Assembly: GCA_035079385.1 (NCBI GenBank)
Contig: JAVHKY010000010.1
Coordinates: forward strand, 2,790,001 to 2,854,000
Direction: 5' to 3'
Length of the DNA stretch: 64,000 nucleotides
Origin: Aspidiotus rigidus
Lineage: Eukaryota; Arthropoda; Insecta; Hemiptera; Diaspididae
The notes under the pieces were generated by a model that was not told the DNA's origin, ran no database searches, and worked only from the letters and a program-made list of their open reading frames with translations. A program made the position numbers and the translations under genes. This document shows positions 1 to 64,000 of the stretch, piece after piece. Position 1 is the first letter of the stretch. Each line of letters opens with the position of its first letter.

Positions 1-491
1 GTAGGAATTCTTCTTATGGAGGAGCCTTTCCGATCCCTCACGGAAACTGTGGCCGCTGTTGATTAAATGATCAGCAAAGGCGAATTCCCCCAAGTGTCCC
101 TGATTCCAAGACTTCAAGTGTTCAGCTACTCTCACCTTCATCTGGCGGCTGGTCTCACTAATATAAAAGCCTCTACAATCCCTGTATTCTACCCTATAAA
201 CACCGCTCCTCTTATCAACGGCTATAGGGTCCTCCAGCCTCATAAACAGCCCTTCAACATGATGGGGTTGTAAAAAGCTGGTCTGGAACCGAACGGGCGG
301 AGGGCCCGACCTAAATGGACGGAGAACTTTCCCAGGAAAGGGAGACTGATCCAACGCATACGACGATCAAGGACTGTGTCTCGGGGGAGGGAGGTGGTGG
401 AATCGAGAATACTCCTAGTAAGTTTCCTCTGAACCATCACATCAACGTCGACATTGACCCCATTCACTCTGGCCAGGTGTTTTATTGTCAA
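1..491 (-). pseudogene. Penelope-like element 3' end: RT thumb region and GIY-YIG endonuclease fragment
   Basis: Reading the minus strand, one frame from about 360 down to position 1 gives a GIY-YIG nuclease core: RSGVYRVEY, then GFYISETSRQ, an Arg-rich helix ending in AEH, and HLINSGHSF, running off the window edge. This is the C-terminal endonuclease of Penelope-like retroelements (PLEs), which cuts the target to prime reverse transcription. The second half of the signature reads YIS where YIG is usual. Upstream, 491-240 in a different frame carries the PLE-type stretch SLPFLGKFSVHLGRALRPFG that normally precedes the nuclease. The two halves are therefore separated by a frameshift near 240-300, and a stop interrupts the nuclease frame near 418. 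It is a decayed 3' end of an element in the same orientation as the RT remnant at 2.3-3.1 kb. Confidence 0.75.
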
Positions 492-2293
492 TAGTTCTTT
501 TTTGAAGGCAGCCTGACTCGAGGGAATACAAGTCGGTCTGCGAAGCTAGGCTATTAAAAGCAACCATCTTATGCGCAACAGGACAGGATGACGCTCCATG
601 GACTAAAACCGACTGTCCTTCGGTACCGATGTCGAGCTTTCGCGCGGTTTCTGAAATCAGTTACTCCTAGTGTTTTGGTGCGAGAAGCGTATGCTCCTAC
701 AAGAAATGATCATGTAGCCATGTGTAACTCCGTTCGGTCCCGTGGTGCGATAATTCGTTGCGTCTGCCCCTTTATTCGCGAGATAGCCGGGATGCGATAA
801 TAAATTTCGTGATTGTGTTAGTGAATCTGTGTGGTGCAGTACCCACTTAGAGGAATAGCCTAAGTGCGACAGTATTCAACTTCACATCGAACGAGACTCC
901 GCCCTAACCCCCAGTCACCCAAAGGTAGAGAAGTTCTTTCAACCACCGCTAAATCTACCGGAAAGGCAGTTCGAATCCGGTGACATGGCCGACGGTCGAG
1001 TATAAACCAGTGCCGCTCCCGCAGGGAGCGTAGCCCACAAGGGAGGTAATGCGATCCCTAGAAGCGTGAAGATTGAGGGTTATGGGATATCTCCTCGAAT
1101 CCGAGCTACCTTCTGGTCAGACAATTTTCATCGTTTGCGGTTCCACCCACCATCGAAATCGAAGACTACATCAGAGCTCTTTGGAAGCCACACCTGATCG
1201 TCGTCGTGGAGGTCCATCACCTAAATGTCTAGGAATATGAAATAACGGTATCGTACACTTATATGTATCATTCTTCGTGGTCGTATAGATTACATTTTTC
1301 GTCGTACCTTTCAACATCTTGATTTCATCAGTTATTTGCAGAGGAGTTATTTCTAGGCAGACCTTCGACGTCAGATGAGGGCTTCGGCCGTGAGTTCCTT
1401 TTCGATAGGTGGTAAATTTCTTCCCCTGAAAGGCGTGTATCATGCGTCTCCGTCGTCTCCCCTCCCTCTTAGTATTCGTATATCGGGTGGGTGTTTTTGC
1501 TCTGTCAGCTTGGTAACTACCAGTGGATCATGTAGGGTGAAGAGCCTATTATTGGCGCGGTCTCATCTACAATAGTTTTGTTCTTTCGGCTACCTAAATT
1601 TGATTATTATTTGATTGCTCTTGCCTGCTTACGTAGTTGGTCTCCTGGCCTGATCAGTCAGCTCTCGAGGTAGTCCGAAACGCCCTTTTGGTCACCGTTG
1701 GTGTAGATGAGAAAGCCGATCTATCCTAACGAAGAGTTTGGTTTTCCATTCAGTTATTTCTATCATTTTTTGATACTTGTGTAAGCCAAATTTCTCAGAA
1801 TCGACGACAGTATGCGTTTTCCTATGTGAGAAGTTCACTCCCTCCGTTTAAGAGTCCCATTAGGTTCTACCGCCATCTGAGCTAGCTGGTGTGAGAGTGA
1901 CCGCTGAGAGGGATCCAGCTCTTTCATTGGTAGGTGTGACCCTTTATCTCCTTCCCCCCCCCGACCTATCCGAGCTACGTATAGTTTATTCGTACTTTCG
2001 AATAGAGTCAACCTCTTTTGATCAGTTTTGTCTAAATTTCTCCTACCGAATGAGAATGATGGGTTACGCCTCTTTGGCTGGTCCGGCTCTCGCAGATTGA
2101 CGATAATTTCAAATCCCTGGTCGTTATGTGGGTAGTTTGACCGTCTACATCACAACGTCTGAATTTGAACTTTACCTCTTTTCCTCGAATCAGATGTTAC
2201 TTAATCATATTTACTATTGGTACAGGTACGTTGTTGACGTTCTATGCACGTGGATTGGTCCTCCAGATCTCCTTGGTAAGATTCTGAGGTATC
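492..2293. other. No recognisable gene; probable decayed PLE interior
   Basis: Only short open frames with no family resemblance are seen on either strand. The stretch lies between the PLE 3' end and a PLE reverse-transcriptase remnant on the same strand, so it may be eroded element sequence or unrelated intergenic DNA. I could not recognise further RT motifs in it. Confidence 0.4.
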
Positions 2294-3123
2294 TCAATTT
2301 CTAGTACCTCCCATAAAATTTACTTTGGAAATAGGGGGATCTTCCATTAACTTTTTGAATTTATCGATCTCTGTAAGAGACGGTATCCATGAGTTTGGAA
2401 TATACAGGAAAGATACTACGTAGTGAGGAACGTTGGCCTTGACAAGAAGCTCACCCATACGCTGGATGGTGGCAGCCTTAGGAATATTCGGGAATAGACC
2501 AACAACACCGAACGAACAGATGGTCGTGCACGGGGGAAGACTTACACCCTTCAAAACATCAGTTTAGGAACCTGAGTTCGAGACCGAATAAGGAGATTTG
2601 AATACAATGCGATGTTCAAACCAACGGTCCAGGAATTTACCGAGGAGGTAAATAGGAGAGGAAATGAATGAGTTCAGGGGTCGCATCGGGGTATTATTCT
2701 TATGCACTTCAGGCAACCCGTAAAGGAGGGGTGTGTGGGGTTAAGAACACAGAGGGTTTTTTTCACAGCTGGAATTTTGATAATAGCCTCACACTTGTTG
2801 ATGACACTCCTAACTTCTTTAACATGCTTAGGGAAACTGAAGTTCTCACTCTCTTTAGCCTCACATTGCTGGAGCACATCGTGTACCTTCGAAGCATAAG
2901 CGGATTTCTCCATCACCACAACAGCATTGCCCTTGTCAATCTTCCTCTTTAAACCTTGGATCACTCCTCCCAATTCGTTACTCATACGAGGTAAAGGGTT
3001 ATTGCGGACTTCATCGGCACAGACTTTTTGAGTATTAAAACCAGGGCCAATTTTCACAGCGAGATCCGCAACAACATTTGCCAAAGTTTCATCCTTCTTG
3101 AGGGGAGGCGGACTAAATTTCAA
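2294..3123 (-). pseudogene. Penelope-like reverse transcriptase fragment
   Basis: Minus-strand frames 3123-2674 and 2554-2294 carry N-terminal and early core RT motifs of PLEs. KRKIDKGNAVVVMEKSAYAS matches the conserved K-x-DKGN-VVVM segment. CSFGVVGLFPNIPKAA matches the motif-A block usually read as SFDVVSLFTNIP; here the catalytic Asp is Gly. Two frames and at least one stop break the enzyme, and the YxDD segment is not found. It shares orientation with the GIY-YIG remnant at 1-491, so both may come from one eroded insertion, although ~1.8 kb between them is unreadable. Confidence 0.7.
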
Positions 3124-3297
3124 ACCTTTCTCAAGGAGGGCTGTTTCATCGCTATTAAATACTACCTAACTCTTATTTCTGAGGGGGGGTGGAATTTCTG
3201 AATGGCAACACCGTCACTATCCCCGTCCTTAGCAACATCAACATTTTCATTCATTAAGGAGGATTTAACTTCCTATAATATTTTTTGCTCAATAAAG

Positions 3298-3653
3298 ACA
3301 AGACCACGGTGCTAGAAAGGTCTGGTGTTGTCTACTCTGTCCCCTGTTCCGGTTGCCCTAGACCGAGTACATAATGTTGGAGAAACTCGCTAGTTGCTTA
3401 AATGTCGAGTTGACCAGCATAAAAACGATGTCAAGAAGTGTAGCGATCGTATTGCTTTAACCTCTCACTCTCTTGATACTGGTCATCAATTCGACTTCAA
3501 CAAGCCTGTGGTTTTGGGTAGAAAAAACGACGATAAGAAAAGAAAGATTTCACAGGTTATCAATATTATTAAAGATGAAAATATGATCAATTTTAAAACG
3601 GACACGTGCAGCTCATCTAACATGTATTCGACGATTATTACTTCAAACCGATG
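3298..3653 (+). pseudogene. Penelope-like GIY-YIG endonuclease fragment, opposite orientation
   Basis: Plus strand. A frame near 3303-3370 reads ERSGVVYSVPCSGCP, then a frame change leads to the open stretch 3394-3653 with LKCRVDQHKNDVKKC, SLDTGHQFDFNK and KRKISQVINIIKDENMINFK. Together these are the halves of a PLE GIY-YIG domain and its C-terminal tail. The frame breaks at the YIG segment, so the domain is dead. The same family, with the same DQHKNDVKKC core, recurs on the minus strand at 54.2-54.6 kb. The orientation is opposite to the adjacent PLE RT remnant, so this is a separate insertion. Confidence 0.7.
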
Positions 3654-3699
3654 ACTTAGTTTCATCTCTCGACTCGTTTTTTCTTCACGCACTTTCTAT

Positions 3700-5640
3700 C
3701 TCGTACATTCAGTTGGTTCCTATAAAGATGATACGTGATGTATCGAAACGTCGAATTTTTGCTTTTCGTTTCATCAACTAGAACCATCTCTCTATATGTA
3801 ACTAATTTTATAAAAATTTTTTCCTCGAGTAAATTCCATGAAATGATGATCTTCTTTTCGTGTAGATACTCGTAGCTACTATCATTCCTACCAGCGAGAT
3901 TTTAATTTGAAAATAGAGAAAAACCCATTCAAACTAACACTTTTAAAAATACGACTATAGGTACTTATTTCTTCTTGGTGTAGGGTTGAAATGTCACACG
4001 GTATAAAATTGAAGGCCATCGGGTTTATTTTGAACTCGCGCGTCGGTTTAATATTACCCTCGAGAAAAATTTGTCACCCCGGAACTCATCATGACCTTTG
4101 ATGATAAGTTGAGCGATGTGGCGGTGATAAATCTTTCATGAAAAGATTTTAACGTTTTACGATTACGAGTAGCCTGCTGTGTTACTAACTACAACTATGC
4201 ATTTACAAAGTTTCGTTATCATTATTTACATTTGAACCACGAATATACCGTAGGTGTAAGTGAGATTCCGCGTTTAGAAGTCGTTGTCTCGTTCTATTTA
4301 TGACTAAAATATATTTGTCGATTTTTAAAATATTCGAAAAGAATAATGTTTATAGATGAGGAAAAATCTTGTGACTTCGTCTTCAGCAGTGATGAAGGAA
4401 TTGAAAAGGATTTGGAGTATTCGTTCAGCTCACAATGTCCAAGATTCATTATTTGTAAATACGTGCCCTGGTCCTATATGTGAAACATTGATTGATTCGG
4501 TTTTAGGAGTTCATGCTATTGCAGGTCAAGTAATTCTTTTTTTTATTCCACTAATATCATACCTAGTCTTGCAATTTACTTGATATACTTTCATTGATTT
4601 AGATTTCTCCTTTAATTTGAGCAATGGAAGCAAGACTTAGGAAACTTTTATTTTATTTTTGTTGACCGTTTGATAATACAGTATACGGTAGTACAGTCAA
4701 ATGCGACATCGTATTTACTCATTTAGCCTGTCAACAAAACTTTTCTTCAAATTCCATTATCTCTGTATCCTAAATCTCAACAACAAAGCTGTTTTTTCTT
4801 GAGAAACGCCCTTTATATGGAATTTTTCACATCAAGAGGATCTTGGGACTCGAAGAAATTTTAGTTATATGAGCTAGAAGTACTTGGAGAAGTTCGAATT
4901 CTGGTCAACCCGTATATGGGTGGAATTTGGCTACAAATATAAGAAGAGGTGGACTTGAAAAATTTTGAACCTAAACTCTTTACGGAGGAGACACTTGGAA
5001 AAATGTCGTTAACCGATTAAATTAGTTTTGTGAAAACGGACGCGGCCGAAGCATACTGCGATTTTGACGGTGTAACGTTAGCAGGGAAAGAAAACACAAG
5101 AACGTAACGAATAAAAAAGAAGTCAAGGCTGCCGTGCTCGCAGTATTAATACGTTGGATGGACTCTTAAGCAAAAAGAAGTCGAGGCTGCTCATGATGGA
5201 GTTTTAATGAGTCCATCCATATTATTAGGTTTATCGTTCAGCCGTCAGCCAGTCAAGCGGATTTTGCAGGATTGCGGTCCAACCGTGAGTCAGTCATAAG
5301 CCAATTTTTATAGTTTAAATCAATACATCCAATTTCAAAAGTTAAGAACTTCTACTCAGAACAGAACTACGAGTATACCGGTATAGCTTTAAAACTACAA
5401 GGTCATTAACTCGACGGTATGACATAGTGCGAAAATAGATGAAAGATGAGAAGGGAGAGATTAATGGGGAGGGAAATTAGTGCGGACAGTCAGGTTTGTT
5501 TAGATGTTGGTAGTGTAGGCAAAGTCGAGCAATATTGGTGGAAAAAAAATACTTTGCTGAAGCAAACGTTTCTTAGTTGAAAATGTTCTAGGATGCGGTC
5601 CTGAAAAACATACTAAAAATCCCACGTTTTCCCCGTGGAA
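3700..5640. other. No gene seen
   Basis: AT-rich sequence with only short open frames. A small imperfect direct repeat, AAGAAGTCAAGGCTGC and AAGAAGTCGAGGCTGC, lies near 5.11-5.19 kb, with the similar tails TTGGATGGACT and GAGTCCATCCA. Nothing else is supported. Confidence 0.4.
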
Positions 5641-5642
5641 CT

Positions 5643-6240
5643 TCTTTTTTTATGAGGGTTCGACCCCCCCCCCCAATTCGTTTTTCGCCTATATCGTGCG
5701 AGATTGAAATTTTATTTAAAAATGTTTCGTTAAATTTCCTACTAAATGACGTATTCAATTTTCAGCCTATACCAATTAGTGTCTTTGCAAAGGCCGTTCA
5801 AGAGAATCCCAAAATCAGTTTTTCCATATATCTCACAAAATTGAAATTTTATTTGAAAATGTTTTAAACAAAAGTTGTTTCTTGTTAAATTTAATATAAA
5901 ATGAATTATTCCGCCTTCAGGAAGTTCTTTTTTTATAGGGGTTCAAACCCCTCAAGATTTACTCTTTTGCTTATATCTTTTGTAATTAAAATTTTATTTA
6001 AAAATATTTCAAACAAAAGTTGTTCCTCGTTAAATTTCCTACCAAATGACGTATTCAACTTTCAGCCTAGGTCAATTAATACCCCGGCAAAGCCTGCAAA
6101 GGCCGTTCGAAAAAGGATCAAAATCAGTTTTTCCATATATCTCCCAAAATTGAGATTTTATGAAAAAATGTTTCAAATAAAAGTTATTCCTCTTTGAATT
6201 TCCTATCAAGTGAGCTATTCAGCTTTCAGGATAGAGCAAC
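5643..6240. repeat. Degenerate tandem repeat, unit about 145-165 bp, four copies
   Basis: The landmark AAATTTCCTAC[TC]AAATGACG recurs at about 5732 and 6032, with decayed versions at about 5886 (AAATTTAATATAAAATGAA) and 6196 (GAATTTCCTATCAAGTGAG). Each is followed by a TTCAGCCT/TTCAGGA-like end and preceded by AAAATTGAAATTTTATTT-like sequence. Spacings are about 155, 145 and 164 bp. The GTTCGACCCC / GTTCAAACCCC block at about 5660 and 5940 repeats as well. A reverse-strand single copy, GAAAGCTGAATAGCTCATTT, sits near 7811, so the family is also dispersed. Confidence 0.7.
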
Positions 6241-6504
6241 TAGTCTGCAAAAACGGGCTTTCAATGTTAAAAATATGAGGATGTGCTATATTTTTCTTAT
6301 GTTCAGATAGTTTTGGTGCTAATTTACGGAAGTCTTGCATCATTACAGATTGTAAAGACTATTTTTTTACCAGCGATATAAATATTGAAAAGATGGAAAT
6401 TGAATAAATATTTTTCTCATATATTCATGTCTCACATGGTAACCAGATAATTATATTGAAATAAAAACAATTGAAGTCGCATCGTATCAAAGACTCTACG
6501 GTAG

Positions 6505-7559
6505 ATGCAATATTCTCTGATTTACGGTAAAACAAGAGACAGGCCATTGAACAAATGTCAGTTTCAAGCTTTCGCGAAAAATGTCCGCCGAAAAGTAGAC
6601 TTGGCCTCTCCACCTCCCACTGAAGACGCTGCACGGTTTCATTTATACAGAGTGTACCACCAAGTACAATTGTGGCTTGGTCATGAAAAAGATCCATTAG
6701 AATGGAGATGGAAGCGAATCGATGAGATATTGGAGCCTATAACAAGGAACACAGCCCCAGCGTCGCGCCAGACCACCTCCTACAACTTATTTCGAGTGGA
6801 TGCGCCAAAGGATGTAGAAATGCGTGTAGCTGCCGAAAAGTAGGTGAACAAAAAACGACGGCTTCCTTAACGAAGTTAAACGAGGAACGCAGGGAACCTA
6901 TTTTATGATTCAAATGGGATTTGGTTTTGAAAATTCAATGAAGCCTAGACCTAGATAAAGCTAGTCTAAAGAAGGCCTATACCTACTATAAGCCTAGTAC
7001 ATGTAATAGTTTGAAAGTCTAAATTTTTCCAAGTACCCCTCCTATCATATATAGCTCGAGAGTCGGAATTTTTCCAAGTTTTTTGCTGGACGGCGCACGG
7101 CAAATTTCTCAAAAAGCCCCCCATAAAACAGGTTCCCTGTTAATAAAAACGTGTATTTTAGTCATTCCGACCTCGATGATGAAGAGGTATACTGTTCGAA
7201 ACGTCGGTAGTTTTTCCATCAATAGAAGAGCCAGATTCACCTCTCTTATTCTTTTCTTGTAGTGTTTAACCGTCTACTTTATACTTCTCAAATATCATAG
7301 TATCATGCCTCAACCATAAGTGGTCTATTGCTTAAATTTTTGTTAAAAACAGTTGTTTTTTTTCTTCCTAGGATCAAAATGTTCACCAATGGGTCTTGGG
7401 CAGACTTGCCTCAATGCTGGTGGAGTATTACAGGTAGTAGACAACATTAACGACGACTTGCAGGATGTATTATGTGAGGACGAGGAAACTGACCATGAGT
7501 CCAGTACTGATGACAATTCCTCAGTAATCACAGGCGAAGAGTATGACGAGAGCGGATAA
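6505..7559 (+). pseudogene. Cys-rich arthropod repeat-family gene in two exons, frameshifted
   Basis: Exon 1 (6505-6843) encodes YGKTRDRPLNKCQF..., PPTEDAARFHLYRVYHQVQ, WLG...PLEWRWK and LEPITRNTAPA. This is the signature of an expanded insect gene family whose C-terminus is a CXC-like cysteine cluster. A shift of frame near 6760 (about five extra bases) is needed to enter the next part: SSGCAKGCRNACSCRK, which ends at donor GTAG^GTGAAC. A 528-nt intron (6844-7371) ends ...TTCTTCCTAG. Exon 2 (7372-7559) continues in phase with GSKCSPMGLGQTCLN and an acidic tail. The splice restores the CSCRK-x-G-x-KCS pattern, so the intron is real. The frameshift makes this copy a likely pseudogene. The biochemical role of the family is unknown to me. 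Confidence 0.6.
6890..7139. mobile_element. MITE with CAGGGAACCT ends inside the intron
   Basis: CAGGGAACCTATTTTATG at 6890 is mirrored by CATAAAACAGGTTCCCTG ending at 7139, a ~250-bp span wholly inside the intron of the Cys-rich gene. A second end of the same family occurs at 56,678-56,697 (CATAAAACAGGTTCCCTG). There the bases just outside (CCTCAATTAACAAAGTTAA) resemble the complement of those outside the left end here (CTTCCTTAACGAAGTTAA). The true terminus may therefore lie ~25 bp further out. No target duplication was recognised. Confidence 0.6.
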
Positions 7560-10390
7560 TATCAAGTAAGTCGGTAGGCTCACGTACACTGCTCATACTA
7601 GGAAGCGTAGAAAACCTAGAGGCAGGGCATAGACGGATGGAGGAACTCAAATCATGCTCGAGAAACGACCTTCTCCTGGGGCTATGTTATAAAATTATGT
7701 GTATAAATCACATGAAATGAACTAGCCTCATGGAGTAAGATTCATTTGAGGAACCTAGAAGAAAAATGCACCTAACACAGTTTTTTTCATATACTAGTTA
7801 CTCTATACTGAAAGCTGAATAGCTCATTTGATTTATTTTCTATGGATAACGGGACACGATAACTTAAGGAATATGACAACGTGTACTTTGCCACAAAGCA
7901 GTTACTACGTTCTCTTTCCCTCGCTCTCTTATGATCTCAAATCCTATGACTGCTCTCTCATCCTCCCCCTGGCATTATTTCTTGTTCTCCTTATCCTCCA
8001 ATAAGTACTGATCTATTAGAAAAGCTTCAATTCCTTGCGGTCATCTTTAAATCGCCCTTCCAGACGCGAAGAAGTCATCCTAACCCGACTAAGAACGGAC
8101 CATTGTAAACATACGCGTTACTGTTAATATAGACAAAATTTTTCAAATTCTCTACTCAATGCGATGAACTAATTACACATTGTCTTAAGTTATTGCCCAC
8201 TTTATCTGCTTTCAAGTTAATAATTATTGATCAAATCCTTATGAACAGGTTTGAAACTACTGTTTTGCAGAGATCATATAATTATCATTGGTGACGAGCA
8301 AGAATAACCTTAAAAGTGATGGAGCTCTTCCTCGAAACACAGTCATTCATGCATAAACTCTCTCCGATGAGAATTTTTATCGAAGGAGCTGAGACGTTCT
8401 TATCAGTTTGATGACCTATAGAGATGTATTCACGAGAAACAACCCCCGCAATGGACGGTGTGCGGAAACTGCTCATGAATTGCGGTCCAAATGATTTGAT
8501 TTTTACCACAAATTGCAGACAGATAGAAAATTGAGAAAGATGACAATGCAGCACACATCCATAGATACGGGTAGGCATTCCTTCAGAAAAAAAAAAAAAA
8601 AACAAAAAAAACATGAACTTTCTTTTATCAGCTTAGTGTTAATGACCTACATAGTATAAATGTATTAGAAATCTGGCAGCAATATGATAACCAATTAGAA
8701 ATGTACTCCATACCTATCATACATTATACTCAATTGATGATTGTATATTATAAACGACTAACTGACGCTATTTTCCGGTATAGCCTATAATAAGCAAGTT
8801 TTTCAAGCCTACACTGAAAATAAGCTCACTTACTTTTCATTTCACCGCGAATAGTGGAATTATTTAGGTATATAAAACTATTCCTTTACGAATAGGCCTG
8901 GAAGTATACGTGGTCTTCTGCGTCTTATTGAACTATAAGTTACCTAGCACGTGCAGTCTATCTTAATCACAGATCGTACCGTAAATTGATGTAGAAATTG
9001 ATTAAAGTTCAAAAAACGAGAAAAGACCACGCCGTAACTCTCATTATTTCTGCATTAGATTGTAATAGAATAATGCGGTCTTATTTCGATGGCACAGCGA
9101 ATACATTTGGCCTATATGATAACTTGTCCGTAAGGACAAAACCATCGAGATATAGAACTTCGCGATCGCTCGATTGAACAAAAGTCTTAAAGTTATTCTC
9201 AATCGCAAATATGAGACACTAATATCGCGTGAAAAAAGCTCCAACTGACATCTCTGGGTACCTATATTGAAACATTTGAATAATAATAGCCGCGAAATAG
9301 AGGACGGGCAAATTTTAGAAGAGTTCGTGACTCCGCCCACCCGCGAAATGATTCAACTCAGACCGTCAGAACAGACAGACCGTGACTGCGACGCGGAATG
9401 GTAGCGCTTGCTCTTTTCGTAAGATGAAACCGTGAATTAATGTAAAATACTTTGCCTCCGTCATACTGCATGGAGTTACCTATCTGTTCGAATTGTATTG
9501 CTCAAAATCTATATATTTAAGATCACGAAAATTAAATATTTTATTTGGAAATAAGAATTCATTTTTGATTGAGGAATACCGTAAATAAAATTAGGTAAAA
9601 TCTCATAATATTTGTATTAAAATTCATTTGAAAGTTTTCACCAGAGAAATGGGAGACTGACGCAAGTTTTATGCGTGAAATATTCGTGCGAAACGAGTTG
9701 GAGAATTTTTTAATCGATGCTCGTCGGTTTGTAAAGTGTAGGTCCTACATAATTATGTAACACGAGTTAAAACACGCATGTAAATTCTACAACGAATTGA
9801 GAAATTATTTGTTATTTACTTGTTCTTGAGGGTGAAATCCTACGAAACAAAGCGCAAACGTCTCATTGATTTTTTCAATTTTCTAATTTTTATTTTTACG
9901 CGAGCTTTAAAGATACACCGAGGATCCTTAGCTGAAGTAAAGTTATAATTAATAACATCTTAAATTCATGGACATCTCGAGGTTAAGGAACAGTAATGTA
10001 TGTTTGTGGTATTTTTTTCCTCGATAGAAATGTAAAAGAGGGTGCTGAAATCTAGATATATTGGAGAGAATTCTAAATACAATTTTAGAATTTTTTTTTC
10101 AGTGCTTCGGGACGTTTGTGTATAGACGAGCGGAGCGGTATGAGTTGCGGACAGATATCTTGGCCGTGAGGACAGGACAGGAACCTTAGGGTTTGGGAAT
10201 TGATAAGATAAGAATATGCGTGGCCGGCCAATTCGTAACGAAATAAAGATACCTACCACTTTGTGTTTGGAGTTCCTAATAGTGGATGACCAAAATATGG
10301 GAGCTTTTTTGATGTGAAGGAGTTTGTTGGGTGTGTGATTTTTTCGGAATGTTTTTCATAATTGGGGAACGTGTGAGCAGAACTGGTGAG
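7560..10390. other. No gene seen
   Basis: Short open frames only. An A-rich tract is present at about 8584-8614. No domain, repeat array or RNA gene could be supported across this 2.8 kb. Confidence 0.4.
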
Positions 10391-10392
10391 CG

Positions 10393-10756
10393 GGTGTTGA
10401 CAGTTATTCTGCCGTACAAAGTTGAATTGATGTACATCCAAATCGACGATCAGGCAAACTGTATCTTTCGGACGGTTGGTGTGAAGCGTGATAACACACT
10501 ACTGTTACTTCATTGCTGGAAATAACAAGAGAAAAATTCAGATCTAGGAAACTGGAGCTCACGACCTAAAATCGCCAATATTGGAAGGGAGGGACGGACG
10601 CTTGTGTGGGAAAACAAGTAAAAATTGTCTTGGTATAACGCATATTTACATCTCAGCCGTATTAATCTTATTTCAAGAAAATGGAACTTCTTTCCGATCG
10701 TCGATTTGGATATACGTCAATCCAACTTTGTACAGCAGTATTCTCGTCAAGAATGT
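10393..10756. repeat. Inverted repeat, ~60-bp arms, ~230-bp spacer
   Basis: CCGTACAAAGTTGAATTGAT and ATCCAAATCGACGATC near 10,410-10,453 are mirrored at 10,691-10,756 (GATCGTCGATTTGGATATAC, then GTCAATCCAACTTTGTACAG), roughly 85% identity by eye. Because of the mirror symmetry both strands offer similar short open frames (YKVELMYIQIDDQ and YKVGLTYIQIDDR). This is most likely a small foldback element or the ends of an eroded DNA transposon. Confidence 0.6.
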
Positions 10757-10825
10757 AGCGTATTCGATGGTTCGATCGACAACGTCATAGTTGAAAATCA
10801 TTGTTGCCAGAGACCCGTGTGGATG

Positions 10826-11308
10826 CAGGGTTGACAAGCCAAAGCCGATGAACGGCTTAGCTGCAGCACTGGCCACGTTTTTTCGGCTCATTAAGCTCTA
10901 CCATAGCCAAGCACATTTTAGGCAAAAAGCCATTTGACAGCCAATCAAAATTCAAAATTTTGAATTAATAAATGGGAAACTGGCGCTGCGCTGTTAATCA
11001 CATAATTATTTAAAGCACAACGTTTCGCTATTAAATATTTTAGCCACGAATAAATCTTCTTTTTTGAAAATTTTGAACGGCTTTCAACCTGATGGTTAAG
11101 CCAATAGCAATTATTGGCTTATCAACCCTGGAAGCTGATGAACGGCTTACCAGCCTTAGTAGCCACGGTTTTCAAGCTTATTGACCAGTTTAAAAAGCCA
11201 ATCACACTTCTGGCAAAAAGCCAATTAATAGTCTATCAAAATTTCAAACAGCTTTCAACCTGATGGCTGTAGCTTACGTAAGCCACTGGCGATGACTTGT
11301 CAACCCTG
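10826..11308. mobile_element. 483-bp MITE with CAGGGTTGACAAG inverted ends
   Basis: CAGGGTTGACAAG at 10,826-10,838 is exactly mirrored by CTTGTCAACCCTG at 11,296-11,308. Inside, a block beginning GCCGATGAACGGCTTA (about 10,844) recurs as GCTGATGAACGGCTTA (about 11,133), followed in both by AGCCA...GGCAAAAAGCCA. The element therefore contains a diverged internal direct duplication with a period near 288 bp. The CA...TG ends and length suit a hAT-type non-autonomous element, but the flanking octamers do not match well, so the superfamily is unproven. Confidence 0.7.
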
Positions 11309-12604
11309 GGGGAATGGCATTTGTATGTGTGTTCATTGAGTTTGGAGGGCGCAGTGCAGTGTGAAGTGGATATATTGTGTAAGGAGGTTATTGCTGAGGA
11401 AATGGAGAGAATAGAGTGAGTCAGTGAGGAGAAGGTATTTGTCACTCAGGGGAAAAGTAGAAAAGGCACTATGTTCATAAAAAAATTTTCATAGAAGTTT
11501 GAAATATTAGCTACCAAATAATAATAAAAATATATGGGTCTGGGTATGTATTTTCCCTCTCCTCAATATTGGAAACCAGAAGAGTTGACAAATAAAAAAT
11601 GGAAAAGTTGCTCACTTACAAAAAATTTCTTCCCCATCAATTATGTAGGTTACAAAATTTTTTAGTTGGTGTGTACTTAAAAGACGCAAAGAACCAGACT
11701 ACCGACAACAACATTTCTCATCATTGTCAAATTTGCATGTTCTTGTCTTCCTTTAAGGTGGGCAGTGGTGTCAAATGGTCTCCCCCATTTCCAATTATTT
11801 TTTGATCTAATACCCATAATTTGATCAGATATGAGAACTTCTTGGCAGTAAATGCAATACCTCATGTATTATGAAAATCTCTTGAAAGTATACAGCCAGC
11901 GTATACGGGTATACCCATTCTAGATACCACTGGATTCGGGCCAGACAGCGCTAGCGTCGCGCTGCTTTTGTACCGAGCGGGGAAAACGGGAGCTAAACTA
12001 TGGCGGTATATGGAGAAAAAATGAAAAAAAATCAAAATAACACTCGAATGAAGCAGATTTGGCTTCCGGACATCCCATAAAAGATGTTCCCAAATAAAAA
12101 TTTTACAAATTAGATGAGCTGACAAAATCTTCAATTCCGCTTTATTCAAGAGTTAGGCCAAGTTTTTCATTTTTCTCTCAGATATTGCCATGATTAAGCT
12201 CCCATTTTCAATTTCGGCAAAAATGCCATTTCAAGTAAACGAACCATGCGCGTAATTAGCAAACCCAGCGGATGGCCGGCCCAAATATAGATAAGTAATT
12301 TTTCAATACAGCAACGCTAATGTAAAATCAACAAATATTTGAAATAGGGATCAGGCAAATATAGCTCTCATAAGACGTGCGTTGAACGCAGTTTACCCTG
12401 CACTGTTCCTGCGTGCTTTCATTACTCACAGAGTTTTTGGCGAGTCCAATATGAGGGTTTTCTATGTTTTATATCTGTGACTGCAAGAACTTGTATTTGG
12501 ACTGGATGACAAAAGAGTTGCTTCTGGTGGCAATGTAATGGAAGCTTGACCCAAGAAGGTGATCCTGAAATTGAATCACATTCACAGTACTTTCTTATAG
12601 TTAT

Positions 12605-12745
12605 TGAAAAACAGAGTTTTCAAACTCATAAGAAATTCAAGGCAAATACTATTAAGTCAAAAATTATTAAGATGTCTTCTGGTAATCTTTAGCTACAAGG
12701 AATAACAATCCTCAAGCTTTCTCAGAACTTATAACTCAAGTTTAT
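12605..12745. repeat. Dispersed repeat, copy 1
   Basis: TTTTCAAACTCATAAGAAAT ... AGATGTCTTCTGGTAATC ... CTACAAGGAATAACAATCCT ... AGAACTTAT matches the stretch at about 19,784-19,920 (TTTTCAAACTCATGAAAAAT ... AGATATCTTCTGCGATAAC ... CTACAAGGAATAACAATGCT ... AGAACTTAT). The copies are diverged, with the same orientation. Function and full length are unknown. Confidence 0.6.
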
Positions 12746-12948
12746 TTGTGATTTTCATGACTTCATTTTCTGCTCTAATACATTATGTAGTTGCATAGCA
12801 TCTCCACCTTTCTTGACACACAACTACTAACCTATGTCAATTAAAAAATGTGTAGCGATGCTGGCGCGCAATCGCTCTGTCAAGTCCTAAAACTCAAAAA
12901 GGGATCTCAAGAGTACGTATAATGAACCATTTTGCTTGTAACTTACCA

Positions 12949-13010
12949 TTGACTATATATTACTTCGGAGTTACAAAGTACTTCGGAGTTACGAAGTAAT
13001 ATATAGTCAA
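12949..13010. repeat. Perfect 19-bp palindrome arms around a duplicated 14-mer
   Basis: TTGACTATATATTACTTCG (12,949-12,967) is exactly mirrored by CGAAGTAATATATAGTCAA (12,992-13,010). The 24-nt centre repeats TACTTCGGAGTTAC with an 18-bp period, starting at 12,961 and 12,979. The sequence can form a stable hairpin or cruciform. It may be a tiny foldback or a replication-slippage product. Confidence 0.8.
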
Positions 13011-13324
13011 TTCGCAAATAAAATCAAAGAAGGCGCTCTCTACATTTTCTGTGACGGTCATTTGCGGAAGCTTGCGAAAAGGTGATGATCTTGAAAAATT
13101 CATATTCACTTGACAGGAAATTAAGAGGACTGCAATTTTCGTTCCATACATTTTTCAGAAAAAATAATATTTTGAGAAGGTATAGTCGATTTTCGGTGAA
13201 AAACGCCATGATCACCTTCTCGACATCGACAACAGCGCCACTACAGATCGCTTTATATGCGAATGAACTTACTGACAGCCAGAGCATTGCAGCCGTATCA
13301 TACAGCTTAGACTTTCAGCTTAAA

Positions 13325-13560
13325 CTTGGAACCTTGAAAAATACAACTTTGGCTTTGGCTTTTGGCTTTGGAAATACCTAAAAAATAATAGCTGACTTTC
13401 GGCTTTTGGCTCTAGCTTTCGGCTGTTTTGATGAAACACTCCGGCTTTTGACTTAAACTTACGACCTTGAAAAATATGGCTTTGGCTTTCAGCTTGGAAA
13501 AAACATGAATAATACAGCTGGCTTTCGGCTTTAGCTTTCGGCTTTTGGCTGGCAGCAATG
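13325..13560. repeat. Degenerate GGCTTT-type simple repeat
   Basis: Runs of GGCTTTGGCTTTTGGCTTT, GGCTTTCGGCTTT and similar hexamer variants recur across ~230 bp. The minus strand reads as Ser-Gln-Lys-Pro-Lys-Ala repeats in two frames, a translation artefact of the hexamer rather than evidence of a gene. Confidence 0.75.
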
Positions 13561-13855
13561 CTCTCCTGACAGCTGCCGGTTTCACTACAGTGGAGGCCTG
13601 CCGGACATCCATCTTGTTTTCTAATGTTAACCAATGGGGTGCTAAATTCATTTGACAACCAAAATGGTTGATTGATGTCGCAGCTCTTTTTTATCACATT
13701 CTTATGAAATGGCCAAATACTGTAAACGGTACAAAAGGTGAAGTTTCCTGTGGAAGACAACCAAAGTCAATTATTTGTAAATAGTTCAAAATCGTGTGAT
13801 TGAAATTTGAAATTCAGATTTTGTACCGGATGTGACTGACTTCATCTAGAGACAG

Positions 13856-13935
13856 GTAAATCTTTACTTCCTTAGGTAGTTTTCGAAAGTTAGATTATCT
13901 ATGAAAATGATGAGATAAGATCCTATTTCGTGTAG
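13856..13935 (+). other. Probable 80-nt 5'UTR intron
   Basis: Donor GACAG^GTAAATC at 13,855/13,856 and acceptor TTTCGTGTAG^G at 13,935/13,936 directly precede the ATG at 13,937. The length is typical for a small insect intron. Transcript evidence would be needed to confirm use. Confidence 0.5.
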
Positions 13936-13936
13936 G

Positions 13937-14848
13937 ATGAGTCAAAGTAAGGTTCCAGCATTGATTCTACCGATTCCAATAGACCTACAACGTCATCTAG
14001 ACACAGTTGAATTTAAGCTTGAGGCTGGTAAACCTCTATCAGAGGAACACGATATTAAACTTATGAAGGATCTTATTCCATGTTTTCATCGATTATGGAG
14101 ATTGTCGAAGCAGTATCCCATTCTCAACTCCAACCTAGACATCAACATGTTCAAAAATATCTTCAATGATATGTCCGTCGATTATTCCACAAGTAACCCT
14201 AAATCCTTCCATTTGATCTGCGATTTTTGTGGTGCCAAGTTTCCGATCATTGGTAACAACGCGGAATTAGCTTTTCAAAGCCACTCGCTGACTGTGCGAC
14301 ACGTAGAAGCAATTAGGAGAATGTTTAAAACCTCCGATAATTTAACTAAGTCAATTTCCAGTGATATCTCGATGCAATTGAAGAATATGAAACTCGACGA
14401 TTCAGATTTTCACAGTAGCGCTATGGCAATCCGCAGTGGAACGATGAGTGAATCCTCTTTGGAGTGTATCGAATCGAAATCAGAAATTGAGCCCAAATTA
14501 GATGAGGAAGCAATATCTGATCCATCCTCAATGCAAATGATACTCAGTACTACTAACTTGGATAAAAGTAACGGTACATTTGAACGTCCATCTAAACCTT
14601 CTGTTACTTTGAGTAAACCTCAATTTCCTCCTCCGCCGGTGTTCTCTAGCATCAAAAGAGATGACAACGGAAAAGGTCACCTTTCTCGATCTAATCTTAG
14701 CTATTCTCAACCTACATCAGGAACTGAATCTTTCGAAGGATCAAATATTCCTAAGCGTGCTGCTTCAACGCTACGGAGTAAATTTACTGTGCAAAATAGA
14801 TTACTACGATTTCGCCAGTCTCAAGATGTGTTACTAAAGAAGGAATGA
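13937..14848 (+). CDS. Unrecognised 303-aa protein with one U1/matrin-type C2H2 finger
   Basis: Intact frame from an ATG that directly follows a probable splice acceptor. Residues ~95-122 read CDFCGAKF ... AFQSHSLTVRH, that is C-x2-C with a His-x5-His pair, the wide His spacing found in U1C/matrin-type fingers that often bind RNA or structured nucleic acid. The N-terminal third is helical and hydrophobic (LMKDLIPCFHRLWRLSKQYP). The C-terminal ~170 residues are Ser/Thr/Pro-rich and low complexity, ending basic (NRLLRFRQSQDVLLKKE). No signal peptide or membrane segment is seen. Polyadenylation signals AATAAA follow at 15,022 and 15,178. Base composition and splicing context suggest a host gene, probably with the whole coding region in the last exon. 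I do not recognise the family and assign no function. Confidence 0.7.
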   Translation: MSQSKVPALILPIPIDLQRHLDTVEFKLEAGKPLSEEHDIKLMKDLIPCFHRLWRLSKQYPILNSNLDINMFKNIFNDMSVDYSTSNPKSFHLICDFCGAKFPIIGNNAELAFQSHSLTVRHVEAIRRMFKTSDNLTKSISSDISMQLKNMKLDDSDFHSSAMAIRSGTMSESSLECIESKSEIEPKLDEEAISDPSSMQMILSTTNLDKSNGTFERPSKPSVTLSKPQFPPPPVFSSIKRDDNGKGHLSRSNLSYSQPTSGTESFEGSNIPKRAASTLRSKFTVQNRLLRFRQSQDVLLKKE

Positions 14849-15021
14849 AAATTTGATCATATTGTAGGTATTGAATTTAAAAAAAAAATGAAATATGTAG
14901 GTATATGACTATAGGCCCATAAAAAGAAATTTTTCGTCAGAAGTATTTTTTCCCCGCTTCATTGACAAGGATAATATTTTTCTTCTAGGAGTATTTTATT
15001 CATTTTTTATTCTTCTGCTGT

Positions 15022-15183
15022 AATAAAAAATATAGCCTGTAAGATTGTAAATCCCATATCATTCTGTTACAATAGCTTACAATATCTATTTTAAATTCTT
15101 ATGATGTAACATTTTAGAAAAAGGGCAAATGCCAGCAGGAGATCAACTCAATAATTGTGGTTTTTTTACTATCAAGCAATAAA
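15022..15183 (+). terminator. Two candidate polyadenylation signals
   Basis: AATAAA occurs at 15,022-15,027 and 15,178-15,183, 175 and 330 nt past the stop codon of the zinc-finger gene, in AT-rich 3'UTR-like sequence. The distance to the next gene on the same strand (15,936) leaves room for its promoter. Confidence 0.45.
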
Positions 15184-15935
15184 TTGGAATAACAGGAAGA
15201 GTGTAGTAGTTGTGAATTCTTTTTTTCTTCTTTCATGGCACCATGAGGTATCAATGGGAGCGTGAAGAATGATTTCATTTTGATACCTCAGGATGGCTGG
15301 GTAGTTTCAGTTTTTCTCAAATCCATAATCTACGATGAAATTCTAAATCGGGTGCAGGTATGTTAGAAGTCACACTAGGACCTATTTTCTCTCTTAATTC
15401 CTTTTTTGAAGGGGGAAACCCAAGTCATGATTTTGACTCATCACAAAACGATACAATTCTTGAACACCCTTTGTACAAAATCATTCTAGTTAGGTGGTTA
15501 TACAGCCTGTCAGGATAGCTAAAATAAACTTTTTGGGGATGTTGTTTTGTATTAGTAAAAATATCAGAGTGATGGTCGGGTGAGCGTTATTTGTGTACTG
15601 ATTCTTTTTACTTGTATCGATACAAACTCTTTCTCAGTCTATAATAAGCCTAGTAGGTTCCCAAGAACAAAGGAGAGAAAAAACTACTGGTATCTACACC
15701 ACTTGCACGATTGAACTGGTCGAAAATGAGATAAAAGATATAATTACGTTTTTTCCTGTAGGATTGGAAAAGTGCTTCAACGTTTTCATTTCTCATTCCA
15801 TCTTGTAAAATTGTATTTGAGTTACTTCCTTCTCTTCAACGTTTTGATTTTTTCATTCTAGTGATTATTTCTAATGCACAAATTGTGTCGCTGAGATTTC
15901 AATCAGCATTTGTTTCTATATCCTAAGCTTGGGTA

Positions 15936-16142
15936 GTGTTTATTTACGATATTTTACTTATGAAGGACCTTGGTTCAGTTTATGTTGAGGGCAAAGTGCC
16001 AAAAATTGTGTACAAAGGTGCTTTGACCGAAAATTTAATCCTCGATTATGAAGAAAATGAGGATGCTCCTAGGAAGAAAACCTACGTATACTTCTTTGGA
16101 ATTCCTTATGCCAACCCGCCCGTTAAAGAGAAACGTTTTGAG
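15936..16142 (+). CDS. Esterase-like exon 1
   Basis: Encodes the first beta-strands up to FFGIPYANPPVKEKRFE and ends in donor GAG^GTGAGT, phase 0. ATGs at 15,936 and 15,960 are both possible; the second gives MKDLGSVYVEG, closer to the usual start of the mature domain. No secretion signal is encoded here. Confidence 0.75.
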
Positions 16143-19100
16143 GTGAGTATTCTGCCTCAAATTTTAGCTTTTATTGTGATTCCATACTCGATCAGCATCT
16201 TTTATACTTATTGCTTCTTTCCTGTTGTTTCTATTTCTCAAAAAACCCGCCAGAGCTATTTCTTTTAAAATCTTGACGATTTAGAATATTTTGGAACTTC
16301 CAAGATTTTTGTTTGTCATCATCATTCAACAGTTTTTATATTCTTGTTCAGTGTGGCTTTGGCAGCCATTTCAGAATCTTATAAGAATAAGTACACACAG
16401 GTAAGGTTTCAATCATTCACTAGTATAGTATCCAAAAACGAGAAGTACGTTAGCAATTAAAGCTACCTACTTATTTAAATTCCGCAGAACTTTCAGATTC
16501 TAAAAAGAGATCTCTAATACATATGGAAAATCTTGTTTTTGAATATTCTGTATGTGGTCGAATCGTTCCCTGTATATTCTTATGGAAATCGATATCATGA
16601 TTGGCCCAATAATTGTAATATTGTTTATGGGGAATTCGACTTACTATTCGCTCAGACGCTTACCCACTACTGTGACGTCATCGGGGAATCGGTATTAGAT
16701 TCAAAGTTCATGAGCCGGCACCGCCTCTTTCTTCAGAACCACATTTTTCCAAAAGACAACGGACTTCCTTTCACGGAAGCACCCCATGAAACAAGTTCCC
16801 ATCATATTGAAATGATGATGTGCGCACATTAGTACGTGCTTGGAGGAAAGATTTTTGTAAAAAATCCGGGAAGGGGGTTAACTTGCAAGAGTAGACCTCG
16901 TCAATTAATTTTCAAGAGTGGCTTTATCCGCGTATCAAGTACCTAATGCACATGATTTTCTTAATTTTATAGAAATGTTTATTGCAGAAATATTACAAGT
17001 TTTCTTTTCTTTTTCTTGACATTCAGCCACCTGAACCATATAAAAGAAGAATGGTAGATAAACATTTGTCCTATGATGCAAAGAAAGCTAAACCAAACTT
17101 CTGTATTCAACGGGAGGTCGATTATTTTACCTTTATTGGTTCGGAAGATTGTTTATATCTGAACATATATTTACCGAAGGTTTGTATATTTTGGAATATA
17201 TTTTCTCAATCATGGATGAGGACACCCATACAAATGGGGTCCAAACTGCATGCTACGATTATTCGTTGATAACAGTTCGACCACTAATTTCTATGCGATC
17301 AATAATATGTAAGACGCTGCCGATTTACATTTACAGAAACCGAAATACATTTTTATTCCGCTGCCAGTTTTGGTGTATTTCCACCCTGGTGGACACTTTT
17401 CGGGATCCGGAAATTATGAATTTACAACTCCTGATTGCATCATCAAAGAAAATATCATATTTGTGACAGTAAACTATCGCCTCGGACCTTTTGGTAAGCT
17501 AAGAAGTTCTCCCTGTGACAAAGATTAGAATTCTAATGAAAAATCATGAAATTGTTGATTTAAACAGGATTCTTAAATATGCACACCAAACTTTGTAAAG
17601 GTAATGCCGGTTTAAAGGATCAAGTTATGGCATTACAATGGATTAAAGATAACATTGAAGCCTTCCGGGGCGATTCAGAAAATGTAACCATCTGCGGGGC
17701 AGGTACCGGAGGAACTTGTGTCAATTTTCACTTAATTTCTCCTCTTTCTAAAGGTGAGAAAGTACATAAGTCTCGATATCTACTTACGGTCATTAAGCTG
17801 TTCAATTTGACATTGAGAATTTCCATTGTAGAAACATGTCTGAAATGTTTGAGTTTGAACAAACAAGCGAGGAGGTGGAAGGCTTGTCAATGGTGTGAGA
17901 AGGTAAAGCGCATAATAAAATGACAAGTTTCAGCGTTAACCACTCAAATATTTTCGTTCTAGGTCTGTTTCATAAAGCAATTGTTCAATCTGGTGGTATT
18001 TATTGTCCTTGGGGCTTTAAAGGACACCTACGCGCAATGATGCAAAATTTCAAGAAATATAAGAATCACGAAGCAGCTTGTCGAGATAAAGTAGTGAGAA
18101 ATTTGAAATCATTAGGAGCTAGAAGACTATTAAAGCTCTTTGAAGAAATACAAACCGAAGGTGTCCAACATTTTACAGATGTTAGTAATTTGACCGTCAT
18201 CATATTGGATGATATATTAGACTACTTCAATGGTTTTATTCCTCTTTTATCAACATGTGTAGCTCCTGAAGATGGACGTACACTTAGGTCCTTCGTTTGA
18301 AAATTTTCCGGAAGATGCTTTCATACCAAAACCGCCAAGTGATAAAATAGAAGAACTAATGGAGCAGACGGAACCTGTTGTACCCATACTTGCAGGAATT
18401 AATTCGAAGGAGGGATATATAGTGAATACTAGTAAGAAATTTTATATTTTTCTCTGAATTTGACTTACATTGATTTTGGAAGTCACCCAATGAACCATGA
18501 CGACCTTCGATTTGACTTGACATCAAGACTTTCAAACTATTGCGGATAGTATAGCGTTTGCCTGATTTCTTATCTCGCTGAGGCTGGAAGTTATAAACAA
18601 AACTTATTTCAATATTTTACACTTAAATCGATTGTATTGAGAAATATTGTAATATTTTTTTGACTCAGGTGTTCAATTTGTAAACCAAAAATACCAAAAT
18701 TCAGAAACCAAAAGTTTTGTTTATTACATTTTGCGAGATGAGGAATCAGGCAAACGCTATACTATCCACAATAGTGTCAAAGTATTATTCAAACCGGGCA
18801 TCCGCTAGGATCGCCGTGATCAATAAAAGTGATAATAAATGTAAAAGGTACCTATCAAGGAGGGTTTTCAGTGAGAGTATGTATAATGAAATTTTGATTC
18901 TTCAGAACAATGTTTGTAAATGGGTCGTTCTCTCTTTGTATTGGGATTTAAACCACGGTATAAGATGAAGAGGTAGTGACACGAACGTATTCTGACTGTG
19001 GTAAACGCTGTTCGTGATTTTGAAGTAGTTCTGAACATTCCGAGCGCAGCGCTCGTGATGAAAGTGATGGGTAATGTACAGAGTCTTATGGGAACGCCGC

Positions 19101-22100
19101 TACTTTCAAAAATTTATTGCAGGATTAGGAATCAGCCGATGCATTTCACATTTGGCATAAAAATACCATTTAATCTACTCTATAAAATTTTGAAAGAATC
19201 ATCCTTCTAAGTAAATTCTTGGATTTTTTATAATCCATGGAAATTTCATCAATACTAGGGTACCAACGGTAACGTCTCGGCGCAGGTGGGGTCTGGAACA
19301 GGGAAACAGCCCGAGTGTTCGCTGCAAACCTAGCGGAAGTTTGTACGTACAACTTCAAAACTGCGGACACGATTTGAGCGTTGTGTCATTACCTCTTCAT
19401 TGGGATGTTAACCTATGTTTGGTAGCGCTAGAATCGCCTTCCTCTCTCGCCGCACTCGCTTGAATTTCTGGGTGACGATTTTACGTTCAATGTATTCGGC
19501 CATAAGAAACGAGATTTTCAATTAGTCGTAGATGACTCAATACTTCACTATTAGAATTACTTCTTTTAGTTACCGATTCTCTTGAAGTGTTTAAACGATT
19601 TATAGGATATAATTTTTTGATATTACAAATTGTAATAATTTAAATCGTATTTGAAAAATGCAAATTCCCCATCATGAAGCATGGTACGTTAAAATTATCC
19701 CCCACATGTTCGAGCACGGCTACCAACTTATGCAACTTGGGTTAACATCCCAATTGAATCGCAATATTTTCTTACGGCAAAAACGGAATTTTCAAACTCA
19801 TGAAAAATTCAAGACCGCGATACACTATCAAGCCAAAAATCATTGAGATATCTTCTGCGATAACTTTCAACTGGCCTACAAGGAATAACAATGCTGAAGC
19901 TTTTTTAGAACTTATGAAAAGTTAAGAATAAAAAGTTGGTATTCACGATCTTGAAGCTTTCCTGTGTGTGAAAATCACGGTATAAGATGAAGAGGTAATG
20001 ACACAAAGCTAAAATCGTGTCCGCAGTTTTGAAGTTGTACGTACAAACTTCCGCTAGGTTTGCAGCGAACACTCGGGCTGTTTCCCTGTTCCTTCTACAC
20101 CCCACCTGCGCCGAGACGTTACCGTTGGTACCATAGTATTGATGAAATTTCCAAGGATTATAAAAAATCCAAGAATTTACTTAGAAGGGTGATTCTTTCA
20201 AAATTTTATAGAGTAGATTAAATGGTATTTTTATGCCAAATATGAAATGCATCGGCTGATTCCTGATCCTGCAATAAATTTTTGAAAGTAGCGGCGTTCC
20301 CATAAGACTCTGTACATTACCCATCACTTTCATCACGAGCGCTGCGATCGGGATGTTCAGAACTACTTCAAAATCACGGACAGCGTTTACCACAGTCAGA
20401 ATACGTTTGTGTCACTACCTCTTCATCTTATACCGTGGTGAAAATTCACATATTATTTAGAACTCTACGATCAAAAAGTGGTACATTTTGAGCTTTTTTG
20501 ATCGTTGATAACAAGAGTTTTAAATAATAGGCCTATTACGAGTTCTGAATTAATTTTAGACCTGTATCAAACACTCATGTAACACTTTGAAAGATTCCAT
20601 AACAATTGGTTCATTTTGTGGACAGTAATTTAGTCGCCTCGGAACCTATATTTTCATATATTTACGCCTTTTTTTTTTCTATGTAGAGCATACCCTCAAA
20701 TTTTCTTTCATTTTGAAGTACTGATGAATGATTGAAATGTTCGTATGTTATTTTTATTTTTTATGGGAATCATCAAGCTGCTGGAAGCTGATGTTCTTTT
20801 GTCCACAGGTATCAGTGTTGTGACGTCATGGAAAATCGATCTATTGTTATAATATACGTGTAGCGACGCTAGCATTGGGATGTTAACCTAAGTTGCGTAA
20901 GTTGGTAGCCGTGTTCGAAGATGTGGGGGATAATTTTAACGTACCATGCTTTGTGATGCGGACTTTGCGATTTTCAAATACGATTTAAATGATTACAATT
21001 TGTATTATCGAAAAATTATGTCCTGTAATTTGTTTAAACACTTCAAGAGAATCGATAACTGAAAGAAGTAATTCTAATAATGAAGTATTGAGTCACCTAC
21101 GACTAATTGAAAATCTCGATTCTCATGGCCAAATACATTGAACGTAAAATCGTCACCCAGAAATTTAAGCGAGTGCGGCGAGAGATGAAGGCGATTCTAG
21201 CGCTACCAAACATAGGTCAACATCCCAATAGGGCTTTTCCAGTATTTCAAATTGCATACATATGCTCTTACGTGTTATCAAGTTAGTAGTCTTTCTAACT
21301 ATGATCTTAAGGGTGTTGCTGGATTGCATACTCATTTTCATTCTGGAGTAGTTTGCCATGAAAGCAAAGTTAGAAACACTACCAACTTGATAACATGCAG
21401 GAGAATACATACACGTACTGGAGAAGCCCTCTGCGATCGCACTTTCAAATCCGAATTAAGCTTATACAAGTGGTATCACCTGACTGATCTTGATTCATTG
21501 AACTGGCGCACATTTTCAATTTTCACTCGTCAGTACTCAGTATGCACCAATTTTTTTGATTTTGATGAGCAAAGAAAAAATTTTCGAACTATCGATAGTT
21601 TCTCTAAACTAACGACGATACTACGGCCGTTTTTTCTTTTTCCAAAAAACTATCGTTATTCCCGATAGTTTTTTCCAAAGACTATCGATCTATCGATAGT
21701 TCCCAACGCCATTTAATAATATGTAATCTGTGGTCAAGTTTAAATCGACTTCAAATCAACGTCGATCTGGAGTCTATTTTTTATCGACCTCGAACCAACT
21801 GCTCTGTGTGTGAATTCATTTTTCAGTCTCCTGGGTGGCAGATTTTACTTTTGACGTCAGAGGACCAGCGCTGCGGATAGAATAGTGAACTGTGTGGACA
21901 AACACAATTTTCTTGTAAGATTTATACGTGTTTAAAAAACGATTTGTTCTTTAATAATAATTCGCGAGACCTTCAAAATTAACCCTAAATAGATACAGAC
22001 AAACGCCTTTCTTTCACTGCAACAAGAAAAGAAAAACACTCTTTGTTGTTTTTCTGCCTACTTCTGGATTTTTAGTAGCATTGTCTCGAAGAAAAATTTA

Positions 22101-25100
22101 ATTTGTTTGTCCACGTAGTTACGTTTCTAACCACGTGCGCTACTATCAATCTTCAGAAGTAAAATCCCCGAGACATCCGCCTGTTCTGGAGTCGATGTAC
22201 AGTCAGTCCCTTGAAACGGTCTGTGTGTTTGGTAACGTGCTTGCTACTCGCCGACAGAATGCGTAATATAGTCTTTGACTATAGATATGCCTCGTATGGA
22301 CTGCGCGAAGCCCGTGAAAAAGTGGTAGTGAGATCTCGCCCGTTTAAAAACACGTCGCCCGGCCAACGTGACTGAGAGAGCTGCCATTAAATGATTAACG
22401 TTGCCGCCAAAGTAACTGAAAGAGATCTTGCTACCACTTTTCAACGAGCGTTAACACGCATTCGCGCAGTCCATACAAAGTACTACCTGTATAGTCAAAG
22501 AGTATAGTCATAATTATACTCTGAAATTCTAAAAATTATTTTGCACTCGTAAATTACAAAATTTCGATCATAAAGCGAGTCTTTTGCAATGAGTCACGTG
22601 TAATCGACCCAAAACCAAAATCGATTTTCAGTTGACAATTTGACATGAAGTCGACTCAACAATTATGATCCGCCATGGAGCGGTTGATTTCGAGTCAACT
22701 TGTGGTCAAAATGGCGAAACGATTTGGAATTGACGTGGTTCATCGGGCAGTGTCTTATCTCTGTATTTTTCTTTCTTTTTCAGCTTTGGATACCAATTGG
22801 GCGAGGAATAAGGAGGATTTTATTAAATTCTTGGTAGTAAATCGATGGAAAGAAGAGGCCGCGACTGCAAAATTGGATGCTATATGGAGCAAATATTTTC
22901 CAAAGGGCGAAGAATCGCTAGATATTGATATAGAAGAAGGTTTGATCGATGTGAGTCATGTCAAGTATTTCATCTCGAATATCTTCCCATAAAACAGGTT
23001 TCTTTTTGAAGTTGGAAGCAGTGGCGTCGCCCAAAAATTTTCGATGGGAGGAGGTTAAGTAATGATTCACCCTTTTCTATAATTTTGATGGTATCTCAAG
23101 GAGAATTTTCTATTTGAGGAGAGTTCACACCCCTCTGATATTTTCCCTTTCCGTTTAGCTACGCCACTCTTTGAATGATATTAGAGGAGTTTCTGGCACT
23201 TGGCTTGAAGGAATTTGAGAAAAGGTAGGTTCGGTCAATTTTCGAACGGTAAGAATTATATGACTTGATTTTAAAATCTTGAGAGGAAGAGGGAAGAAAA
23301 GGAAAAAAAGAAAGCTAAATTTTCTTTTTGGAATATTGAATTTTGGGTGGACGAGATAACGATAGTTGAGGCTCTATTGGAAAAACATGTGCGTTTTATG
23401 CGGGAAATTCTGTCGTTGTTCGCGATAAGAAACTTTGGGTGAGAGAGAAGTCAGTACGTAGTTTTATATGGACCCTATTTAGCCAAACCCAACCAAGCGA
23501 CATGATAACAATCTAAAGATATGTTCCTTTACTATAAGCGGGGATTCTCCTTTTCCCCAGATCGTTATCATGTCGCTTGGTTGGGTTTGGCTAAAAAGGA
23601 TTCATATTGTTGATGCTAGTAGGAATAGTGGGGTTCTCCAATGTAAATGATTTGTCTTGGAGCTTCACAGATATTTTTTTTTCTATTTATAAAACTCTTC
23701 GGAATTTTGCAAAATTATTTCCAAGATAGCGACGGAGTGTAACTTTGAGCTTGATGCATTTCTATCTTTTTTCCCTTGCGTCTTCCACCTTACTTTTTGT
23801 TACTACCTTATAATATGTGAATCTCTTTCAAATCCTTCTTATTCATTCAACTCGGTAAATATTTTTGATTATAGTTTTGTACAGACCTGTGTTTCCACCG
23901 TTTCTATGACAACTTCAAATTTGGAAAGAGTGAGGGAAAACCTGCTGCGCCGCTTTACGTTTATCAATTCACTTTTGTGTCCGATATGAATTCATCAGCA
24001 ACATATCGAGAACATATGAGTGGTAGGTAATACTAATTTTTATTGCAAAACAAGATTTGGATTGAGTTTAAAATTTATGTTCAGTGACAATCAATGTTAA
24101 TTCGGGCCGGTCATCCCTTAGGAGCGTTACGATCGGCAAAATTGAAAACGGGATCGGGTGATTTTCCTTTTTTGAATGCTCATTGACAGGATGGGTTTTC
24201 CAATCGTATGTTAATGCGATTTAACTGAAGATCAACGCTATCTTGCAGTTAAATCGCTCTTGGTTTGAGAAAAATAACATGGAGTTGCAAGTGCATATTA
24301 TGTAAACTTCAGATTTCTTGAATACCTAATGTCAAAATAATTTGGGAACGAAACGATTTTTATAGACAAAAAAAAAAAATGAAGAGGACAAAATTTATCG
24401 AGCGTAAAATTCTCTATGAATGATTTCTCAGGAAAATTGATGCGGATCGATTTGAGGAAATATTCCACCCGTCACCCATAATTCTTTTTTCGTTGTACGC
24501 GATACTAGCGCTGTCCGATCCAAATTATAAACCGATAGTTAAATTTTAAATACCTTAATCTTTACGATCATAAAATGTTGCAGGAGCTGGACATCATGAT
24601 GATTTAGTTTATTTATTTCCCAGTAAGGAAACGAGGAAACTCTTCAAACCATTTTCCCAAAAAAATCGAAAGACAATAAAAACTATGTGCAGCTTATGGG
24701 CTAGTTTCTGCAGAACGGGGTGAGTGTTGCACATGCGAGCACCGAATTATGTATAATTTATTTATGCTTAATAATATTCCCCTCGGAGAATGCAGTTTAA
24801 TTTTACAAACTGCAAATTCAGAAAAATCACTCAGTTATAATTATAAATTATAATTATCGTGAATGATTCGGTCAATTCTGACCGTCTCCAAGAAAGCAAA
24901 TTGAGAGAAATAGTGATACGTAATAATATCTAGTTTCATATTTTTTGATAATATGGTGGTTTAATTTGATGGTCTCATCTTCCGTTGAAAATTCGCAGTG
25001 AGAGATCGACTAGGGCTTCGCGTATGATCAAAGCGGGAAAAAAATGCGAAAACTCTCGTCGTTTTTAAAGAACGCAAAGTTGGTCTTCTGTTGCGTGCTT

Positions 25101-27385
25101 ACGATGAGAGACCACATGACGTCCCACCTATGAACGAAGCGGGTCAAAGTGCAAAAACTCCTTGATTCACGCAATAGGAGGATACCGCAAATTCGGTCTT
25201 GCTCGTGATGAGCGTACAGCTCATTGAGGCAGACGAACGCCCGGAATTTCTGCGGGTTTCACCCGGAGGAGGGAATGATACCGTTAAGCTCGACTTTCGT
25301 CATGAGCTCGCGGTAAGAGAACGATCAGGACCCCGTGTATGACAAAGGCAGGCGAATGATCCCTGGGTTCAACGTAGATCGACTGCGGCCCCGTGTATGA
25401 TCGAGGCGGGTGCTTCCGCAAAAACTCCCGTTGTTTCTTGCCAAGGAGAGAATGATACCGGCGACTTCGTTTTCCATTACATGCTCGCGGTCAGAGATCG
25501 ACTGAAGCCCCGTGTATGATCAAGGCGGGTGCTTCCGCAAAAACTCCTGTTGTTTTGAGCTAAAGAGAGAATGATATTGGCGACTTCGTTTTCCATTTGA
25601 CCCTTTTTGGGCCCATTAACCCATTTTGGTGCTTCGAAAATTTTTTTAGAAATTTTATTCAGATTCAGCGCTAAATTTTATTTCAGAAGCGAGAAAAACT
25701 TTGAAGATTACGCGATTCTTTCAATCATGGAAAAATATTTTTCAATAATTCACGACTTCGGGAACCCCTGCTCTAAAATTTCGGCACATTTTTGTCCATA
25801 ACTCGGCTCAGGAAATTCGTAGAAACTTCGAATTTGGCTCAAATTAAAGATAAAACTGAGATACAAAATTCGTACATTTAAACTATACGTCTAACGTTTT
25901 GCGTTTTTGCGCTACAACAGATTTAGCGCAAACTCCCATTCAACTGGTAACATCTTTCTGGTCCACCCTGTATAAGTGTGACCAGCCGCCAACTCCAAAT
26001 TAGAGTGAATTAACACAAAAAAGCGTGAGGTGAAAGAAAATTGAGCGAGTCGGCCTTTGCTGATCACTAGTCATAGCTTTAAAGAAGGATCCGAAGTTCT
26101 CCTCCTCAGGGAAAATTTGTACTTTAAACGATTGGCTCTGGAGGAAATCAAAATTATTCGACATCGGAATGACAACGACGTCACCGTGTTGAAGAGGTAT
26201 TCCTGAGCAGGGATTGATTGAATTAGTCTATAGATGAGAACGATTCACATTCCGATGACTCGCTGATTCAGTCATGTCCTCGTTCGGGGTTACTTGTTCT
26301 TCCAGAATGTTTGCTTAGCCGAAAGCACTCGAAGTCTCAAAATCTATTGCGGTCTTTGCATTCGCCTTTTTTATACTCCTTTGAGAATCTTCCTTAACCA
26401 GAATATTCTCCTCACGGGGAATCCGCGATCTGTTTTGTTTGAGATGGGCACATCCCCAGAAAACGTCCGCGTTGTTCATCAACCTAAACTAGGTTAATTA
26501 CGTTGCTTAGAAGAATTTATTTAGTCTAGGTTATAAGAAATAATTTTAGGCCGTAGCCAGCAGAACTTACGGGTTCCTCGCGGCCATTGCAAAGCTTGCA
26601 ATATGGCCTCTGAGTTCTTCAATAGATTTTAGTACTGGAAAAATAATAGCCTGACTCCGGGTGGAACTTGCGGTAACCCTCGAAGCGCGACCGTTATAAT
26701 GCCTGGAATTATCTCGAATCATAGATTCTTAGGACTAAATTCACGAAATTTTCGAGTCTAAAATCAAACCTTTTACAAAAAATAAGACTGGATTCATCTA
26801 ATCGGTTGCAGGAAACCTACATGTCCACTTTATCCAAATGTTGAATGGCTTCCACATACGGAGAATGAGGGTCGTTATTTAGAAATTGGTGAAGAAATCA
26901 AACTGATAGAAAACTCCTTGTTCCAAGATCGTTGGGATTATTTCAAAAAAATCTTTAGTCCGGATGACCAAGTACCCACGCGAGCAGACACACCAACGTC
27001 AGTAGGATGCTGTATAGCTAAAGATGGTAATCGGCTTCTAACACAGTTGGAGTCACTCGGAACATCGTATGAACATGAGTGCGATATAACGGAAATTCCA
27101 AAGTATAGAAAACTTTCAATTCTATCAAAATCTTCCGGTAGCACCCCGCGTCACGCGCCTGACTCGCAAGTGTTAAGCTCTCTGGACAATCCCTTACCTG
27201 GCACGTCATCGGGATTTTCAGAAATTACGGAGTGTAGAAAGCGATCAATTCTATCGAAATCTTCCACCAGCGCTGAGAGTCAAACGTCTAAATCACCGTT
27301 ACTGATGAAACCTTCACCAGACCGGTCTCGACCAGGTATCTCGCGCACTTTCAAGCGGTTTTTCTCATTAAAAAAGAAATACTAA
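15936..27385 (+). CDS. Carboxylesterase-like (cholinesterase-like) gene, nine exons, catalytic serine lost
   Basis: Exons 15936-16142, 17027-17179, 17337-17493, 17568-17753, 17963-18431, 22784-22950, 23875-24022, 24584-24719 and 26812-27385 join with GT-AG introns and matching phases. They cover the alpha/beta-hydrolase fold: FFGIPYANPPV, SEDCLYLNIYLPK, HPGGHFSGSG (oxyanion loop), VNYRLGPFG, LKDQVMALQWIKDNI, LFHKAIVQSGG, SKEG (acid loop), GAGHHDDLVYLF (His loop). The nucleophile elbow, usually GESAG, reads GAGTG, so there is no catalytic Ser although acid and His loops remain. A one-base frame break lies at 18,263-18,297. A ~150-residue Ser/Lys/Pro tail follows the domain. Hydrolase activity is not expected. 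It could be a non-catalytic adhesion or binding homologue, or an early pseudogene. No signal peptide is visible in the first exon, and one may lie in an undetected upstream exon. Confidence 0.85.
17027..17179 (+). CDS. Esterase-like exon 2 (SEDCLYLN motif)
   Basis: Acceptor TTCTTGACATTCAG at 17,026 and donor AAG^GTTTGT at 17,179/17,180, phase 0 on both sides. Encodes PPEPYKRR and SEDCLYLNIYLPK, the second conserved signature of type-B carboxylesterases. The Cys is the one that normally forms the first disulfide. Confidence 0.8.
17337..17493 (+). CDS. Esterase-like exon 3 (oxyanion loop)
   Basis: Acceptor TTTACATTTACAG, donor TTTTG^GTAAGC. Encodes PVLVYFHPGGHFSGSG and VNYRLGPFG. The oxyanion loop reads HPGGHF where HGGGF/HGGAF is usual, a further departure in an active-site segment. 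Confidence 0.75.
17568..17753 (+). CDS. Esterase-like exon 4 (nucleophile elbow GAGTG)
   Basis: Acceptor TTTAAACAG, donor AAAG^GTGAGA, phase 1. Encodes LKDQVMALQWIKDNI and VTICGAGTGGTCVNF. In active family members the same place reads G-E-S-A-G-G; here Glu, Ser and Ala are replaced by Ala, Gly and Thr, while the surrounding glycines and the strand are kept. Confidence 0.85.
17963..18431 (+). CDS. Esterase-like exon 5, contains a one-base frame break
   Basis: Begins GLFHKAIVQSGGIYCPWGF in phase with exon 4. The frame runs to a stop at 18,298. The family sequence then continues in the next frame from at least 18,263 (PEDAFIPKPPSDKIEELM, VVPILAGINSKEGYI) to donor A^GTAAGA at 18,432. Either one base is inserted in 18,263-18,297, or a very short 55-nt intron (18,233-18,287, GTTTTA...CTTAG) is used, which also restores frame. 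The inserted-base reading preserves the family-like NGFIPLL segment better. Confidence 0.75.
18524..18790. mobile_element. Small foldback element in the esterase intron
   Basis: GGATAGTATAGCGTTTGCCT near 18,544 is mirrored by AGGCAAACGCTATACTATCC near 18,747. The arms extend to about 80 bp with mismatches (TAAACAAAACTT mirrored by AAGTTTTGTTTA), leaving a spacer of ~60 bp. It sits ~100 bp inside the 5' end of the 4.35-kb intron. A 40-codon open frame across the right arm is incidental. Confidence 0.7.
18954..19400 (+). mobile_element. MITE family A, copy 1 (right end missing)
   Basis: Starts CACGGTATAAGATGAAGAGG and ends GTGTCATTACCTCTTCAT. The body is nearly identical, in reverse orientation, to 19,976-20,437. 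The last 11 bases of the right terminus, present in copy 2 (CTTATACCGTG), are absent, and family B begins at once. A 70-codon frame (18,998-19,210) is conserved in both copies but has no recognised domain. Confidence 0.85.
19399..19754 (+). mobile_element. MITE family B, copy 1
   Basis: ATTGGGATGTTAACCTATG at the left and the mirrored TTGGGTTAACATCCCAAT at the right bound 356 bp. An inverted copy of the same length lies at 20,874-21,229. It abuts the truncated end of family A copy 1. Confidence 0.85.
19775..19925. repeat. Dispersed repeat, copy 2
   Basis: Diverged match to 12,605-12,745 in the same orientation, sharing CTACAAGGAATAACAAT and TTTTCAAACTCAT. MITE A copy 2 is inserted shortly downstream. 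Confidence 0.55.
19976..20437 (-). mobile_element. MITE family A, copy 2, complete, with 8-bp target duplication
   Basis: 462 bp bounded by CACGGTATAAGATGAAGAGG and its mirror CCTCTTCATCTTATACCGTG. The flanking octamer GTGAAAAT is present at 19,968-19,975 and again at 20,438-20,445. An exact 8-bp duplication and CA...TG ends are the marks of the hAT superfamily, so this is a non-autonomous hAT-type element. Confidence 0.9.
20874..21229 (-). mobile_element. MITE family B, copy 2 (inverted)
   Basis: 356 bp from ATTGGGATGTTAACCTAAG to GGTCAACATCCCAAT, matching copy 1 in reverse with scattered differences. The internal mirrored marker is AATCGTCACCCAGAAATT against AATTTCTGGGTGACGATT. Confidence 0.85.
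21272..21402. repeat. Inverted repeat over zinc-finger-like debris
   Basis: GTTATCAAGTTAGTAGT (about 21,281) is mirrored by ACTACCAACTTGATAAC (about 21,380). Downstream on the plus strand come short phrases resembling C2H2 linker and finger ends (HTRTGEALCDRTFKSELSL). The phrases are too broken to call a gene; I read this as an eroded zinc-finger fragment duplicated head-to-head. Confidence 0.45.
22265..22510. mobile_element. Small inverted-repeat element
   Basis: TATGGACTGCGCGAA (about 22,298) is mirrored by TTCGCGCAGTCCATA (about 22,462). CTTTGACTATAG near 22,274 is mirrored by CTGTATAGTCAAAG near 22,489. The arms are ~50 bp with mismatches, and the whole is ~245 bp, inside the 4.35-kb esterase intron. 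Confidence 0.6.
22784..22950 (+). CDS. Esterase-like exon 6
   Basis: After a 4.35-kb MITE-filled intron, acceptor TTTCTTTTTCAG leads to LDTNWARNKEDFIKFLVVNR and SLDIDIEEGLID, the family's LD-D-W...SLDI-x-EE-x-GLIDL block. Donor GAT^GTGAGT, phase 0. Confidence 0.85.
23020..23168. mobile_element. 149-bp MITE, AGTGGCGT ends
   Basis: AGTGGCGTCGC at 23,020-23,030 and GCTACGCCACT at 23,158-23,168 are inverted with one mismatch. It lies in the intron between esterase exons 6 and 7. Confidence 0.65.
23463..23612. repeat. Near-perfect hairpin, 35-bp stem
   Basis: TAGCCAAACCCAACCAAGCG... (23,480-23,514) is mirrored at 23,559-23,593 with a single mismatch across 35 bp and a 44-nt loop. A weaker stem continues ~18 bp outward. 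It is in the intron between esterase exons 6 and 7. It may be a young foldback or a small-RNA hairpin. Confidence 0.8.
23875..24022 (+). CDS. Esterase-like exon 7
   Basis: Acceptor TTTTGATTATAG gives FCTDLCFHRFYDNFKFGKSE and PLYVYQFTFVSDMNS in frame with exon 6. Donor AGTG^GTAGGT, phase 1. An alternative acceptor, GTACAG, ten bases further in would break the frame. Confidence 0.85.
24584..24719 (+). CDS. Esterase-like exon 8 (His loop)
   Basis: Encodes GAGHHDDLVYLF, the catalytic-His loop (usual pattern G-V/A-S-H-G-D-D-L), then MCSLWASFCRTG. The general-base His is present. Donor GG^GTGAGT, phase 2. Confidence 0.85.
25000..25600. repeat. Degenerate tandem repeat, ~105-120-bp unit
   Basis: The phrase AGATCGACT...CCCCGTGTATGATC...GCGGGTGCTTCCGCAAAAACTC recurs at about 25,376 and 25,495 with high identity. 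Older copies begin near 25,003, 25,109 and 25,318 (GAGAGATCGACTAGGG, GAGAGACCACATGACG, GAACGATCAGGACCCC). The block is inside the esterase intron 24,720-26,811 and is much more GC-rich than its surroundings. Confidence 0.75.
26812..27385 (+). CDS. Esterase-like exon 9 with long low-complexity tail
   Basis: Begins GKPTCPLYPNVEWLP and YLEIGEEIKLIENSLFQDRW, the normal end of the domain. About 150 further residues follow to the stop at 27,383, rich in Ser, Lys and Pro. The tail holds a diverged internal duplication: KLSILSKSSGS and KRSILSKSSTS, each preceded by EIT/EIP. No transmembrane helix is visible. The tail is long for a secreted esterase and may be a cytoplasmic or interaction segment. Confidence 0.8.
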
Positions 27386-27631
27386 CTTTGAAAGTTTGAC
27401 GCTCAACATTGTTTATAGACTTACTCGTACTCATCAGACATTAGATCCCGCCAATTTTTCAGAATTATTGAAAATGGTACTCATCCATTAACAAGTACAC
27501 CCTTGTATTCAACTTCAACGATAAAAATTAGTCCGACCTAGTTTTTTAAACCTATTATTCGTTAGTGTGAATCGTAAAAGTATTAATTAATTGTTCGTGT
27601 TTTATTCCACAGGCATTTTTGTGAATTATTA

Positions 27632-27826
27632 TTGTTATTATTATCATCATCATTTCGCAATATTATTATGACAGCTAATAATATAAGGTACAAGACTCGT
27701 ATTTTATACTTTGCTAGAAAATGGTTGGAACGCGAGAGAAATAGTTCATCAGTTTTTTCGCCGAATACAGCGAATAACAAAGTTACCATTGTTGATGATG
27801 CAAGCTTTTATCAAGTTTTAATATAA
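27632..27826 (+). pseudogene. Fragment resembling exon 1 of the 48-kb spliced gene
   Basis: The open frame ends KVTIVDDASFYQVLI. Exon 1 of the unrecognised gene at 48,318-48,605 ends RVTILNDASFYYLYVY. The shared phrase VTI-x-x-DASFY is at the same place relative to the end of the frame, and the preceding YKTRILYFARKWL loosely matches LKARIFAAVHFIL. The similarity is short, so common ancestry is possible but unproven. It lies 200 bp left of the foldback/Maverick complex and just right of the esterase 3' end. Confidence 0.35.
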
Positions 27827-28026
27827 AATCGCAGCATTGAAGAAGATTCAGCTACAAGGGCTCAAATAATCTCACCGAGACTCACGAATTTAAAAACAGC
27901 TGAAGTCGGCTCAAACCGATTTTTTACTTGTAAAAAGTGAGATATTACGCTCGACGTATACAGGGGGAGAGGGCAATAAACTATCTCGACGTTGTGGAGG
28001 TCCTAGATCATTTCTAGTCTGATGAG

Positions 28027-29391
28027 AAAAGGCTCTAGCCGGGTAAGGGGAGGAAAATGGCCTTGGTCGAAAAATGTTTCAAATATCCGTCAAAATGTTG
28101 TCCCTAATGAGAAAACTCGAAACCCGAAAAATTGGACCCATCCGCAAACCCCCATATGGGCTGCAGAGTCATTTTTTGGCCTAAAATCCAAATGGCTGTA
28201 TCTCAGACAATAATGATCGCACAGCAATGTAACTTGGGCACATTTTAGGATATGCGAACGTTCATCCATGGTATTAAAAAAAAAAATCATCATTATATTT
28301 TCCTGAGTTTCTAGCAATAACAAAACTTCAAATTCGAATATTTAAAAAAATCGGAAGGGGGGAGGCACCTAGGGAAAATCATTCATTTGAAGCGCCATAT
28401 CATCTGCTAAAACATGCATTAGTACCATAGTCCTCGGTGAGGTGGAACATTCCCAAAAAAATAAATATTCAATGAATTTCTGTGATTTTTCCATCAATAG
28501 CTGAGTGAACTACGACTGCTACCGCAGAGGATATATTCAATTTTTCACTATTTTCAGACTGTTCCAGCGACTGGAGAATTGATTGACTATTTTTTTCAAA
28601 CTCGGCGGACGTGTTTACATTATAATCGACCTAATTGATGAACGAAATACCTCCGGGGTGAAAAAGTGGATTTTCTCACTTCTCTACTGTTTTCAGACTG
28701 TTCCAGCGACTAGAGAATTTTTCAACTATTTTTCTCAATCTAACGCACTCCACCTAATCCGTGGATGTGTTTACATAAGCATTGACCAAATCGATAAACG
28801 AAATACTGAAAATATATTTTTGGTCTATCTACATTCCCATTTCATCTCGAGGAGGAGTGCGTATTTTTCAGCTCGAACATTGACTATTGATTTCACGCGG
28901 TCTATTGCGGTAGCAGTCGTGGTTCACCCCGCTATTGATGGAAAAATCACAGAAATTCATTGAATATTGATTTTTTTGGGAATATTCCACCTCACCGAGG
29001 ACTATGGTACTAACGCATGTTGTAGTAGATGGTATGGCGCTTCAAATGAATGATTTTCCCCAGGTACCGTCCCCCTTCCGATTTTTTTAAATATTCGAGT
29101 TTGAAGTTTTGTTATTGCTAGAAACTAAGGAAAATATGAATGATTTTTTTTTAATACCATGGATGAACGTTCGCATATCCTAGAATGTGCCCGAGTTACA
29201 TTGCTGTGCGATCATTAATGTCTGAGATACAGCCATTTGGATTTTAGGCCAAAAAATGACTCTGCAGCCCCTATGGGGGTTTGCGGATGGGTCCAATTTT
29301 TCGGGTTTCGAGTTTTCTCATTGGGAACAACATTTTGACGGACATTTGGAACATTTTTCAACCAAGGCCACCCCCCCCTCCCCTTTACCCG
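28027..29391. mobile_element. Large foldback element, ~500-bp arms, split at its right end by the Maverick-like element
   Basis: Left arm about 28,027-28,530 and right arm about 28,905-29,391 are mirror images with scattered differences, around a ~375-bp centre. Both arms read the same 60-codon frame (EKTRNPKNWTHPQTPI), one on each strand. The left tip is AAAAGGCTCTAGCCGGGTA. The matching right tip is cut off at ...TACCCG (29,391) and resumes 23 kb away at 52,847-52,859 (AGTAGAGCCTTTT). The larger element therefore jumped into the last ~20 bp of this one. No transposase is present and no clear target duplication was found. Confidence 0.8.
29386..29391. repeat. Left 6-bp target-site duplication TACCCG
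   Basis: Identical hexamer at 52,841-52,846 on the other side of the Maverick-like element, each copy directly abutting the AG or CT terminus. Confidence 0.8.
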
Positions 29392-29775
29392 AGTAGATAA
29401 GATATATTCCTTCTGGCGCACTTCCTAATTTCTCTAGCGCAGAGCACAATTTACTCATTTTTCAACCTCTTCAAAAATCCTAGAAATGGTTCAATTTTTC
29501 ATCATGAATATTTGATTGTTTTTAAGCTAAATATGAATCAATTCACCATATTTTTCTTCCAAGCTAGTTCGAAAATTTCAGAGTTTTTGTATCAATTCTG
29601 TATCAATTTTCTATATTTTTACCATAAATATATATCACTCATGAGAGCTATAATCTAACTCTCCTAAAATATGAGAAATGTAAGAATTTTCCTTCTGGTG
29701 CAGTCAAGCGCAGAAACTATTTTCTCTCAATTTCTGTCATTTTTCATTCAATTTTAAAAATCCTAGAAATCATCC
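29392..29775 (+). repeat. Left terminal inverted repeat of the Maverick-like element
   Basis: Mirrors about 52,457-52,840. Shared landmarks include CCTTCTGGCGCACTTCC, CCAAGCTAGTTCGAAAATTT, GAGAGCTATAATCTAACTCT and TTTTCCTTCTGG. Similarity fades inward into repeat-rich sequence on both sides, so the inner limit is approximate. Confidence 0.8.
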
Positions 29776-29959
29776 AATTTTTCAACTATATAATTAGCTG
29801 TTTTTAAACTAAATATGAATCAATTCACCCTATTTTTCTTCCAAGCTAGTTCGAAAATTTCAGAGTTTTGTATCATTTCTGCATCAATTTTCTATATTTT
29901 TACCATAAAATAAATCTCTCGTGAGAGCTACTTTCCAATACTCATGAAAATGTAAGAAA

Positions 29960-30620
29960 TTCAAATTTTTCATTCTAGCATACATTTTGTATCAATTTGT
30001 ATACAATTTGTATCAATTCTAACAGAAATTCAAGGAGTCGAGAATTTTGATTGCTTTTATATCAATTTGCATACAATTTGTATCAGTTCTGAAAGAAATT
30101 CAGAGGTTTAAAAATTTTCATATATTTTATATCAATTTGTATACAATTTGGATCAGTTCTGAAAGAAAATTCAGAGGCTTAAAAATTTTCATACATTTTA
30201 TATCAACTTGCATACAATTTGTAATAATTTTAGAAAAAATTTAACGAGTCAAGAATTTTCATACCAATTTGCATACAATTTGTATACTATATTATTATTT
30301 TTTAAGGAAATTCAAAGAGTTAAGAATTTTCATACATTTTTGTATCAATATTTGTATCAATTCTAACAGAAATTTAAGGAGTTAAGAATTTTGATTAATT
30401 TTATATCAATTTTCATACAATTTGTATCAGTTTGGAAAAAAAATCAGAGGCTTAAAAATTTTCATATATTTTATATCAATTTGTATCATTTATAAAAAAT
30501 TTAGTAGAGTAAAAATTTCCATACATTTTATATCAATTTGCATACAATTTATGTCAATTTTAGAATAAATTTAAGAAGTTGAGAATTTTCATACATTTTT
30601 ATGTCATTTTGTATAATTTA
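29960..30620. repeat. Tandem array, ~68-bp unit, about nine copies
   Basis: The unit contains TTTTATATCAATTTGCATAC, then AATTTGTATCAGTTCTG and a CTTAAAAATTTTCATA end. Starts are near 30,057, 30,126, 30,194, 30,264, 30,336, 30,399, 30,469 and 30,527. It lies between the left terminal repeat and the first gene of the Maverick-like element, where subterminal arrays could bind replication or transposition proteins. Confidence 0.75.
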
Positions 30621-30638
30621 ATAAATGATGTAAAAATA

Positions 30639-30923
30639 TTACTTTATTACGTGTCCACATATTGTACACCAAAGAAGTGTTCCAAATTTGCTCCTAGAAT
30701 GTTGAGTTTTTGCTTTACATTTGTAACAATTAAATTTAAGTTTCTCATCATGCTCACTACAATCCACAAATCTAATAAGAGTGGTTTCACATTGAGGACA
30801 TGTACTCATTTCTTTTTTTAGATAAGGTCTAACTTTTATTGTCTCAATTGATTGATTAGTTGATTTTAAACAAAGTTTACAATATCTTGTCAAAGTATAC
30901 ATCTTGTTTACTAGATGAATCAT
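30639..30923 (-). CDS. Zinc-ribbon-like small protein of the Maverick-like element
   Basis: 94 codons with three Cys pairs or more: CKLC near residue 15, CPQC near 42, then CYKC and a closing WCTICG (residues ~66-90). This is the spacing of tandem zinc ribbons such as those of viral transcription or elongation factors, but I cannot match it to a named family. Very AT-rich. It is transcribed away from the neighbour at 30,981, with only 57 bp between their starts, so the two probably share a promoter region. Confidence 0.55.
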   Translation of the reverse strand: MIHLVNKMYTLTRYCKLCLKSTNQSIETIKVRPYLKKEMSTCPQCETTLIRFVDCSEHDEKLKFNCYKCKAKTQHSRSKFGTLLWCTICGHVIK

Positions 30924-30980
30924 ATTAATAGTTCTTATTATTATTTCAATATTTTCATTTAGAAAATTTATTCTATCTAA

Positions 30981-31280
30981 ATGGAGGTCTACAAAGATTC
31001 TTTAGTTGATGAAGATGAATTTGATTTTGAGAATGTTATACCATATTTTAAGGAACCTATTGCTAGAACAAGATCAAATTATGAAACTTTAATGGATCCA
31101 CTTTCTGATAAAATTCAACATTTATCTGAAGATAAAAGAATAAAATATACTAAATTTATGGTAAATATTATTGCTCATTTAAGTGCTTTATCAAGAATTA
31201 TTGAAAGAGAAATAAAAGATCTAAATATTCCTAATAATGATTTAAAATCCGATATTGAAATAAATTATGCACGTAATTAA
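30981..31280 (+). CDS. Unrecognised 99-aa protein of the Maverick-like element
   Basis: Intact acidic, helical frame (MEVYKDSLVDEDEFDFENVI ... KFMVNIIAHLSALSRIIERE). No Cys cluster, signal peptide or membrane segment. Its stop overlaps the end of the convergent gene at 31,277-31,480 by 4 nt, the sort of tight packing seen in DNA viruses and Mavericks. Function unknown. Confidence 0.5.
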   Translation: MEVYKDSLVDEDEFDFENVIPYFKEPIARTRSNYETLMDPLSDKIQHLSEDKRIKYTKFMVNIIAHLSALSRIIEREIKDLNIPNNDLKSDIEINYARN

Positions 31281-31480
31281 TTACTTTCTATTCCCTCATC
31301 AGCTTCAATAATTTCTGAGTTGATATTTGTTTCATCTGTATCAAATTCATTTCCAGATTCATATCCAAGATCTGGTTCAGTTTGAAATTCATCAAAAATA
31401 GCTTCAAAATTTCTTATGCTTTGTCTTATAATTTCTCTATATATACTACCATGAAAATTTATTTCTTGAACGTTCTCCAT
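31277..31480 (-). CDS. Unrecognised 67-aa acidic protein of the Maverick-like element
   Basis: A short frame with a helical start (MENVQEINFHGSIYREIIRQ) and a strongly acidic C-terminal half. It overlaps the 3' end of the convergent 99-aa gene by 4 nt. It may be a real small gene or a remnant; no homology is recognised. Confidence 0.4.
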   Translation of the reverse strand: MENVQEINFHGSIYREIIRQSIRNFEAIFDEFQTEPDLGYESGNEFDTDETNINSEIIEADEGIESN

Positions 31481-31547
31481 TTTTTATAAATTTAATCTTT
31501 AATATTTTAAACAGAAACCTATGGAGTATTTACTTACATTTTTATAC

Positions 31548-34500
31548 TTAATTTTCAATATTATTAAGAGTTTTCAAATGCTGAATAAATTTATCTCTCG
31601 GTATTGTATTATGATAGCCCCAAGGTAATGTATCAGTTTGTCCATTAATTAAACATCTTTTATCATCAAATGCACTTAATCCTCTTTTATTCTGTTCAAT
31701 AGTATAAATATCATGTCTTGTACTCCTTATCATCTTCTGTTTAATAGTCTTAGTTATTTTCTTTTCCAAACACATCTTATAATCATTATGAGTTACCTAT
31801 CTGATTTTTAATAATATTTTTCTTTACTCCTTTAGCTTTTTTCATTACATCATCATTTGATGCAAACGTTTTATTAGAATATAATTTTGAAGCTAATCCT
31901 ATAAATTCCTCTAAAATTTTCCCATTCAACTCATCTTTAAATTTCCCTAATACCTTTTTATTCACTTGTGGTAAGCCATAAATATTATCTTTCTTATAGT
32001 CTGATGTATCGAATTCATTAATCATACCTTTCATATCTTCATAGAAGTCTTCTGTTTTTATACTTAGAAATAATTAATGAATCTGTATCTGTATATAATA
32101 ATTTTATTCTATCTCCATATCTTTCTTTTAGTCTATAATAGAAATCATACATTAATGTCTTTGAAATATCTAAAATAGCTACTCCTACATAAATTGGTTG
32201 ATTGAATTTAATCATTGTTCTTTTCATTTGAACAGCTGCGAGATTTTCTCCAAAAAATGTTGATTTCTCAAAATTAGGTTTTGAAACATACTTAGTATAT
32301 TTTTTACCTTCTGAAATTAATTTTATATCCACATGCTTCCTAACATTCATCATTGTTCTACCAAAAACAGAATTATTCATTAGTTTAAAGAAATCTTTCT
32401 CAAAATCATTTTTAGCTTCTTGTCTTAATTTTGTATTCTTTTCTATATATTGTTTCATCCAATCAGATTGATCAAATTTTATAACTCTATGTATTTTCTC
32501 TAATTTTAATCCAGCTTTAAGAGCTTGTTTAAGATTTAAGTAATGAAGAACATACTTCTTTTTATCATATAATGTTATAAATAATTTTGGAAGTTGTTTA
32601 TCATCAATTACATTTTCAGGACAATAAGGTAAATCAGAATGCTTTTCCCATAATTCTTCAGGATATTTCAAATCTACTTCGAAAAGATATCCAAGCTTCT
32701 GATCATCTTTCATTTTCATAATTCTTTCTTCATTAAAATATTCTGGATTTCTCCATTCAAATCCTCCATATGGTAAATATTTACACATAGCCCATCCATA
32801 TAAATTATTTGCATCTAAATATTGAATAAATACAGAATCCTTAGTTTTATCAAATTTCTTTCCCATATATTTATTATTAGCCTTTGCATATCTATTTGAA
32901 CATTGAGAAATTCCTCCTCGTTTAGCCCTTTCAAACATTAATAACATATCTACATCAGTTAATAATTCTAACTTTTGTTTAGTAGTTTTCAGCATACAAT
33001 CCCAAGCAAATCCAGGAGTTGTATAATACCAAACTGGATCTAATTTATAAATTTTAATCGATGTCTCTCTAAAATTTTCCATGATATCAGTCAATAAGAG
33101 TACATCTATAGTATTGTATAATATATGTAAATTCTTTCATATTTTTTATATTAAAATATTTACAAATTTCTTGTGCATAATGATATTCTCCATCATCAAC
33201 ATGTTCATCATTTAAAAGATTATAAAAGTTTTCTTTTAAGGGTAATTTTGTTTCACTATACTTTTCTAAAGAATTCATATAATCATATGGATAAGCTAAT
33301 TTTTTACTTAATAATTTGAATAAATACTTTCTTTCCATCTCAGATAGATTTTTAGATACTTTTTCATTGAACTATTTCTTTAAATTTTTGAAGTGACATC
33401 TTTTTAAATTTTTAGCTAATTCAGATAATGAACTTGATAGAAATTTATATGAATCTAAAAATCTCAACTCAATATTATAGTTAAGTGTTTCACCTTTTGA
33501 ATTTTTTAAACCTGAATCATATTTTACAATTTTAGAAAATGATATATATTTTTCTTCATTATTTGGTATTAATTTAATATTATCATAAGGCTCTCCAAAT
33601 TCTCTAACAAATAAATGTGCATCATATCCAGAGAAATTATGAAAATAAATTGGAATAAATCTAGGAACTCTATAATTAAGATTACAAACATTATGAGCTG
33701 CTCCTCTATATTCTCCAGTTAAATGATCATGATCTCTAACTTTTATTTTATTACCAAATTCACTTCCACGTGCAACATCTAATAGTTCTTCTAATTTTGA
33801 TAGTTCGTCATTAAGTTCTCTTTTCCTATCATCTTCATTTTCTATCTTCAATAAAATATTATGAATAATATCAATTTTTTTATTCAATACTCGAATTTCT
33901 TTTTCCACAAGAGGTGGTGTATCTTCAAGTTTTCTTTCACAGATGTGACATTTTTTAGTAAATTTATAGTCCATTTTTTGTGTCTCAGATAATTCTTTCA
34001 TTTTTATTTTCTTATCTAAGTATTCTCTTGCAATGAAAATTGCGTCTTCTTTTAATTTCTCGTACAATTTCTTTGGAGCATCTAAACCAAAATATTCAAA
34101 TGATTTTGTTGAATTTCTCCATTAGCGTACTTAATATAATAGACAAAACTAATTGGAAAATGTCTTTGAAGCTTTATTGTATAAGATTCATACTTCTGAA
34201 CTTCTTCTTTAGTCTTCTTTAATTTTTTACTTAGTTTTTCTATCTTTTCATTCAACTGTTTCATTTTATTAAGCTTTCTTATAAGACTTTCAAAATCAGC
34301 ATATATAGCAAATGGAGCTTTCATCGAATGATTGTAATTTTTAAATTCAACAATGTTGTTAGCTTTATCAGGTAAAATTACTTTTGCAGGTTTATTTAAT
34401 CCGCAATAATTTTTATGATCTGATAATACTTTTTCACAAGGAAAGCTATTCAAACACATTTTACGAAGATATCTCTTCTTATGATCTTTTGTCAATTGAT

Positions 34501-35446
34501 GTCTTCCAACTAGTTTCCACAAATCTTTAATTAAGCAGTAATGAGTCTTTCCTTTATTATCTTTTAAAAACAATAAATCAATATGATTTTCTTTTTCATC
34601 TTTATAGTTATTGATAATGGATAGATTTTATGACTATTATTATGATGATATATTAATTGATAATCCTCCTTCAACCATATTATATTTATTTACTCTATTT
34701 ACAAATTTATTACTATCATCAACTTTAACTGGAAATTCTATCCCTTTTAGAGCTTTATCAAACATATTTTCATGTTTTTTATATTTAGCTACTCTTTGTG
34801 GATCTTTATCTACTGGAAATAGTCCACTTAAAATAGACCATAAATAACATTTATCATCATTCTCATTTTTAACATTTATGGTAGCTTTCTTGCTTGCTAG
34901 AATTTTAGGAAGTTCAATATATGAACTAGCTATCATCGGATCGTATCTGTTTATATTAATTCTGAAAATATCAATTGATATTAAAGTCCATTGACTATTC
35001 TCTAAACTATCCTCTATATTTTCATGTCTTTCAATTATATAATCACTAATAGTATCATACATTTCATTCATGTTAGTTTCACGAAGAAATATATAATTTT
35101 CAGTTTGTAAATGCATTTGAGCAGTCTCAAGAACTTCTGTATTACCTCTTCTTTCATAAGTTGCTGTAACACAGAAATTAGCTCTAATTCCATTGTGTGA
35201 ATTTATCCATTTTCTAAGAAGTCCAAAAGTAGGTTTTTTCATAATATCTAAAAACTCTTCCAAATCTTGTATACCCCATTCATTTTGAATTTCAAATTGA
35301 GTATGTCTGCTTCCAAAATGTTCAACTACAAATCTAGGTATAATTTTTAAATTCTTCTCCTTATTCGGTCCAAATATATCTTCATTATTTCCTTCAAACT
35401 TGAATGGAGTTCCAGTAAGCCATGTATTTATTTCTTCTTTTGTCAA
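31548..35446 (-). pseudogene. Protein-primed family B DNA polymerase (DNA_pol_B_2 type), broken
   Basis: Minus strand, ~1,300 codons in pieces 35446-34640, 34573-34082, 34067-33372, 33338-33087, 33094-32039, 32034-31786 and 31775-31548. In order they show an N-terminal region with SSYIELPKILASKKA; the exonuclease motif YADFES near 34,300; RDHDHLTGEYRGAAHNVC and FHNFSGYDAH; polymerase motif A YLDANNLYG near 32,815; motif B NNSVFGRT near 32,370; motif C YTDTDS near 32,095; and the C-terminal DDKR...TLPWG. Catalytic aspartates of motifs A and C are visible. At least six frame changes or stops interrupt it, so this copy is probably dead unless the breaks are assembly errors. Such enzymes replicate linear genomes of Mavericks and related DNA viruses from a terminal protein. 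Confidence 0.85.
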
Positions 35447-35458
35447 TGTAAAAGTGAT

Positions 35459-35725
35459 TCACATTTGATGTGGTTGAAGTAATCTGGATTGAGTTAATTT
35501 TTGTAATAATATAAAATATAATTCATTCATTTTTTCTACTACTTCTCTTCCTCTAAAAGCTATATAAATTCTATACTTTCTTAAATAGTGTTCTATTTGT
35601 CTTGTAGTTTTATTTGCATAGAAATTATGCACTTTAAAAAACTGAATCCATTGACTAATTTTTGAGTCTTGTCTTCCAGTTTCATTTCTGATAACAGTTA
35701 TAGTGATCTGATTTCTTGTATTCAT
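35459..35725 (-). CDS. Unrecognised 88-aa protein of the Maverick-like element
   Basis: Basic frame (IQFFKVHNFYANKTTRQIEH, LRKYRIYIAFRGREVVEKMN) ending 12 nt before the polymerase start, so probably co-transcribed with it. No named domain recognised. Its position directly upstream of the polymerase is worth noting for a replication accessory role, but that is inference. Confidence 0.45.
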   Translation of the reverse strand: MNTRNQITITVIRNETGRQDSKISQWIQFFKVHNFYANKTTRQIEHYLRKYRIYIAFRGREVVEKMNELYFILLQKLTQSRLLQPHQM

Positions 35726-35768
35726 TTTTTCTTATTATATTTAATAGGAAAAAATTTTATAAAGATTT

Positions 35769-36176
35769 TTATTTTTTTCCAATGAGATGATATTTTGATT
35801 TTAAATGTGTTTTATAGGATATAGAATATATAACTGCACCACAAGTACATGTCATTAGGTGTTTTCTTTTTTCATAATCATTTTTCATAATTTCTTTCAT
35901 TTTTTCTTTATTTCTTTTATAATATTCCTTAGATGAGGTATTCTTACATTCTTTACACCAGTTTGGTGTTCTACCAAATTCGTGTTTATTCTTCATTTTT
36001 TTACATCTAGTACAATATTTACCACTTTCATATAAATTCATTATAGATGTTAATTCTGTTAGAAATTCATCAACACTATATTCTTTAAAAGTTGACCCTA
36101 TCATCTCTGAATCTACAAAAGTTGTCTTACAAGTATCACATAAAGCATGATCAGTATCCATGGTATCTACTTGCAA
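35769..36176 (-). CDS. 135-aa zinc-cluster protein of the Maverick-like element
   Basis: Shows CDTC (residue ~13), CTRC-KKMKN (~56), WCKEC (~73) followed by a basic helix (YYKRNKEKMKEIMKNDYEKR), and CTCGAVIYSISYKTHLKS with a final Tyr-His, giving C-x-C...H...H. The last part resembles the KH-x-K-x-x-H zinc modules common in large DNA viruses. Likely nucleic-acid binding. It is followed 44 nt downstream by the 88-aa gene and the polymerase on the same strand. Confidence 0.55.
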   Translation of the reverse strand: MQVDTMDTDHALCDTCKTTFVDSEMIGSTFKEYSVDEFLTELTSIMNLYESGKYCTRCKKMKNKHEFGRTPNWCKECKNTSSKEYYKRNKEKMKEIMKNDYEKRKHLMTCTCGAVIYSISYKTHLKSKYHLIGKK

Positions 36177-36284
36177 GATTTACACAAAGTTGTTAGTACA
36201 AGAAGCTTGTGTTGAATAATTATTTAAAGAGAAATAAATTTCTAATAAGAATTTAATATGAAAAAATAGACAAAAAACCTTCCA

Positions 36285-36465
36285 AGACATAAAATAGACA
36301 TACCAAGATATAAAATAGATATAAAACCTTCTCAAAATAGACATAAAACCTTCACAAAACCTTCTCAAAATAGACAAGAAACCTTCACAAAACCTTCTCA
36401 AAATAGACTGAAACCTTTCAAGATATAAAATAGACATAAAGACATAAAAATAGATATAAAAATAG
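36285..36465. repeat. Short tandem repeat, CAAAACCTTCTCAAAATAGA units
   Basis: CAAAACCTTCTCAAAATAGA and shorter forms (AAACCTTC, AAAATAGACATA) recur many times in ~180 bp between two minus-strand genes of the Maverick-like element. The minus strand reads as an ILRRFCEGF peptide repeat, an artefact of the array. Confidence 0.75.
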
Positions 36466-36480
36466 AGTCAACTTAGGTAA

Positions 36481-37191
36481 TTATTTTTTATTTTTAATAA
36501 TTATTTCATCATTATCCTTAATTCCTCTTGGTGCATCTCTTCCATTCAAACCAAATTCTTTTTTCTTTTCATTAATATACTTTCCATTTACTATTATTTG
36601 TAAATTATCAACATTAATATATCCATCTTCAATTTTAAAATCAGAAAAGCAAACTCCTAAATTTTCAGTAAATTCTGCAATACTATTAGCCTTTGTCTTA
36701 CCAAAATTCATAGGAGTCACAACAATTTGATTTTTCAAGTCAATAATTTTTTTATTTTTTAGCTGCATAGATTCTACTTGTTTTTTACCTTTTTCACTCA
36801 ATTCCTTCTTCATTTCTTCTAATTCTTTATTTAATTGTTTCATTCTTTTATTATTTTCTTCAATTATATCATCTTTTTGTTTCATTACTTGATTATTAGC
36901 TTGGGATAATCGCTTTAATTGACCTCCTGCTTTATTAACTGCAGCCATTAATACCCTAAAACAGAAAAATAAATTTGTAACTTTTAAAATACATATTTTC
37001 TCATTTTCAAATTCCGTCAAATCAAGATTATTTTTCTTATAAACTTCATGTAATTGATTAATTATAGTTTGACTCGATGATTTAATTGTATCTTTTAATT
37101 CCTTTATTTCTGGATACTTTGAAACTAGTAAATTGACATAATCCATTTCATCCTTTGAAATTGAGTAATTATTAATTACTGAGAGAATCAT
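36481..37191 (-). CDS. 236-aa coiled-coil protein of the Maverick-like element
   Basis: N-terminal helical domain (~1-75), a short hydrophobic stretch VTNLFFCFRVLMAAV (~70-84), a long Lys/Glu coiled coil (~92-155, with NKELEEMKKELSEKGKKQ) and a C-terminal beta-rich part with GRDAPRGIKDNDEIII. The hydrophobic stretch coincides with TTTTTCTGTTTTAG on the minus strand, just before an ATG at 36,948 (MAAVNKAGGQLKRLS). The gene may therefore start there or be spliced there. No capsid-type jelly roll could be recognised by eye. Confidence 0.5.
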   Translation of the reverse strand: MILSVINNYSISKDEMDYVNLLVSKYPEIKELKDTIKSSSQTIINQLHEVYKKNNLDLTEFENEKICILKVTNLFFCFRVLMAAVNKAGGQLKRLSQANNQVMKQKDDIIEENNKRMKQLNKELEEMKKELSEKGKKQVESMQLKNKKIIDLKNQIVVTPMNFGKTKANSIAEFTENLGVCFSDFKIEDGYINVDNLQIIVNGKYINEKKKEFGLNGRDAPRGIKDNDEIIIKNKK

Positions 37192-37352
37192 TTTTATTTA
37201 TTATAAAAAAAATTTATTTTTTGAGACCATGTACCAGACTGTATACCAAACTATGTACCAGACCGCATACTGTACTATATACAATATACCAAACCATAAA
37301 CCATGTACTATATACAGTATACCATATACATTTTTTTTTCCATTAATAAATA
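37192..37352. promoter_or_regulatory. Divergent intergenic region with short repeats
   Basis: 161 bp between two divergently read genes. It contains iterated ATGTACCAGAC[TC]G-TATAC and TATACCAAAC / ATATACAGTATACCATATAC blocks in ~100 bp. A shared bidirectional promoter or a protein-binding repeat cluster is plausible. Confidence 0.45.
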
Positions 37353-37715
37353 ATGGAATTAGAAAAAATAAAAGAGTTGATGATCAGTTTTGATTTTATA
37401 AAAAATCCAGTATCTGAATTTATAAGAAAATATAATGTGTCAGATTCTTTTGTACGAAAAAAATTAAAATTATGGAATATCCCTCATGTAACAAAAAAAA
37501 GAAATATCCTCACTCCTAGAAATAGATTAGGTCAATTTTGTTTATCAAATGAAGTTAATCAGACTGCAACTACTAGCACAGCTCATATAAAAAGTAGAGT
37601 CAAAAATAATTCTAAAAATAACAAATTTCCAGAAAGCCCTCCAGATATAGGTGATGAATGGGAAACCATTAATTTAAATGAATCAGATAAAAAGAATTAT
37701 AGAAATAGAAAATAA
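37353..37715 (+). CDS. 120-aa HTH-like protein of the Maverick-like element
   Basis: Residues ~18-42 (PVSEFIRKYNVSDSFVRKKL) fit a helix-turn-helix of the kind found in resolvases, transposases and repressors (helix, turn at NVS, recognition helix). The rest is a basic, Ser/Asn-rich tail. Start ATG at 37,353 follows the repeat-rich divergent region. A regulator of the divergent block or a DNA-end-binding protein is possible, but this is inference. Confidence 0.5.
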   Translation: MELEKIKELMISFDFIKNPVSEFIRKYNVSDSFVRKKLKLWNIPHVTKKRNILTPRNRLGQFCLSNEVNQTATTSTAHIKSRVKNNSKNNKFPESPPDIGDEWETINLNESDKKNYRNRK

Positions 37716-38591
37716 TAATCCGTGTTTGTGTGGTATGTTGAAAAATAAATTATTTGGAGTGAATTGATAAAAATATTAAAAAATATATGAGATTAACTAC
37801 CTTATATATCAAACAGTTGTGCAAATTAGGTTTGTCAATTAATCATAACTGTCAAGTTAGATGATTTGTACTCAACTGACTCGCAGTTAGTCAAAAACAT
37901 GTCAAATGTACCTCTACCTACTGTCAGTGTGTATGATGTTGGGTAAGTACTAGAAGTTACTGTGCAGATTACACTACTTTCCATCAGAATATTTGAAGAG
38001 CATACAGTCTTCGTTTTAGAAAGTCCAGTTTCGGGAAATATTTCAACATGACCCGATTGTACTTCTCGTGTAGTTTAGCAAATTACGTATCTGAGATTGG
38101 TAGGACTGTAGAAACAGAAACATCCTGCATAAAAAGTTATTGTATCTCAAATACTTGACAAATAAGTACAAATTTACGATCGTTTGCTGGATTAAGTTCA
38201 ATGTCAGATTCCTCCGACATCAAAGCGGGCTCGTCGTCAAATAACGGACGACATTCGAGAATCGCTTTCGTTTCTTTGCTTCTACATAAAGGAAGATATT
38301 CATCAAAACATTATACATCTCACATCATCGTCAGGATGTCATATGTTTTGCGTAAATTATGTTGATTGACCAGCGGGCGCTCCTTGACGAATACGTAGTT
38401 TTGAAATCCGATTTCGAAATCATGTAACTCCAAACTCATCGTTAGAAACGTGTAGAAACTAGAAATAAATCGACTTATATTGATTGATTCCCTACCGACA
38501 TAAGCACTCCATGTGAGAAAATTTCAAATGAATAGAGACCTTGTTTCCCGAGCATCAGACATCGTTGGACGGCTTCCCGAGCATCTCACTC
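37716..38591. other. No gene supported
   Basis: A minus-strand open frame at 38,310-38,137 reads CFDEYLPLCRSKETKAILEC then FDDEPALMSEESDIEL; it has no start and no recognised family. Otherwise non-coding as far as I can see, still within the Maverick-like element. Confidence 0.35.
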
Positions 38592-38689
38592 ATTGATCGT
38601 TTCAAAATTGATAACACATTTTTGTTTACTTTCGTTTTGGTAGGAAGTTTTCTATACTTGCATATGGGGACAAGAGTGGGCGCGAATCA

Positions 38690-39190
38690 TTAAAAAGTGA
38701 TTCGAATCACAAATCAGTCGCTTTTCTTAAAGATTCGAATGACGAATCATAAATCGTTCAGAAGTAAATGATTCTAAATCAATCACCATGAAAATGAGTT
38801 GAATCAATTTCGAATCAAATCCGAATCACCTGGAGACAATGATCTGTGATTCGAAAAAGATTCGATTAAAATCCATATCAAATCATTTCAAAAGATTTTT
38901 TGATTCGAAAAGGATTTGAATCGAATCTTTTTCAAATCACGTTGAAAAATTTGTTTGCAATTTTAGGCGTAAATATGCAGATACATTCATTCTATTTTGA
39001 ACGGCGGATTTCTGTTTGATTCGCGAAAGATTCGAAAAATATTCGAAAATTATTCGACTGTTCAGGAATTGATTCGAATCACAAGTCATAAATCATTTTC
39101 CAGTTTTCAAAATGATTCGAATACAAATCACGAATCATCAAAAAAGGATTTTAAATCATGATTCGATTCGAAAATGAATGATTTGCGCCC
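38690..39190. repeat. Cluster of GATTCGAATC-like palindromes
   Basis: More than twenty variants of ATTCGAATC / GATTTGAATC / GATTCGAAAA occur in ~500 bp inside the second foldback (for example GTGATTCGAATCACAAATC near 38,698 and TGATTCGAATCACAAGTC near 39,070). Dense short palindromes could be a binding array or slippage product. Confidence 0.65.
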
Positions 39191-39342
39191 CCTCTTGTGG
39201 GGAATAAGTGGTTTTCAAGTTTTGCTCAAAAATGAAAGAGTTTCATGAAAAATTGCCAAGAACAAAAGTTGTAGCCGTTGAAATGTTCTTTTAGAAATGG
39301 TCACCTTGAATTTTTCAAAATAGAGGTGTTTTACATGTAATA

Positions 39343-40327
39343 TGTCGAAAATAGCGACCACCAACGTCACTATTTCGACTTTCGATCAAGCTATCGAAAT
39401 TAAACTATCGAGGCTGTAGAAACCTCCAGCCATGACGTCACATCACAAAATCACGAACCTTGCTCAGACAACCTAAAAGTTTGTTGACAAGGTTGACAAG
39501 CGAGGATAGCATTGAGCGAAATCACACAATCCTATCTCTGGTTATTAGTGCGTAAACACTGTTAACTTTGCGTTTTGTGACTGGTGTAGCTAAATTAACA
39601 TTTAATAATTACTTATATTATATTTGTGAAGATGGAAGATGGAATCTCAAAGGTCAGTTTTCTAATGATAGCTTCTCCTGAAGCGTTGACTTGATCCGTC
39701 TTCATCTGAGTTAGCCCCATAATGGTCTTCACTCGATCTTTCGATCTTTCCTTTGCTTTATCTTGTACTTTGATAAGATAATTTACTGGAATTCTGACTC
39801 TATATGACTAACGGTAACTCTTTCTTTCTGTTGCCGTTAGGTAAGACGGAAGCCGGCGCCGACGGAGTATGATCGTCACTCTTAATATTAGCTTCCTTTG
39901 CAACGAAGACATCAACCTTTAATTTTATCTTGAAGATGATTATTGTTTCCTTTCTTTTCTAATAAATGCATCCTGTCATTTAGAATGTTTCCTTTCGCTA
40001 GAAGTAGAGTTAGCTGTCCTACAGGAAATTTCCGGCGCAAGTCCAATGTGGCTTGCGTCGGTTGTTTTGCGTAGAATGGATCGAGAGTCTGGAATGTTAC
40101 ATACGCGTCCGCCTCCTGGAGCGATCGAACCCTGTTTACCATTTCGCTTCGAGTGGCGCTACAATCGCGATACTCTAATTGAACCGGTAATAGTGAAGCA
40201 CGCAGTCTCAAGCTTTGCTCGCTTCTCCAAATTTACTATTTGTCCTATTCTTTATCAAACTAGGCCGGTCATATCGATCTTCTCCTTTCGATGTTAGTTT
40301 GATTATTTCTGGTAAGAATATCCGACA
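39343..40327 (+). repeat. BEL/Pao left LTR
   Basis: 985 bp, TG...CA ends, same sequence as 47,003-47,987 at an offset of 7,660 bp. Contains the element's promoter by family analogy. Short open frames inside are incidental and occur in both LTRs. Confidence 0.95.
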
Positions 40328-40330
40328 AAT

Positions 40331-40347
40331 TGGTGTCAGGTGTGGGG
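40331..40347 (+). other. Putative primer-binding site
   Basis: TGGTGTCAGGTGTGGGG begins with TGG three bases after the LTR, as expected for pairing with the 3' CCA end of a tRNA. I have not identified the tRNA. Confidence 0.55.
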
Positions 40348-41704
40348 TACACCCTCAGGCTCTGAAACTCTATTTAATGGAAACATTAGATTGTTCTTCC
40401 TCATTCGTGTTGATGTCTCCGTTCAATATTATTTTTTAAGTTTTCTCTGTTTTCTCACTGAATCAAGTAATAGATATGTATCTTTCTACTTGAAAATTTC
40501 TTCCCCATGATAACAGCTTGTCCTTGCACTTATACAAACTAATACTCTATTTTATTCTTTTATAAGAATTTTACAAAGAATATTAGAGATCAAACGGCAA
40601 CTGGCAACAACAATAGCTGAACTGCGCAAGGTCAGGGCTATTGCCGGAAGCATTCTGATCAGAAATTTTCTGGAAAAGGCAGATTAATTTTTCTTCATAC
40701 AACTCATTCCTCTGCAGATAGCTGCTGGGAGAGTTCTCTCAGTCCGGACTGAAACTGTGCTTGGACAGAGATATGTTTGGCGCGCGACTTATCTCCACAA
40801 AATACCTACTCTAGAGTAAATTCTGATGGCTATAATTCTCATTATCGTCATCTTCAGCTGTTTCAAATAGTTTGTCACAAAATCACAAAGATAGCTTATT
40901 TGTATAAGAACACTATAACGCTTATGAATAGCGGGTATAGGATAATATGTTGCACGAAATCAGAAGTGGTTTACAGCTCAGCAGTGAGACTGCCCTCTCA
41001 TTGTGTTCACAAATAAATATGCCTACTACATTCAAGGCAATAGGGTCAGCTATTGGGAATTGTAGGTACGCAACGGTCAACTCTTGATTACAAACTTCCA
41101 GTCGCATGCATTACTGTATCTGAGGAAGGAAGTCCTTTTTAGGATATCTGAACTTGGAACTACATAAACTTGCTTCTTTTGACTGGGTGATGCGCGCAGG
41201 ATCACCCAGGAGATCACCTCCAATACCAATACCAAGCTGTCACTTAGAGTGATAGTAGGGTAAAGGTATTCAGATTGTTAAGTAGGCGGTACTACGGGTA
41301 CCATGAAGAGGAAGGGCTCTCGCTCTACTCTTGTTCTGACCTTGCGCCCTGACTAATTCAGGTTTCACAAAATCTTCTACACAGTGCTGCGCCTACGGTT
41401 ACAGCGTGAATGTTGTGTAGAGACCCATACAGCTCTTTGAAGCTAGTGGTCATTCTGTTCTTGACAGGATAAAGTCTCATTTAGGCATATGCCGGAGGAT
41501 GACGGCCCTTTGCGACCAAGTCTTTTTTCTGCGTTGATTGACCTTGCAACCATTCTACCGTAGGAATGTTGATTCGAGCTGTAAATAGGGACTGGGTTAT
41601 GGTAGTGCCAGTTCTGACCTCTACCACTGATTTGCACGTAACTACTCACAATTTTCGATCTGCCTAAGCTATCAGTCACAAAATATAACTTTGTCCTTTG
41701 ATAA
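40348..41704 (+). other. BEL 5' leader, no intact frame
   Basis: About 1.36 kb between the primer site and gag-pol. A helical frame near 40,577-40,687 (RILEIKRQLATTIAELRKV) lacks an ATG. The gag-pol frame is immediately preceded by TATTTGCAG, an acceptor-like sequence, so a spliced leader exon supplying the start is possible; otherwise the first in-frame ATG is at 41,798. Confidence 0.45.
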
Positions 41705-41707
41705 TAT

Positions 41708-44700
41708 TTGCAGGAGACTCCTTCAGAAAGTTCTGAAAATAATCAAGAATCTTCTGTGGGGAATCCAACAATTGATAAAAAACGTCTCCTGACCGAGATG
41801 AGAATTATTGACCTGCAACTCAAGGGATTGACTGTCACTATCGAAAAGGGTGATTTTGGAAGAGCCAAGGGGGCCACCGAAGGCCTCAAACTGAGAATCC
41901 AAAAAATCAGAGAAAACACCGATCTGTTGAATGATCCTACTGCCCAAACTGATTTACAAGAGCGCATTTCTAAGGCAAATGAGGAGCTTTTGTTGCTACA
42001 GGAAGCTGCTAGTTTAGATCTGGGCCCAGTAGAAAACCCTCTCTCTTACAATCGTAGTGTAGCGGGTTATCATTTGAAAAATCCAGCCTTGCCCAAGTTT
42101 GGCGGCAATATCCGGGAATGGCCAGCGTGGTGGGGCCACTTCGATAAGGCCGTGCATTCTAGAGAAACTGGGAAAGGTACAAGACTGCTTCAGCTGGAAA
42201 ATGCTCTGACTGGTGAAGCTAAGAGCTATTACACTGATATGAATCCAACTGCCGATCAGTATGATCAGGTTGTCGCGCAGTTAAGAGCTAAGTATGGGGA
42301 TCCTATCAAACTAGGTCAGCAATATTATGCCGACTTAGTAGCTTCTCCTAGGGGAATTAATCAAGAGTTGCTGTCAGCTAGGCAACTCCAAGTAAAAACG
42401 GATCGTGTCACCCTTGAAAAGGTGAAGGCCATACTTATGAATCTTCAATCTGTGGACAACCGATTCGACCCTACTCTTCTAACCAGCCAAGTCGTTCAAA
42501 AGTTTTCTTACGAAACTATCCTGACTGTCAACCACATTGTTGTTTTTGGCAACAAGAAGCTAGACATTACTAAGGATACTGAAGGCATTCTAAAGTTGGT
42601 TGAACAAGTCCTGACGTCTGAAGAGGCTCTGTTCACCCAACTATCTGCTGAAAACAGTAAACCTGAAGCCACCTCGTCAGTAGCCATCACATGCGCGGTG
42701 AAGCGTTCTACTCCTCAAACATCTAGTGGTACAACTAAGAAGAAGAGATCCGCAAACTCTAATAAGTGCCTCTTCTGCAAAGGGAACCACCTTTCTTCAG
42801 CATGTACTCGTTATCCATGTATCTCTACCAGGACGGAGGCCTTGAAAAAGGAGAGTCGATGTGTCACTTGCACAGCATTAGATCATGGTTCTGAGGCTTG
42901 CCCTCACAAACTACGCACCTGTAGATACTGCCAAACACCTGGACATTGTCGGCCCTTGTGTAAAAAGCTACTAGTGAAAGCTATCAAAACAGGTACGTTT
43001 CTACAAACCTTTCAATGCATACTAAAAGGTAACTCAGGTGAGATAATTATTAGAGGTATACTTGATGGTTGTAGCGATACTTCTTATATTACTTATAGCG
43101 TAGTAAGACGTTTACAAATTACTGTACATAATGCTACCTTTCTAAATGTTTTTGGGTTTGGGGCCGCTAGCCCTACAGTCACCAAATCTGGTTCAGTTGA
43201 GGTAATACTCTATAATAAGAGGGGTAGAGGGAAAACCTGTACTCTCTTTACCACTCCTTCTATCCTCAATGAATCTAGACTCTCGCCTCCTCCGCAAATC
43301 ACCTATCAGTTGCTACCCTCCCAACTGAACTATGCGGATCCTGATTTGTTCTTAGAGAGTCCTCAACCTATTAACTTATTAATTGGTAGCGATCTATACT
43401 TTCATTTTGTCTCTGTCAAAAAGAGTATGGAACCCTACGATGGATTTGCCATCCTAAAAACATTTTTTGGATGGATTCCTGCTGGCTGTATTCCTAACCA
43501 CTTTGAGATGAAGCCAAACAAATTCTGTTTAGCTTCAAGACAAAGTGAACCCTCAACTTTGATAAATGAAAAGGAATCTCTCACAAAGGAACTTGAATTG
43601 CTATGGAGTCTAGAGGCTTTTGGAATAAGATCCAACGAGCTTAACTCTTCTGAAGACCTTGTCCTCAAGCAGTTTGAAGAAACAGCCAGAGTTGAAAATG
43701 GACGCTTCATTGTCACATGGCCTTGGAAACAAGGATGTCGAAAAATACCTAGCATTTTCAGAATGGCTAAAGCTAGGCTTCTCAGCCTCCTGAATGTAAC
43801 TCCTGAATCTTTGCTACAGAGGATGGATGAGATATTTCAGGAGCAACTACAAGATGGAGTAATCGAACCTGCTCCACAAGACACTCCTTACCCCATACAC
43901 TATTTACCTTTTAGACCTGTCTTACGCAAGGGAAAGGTCAGAGTAGTATATGATGCTTCGGCAAAGGGGAAGACAGGAATTAGCCTCAATGAAGCCTTAC
44001 ATGCTGGTCCATCACTTATCTCTAATTTGGTAGGTGTAATCCTCAGATTTAGAGAGTATGCCATAGCCATCTCAGCAGATATTGAAAAGGCATTTCTAAG
44101 AGTAGGCCTTGATGTATCAGACCGAGATGTGGTCCGCTTTCTTTGGGTGGACGATTACAAAAGGGGTCATAAGGCCGAGATCAGAATCTTACGATTTGCG
44201 AGAGTAATATCGGCCCCTTACCTTCTCCATATGGTACTACACTCTCATTTGTCTGACGAACATCGCAACTCACTTTTCACCTTAGGTCGACGTAACTTCT
44301 ATGTTGACAACTTGGTGGTAAGTTTACAAACTGATACCGAAGCCTTACAACTAGCTGAAACTTTAATCAGCCACTTTGAGACTATAGGTATGAACTTGAG
44401 AGATTGGTGCTCAAATTCTCTTGAATTTGAACACGCCATTCCTCTTGAGAAAAGACATGAAGAGACTGATAATGTCAGTATACTGGGTCTTAGTTGGAAC
44501 AAATCTCTAGACCAATTAAGCATATCCTTTGAGGACATTCCAGTCTCAGAGACTGTCTCCACCAGGAACGCCCTCCAATGCCTAGGTCAGGTTTTTGACC
44601 CATTAGGGCTGGTCTCACCTTGTCTGATCAATCTCAAAGTATTTGTCAGAGACTGCTGGAAGTTGAAAGGCAAGCTAGACGACCCGCTCCCACCTGAATT

Positions 44701-46912
44701 TCTGGTTCGCTTCCGGAAATTGGTAACTGAGCGCTCCTCTATTAAGGATATCACAGTACAGCGTCACCTGTGGAGCTGTACCATCCCAGAGGCCTCCTAT
44801 CAAATGCATATTTTTTGCGATGCCTCCAAGATAGCCCTGGGTTGCGCTATCTACTTAGTAAGAGATAGTCCCAATTCTAAGAGCGAATCTCGACTCATCT
44901 TTGGAAAGTCAAGGCTCACTCCAGCCCAAGGTAGATCAATCCCTCAACTTGAGCTTATGGCCTTGTTAATGGGATGTCGCACATATTCCCTTATAATCAA
45001 AGAGATGAGTGTCCGCCCTAAGGAAATTGTCCTTTGGACAGACAACACCTCCGTCATTCAGTGGCTTCACTCAAATAAGATCCAGCCGATCTTTGTACAA
45101 AATAGGCTGAATGATATTAAGAAGTTTCCTAATGTCATAGTACGTCATGTACCCACCAAAGATAACCCAGCAGATATAGCCTCTAGAGGCCAATCCGCTG
45201 TGATACTCCGAAAGGAGACCCTGTGGTGGGAAGGTCCACACTGGTTAACTCATAAGAGCCTTTGGCCTTCTCCACCACCTCTAGCCCCCTCATATAGTTC
45301 TCCAACACAGACTATCACTCTCTTATCTAGAAAGGACATTGCTAATCACCAGTTACCCTCTGAACTGGAAAAGCGTTTCTCTTCTTGGTGGGCGTATAGA
45401 AAATTCTTCTACATTTGTATCAAGTGGATTTTCCGACGCCTCCCACCTAATTCATCTCTCTCCAACCGTCAAATGTGGTTAATAGCCGAACGCTTATTAA
45501 TCCACAAATTACAAAAGAGATACTTTTGCTCAGAACTCAATCTCCTCATTGCAGGCCATCAGCCTAAGAGCAACTTGAGCTTATTCTTAGGCCCTGACGG
45601 CTTGATACGAGTACGAAGCAGGTTACAAAATGCCCCAATCCTTTGGGACTCTGCTCATCCTATCCTGATGCCTCGCAATAGCGAGATCAGTACGGTTCTC
45701 CTGCGATCATTGCACACTAAGAACCTACACATTGGTGTGAGCCATCTTATCACAAAACTACGAGAGAAGTTTTGGATACCAAGAGTACGCCCCAAAGCCA
45801 ACTCTGTAGTCAAACGGTGCCAGAACTGCAATAGATGGCAAGGAGGTCCGTTTCAACTACCACCAATGCCACCCCTCCCATCTATCAGGATAGAAGAGGT
45901 GGCTCCATTTGTCCACACGGGTATCGACTATTTCGGCCCCATTTCTGTGAAGTCTGAGTACCCACAAAAAGGCATTGTGAAAATGTACGTGGTCTTATTC
46001 ACTTGCCTCAGAATTCGGGCCATCCACCTAGAAATAGCCGAGGACATGTCGGGAGCGGCCTTCTTAGAAGCCCTCACGACCTTTACTAACCTAAGAAGGA
46101 CACCTAAGGTAGTGGTGTCAGACAATGGCACAAACCTTACATTCGCACAGCCCTTAGTTGGGAAACAACTTGTTGAACTAAGTCCCGCAATAGACGAATT
46201 CTTTTCCTCCAATAACATCCTATGGCACTTCAACCCAGCGGGCGCTCCATGGTATGGTGGCGCGTGGGAAAGTCTTGTAGGAGTCACTAAGCGTTGTCTA
46301 AAACGCACTGTAGGTAACCTCATACTCACACCAAGAGCCACACAACGCCTCTTGTATCAGGTTGCGGACGTGATCAATAGTAGACCCATTGCAGGAATAT
46401 GTTCAGATGAACTTATTGAAGCATTGACGCCCAACCACTTCTTAAGGTTGGGAGGTAGCAACGTCAACACACAACTTGACGTTGACATCACCAAAATCCT
46501 CCCAACCCTACAGAACACAGTCCAGGCATACACACAAATACAACAGTATGTCGCCCGTTATAATGAAATATTTCGCCAGGAATATTTCAATTACCTCAAG
46601 GGAACTTACCCAGCTAGACATCGCCATCCTCGGGGATCTCACAGCTTCCGCCCTAAACCTGGGGACATAGTTCTTCTTAAAGAACCGCTAGCTGTCAGAG
46701 CCGACTGGCCTTTGGGTATTGTAGAGGAAGTGTCACATAGACAGGCGCATGTCAGAGTTTCCCACAAGGTAGCTGGACTTGACCTACCTAGAGATCGCAC
46801 CACAGGCTCAAGAGTCAAGTTAGTTCCTTTCAATAGGATTTACCCTTTGGAGCTACCAGACCATGTGTCATCCAAACCCTCTGAGCCCAATGCTACTACC
46901 CCTGCCAGGTAG
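41708..46912 (+). CDS. BEL/Pao gag-pol polyprotein
   Basis: One open frame of ~1,735 codons. Gag: LPKFGGNIREWPAWWGHF (~130). Three zinc-knuckle-like Cys/His clusters at ~350-420 (CLFCKGNHLSSAC, CVTCTALDHGSEAC, CRYCQTPGHCRPLC). Aspartic protease at ~452, with ILDGCSDTSYI where LDSGS is usual. RT at ~745-870 with VRVVYDASAKG and the YVDN form of the YxDD box. RNase H at ~1035-1160 (FCDASKIALG, LELMAL, WTDNTS, VPTKDNPADIASRG). Integrase with H-H-C-C, then D (GIDYFGP), D (SDNGTN) and E (GGAWES). C-terminal PGDIVLLKE domain. Gag, protease, RT, RNase H, IN order is typical of BEL/Pao. There is no env. The nominal start is not an ATG; translation may start at 41,798 or from a spliced exon. Confidence 0.95.
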   Translation: MQETPSESSENNQESSVGNPTIDKKRLLTEMRIIDLQLKGLTVTIEKGDFGRAKGATEGLKLRIQKIRENTDLLNDPTAQTDLQERISKANEELLLLQEAASLDLGPVENPLSYNRSVAGYHLKNPALPKFGGNIREWPAWWGHFDKAVHSRETGKGTRLLQLENALTGEAKSYYTDMNPTADQYDQVVAQLRAKYGDPIKLGQQYYADLVASPRGINQELLSARQLQVKTDRVTLEKVKAILMNLQSVDNRFDPTLLTSQVVQKFSYETILTVNHIVVFGNKKLDITKDTEGILKLVEQVLTSEEALFTQLSAENSKPEATSSVAITCAVKRSTPQTSSGTTKKKRSANSNKCLFCKGNHLSSACTRYPCISTRTEALKKESRCVTCTALDHGSEACPHKLRTCRYCQTPGHCRPLCKKLLVKAIKTGTFLQTFQCILKGNSGEIIIRGILDGCSDTSYITYSVVRRLQITVHNATFLNVFGFGAASPTVTKSGSVEVILYNKRGRGKTCTLFTTPSILNESRLSPPPQITYQLLPSQLNYADPDLFLESPQPINLLIGSDLYFHFVSVKKSMEPYDGFAILKTFFGWIPAGCIPNHFEMKPNKFCLASRQSEPSTLINEKESLTKELELLWSLEAFGIRSNELNSSEDLVLKQFEETARVENGRFIVTWPWKQGCRKIPSIFRMAKARLLSLLNVTPESLLQRMDEIFQEQLQDGVIEPAPQDTPYPIHYLPFRPVLRKGKVRVVYDASAKGKTGISLNEALHAGPSLISNLVGVILRFREYAIAISADIEKAFLRVGLDVSDRDVVRFLWVDDYKRGHKAEIRILRFARVISAPYLLHMVLHSHLSDEHRNSLFTLGRRNFYVDNLVVSLQTDTEALQLAETLISHFETIGMNLRDWCSNSLEFEHAIPLEKRHEETDNVSILGLSWNKSLDQLSISFEDIPVSETVSTRNALQCLGQVFDPLGLVSPCLINLKVFVRDCWKLKGKLDDPLPPEFLVRFRKLVTERSSIKDITVQRHLWSCTIPEASYQMHIFCDASKIALGCAIYLVRDSPNSKSESRLIFGKSRLTPAQGRSIPQLELMALLMGCRTYSLIIKEMSVRPKEIVLWTDNTSVIQWLHSNKIQPIFVQNRLNDIKKFPNVIVRHVPTKDNPADIASRGQSAVILRKETLWWEGPHWLTHKSLWPSPPPLAPSYSSPTQTITLLSRKDIANHQLPSELEKRFSSWWAYRKFFYICIKWIFRRLPPNSSLSNRQMWLIAERLLIHKLQKRYFCSELNLLIAGHQPKSNLSLFLGPDGLIRVRSRLQNAPILWDSAHPILMPRNSEISTVLLRSLHTKNLHIGVSHLITKLREKFWIPRVRPKANSVVKRCQNCNRWQGGPFQLPPMPPLPSIRIEEVAPFVHTGIDYFGPISVKSEYPQKGIVKMYVVLFTCLRIRAIHLEIAEDMSGAAFLEALTTFTNLRRTPKVVVSDNGTNLTFAQPLVGKQLVELSPAIDEFFSSNNILWHFNPAGAPWYGGAWESLVGVTKRCLKRTVGNLILTPRATQRLLYQVADVINSRPIAGICSDELIEALTPNHFLRLGGSNVNTQLDVDITKILPTLQNTVQAYTQIQQYVARYNEIFRQEYFNYLKGTYPARHRHPRGSHSFRPKPGDIVLLKEPLAVRADWPLGIVEEVSHRQAHVRVSHKVAGLDLPRDRTTGSRVKLVPFNRIYPLELPDHVSSKPSEPNATTPAR

Positions 46913-46992
46913 GTTGGATAGATATGTTATAGTTACATTACTGTAGTCTATTTATCCCCTTCCTCCTCAAACAGCCCTCAAGGCAAGTACTG

Positions 46993-47002
46993 CCCGGGGG
47001 AG
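46993..47002 (+). other. Polypurine tract
   Basis: CCCGGGGGAG directly abuts the TG of the right LTR, where plus-strand DNA priming occurs in LTR elements. Confidence 0.6.
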
Positions 47003-47987
47003 TGTCGAAAATAGCGACCACCAACGTCACTATTTCGACTTTCGATCAAGCTATCGAAATTAAACTATCGAGGCTGTAGAAACCTCCAGCCATGACGTCA
47101 CATCACAAAATCACGAACCTTGCTCAGACAACCTAAAAGTTTGTTGACAAGGTTGACAAGCGAGGATAGCATTGAGCGAAATCACACAATCCTATCTCTG
47201 GTTATTAGTGCGTAAACACTGTTAACTTTGCGTTTTGTGACTGGTGTAGCTAAATTAACATTTAATAATTACTTATATTATATTTGTGAAGATGGAAGAT
47301 GGAATCTCAAAGGTCAGTTTTCTAATGATAGCTTCTCCTGAAGCGTTGACTTGATCCGTCTTCATCTGAGTTAGCCCCATAATGGTCTTCACTCGATCTT
47401 TCGATCTTTCCTTTGCTTTATCTTGTACTTTGATAAGATAATTTACTGGAATTCTGACTCTATATGACTAACGGTAACTCTTTCTTTCTGTTGCCGTTAG
47501 GTAAGACGGAAGCCGGCGCCGACGGAGTATGATCGTCACTCTTAATATTAGCTTCCTTTGCAACGAAGACATCAACCTTTAATTTTATCTTGAAGATGAT
47601 TATTGTTTCCTTTCTTTTCTAATAAATGCATCCTGTCATTTAGAATGTTTCCTTTCGCTAGAAGTAGAGTTAGCTGTCCTACAGGAAATTTCCGGCGCAA
47701 GTCCAATGTGGCTTGCGTCGGTTGTTTTGCGTAGAATGGATCGAGAGTCTGGAATGTTACATACGCGTCCGCCTCCTGGAGCGATCGAACCCTGTTTACC
47801 ATTTCGCTTCGAGTGGCGCTACAATCGCGATACTCTAATTGAACCGGTAATAGTGAAGCACGCAGTCTCAAGCTTTGCTCGCTTCTCCAAATTTACTATT
47901 TGTCCTATTCTTTATCAAACTAGGCCGGTCATATCGATCTTCTCCTTTCGATGTTAGTTTGATTATTTCTGGTAAGAATATCCGACA
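47003..47987 (+). repeat. BEL/Pao right LTR
   Basis: 985 bp, appears identical to the left LTR, followed by the duplicated TAATA. Confidence 0.95.
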
Positions 47988-48317
47988 TAATATCTCCGCC
48001 AAAACGAAAGTAAACAAAAATGTGTTATCAATTTTGAAACGATCAATAGGCTTATCGTGATGATTATGTTCACGCGAAACGCGGATTCGAATTGTGTGTA
48101 TATAGCGCCTCGCGCCTGCCTACAAGCAGAGAAGAATTCACTCCAGTAATCATCGTTAGAAATTTGTACGAAATTATTTCAGAAAATACATTATTGCTGT
48201 CGGGCAATCATTTCAGTTTGAATACTATCGTAATAAATCCGCTTGACGTAAAGAACGCTGCAACAAAAACATTTCGTGTCAGGTGTCAATACGTGCCGTG
48301 ATTTTATATTTCTAAAC

Positions 48318-50816
48318 ATGTCTGTTAAAGGTGGCGTTACAGGCTTTGTCGAAAAAATGATGCAATTGACCATGAACAGACAGGAGAATATCCCTGAACC
48401 AAATCTTAAAGCGCGAATATTTGCGGCAGTGCATTTTATTCTCTGTAGATGTTACGGTTGTCCTTTTTTAGGTGGTATTGTTGAAGATAGAGGGTGGCCG
48501 TGTGCTCGCCTCTTCCAAAGAGGAGAGGCGATATATACATTGGATGACAGAGAAATGCGAGTAACCATTTTGAATGATGCATCATTCTACTATTTATACG
48601 TTTATGTAAGTTCAATTCAGTTTCCCTTCATATTTTTTAACCATGTGAGAATAATTCAGTGACCTGTTCCATTTAGTTTCCACCGACCGAGACGTCGTAT
48701 TTTATTCTCGACATAAGTCAACCTATAGTGCCTTTATTTGAATCTACGAATGAAGAAGATGAAGTCCCTGTAGATGGTAAAGCGTTCACGTTGGATGTTT
48801 CAATACACGTCAACTTCGTGCGTTCATTGAGTTCAAGAATTGGATCTGATATTTTAAACAAAATGTACGTACTTGTGTCTATTCCGGCTTATTATGTTTT
48901 ATTGTACGTGAGATTTCTTGGTTTTATGTATCTCGTTATAATTTTTGAATGTAGAGAAAATTCAGTCATTCGTAAGAATGAATTCAGCATGATATTGATA
49001 AGCTTCTCTATTCCGAAAAAACCAAAGGGTCCGAAGAAGCGTAAGGCAGCAGCATCTGAAGCGACATCCTCAGACCCGAGTAAGAGTTTGTGAAATAATT
49101 GACCAGAAGAAGTAGATGAGAGGTATGAGATGAAGATTGGTAAATAATAGCAAATCTCAATGATAAAATTTCCGTAAGAGGTTACATTCGAAGTACCTGC
49201 ATAACTGCTCAAGATGATCAGCAGCTACCTCAGCTGTCGAGAATCCCACGCACAGTAAAACTTGTGGTACATCGCATTTAACGGGATCTTCAAGGTAAAG
49301 CTGCCTTTAAGCTTCAAGCTAATCTGCTACGCGGTTAACATACCAAAGGTATGCACTCTCGAAACAACTGTAGCGGTGGAGATCAGGGTAAATAAGGCTC
49401 TAGAGGCAGTGACAGACTAGAACTCGCTGTAGGAAAGATACAGGCCACATTATGTACGACCCGCCACCCACCTTTCGCCTGCAAGGTGTGAAAATCACGA
49501 TTGAGAAGGTGATAAAGTATCTTGGCATCTGGTTTGACTCAAAGTTGAGCTTCAGATACGATTTCCTGATAGCAGCGGAAAAAACGGGGTTCCTGAGCCA
49601 CTTGATGACAAACCTAGGAGGACCGAGGGAATCAAGAGAAGAAGGATGATGATGAGCACCGCTTTATGGTACCCAAAAACCGGCTAACTCCACAAAGATG
49701 GCGCACAGAAGAAAAAATATGGAAAAGATCGAACGAAGAGTTGCACGAAGGTCAAATCCTAGACTCACGTCCGACTCCCAGATACAAATCTATAATTGAG
49801 GCATAAGTTAGAGATGCATTAAACCAATGACTCAGCTTGTAAGCCCACCCAAAAAGACCAATTATAATGAAAATGCAGAAATATTCTTGAAAAGAAGATT
49901 CAAGCTTCGAATGGACCCGTTATATGACTGTTGTACAAAATGATATTAAGTAAGGCAGCCCAAAAATTAGGGCCATAAGACATGGATACCGAAAATAGCC
50001 AAAATAGGTGAGAGCAGTTCCCCAATCATGAAGAACAATTACGAGAAAAAGAAGCGAGTAGGTCAAGCATATCCTCGAATTTTCTGAAAAAATTGGTAAT
50101 CCTTTTTAGATGTCATTTTCCCTTGTGTGTTTCGAATAGTGCATGATTACGTTACCTACTACAATTGCATTATTAATATTATGATGATTACTCGACGTTA
50201 ATTTTCAGCTGTACGTGCTAAAACATCGGATCTTCACTCAGAAATTCTCAAACTGGTTCCCAATAATTGTAATATTGGTAGTAAATTGATGGGCTCAATT
50301 TTGTTCATCGCCTGTGATGTTTATGCGTGCACGCTCGATACCGAAAGACATGAATGGCCAGTAGTCTTGGATTACTTGTCACAGAATTGAGTTACAATGG
50401 ATACATATACTTTTTCTCCCTACTCGAACATGAAACTAATTTTTACTTAACTGTCAGAGTAAGTTTTTCAGATATTCCTTTTTTTTTTTTCATATCATCT
50501 AATGACGACACCTAATCATCCTGAATTTATTAGAATCGATCTTCTATTCTCATTGCGGCAAAAAAAATTCCAAAAATTGTGTGTCCCACTTTCACGGATT
50601 CTGACGTGAAAGTGGATAGCCTCAGAATATCGAGATTGTCTCGCTGGTTGAACCAGCTATTTCTGTCAGTGTAAGTATTTAGGTAGATATTCTTCTTAAT
50701 GTTTATAGAATCTGTTGTCAATGCAATACATATTTTTCAGAATCGAGAAAGATATTAACCGTCTTAGGGGAAGTGTTGGAAGTTCGATTAGAAGCTCTAC
50801 CTCATCGTTATGTTAA
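48318..50816 (+). CDS. Unrecognised spliced gene, seven exons, 318 aa, inside the Maverick-like element
   Basis: Exons 48318-48605, 48677-48864, 48955-49079, 50209-50277, 50385-50458, 50534-50670 and 50741-50816 sum to 957 nt with no stop until TAA. Every intron is GT-AG and all phases fit (GTAAGT, GTACGT, GTAAGA, GTAGTA, GTAAGT, GTAAGT). Seen in the product: a Cys-bearing helical start (RIFAAVHFILCRCYG), RVTILNDASFYYLYVYFPP, PVDGKAFTLDVSIHVNF, a basic stretch KKPKGPKKRKAAA (nuclear-signal-like), then LSYNGYIYFFSLLEHETNFY, RISRLSRWLNQLFLSVIEK and a Ser-rich end. Exon 3 could instead read through to TGA at 49,091, giving ~204 aa. The third intron holds an R1-type LINE scrap. It is less AT-rich than the polymerase block. 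I do not recognise the family. Confidence 0.6.
49440..49655 (+). pseudogene. R1/Jockey-type LINE reverse transcriptase fragment
   Basis: PTFRLQGVKITIEKVIKYLG IWFDSKLSF and AAEKTG...LMTNLGGPRESR are the end of the RT domain of R1-like non-LTR elements (KYLGVWFD... GGP-SR). Upstream, EVRVNKALEAV-like debris at ~49,395 may belong to it. It is only a scrap and lies within the third intron of the spliced gene, in the same orientation. Confidence 0.65.
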
Positions 50817-50829
50817 TTTTTTTTAATAC

Positions 50830-52456
50830 AGCTCAATAGATATACTGTTTCTTTTCTAATCCATCACGTATTTTCTCGATGTTCCTACGTACTTGCTCTA
50901 CGGTCGCCTACTTGCGAAACCTTCCACAGTCTTGGAATATCTTTATATTAATGCTGGTAAAAAAAAAAAAAAAATTACATGTTGATTTTTTAATCTAGGA
51001 AAACCTAAAGGTGTCAAAATTTGATGAAAATTTTTAAATGATTGTGTTATCATTATTATTACCATCATCTTTTTTTATTTTGTTTTCCTTATTTACTTTC
51101 CATCACATTTCTGATGGGTTCTTCTCAAAATAAGAATCGATGAAAAATTTCGACTAGATGAAAATTATTAATAGGCTCTTTTTTCCCAACCCGATACAAA
51201 ATTTTTCTTCTAACGAACAAATGTTGCATAACCAATGTGATGATACAAGCTCTGAATTGTTTTTTGTGATCAATTTTTATTCGTATTAGTCATTTATTTT
51301 AGTCGTTCGTCTTATAGACTGATGGTCTTTGTATTGATCGAATAAGTGAAAAAAATCGAAATTAATAGAGACGTCAAAATAGAAAACTGTCTATAAGAAT
51401 GTGTTGAAAGAATTTATTAAATAAATTTGTAATATATTACGTACTGTAAACGCAGTGTGTATCTAACATAGTATTTTGTTATTTTACATGTAGCTTAATT
51501 GTGTGACTTGATGGAAGGGTTCACCTATGATATTTTTAGAGTTAGAAATGAAGAAAAATGAAACAAAAAAAAGATACAAAAGTTTCAAAATTTTTTGAAC
51601 TGGTGGAGATATTGAGGGTGAAAAATTTGATTTCCTCTCCATTCGGAAATCACGCGAATACTCCCTTTCATTGTCGAGAGGTGAAAAAAATGAAAAAATC
51701 ATTCATTAATTTAGAGAGTCTAGTATGGAGAGGGAAGAAAAGTGAAATTGTTCATTATTTGCTATGGTAAACCTGAAAATAAACAGGATGAAAAAATGGA
51801 AGATTTTTAGGTTTTTTGAGAGGTGCAAAAATGGGGAAATCGTTCATTAATTTAAAGAAATTAGTAAGTACGCCAGCATATTGATGGTTGAAAGCTGGTG
51901 CAGAATTGTTTATCTTCATAGGACCTACGATAACTTTTTAGAGTTAAAAATAGAGAAAAATGATAGAAATTTGATACAAAACTTCTGAAATTTTTGAACT
52001 AGCAGAGATGAAAAAAAGAGTAAAATATTCAGGGAGGATTTTTGACATTTTTTGGGTCATTTGAAATTGAAAGAAAAATGCTAGAAATTAGCACCTGCGC
52101 TAGAACTTATAAGATTTTTTAAAATTCAATGAAAAATCAGAGAAATTAACCGCAAAATGAGAGAAATTACTCCCTGTGCTTCTTTTTGAGATTTTCGAAA
52201 TTAAAGGGAAAATCAGCGAAATTTCCTCCTAAATGAGAGAAATTACTCCCTTCGGAGATTTTTTAAATTCAATGAAAACTGAGAGAAATTAGTCCACTGC
52301 GCTAGAGGTTCACCTGCGATGATTTTTTAAGGTTTAAAAAAGAAAAAAATGATGGAAATTTGATACAAAACTTCTGAATTTTTCAAACCTGTGGAGAAGA
52401 AAAATAGATTGGAATGACGAACGTTTGCTGTAAAAACAATCAAATATTCGGTGTAG
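50830..52456. other. AT-rich repeat-like subterminal DNA of the Maverick-like element
   Basis: No gene. From about 51.5 kb, phrases such as TTGATACAAAACTTCTGAA, GAACTAGCAGAGATG and GAGAGAAATTACTCCCT recur irregularly, grading into the right terminal inverted repeat. It mirrors in style, not in exact sequence, the 68-bp array at the left end. Confidence 0.5.
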
Positions 52457-52840
52457 AAAATTAGAGTATTTCTAGGATTTTTTAGGTTAGTTGAAATTGA
52501 AAGAAATTGACAGAAATTAGTCTCTGCGCTTGACTGCGCCAGAAGGAAAATTCTTACATTTCTCATATTTTAGGAGAGTTAGATTATAGCTCTCACGAGA
52601 GATATATATTTATGGTAAAAATATAGAATATTGATACAGAATTGATACAAAAACTCTGAAATTTTCGAACTAGCTTGGAAGAAAAATAGGGTGAATTGAT
52701 TCATATTTAGCTTAAAAACAATCAAATATTCACGATGAAAATTGAAGAGATTTCTAGGATTTTTAGAGAGGTTAAGAGTAAATTGTGCTCTATTTTAGAG
52801 AAATGAGGAAGTGCGCCAGAAGGAATATATCTTATCTACT
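52457..52840 (-). repeat. Right terminal inverted repeat of the Maverick-like element
   Basis: Reverse complement of 29,392-29,775 with scattered mismatches. It ends ...CTTATCTACT, then the hexamer TACCCG and the displaced tip of the foldback element. Confidence 0.8.
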
Positions 52841-52846
52841 TACCCG

Positions 52847-52859
52847 AGTAGAGCCTTTT
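52847..52859. mobile_element. Displaced right tip of the large foldback element
   Basis: AGTAGAGCCTTTT continues TACCCG and mirrors AAAAGGCTCTAGCCGGGTA at 28,027. It is the end of the foldback cut off by the Maverick-like insertion. Confidence 0.7.
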
Positions 52860-53039
52860 AGGTTTGCTTATATATATATATTAGCGATTGACGCCGTCTC
52901 GCTAAAAGGAAGAAAACAAGAGCTTCATACAAACTTGTAATCGAACACAGATGGCAACTCTTATAATCTAATAGGACATATCTATGTACACGCCACGGGG
53001 AAGAAAAATTTGTCAACATAATCTGGGCTAAACTTCTTG

Positions 53040-53969
53040 ACCGTATCTATTTACTCAATATTCTGTTTTCACTTCCGCTGAAGCAAAGATTTGTGGATCG
53101 GGTACGATTTCTCTGTCGTAAAACTTGGCGAAGACTTTCGACTAGTTTGTTCAACCCGTCGCTTTCAAAATACTATCCGTCGTTACCCTGCTGCGTCGGG
53201 CTGATGAGGTTGTGGCATGTCGAGTCGAGTGCGGCAGAAAGTGCGGATCGACACCACTATCTACCAGAATTTCCTTAACCCACCTCGCAACCGTCTGTTT
53301 TGAGATTGGTTTGTGAGGCGGTTTTGATGAAATAAACAGTTTCGTTTCGCTTCCTCTTGCGAGCCAGGTCACCTGTAAGTGAACGCAGAGTCTAGCAGCA
53401 CACATTTTTGGATCGTCCTCAGAACAGGTTGACGTTTGTAGTACCTTGACGTCTTGAGGATAGCGCCAATGAAAATCTTTATCTTTGATTGAGGATTCTT
53501 ATGTGACTTATGTTGACATCAAAAAATGGTCTGTATCCTGTGCCCAGTAGTCAATGCCAGGAGTACTGCGAGTTTTTTGGCCACCGGGAGCCAATGTGAG
53601 GGTGTATCGAGAGGCTGTGATCGCAGGAGATCCAAAACTGTTCTTGGGTCCCACAGGTGATCGTACCTTGGTTGTGGAGGCCTTAGGTTTGGAAAACCTT
53701 CGAAGGCGATCGTCCCCATGTCGCACTAGTCAGGACAAAGGTTAGTGCGGCTCTGGTTCCGAGTAACGTGTTGTATGCTCGTCCTTCCTTGAAAACTTTT
53801 GCAAGGAAAGAAAGTACCTGAGGCAAGTCCGGAGGAAAATTGAGATTCTATTCTCTGTACAATGTTCCCACCATTGTTTTAGTGGAGGATTATACGCAGA
53901 AAGAGTGGATTTTCTAACGGAGCTTAGCATAACATCCTGAGCGTCTTCTGCGATTCGTTGATGTGTCAA
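53040..53969 (-). pseudogene. Tyrosine recombinase (DIRS/Crypton type), broken
   Basis: Minus-strand pieces in order: N-terminal SAM-like part (RKSTLSAYNPPLKQWWEHC, 53,969-53,742); core with PRYDHLWDPRTVLDLL and LLALTTGHRIQTIF, where the Arg is the first catalytic residue (53,719-53,519); LFISSKPPHKPISKQTVARW and PHSTRHATTS, the His-x-x-Arg box (53,405-53,151); and, past two stops, SKVFAKFYDREIV with the presumed catalytic Tyr near 53,100. Several nonsense changes and frameshifts kill it. Such recombinases mobilise DIRS retroelements and Cryptons and are common debris in insects. No linked RT of its own is evident. Confidence 0.75.
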
Positions 53970-54159
53970 TGCGCTGCGGATAACCTCCCTGCTGCCAGGA
54001 AAAGGTCCCGGTGTAAGGGGTGAGGCAACCTGTCAAAAGAGAGCAGCAGGTTAGGATTAAGTGGAAGGATCATAAGTCTTTTGCTAAGTAACTTCTGGAG
54101 GAGCGGGAACCACGGTTGCGAAGGCCTATAATCCCCTCCCCTTCGCTCCCTCCTCTTCA

Positions 54160-54576
54160 ATTTTTTATAGAGTGCGAAGGATGAGTCGCAAGTGTCCATT
54201 TTAAAATTGATCATATTTTTATCTTTATTAATATTGACGACCTCTAAAATCTGTCTTCTCTTATCGTTGTTTTCTCTACCACAAACCACAGTCTTGTTGA
54301 AGTCGAATTGATGACCAGTATCAAGAGAGTGGGGGGATAAGGCAGAACATCCGCGCTACACTTCTTGACATCATTTTTATGTTGGTCAACTCGACATTTA
54401 AGCAACAAGCGAGTTTCTCGAACAAGTGTACTAGGGCAGCCGAAACAAGGGACAGAGTAGAAAACGCCAGACCTTTTTAGCATCGCGGTCTTGTCTTCAT
54501 TGTGCGAGAAAAATTTCTCTCCACTGGTGTTGCAGTTTCCTAAATATATACCTAAATTGGGGTGAAGAGTAAGCAA
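54160..54576 (-). pseudogene. Penelope-like GIY-YIG endonuclease fragment
   Basis: Minus strand: LKRSGVFYSVPCFGCP, a changed YIG segment (LVRETRLLLK), then CRVDQHKNDVKKC and a frame change into VVCGRENNDKRRQILEVVNI and NKDKNMINFKMDTC. This is the same PLE family as 3,298-3,653, with parallel decay. Only the endonuclease end is present; no PLE RT lies upstream, since the adjoining sequence belongs to a LINE. Confidence 0.75.
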
Positions 54577-55077
54577 GTGCTTATGTATGATCGTACCACT
54601 TTCCCTAATGTAGGGTATAGAGAAAAATTTTTTACGTTGGGGTATCCGAGTTTTTAATTACGTAATTGATAAAAAGACGCGGGCACCCATTGTTCTTAAC
54701 AGTAAATTGTAAATGATTTAGGGAGAGGTATTCAGCGTCCTACTCTTCCTCTTAGCCATTGCCTTCAGGGCTATGAGCTCGGTGAAATTGTGTTTAGATG
54801 CATAAGCGGAAGTTTGCTTGTTGTAGAAAGTTGAATATGTTGGGGGAGGAGGGGAAATCATCTGGTAGTGCCTCTGTATGGTTGTGAGGGATGGATAAGG
54901 AATTGGGAGTTGGATTAAGTTGGAGCAGCAGAAGATGTGTTGAACAGATAGGGGGGTTCAGATTCGCAATGAGGGCATAAAGTGAGAGATGAGATGGGTG
55001 TGTGTGAGTCTGGTGTGGCCGATTCCGAAACGGGTGATGACTATTTCTTCTCTGTCTGTTAACAGATTTGAAGAGTC

Positions 55078-56485
55078 TCACGGGGGGGAAATATTGGTGA
55101 GGATATGTTCTAACGAGCTAAAGATTGCTTGTAATTCGGTGGGGAAGACGAATACGGTGTTACGGTATCGGTGAGAGACTGTGATGTGATCTATTGAGTA
55201 TACAAAACCGGTTTTGTTTTGATGGTTAGATCCATCGTTGAAACATAGTGTAGGGATTGTGAAAGTTGTTGAGAATTTTGTTAAACTGTGCCTGGTATTC
55301 TTCGGAAGAAGTTTTAGGTCGTGAATTATTTTGGGTGGAGTAAAGAGCCAAGGAGGGGTTGAGGGAACGACGTGGTAAGACAATGGAACTTGAAGAGGCG
55401 GGCTAATTGGAGTTCGAGATTGGAACATAGATTGGTGGAGTTTTGGTTGTGGCGAGGGTGGAATATACGATGGTGGACGGGGATTTGAGGATATTGCGGG
55501 ATAGTTGTGAGGAAGTTGGTTGTTAGTCTGAGGCGTCGATAATGAAGGGGGGAAGCCAGTTTCTGCACAGAGCCTTCCAGCGAGACTGGTTCGGAATGCT
55601 CCAGTAGCTATTCTGAGGGCGGAATTTTGGGCAGTGTTGAGTAGTTTTAAATGAGAGGGGCGAGACCGTAAATGGTTGAGCCGTAATCGAGGTGGACGAG
55701 GATTTATCGGGTACAGGAATTCCAGGACAGTGAGTGTTCGAATGCATTTTGATGAGAGATTCAAAAGTGACGGTTGTGAAAATTGAGGTCAAGAACTTCA
55801 CTGGTTTTAATTTGTTTGATGGGGTAGTTAACAATTTGAGAAGGGGAAATTCAATAGTTTTCTGACGTGGTTTTTGGAAGACAATGAGTTTGGTTTTGGG
55901 GTAGGAAATGCGAATCCTAGGAGGGAAAGCCAAGCGATTGTTTCTCGAAGTAGACGGTGGGCGCGTGTTTTGTGTTACTGGCACGTAAATTGATGCGTAG
56001 GTCATCAGAGAATAGTAGGGTTTAAATTGGAAATTTTATGATTTTTCTTATGTTGTTGGTGGCGATGAGAAAAAAGGTGCCATTAAGTGGGGATCCTTGG
56101 GAGATACCATTTTCTTGGGGGTGGGTTGAGGAACAATGATCGATTACTGAAATAATTTTGGAGTAGGAGAGGGAAGGGTCCGCAAAGTCCGAGTTGGTGG
56201 GGGGGTAACGCATATGTGGTATGTCCACACTCTCGGGAAAGCGTTCTCCATGTCGAAAAATATTGAGTAAAGGTTCGCTCCGTGAGCATGGGCATCGTAG
56301 ATTGGGAAATCGAGGTGAGCAAGGGCCATTAGAGCTGATCGACCTTTACGGCAACCGTATTGTGTATTACTTAATATTTCGTTAGAATCAAAGGACCAGG
56401 AGAGAGCTTCTAAAATCCAAATATCTACAGAAGACAAATATGTACTCAACACATAGCTGGCGGTCAGACGCTCCGTGGACGTCAT
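55078..56485 (-). pseudogene. Non-LTR retrotransposon (I/Jockey-superfamily) RT and RNase H remnant
   Basis: Minus strand from 56,485: LSNTQYGCRKGRSALMALAH and YSIFFDMENAFPRVW (RT motif A, catalytic Asp present), then in another frame PQENGISQGSPLNGTFFLIA (the PQGS-type block), ISYPKTKLIVFQKP, NSALRIATGAFRTS, and an RNase H-like start CFNDGSNHQNKTGFVYSIDH with TELQAIFSSLEHI. The YADD box is not readable and at least four frame changes occur. It is an old, 5'-truncated insertion. The RNase H domain points to the I/Jockey group. Confidence 0.8.
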
Positions 56486-56676
56486 TGCGGCGAGCTGTGA
56501 TTGTATAATATGGTGAAAATTACAATAAAAGAGGCTAATAGCTAAAAATAATTAAAATTAAAAAGGATTAGGCCTACTAGGGAAACCACTAAAAAAAAAA
56601 AACGCGCCTAGAACCATCAAGGTGGTGAGGAACAAAGTTCAAGCTGTATAAGAATGACAATGCACACTAGTGACTC

Positions 56677-58011
56677 CCATAAAACAGGTTCCCTGTTTGC
56701 CTCAATTAACAAAGTTAATGAAGGCAAGTCCGAACAGCTCACCATATGGGCTGCGAGTTTTTTCTAAACAAAGATTGGGAGTTAATTTCAACTTGTGTCT
56801 CATTTTAAAATCTAAAATTGAATTCATTCCAAAGACTCTACAGAGTTTACAATTTTTATTCACTTCATTTTTTTAATAAATACAGTCTTTTTAGATTCAT
56901 CCAGGGCAACCGGTTTAAATTTTCTCTCTGTGTGATTACAATGATCAGTCAAAATACATACCAAAAGTTTACGAATTTTCTCCTACGAATCAGAAATTAG
57001 ACTTACTTGAAAGGAAATTACAGAGGTTACTATTTTTGTTCTCTTCAATTTTTTTATAAAAATGAGTAAAATTCGAGTTATCACGATAGTTGAATTTTTA
57101 GAATTGCGACGCTCAATGCGTTTAAACATTTGGAATAAGGCGTACTCGTACAGTGAGAAGCAGCTCTACTACATCGATAATCCTCGTTTTTTCCCAATTT
57201 TTTCGCCCGTGAATCCCCGAGGGAAACGCGTCCAGCGAGGGTACAATTTCTAACGAGAACTTTTTTTCTATGGGAGCTGAAATTTTCATTTATGACTTAA
57301 ATGGTATGTCTGAATAAAACAAATATGTGGCAAAATTTCCAAGCCGATAGGTAAAGAGGTTCTCAAGTTATAAGAGAACAAACTGACAAACTTTCTGCTC
57401 CATATAATTAGATATGTATAAACATATAAGGTATTTTTGTTCACACAAATCCTCAAAAACCTCTGGTTGGATTCTCATGAAATTTGGCCAAGTTGTAGTG
57501 GATTATCTGAAAGAGTAAGGATCTTGCATGGCTTGGAAAGAGAGTCGGAAAGGAGAAGGAATTCACTGGGGGGGAGGAGGAGAGGGAGGTAAGGAGTAAA
57601 GCAGGAATAGGTGACTGAGATAAACGTAATATTTGTGAAAGACACAATAAGACAACATCTTGACGAAAGAAAAAGATCTATAATTCTTTACAATATTGAA
57701 AATACACAGCCAACAGGAAATGATAAAAAGACAACGTGTTTTTTTTTTTTACTAAAAATTTATGACCCACAATACGCAAAATTTTCTAAATTAAAATTTC
57801 TTGTCAAACTAAACGAGGAAGAACAAAATGAACTACATAATTATAAATATGGTATGCAAAACTCAAAAATTTATATCAAAATAAATAAAATGAAAAAAAC
57901 ACGACAGAAAACTAATCACAAGAATTTTTTCTTAAAAAAAAAAAAAAAAAAAAAGGTAACCGCGATCTAGTCGCCGATCTGTCAAAGATTTCTCATCATT
58001 GGTATAGATGC
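56677..58011. other. Intergenic, MITE end and low-complexity DNA
   Basis: CATAAAACAGGTTCCCTG at 56,680-56,697 is an end of the MITE family found in the 6.9-7.1 kb intron. The rest is AT-rich with A-tracts near 57,740 and 57,940. Open frames here have no recognisable content. The stop of DIS3L2 lies at the right edge. Confidence 0.45.
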
Positions 58012-61000
58012 TCACTTAAGAAGAGTATATTGCAAACCGTTGCTCGAATATCTATCGTCCGTTTTCTTATGAAACATTTCTACGTCTACTACGGAAAATA
58101 TTTGTACGTATAAGAGGTCCTCATTTTCTTTCCACTTTAAAGTCAATGTTGGTACGCCGTTTCCCTGACGGAAGTCAACGCTTTCCAGTCCTTCGATTCT
58201 CTACACAGAACAAAAGAGACAAGGTAAAAAAACAAACAACTTTTGCGAACTTACATGACCGCTAGAATAGTTTTGAAACCTTTGATATAACGGAAACTAA
58301 TGACTTTAAATTCATTGGGAATACAGATACTCGTCTATTACAAAAATTAATATCTATTTTCGATCAAATATACGAGAAATATAGTTTCCAACATTCAGCA
58401 TTCCTTCTTGAAAATATTAATCGGATATGCCTGCATCTACAAGACGTACACTGATCTCAAAAACAGAAGACCTAATAAAAATTGACCATCAACTTTAGAA
58501 AAAAGTGAAGAATTAACAGGCTTTTATAACTCGAAAAATTTGAAACTATATTTTCAAGGGAAGGTAGAAGTTTCCCACTAGGATCAAAATTCAGAGGTTG
58601 TACTTCATAATTCCGATCAACAACAACTCATAAACAGTTTTTAAAATACTCACATTCACGTAGATACGACCAACGAATCTTGTCGATAAACAAATAATGT
58701 CGAAAAATTTTTCTCGCACTTCGATGACCACTGCTCGATCTTTTTTAGCGCCATTCTTTTCGACATACAGTCTCAGAAACAATTCAGTACTCTGCTCTGA
58801 CGCCTTTTTAGCGGCATTCCTTTTAACATTGCAGTTAACGGCGATCCTACAACAAGATAATCGCGTTTGAAATTAAAATAGAACAAAATATTGCCGTCCA
58901 AATTCAAATCTCGATGCTGTACCCACTTTTGAATATCGTCGCTAGTGTAATTAGGCGCCTCTGTGAATCCAATCGCGCTACCAAGTAACCGATGTACGAC
59001 TACGTCCGCGTACCGACGAATCGGTGACGTAAAATGAGTATACAATGGCGTATTCAACGCGTAATGCCAGAATGCGGCCATATTATCGACATTAGGTGAG
59101 GAACAAGAATAACAAGCTCTCTGTGATCAGAAAAATACCTCAGCGATACTGAGCGACGATGATTTCGGTTTACTGAAAATCTGCTCTTTCTTACTTACTA
59201 TCATTGGTTTGACTAACAAATGCATGATGACGGTCATTCGTGCCACACCCAACTCGTCAGAACAATCGTAGGCCATCATAGATTTATAAATACTCCCGGC
59301 GCTACTCATGTCGATATGTATACCAACTTTTTCCAGGTACTCTGCAACCGTCGACAGAGACTTCTCTTTTGGAGCAGCGTGAAAGCGTAGCAACGAGATG
59401 GCGGGAAACGATTTTCGAATTTCGTTCGCAGACAATATATTTGCCAGCAACATAAACTCCTCGACCAACCTGCGAATCAGTTTTCATGAGGTTACTGTTA
59501 TTATGGATATGAAAAGATACAGTGTGACTCTCGTCATATCTGATAAAGAAGCAGTGGCGGATTTAGGGTCTCAAAAACCAAGGGCACTCGACAAAATGCC
59601 GCTCCCTTTGAACTTTTTTTTTCATGTGAGCTTTTCATAATTTTTTCTTCAAAATTTGCCGTCCTGGGCAGTAGCCCATGTTAGCCGTCCTTAAATCCGC
59701 CACAAAGATTCGAGAATACTTTTCTGGGTCGACCGGTCTTGTTGTACATACCACACTGTACAAATACATGAATGATAGTAAGATCCTAACACCCCTAACT
59801 TATTGAAAGTCCTCAAAATCAAACACAAAGACCAAAATTTCAAAACAAGAAACTCTCATGATTTCAAAATTCCCAAAAAAGAACTAGAAGTATTCAGTTC
59901 TAAATAGCGGTGTCAATAATAATGTTCCTTCGTTTGAAAACGAATATAACTTAATAGAAACAATTTATTTTTCAAGTAGGTGACTATAAACAAGGCAAAA
60001 TACGAAAATTATTATCAAATGAGTAGCCCAAATTTATAGTATCATATAATAATTCGAATGCGGCCGGTTTCGAACGAATGATGATCATTACTTGATCAAA
60101 GTTTCCTCATCGTCTGATGATGGTCATCATTTGATCAACACCGGTCACATTTAAATTATTATACGCGTACGATTCTGTAACTTCAAATTTTGTTTATTCA
60201 ATTCAAGTTAGATCGTAATACTCGCTATTTAAACCGTTATCAATCCACAACGGGAAAGATACTGTTTCAATTATTGAGTTCTTACAGTGGATCAGATAAA
60301 CGGGATTCGACTGATATTGATAAAGAAGAGATGACAATATACAAATTTTTATCAAGAAATCTGGAATCCTATGAGGAGATGACGATTCGTCTACTTAATC
60401 TGTTACCCCTTACCAATTACACTCTTTCCCTTCGTACAAGGTATATGATGTAGGCAATTTGCATTCGTTCAGCTGAAATACGATTTTTGGTTGGTCTATG
60501 CGCAGAGCACCTTGAGAGAATCTACGCTTTCGCATCTTCACAGCTAAAGTGTGCAATTCCCAAATCGTGTTCGCGCAGTCTTTCACCGTGTAACCATTAC
60601 CGATAGGAGGAAATGTATTATCATCTGCTATTTGGTTGCTTGAGTCGATCACAGCCTACAATAGACGATGAAAAATCTTCTCAATTTCATAGTAACTAAA
60701 TTTTCAATCTCGGAACGTACATGCTATTTACTTGGGCGTGATCGTAACTCAATTGAGCGCAAGAACGAAGAACAGTTTTGTTGAACGAATGCTTCACAAC
60801 ATCGGCAGCTTCGTTCAGCTCGATAAATACCGAAAAAGCTAGTTTATCTTTTCCCGGCAACAGCGAACAAATTTGACAAAGTTTTGGAGGTAACATATGA
60901 TACACCTGAAATTGATGTCAAATAGAAATAGTAAGAATATTAAATCTGGTCATATACTCGAAACATGTTTGAAAGATTTGTTTCTATAGTTTACGATTCT

Positions 61001-63966
61001 AGAATTTTTGTGTTTTGAACACGATAATTCTGATGAATTGATCGACAGCAACGCAATAAATCGAAAATGAAAGTCAGCCCATTCGATACAAAGCTTGTTT
61101 TATTAGACAGAATTACTTCCTATTCCTAAACAAATTGAAGAATCTCTACTCCCTTTTGTGATAAACATATAATGAAAATTACCTTATCAATTAAATAGAC
61201 GCTTGTCGCCTTCTCTTTCACATCTTGATCGAGCAGCGTGTCTTTCATTACATAATGAGTAACATCAGCAATATGGACCCCTACTTCTACATTCCCGTTT
61301 GGCAACGATCTCCACGACAACGCATCATCTAAATCTTTAGCTGAAGGTGGATCGATAGTGAACACACATTGTTTTCTGTAAAATGATTATTTCACGATAT
61401 CATAAAGTAGGAAGGTTAATTCATGAATATTTCAGCCTTATAACGATGAAACAAACCTAATGTCAACTCTTTTTTGAATCTCCGCCTCCGGAATATCATC
61501 AGAAAGAGCAGGTAACTCAACATCTTCATTCAATGGGTCCATATTGAGATTGTTCTCCAATAAGATACATTCAGACTCTACATCAATTGAAGACTCATCT
61601 CCCAATGAACGGAGAACGATGCTAGAATAAATATGACGCATGGAATCAGTGCAGGTTTTAGCTTACGCAGAAAACTTAGAGCAACTCGAGAGCAGATTTA
61701 AAAATTTCTGTCAAGAACTTCGGTTTATTCGTATGACGTCGTCAGAGAGACTTTTGTTACAAACAGATACCTCATCTGCGAGTAGCAAAGCGATCAAGCG
61801 CTTCCAAAGGAGTCCACCGAGGAGGGTGCGACGTCATGAAGAGGGACTTGTACAGTTTCATGATTTTTAATATGGAACCGGAGGCTCTAAAACTCTTATT
61901 TTTTTGTGATTATGTCATAAAAATGAATTACCCGGTTGCCGATTTCACCGCTTCCCACGAAACAATCTTCGCTAAGAACAGACTATTTTTATAACGTTGA
62001 TGATGGACTCGGAATTTCGGTGGACAGCAGTCTTCGCTGACACGAATTCTGGGCAGTCGATTGTCTTTGGGCCACAGAATGATTCCACTAGACTTGCCAT
62101 AGACAATTATCAGGTGACCAACAGCTGTACGCGGATGGTTTTTCTGTACGATGGCGACAACCTATGATTACGTAATCGAAAAATCGTTAGAATTTTCCGA
62201 GAATATTTCTCTAAATTCGCCGCACACTAAAATTAAAGTTCTTACTTTGCCACATTTCTGGTGCGTTTTATCTGGGTACCACTAGAACAAAAATATTCCA
62301 AATAACAGATCCAAAAGATAATATTTTACTTTAGAAACTACGAGGAAGAACAATATCGTCATCAATACCACGCAAATAACCTCTAAAAAACGAGAATCTT
62401 AGCCCCGGATACTACAAGTTAGTTACGATAAGAAATAAGAATAAAAGATTTTTAATAAGTGACGAGAAGTCCTCGTCAATACAAGAATTAGTCAACAATT
62501 CAATCTGTCTGATTCATCATTAAACAGACAATACGACTTATGAATTGAAGACTAAAAAGCTTCTAGATACGTTACGAGCCCACAGTCGATGCTTATAAAC
62601 CTTCTGATTAGTTCAATTGAAATCGAACTTGTCATTTCTTTGTAATAGGTCGAAAGCGCTTATGCGATTGCGAACGATCAGAAGAAATAAATATTCAACA
62701 CTGAAAATTTCCTCTAATCCAGAATACAACTGTGATTGTATCAAACTATGTTCAAAAGTTACCTTCCATTTTTCTTCCGGATGAAGTTCTACCACGACTT
62801 CATCTCCATCCAGGGCTCGATTTCGATCTCTTATCCCATCTATAAAAATGTCTTTGTTATCAAGCTGTAATGAAATATTAAAACTTACTGTGAGTCTCTA
62901 ACTTTAATAAAATACTACGTCGACGTACGTGAATGTCTTACCAAACAATTTATGTAGGCTTCTTTCGTATTTCTCGAGTTAATTCGAAGGATTGCCTGAA
63001 AATCATCCACAAACTTAAAAAGAAGACAAGAGTAGTCGATAAAAATTAACCGTCACGACTAGCATTTGTTTCAAAATTCTCGAGAGAAGAGTATTAATTT
63101 TCATAGTCTAGACTTCCAACTTCGAAATTGTCCAGAGCCAAATAGAGAAAGACTTCAACCTCAACAAATATTTCCTAATTGTCTCAAAAAATGTATAAAA
63201 GAAGCATTTGCAGAATGTTTCATAAGTTCTGAGAGTGAATTTTCTTTCTTTCTCCGCGGAACCTGAAATCTATTTAGAGAACTTATTTACCTGAAACATG
63301 GTGCCGTTCCGAATACCGTTCTCGATTGTTTCCTCATCGTAATAATTTTCAAATGGTTGTAGATCATCGTCGGGTCTGAAAACAAATCAGAAATTTCTCA
63401 TTAACAAATTCTGTTCGAAATGCTTTACTGAAGAACTCAACCGATGTTTTGTAGTGAAAGTGAAGACAAGTTTAATCAACCAGATTCTGAAGACATTTTT
63501 GAAAATTATTTGGAATCGTTTTAAAATGTGGTTAGCACAGTTATAAGATTATTCCGATTGAAACACGATCTCTTGTTTTTCGTTTCTTTAAAAGAAGATT
63601 TATTTGGTGCAATGAATACCACTACGCTTCTTACTTTGGTAATTTTCCAGATTTTTCTATGTCCCTCGCAATTTCTCGATCTTTGTTCTTTTTTCTTTTC
63701 CTCTTCTTTATATGTTCAGCAAGTATTCCTTTCTTTTTAGAAGAATTATTTTTTACATTTTCACGTTTATCAGTATCTCTGAAATCGAAATAAATTATAT
63801 TAATTGACGCGACTAAAATGATTTGTAACTGTAAGAATGATCGTTCAATTACGGAGACTTGGATCCTTTATCCGACAGATTACTTGGAGGAGGAGCAACC
63901 ACAGTTTCGTCTTCCTTCGTTGTCAGTTCGGACAGTCGCGCATTTATATTTTTCAATATTTCTTCG
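58012..63966 (-). CDS. DIS3L2: DIS3L2-like 3'-5' exoribonuclease, 15 exons, N-terminus outside window
   Basis: Minus-strand exons 63853-63966, 63635-63778, 63291-63375, 62942-62995, 62763-62864, 62246-62281, 61932-62161, 61457-61621, 61183-61375, 60732-60905, 60414-60655, 59199-59469, 58927-59120, 58654-58846 and 58012-58200 join in frame (~795 codons, no stop). They encode a Lys-rich N-terminal part, a cold-shock domain ([31 protein letters not shown]), an OB segment ([16 protein letters not shown]), the RNB core with [13 protein letters not shown] holding the metal-binding aspartates, [35 protein letters not shown], and a C-terminal S1-like end. There is no PIN domain, which separates DIS3L2 from DIS3. 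The family degrades uridylated RNAs in the cytoplasm, independent of the exosome. The gene looks functional. Confidence 0.92.
59554..59703. mobile_element. 150-bp MITE in a DIS3L2 intron, GTGGCGGATTTAGGG ends
   Basis: GTGGCGGATTTAGGG at 59,554 is mirrored by CCTTAAATCCGCCAC ending at 59,703, with one mismatch in 15. It lies in the 944-nt intron between 59,469 and 60,414. Confidence 0.75.
60045..60165. mobile_element. ~120-bp inverted-repeat element in the same DIS3L2 intron
   Basis: ATAATAATTCGAATGCGGCCGGT at the left (about 60,045) mirrors ACCGGTCACATTTAAATTATTAT at the right with a few mismatches. The internal GATGATCATTACTTGATCAAA and GATGGTCATCATTTGATCAA are an imperfect direct repeat. 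Confidence 0.6.
61183..61375 (-). CDS. DIS3L2: DIS3L2 catalytic RNB exon
   Basis: Encodes [19 protein letters not shown] and [11 protein letters not shown]. The four acidic residues of the D-x5-D-x-DD pattern that bind catalytic metal are intact. Donor AAG^GTAATT; acceptor TTTTCTGTA-strand equivalent TTTACAG. Confidence 0.9.
62246..62281 (-). CDS. DIS3L2: DIS3L2 36-nt microexon
   Basis: Twelve codons ([12 protein letters not shown]) between acceptor TTGTTCTAG and donor GTAAGAA, phase 0 both sides. It is needed to lead into VVAIVQKNH with the usual family residues G-K before VVAIV. A second possible mini-exon near 62,342-62,386 does not fit the phase. Confidence 0.6.
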
Positions 63967-64000
63967 CTGCAATATTCGAACAAAATGTAAAACCCATTTT

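What the first reader, a model, noticed from the sequence alone, without database searches (positions are those of the whole stretch)
29386..52846. A Maverick/Polinton-like element with clear ends but no visible integrase or capsid genes
The ends are directly visible: AG...CT termini, long terminal inverted repeats and the hexamer TACCCG on both sides. The only family-level gene I can name is a broken protein-primed family B DNA polymerase. The other small genes (zinc-ribbon, zinc-cluster, coiled-coil, HTH, acidic proteins) are not the usual capsid, ATPase, protease and integrase set. It is either an internally deleted or non-autonomous copy, or a lineage whose packaging and integration genes are too diverged to read by eye. 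With the BEL copy removed it is ~14.8 kb.
Basis: partly seen in the sequence, partly recalled or inferred. Interest (0 to 1): 0.88.

Follow-up and report, generated by a model that had tools for sequence, protein, structure and literature searches.

The report
Defective Maverick/Polinton-type viral element
This looks like the decayed remains of a virus-like DNA transposon that kept its two ends and a broken DNA polymerase gene but shows none of the genes needed to build a particle or insert itself, an ordinary fate for such elements.

Summary
A 23,449-bp unit (29392-52840) has AG...CT ends, ~520-bp inverted repeats (85% identical) and TACCCG on both sides; the other arm of the fold-back repeat it entered preserves an uninterrupted version of the site. 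The left 8.4 kb (about 25% GC) holds a family B DNA polymerase broken by four frame changes and five stops, 45-49% identical (best segment) to polymerases of three public contigs, one of which also carries an rve integrase and a packaging-type ATPase. This copy shows neither, and no capsid or protease. Outside the polymerase pieces and the nested BEL no open frame exceeds 238 codons, so an intact but unreadable integrase or major capsid gene is unlikely unless split by introns. The interior (37.8-51.0 kb) is GC-richer: a young BEL/Pao copy inside a small inverted-repeat element, and one or two intron-bearing genes of unknown origin. Best reading: a defective, internally replaced Polinton/Maverick-type element. 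Whether genes were lost before or after insertion is open: the host genome could not be searched and no paper could be opened. Low to moderate interest.

The parts
29386..29391 (.). target-site duplication TACCCG (left copy)
   Evidence: empty-site comparison
29392..29910 (+). left terminal inverted repeat, starts AGTAGATAAG; contains part of an internal direct repeat (29455-29696 with 29737-29976)
29979..30625 (+). subterminal degenerate tandem array, period about 70 bp
30642..30923 (-). 94-aa zinc-ribbon-like protein, frame open
   Evidence: PHROG 1474 (unknown function) E 2.2e-4; codon score 0.14; zinc-ribbon label by eye
30981..31280 (+). 99-aa acidic protein, frame open
   Evidence: codon score 0.45
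31551..35458 (-). family B DNA polymerase with an endonuclease-VII-like insertion, broken; stop-to-stop frames 31551-31796, 31789-32073, 32042-33136, 33090-33371, 33375-34121, 34085-34627, 34643-35458
35462..35725 (-). 88-aa open frame upstream of the polymerase; possibly its N-terminal remnant
   Evidence: position; codon score 0.18; no family match
35772..36176 (-). 135-aa Cys-rich protein resembling endonuclease VII, Cys/His C-terminal end
   Evidence: PHROG 1035 endonuclease VII E 1.3e-6; weak similarity to the L002 GIY-YIG protein, E 0.002 in a single comparison
36481..37191 (-). 236-aa coiled-coil protein, frame open
   Evidence: frame length; helices to residue 153 in a single-sequence model, mean pLDDT 71.9, poor from 149 on
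37353..37715 (+). 120-aa protein, frame open; HTH by eye only
   Evidence: codon score 0.24; no Pfam match
37800..51000 (.). GC-richer interior (31-50%) inside the AT-rich element; boundaries approximate
38592..48047 (.). small inverted-repeat element (perfect 49-bp arms 38592-38640 / 47999-48047) that BEL entered; no clear target duplication seen
39343..47987 (+). BEL/Pao retrotransposon, identical 985-bp LTRs, TSD TAATA (39338-39342 / 47988-47992), uninterrupted 1735-codon frame
48318..49093 (+). gene A: three exon-like pieces with splice-like borders (by eye), no family match; the last two pieces can also be read as one open frame
50202..50823 (+). possible broken relative of gene A (gene B), tentative
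   Evidence: 1 of 55 piece pairs passed z 3: first pieces, z 6.4, 0 of 200 shuffles
52325..52840 (-). right terminal inverted repeat, ends CTTATCTACT
52841..52846 (.). target-site duplication TACCCG (right copy)

Best explanation
A single defective element of the Polinton/Maverick type. Shown: the ends, the 6-bp duplication, the precise insertion into a fold-back repeat, the broken polymerase, five open small frames in the same AT-rich half, the nested insertions, and the lack of any single frame long enough for integrase, major capsid or ATPase. Inferred: the ancestor copied its linear DNA by protein priming from the inverted repeats with this polymerase, and an rve-type integrase joined the AG ends to a 6-bp staggered cut. 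That integrase was either encoded in the part since lost or supplied by a complete relative. The polymerase then decayed, the other half was deleted or replaced, and a small inverted-repeat element and later a young BEL copy inserted.
For: Ends and duplication; empty-site match in the other fold-back arm; polymerase homology to L002 within its residues 193-1282, L002 carrying rve (PF00665 E 6.4e-8) and a Pox_A32-type ATPase (5.6e-11); conserved motifs and shared endonuclease-VII-like insertion in four sequences; DNA_pol_B_2 above its cut-off on one piece; five non-polymerase ATG frames of at least 94 codons against at most 2 frames of that length in any of 500 resamplings, with positive codon scores under a model trained on the polymerase; GC step near 37.8 and 51.0 kb.
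Against: No second copy could be looked for, so nothing shows that a complete relative exists in this host. Capsid-like proteins diverge so fast that those of the two IMG/VR relatives match each other only at E 4e-4 to 8e-4 over 50 columns, so similarity searches do not exclude capsid remnants. One weak match to an L002 protein other than the polymerase was seen (75-aa L002:7286 against frame 51552-51767, E 0.0088, 13.1 bits) and taken as chance. The codon test is not sharp: all 14 frames tested, gene A pieces included, beat their own other frames; only the absolute scores differ. The origin of genes A and B is unknown; they might belong to the element. Protein priming is inferred: the fold model is poor (pLDDT 40.2), and its first match, phi29 polymerase with terminal protein, has E 0.012 and TM 0.17.
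Confidence: 0.72

Rival explanations
1. A reduced, helper-dependent lineage: before insertion the element already consisted of ends, polymerase and small genes, copied itself, and borrowed integrase and particle from a complete Polinton.
For: Five small frames remain open with a coding-like signal while the polymerase is broken; 3' of the polymerase, where L002 has its integrase, there are two small genes and a repeat array before the left end.
Against: Only one copy seen; the GC-richer interior with nested mobile DNA looks like replacement.
Confidence: 0.18
2. A complete element whose integrase and capsid genes are too diverged to recognise.
For: The small proteins have no firm family apart from the endonuclease-VII-like one.
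Against: Longest frame outside polymerase and BEL is 238 codons, and its single-sequence model is mainly a long helix; rve and ATPase are detected by Pfam in the relative and not here.
Confidence: 0.04
3. Not a Polinton relative but another inverted-repeat DNA transposon that captured a viral polymerase.
For: No integrase or capsid gene ties the ends to the polymerase.
Against: AG...CT ends, long inverted repeats and a 6-bp duplication are what Polintons show (recalled, no paper seen); the polymerase lies in the AT-rich half that is continuous with the left repeat.
Confidence: 0.06

Closest known systems
Polinton/Maverick elements (features recalled; no paper could be opened)
   Same: AG...CT ends, inverted repeats of hundreds of bases, 6-bp duplication, family B polymerase of the protein-primed kind
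   Different: no rve integrase, ATPase, protease or capsid gene found; polymerase broken
IMG/VR contig IMGVR_UViG_3300028392_002905 (L001/L002; 13.8 of 17.4 kb held)
   Same: polymerase 48% identical over 378 aligned columns, same endonuclease-VII-like insertion, AT-rich (32% GC)
   Different: intact polymerase frame beside an rve integrase; GIY-YIG, fibre (Peptidase_S74), A32-type ATPase and capsid-like (label mine, no Pfam match) genes
IMG/VR contig IMGVR_UViG_3300007522_001028 (L004; 11.9 of 15.1 kb held)
   Same: polymerase 45% identical in the best segment
   Different: phospholipase A2-like and fibre genes, capsid-like frame (label mine); no integrase seen in the part held
JAKSBL010000530.1, a 4.6-kb contig binned as a Spirochaetes genome (L003)
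   Same: polymerase 49% identical in the best segment, endonuclease-VII insertion
   Different: short contig; probably mis-binned (inference)

Membership tests
Polinton/Maverick | AG...CT ends with long terminal inverted repeats | tested here: met
Polinton/Maverick | 6-bp target-site duplication | tested here: met
   TACCCG on both sides; empty-site comparison
Polinton/Maverick | protein-primed family B DNA polymerase | tested here: met
   present but broken; match to most of a polymerase that lies beside an rve integrase, DNA_pol_B_2 on one piece. Protein priming itself inferred; fold evidence weak
Polinton/Maverick | rve integrase | tested here: not met
   Pfam finds it in L002
Polinton/Maverick | packaging ATPase | tested here: not met
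   Pfam finds it in L002
Polinton/Maverick | double jelly-roll major and single jelly-roll minor capsid proteins | tested here: inconclusive
   no single frame long enough for the major one; the minor one and split genes not excluded, since Pfam misses the capsid-like protein of L002 and the two relatives find each other only at E 4e-4 to 8e-4
Polinton/Maverick | adenovirus-type cysteine protease | tested here: inconclusive
   no Pfam match in the frames scanned; no positive control at hand
Polinton/Maverick | further copies in the host genome | not testable with these tools
   The genome search unanswered in 13 of 13 attempts

The most novel reading that the evidence does not exclude
A helper-dependent satellite of Polintons: an element reduced to inverted repeats, its own polymerase, an endonuclease-VII-like protein and a few small proteins, using another element's integrase and particle, and carrying intron-bearing genes in place of the structural genes.
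Probability: 0.12. Interest if true: 0.6.

Novelty: new member of a known kind. Interest (0 to 1): 0.27.

Why it matters
It documents one Polinton-type insertion with an uninterrupted version of the target site preserved in the same window, in what looks like an insect chromosome (inference from flanking esterase and BEL sequences), and gives a set of small AT-rich genes to look for in complete relatives. If several copies lacked integrase and capsid genes too, it would be a satellite of a virus-like transposon; nothing here shows that.

Tried and rejected
Homologue search of the polymerase piece in the large protein database: switched off, not made. Single-sequence locus searches in viral contigs with two polymerase pieces and the coiled-coil protein found no relative. 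One degenerate motif pattern found L001, another found nothing. Alignment-based scans gave L002 (the L001 contig again), L003 and L004, and a further scan only L002 and L004 again. tblastn against phages: one weak polymerase hit, E 0.1. PDB sequence searches gave nothing meaningful. The fold model of the polymerase piece is poor, so its phi29 match counts as weak support at most. A third member of the gene A family at 38.2 kb: no pair passed z 3, dropped. A counterpart of the 135-aa protein beside the L003 polymerase: not supported (E 2.5). NCBIfam scan of 10 frames: nothing near a cut-off. The L002 75-aa match at 51552-51767 (E 0.0088) was taken as chance in AT-rich sequence.

Not answered: the genome search on the own genome, same request each time; paper searches and paper readings. 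No paper was seen in any form; statements on published Polintons are recalled.

Full report
Check of the observation. The unit runs from 29392 to 52840. Its two ends align in inverted orientation over 523 columns with 443 identities (E 2e-164), and over the first 309 bp 284 of 304 compared columns agree. It starts AG and ends CT, and TACCCG stands directly outside both ends. The insertion lies in the outer end of one arm of a fold-back repeat (28034-28526 against 28906-29397, 92% identical). The other arm gives a built-in control: the two flanks put end to end continue in alignment with it across the junction, 11 of 13 bases on the far side, and 0 of 1000 shuffles of the right flank reach that score (131 against a maximum of 127). 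The element's own first bases, AGTAGA, happen to resemble the target, so the uninterrupted left flank with element already scores 117; the gain comes from the last seven bases. The ends are well supported.

Contents, left half. From 29392 to about 37800 the sequence has 19-29% GC in 400-bp steps; beyond 37.8 kb it is 31-50%. On the minus strand between 35458 and 31551 lie pieces of a family B DNA polymerase. Seven stop-to-stop frames match one uninterrupted 1286-residue polymerase of the IMG/VR contig L002, best segment 48% identical over 378 columns, covering its residues 193-461, 507-1196 and 1244-1282. The reading frame changes four times and five stops fall inside, four of them within 34628-34642. 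The motifs in the aligned stretches (names recalled) are shared by the four sequences compared, and so is a Cys/His stretch resembling endonuclease VII (Pfam Endonuclease_7 E 4e-4 here, below its cut-off; E 1e-6 in L003). One piece passes the Pfam cut-off of DNA_pol_B_2.

Around the polymerase are open frames of 94, 99, 135, 236 and 120 codons. In 500 first-order resamplings of 29911-37800 the longest ATG frame averaged 71 codons and never exceeded 141; frames of at least 94 codons numbered 0.08 on average and at most 2, against nine observed, five of them not polymerase by my matching. Singly, the 94- and 99-codon frames are not beyond chance (95th percentile of the longest: 99). With a codon model trained on the polymerase pieces the five score 0.14 to 0.45 per codon (polymerase pieces 0.28 to 0.42, gene A pieces -0.03 and -0.07, a doubtful 85-codon frame 0.02); all 14 frames tested beat their own other frames, so only the absolute values tell them apart. 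They are probably real genes of the same element. The 135-aa protein resembles phage endonuclease VII (PHROG 1035, E 1.3e-6); the 236-aa protein is modelled as a long helix with a poorly resolved C-terminal part. None matched a capsid, protease, ATPase or integrase family.

Contents, right half. BEL/Pao occupies 39343-47987 with identical 985-bp LTRs, a 5-bp duplication TAATA and a 1735-codon frame with a Pao peptidase domain (E 4e-38). It sits in a small element with perfect 49-bp inverted arms (38592-38640, 47999-48047). Beyond lie gene A (48.3-49.1 kb, three exon-like pieces by eye), a short frame at 49413-49646 that by eye resembles a LINE reverse-transcriptase tail (no Pfam match), and a possible broken relative of gene A at 50.2-50.8 kb: 1 of 55 piece pairs tested passed z 3 (z 6.4, 0 of 200 shuffles), which for so many pairs is suggestive only. 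From 51.0 kb to the right end the sequence is again AT-rich (27-33% GC), without a long frame.

Missing genes. With tblastn, proteins of L002 (10) and L004 (9) found only the polymerase in the window at E below 0.1; phmmer with the L002 set added one match, the 75-aa L002:7286 protein to frame 51552-51767 (E 0.0088, 13.1 bits), which I take as chance. Pfam scans of 121 further frames gave no Polinton gene. As a control, the same library finds rve (6.4e-8) and an A32-type ATPase (5.6e-11) in L002 but misses its capsid-like protein, and the two relatives' capsid-like proteins find each other only at E 4e-4 to 8e-4. So similarity alone is weak for capsid. Frame length is the stronger argument: apart from polymerase pieces and BEL the longest stop-to-stop frame is 238 codons, though a gene split by introns would escape it.

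How it works. Most likely the ancestor was a virus-like transposon whose polymerase copied the linear genome from its inverted ends and whose rve integrase, own or borrowed, inserted it with a 6-bp stagger (inferred from the family). BEL's integrase is an unlikely agent, since BEL itself made a 5-bp duplication here. Later events in this copy: frame-breaking changes in the polymerase, loss or replacement of the other half, and two nested insertions, the BEL copy being recent because its LTRs are identical. Whether the loss preceded insertion (a helper-dependent form) or followed it is open.

Membership. The features of a Polinton that concern ends, duplication and polymerase are met; integrase and ATPase were tested and not met; capsid and protease were not found but the tests are not conclusive. 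It is therefore filed as a defective element derived from the Polinton/Maverick type, not as a complete Polinton. Relatives of the polymerase were found in two IMG/VR contigs and one stray contig; no annotated Polinton could be compared, so placement among named lineages (adintoviruses, virophages, Polinton-like viruses) was not tested.

Limits. The host genome could not be searched (13 attempts) and no paper could be opened (15 attempts), so copy number, complete relatives in the host and novelty against the literature are untested.

Noticed in passing
28034-29391: Fold-back repeat with ~490-bp arms, 92% identical, about 380 bp apart, into whose outer end the element inserted.
   Followed up: yes
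53154-53498 (-): Fragment of a tyrosine recombinase (Phage_integrase, E 2e-6) just outside the right end; not part of the element.
   Followed up: partly
17564-18297 (+): Carboxylesterase exons (COesterase E 2e-24 and 8.5e-6); frame 26786-27382 looks like a further esterase end by eye only.
   Followed up: no
59130-59483 (-): RNB (ribonuclease II-type) domain exon, E 3e-7.
   Followed up: no
3277-3617 with 54180-54515; 18946-19754 with 19987-20445 and 20874-21229: Further inverted repeat pairs, 85% and 92-96% identical, suggesting other mobile elements.
   Followed up: no
29979-30625: Degenerate ~70-bp tandem array next to the left inverted repeat; could be a replication or control region, or mere expansion.
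   Followed up: no
L003 (JAKSBL010000530.1): A contig binned as a Spirochaetes genome carries a Polinton-type polymerase; probably mis-binned eukaryotic or viral DNA (inference).
   Followed up: partly
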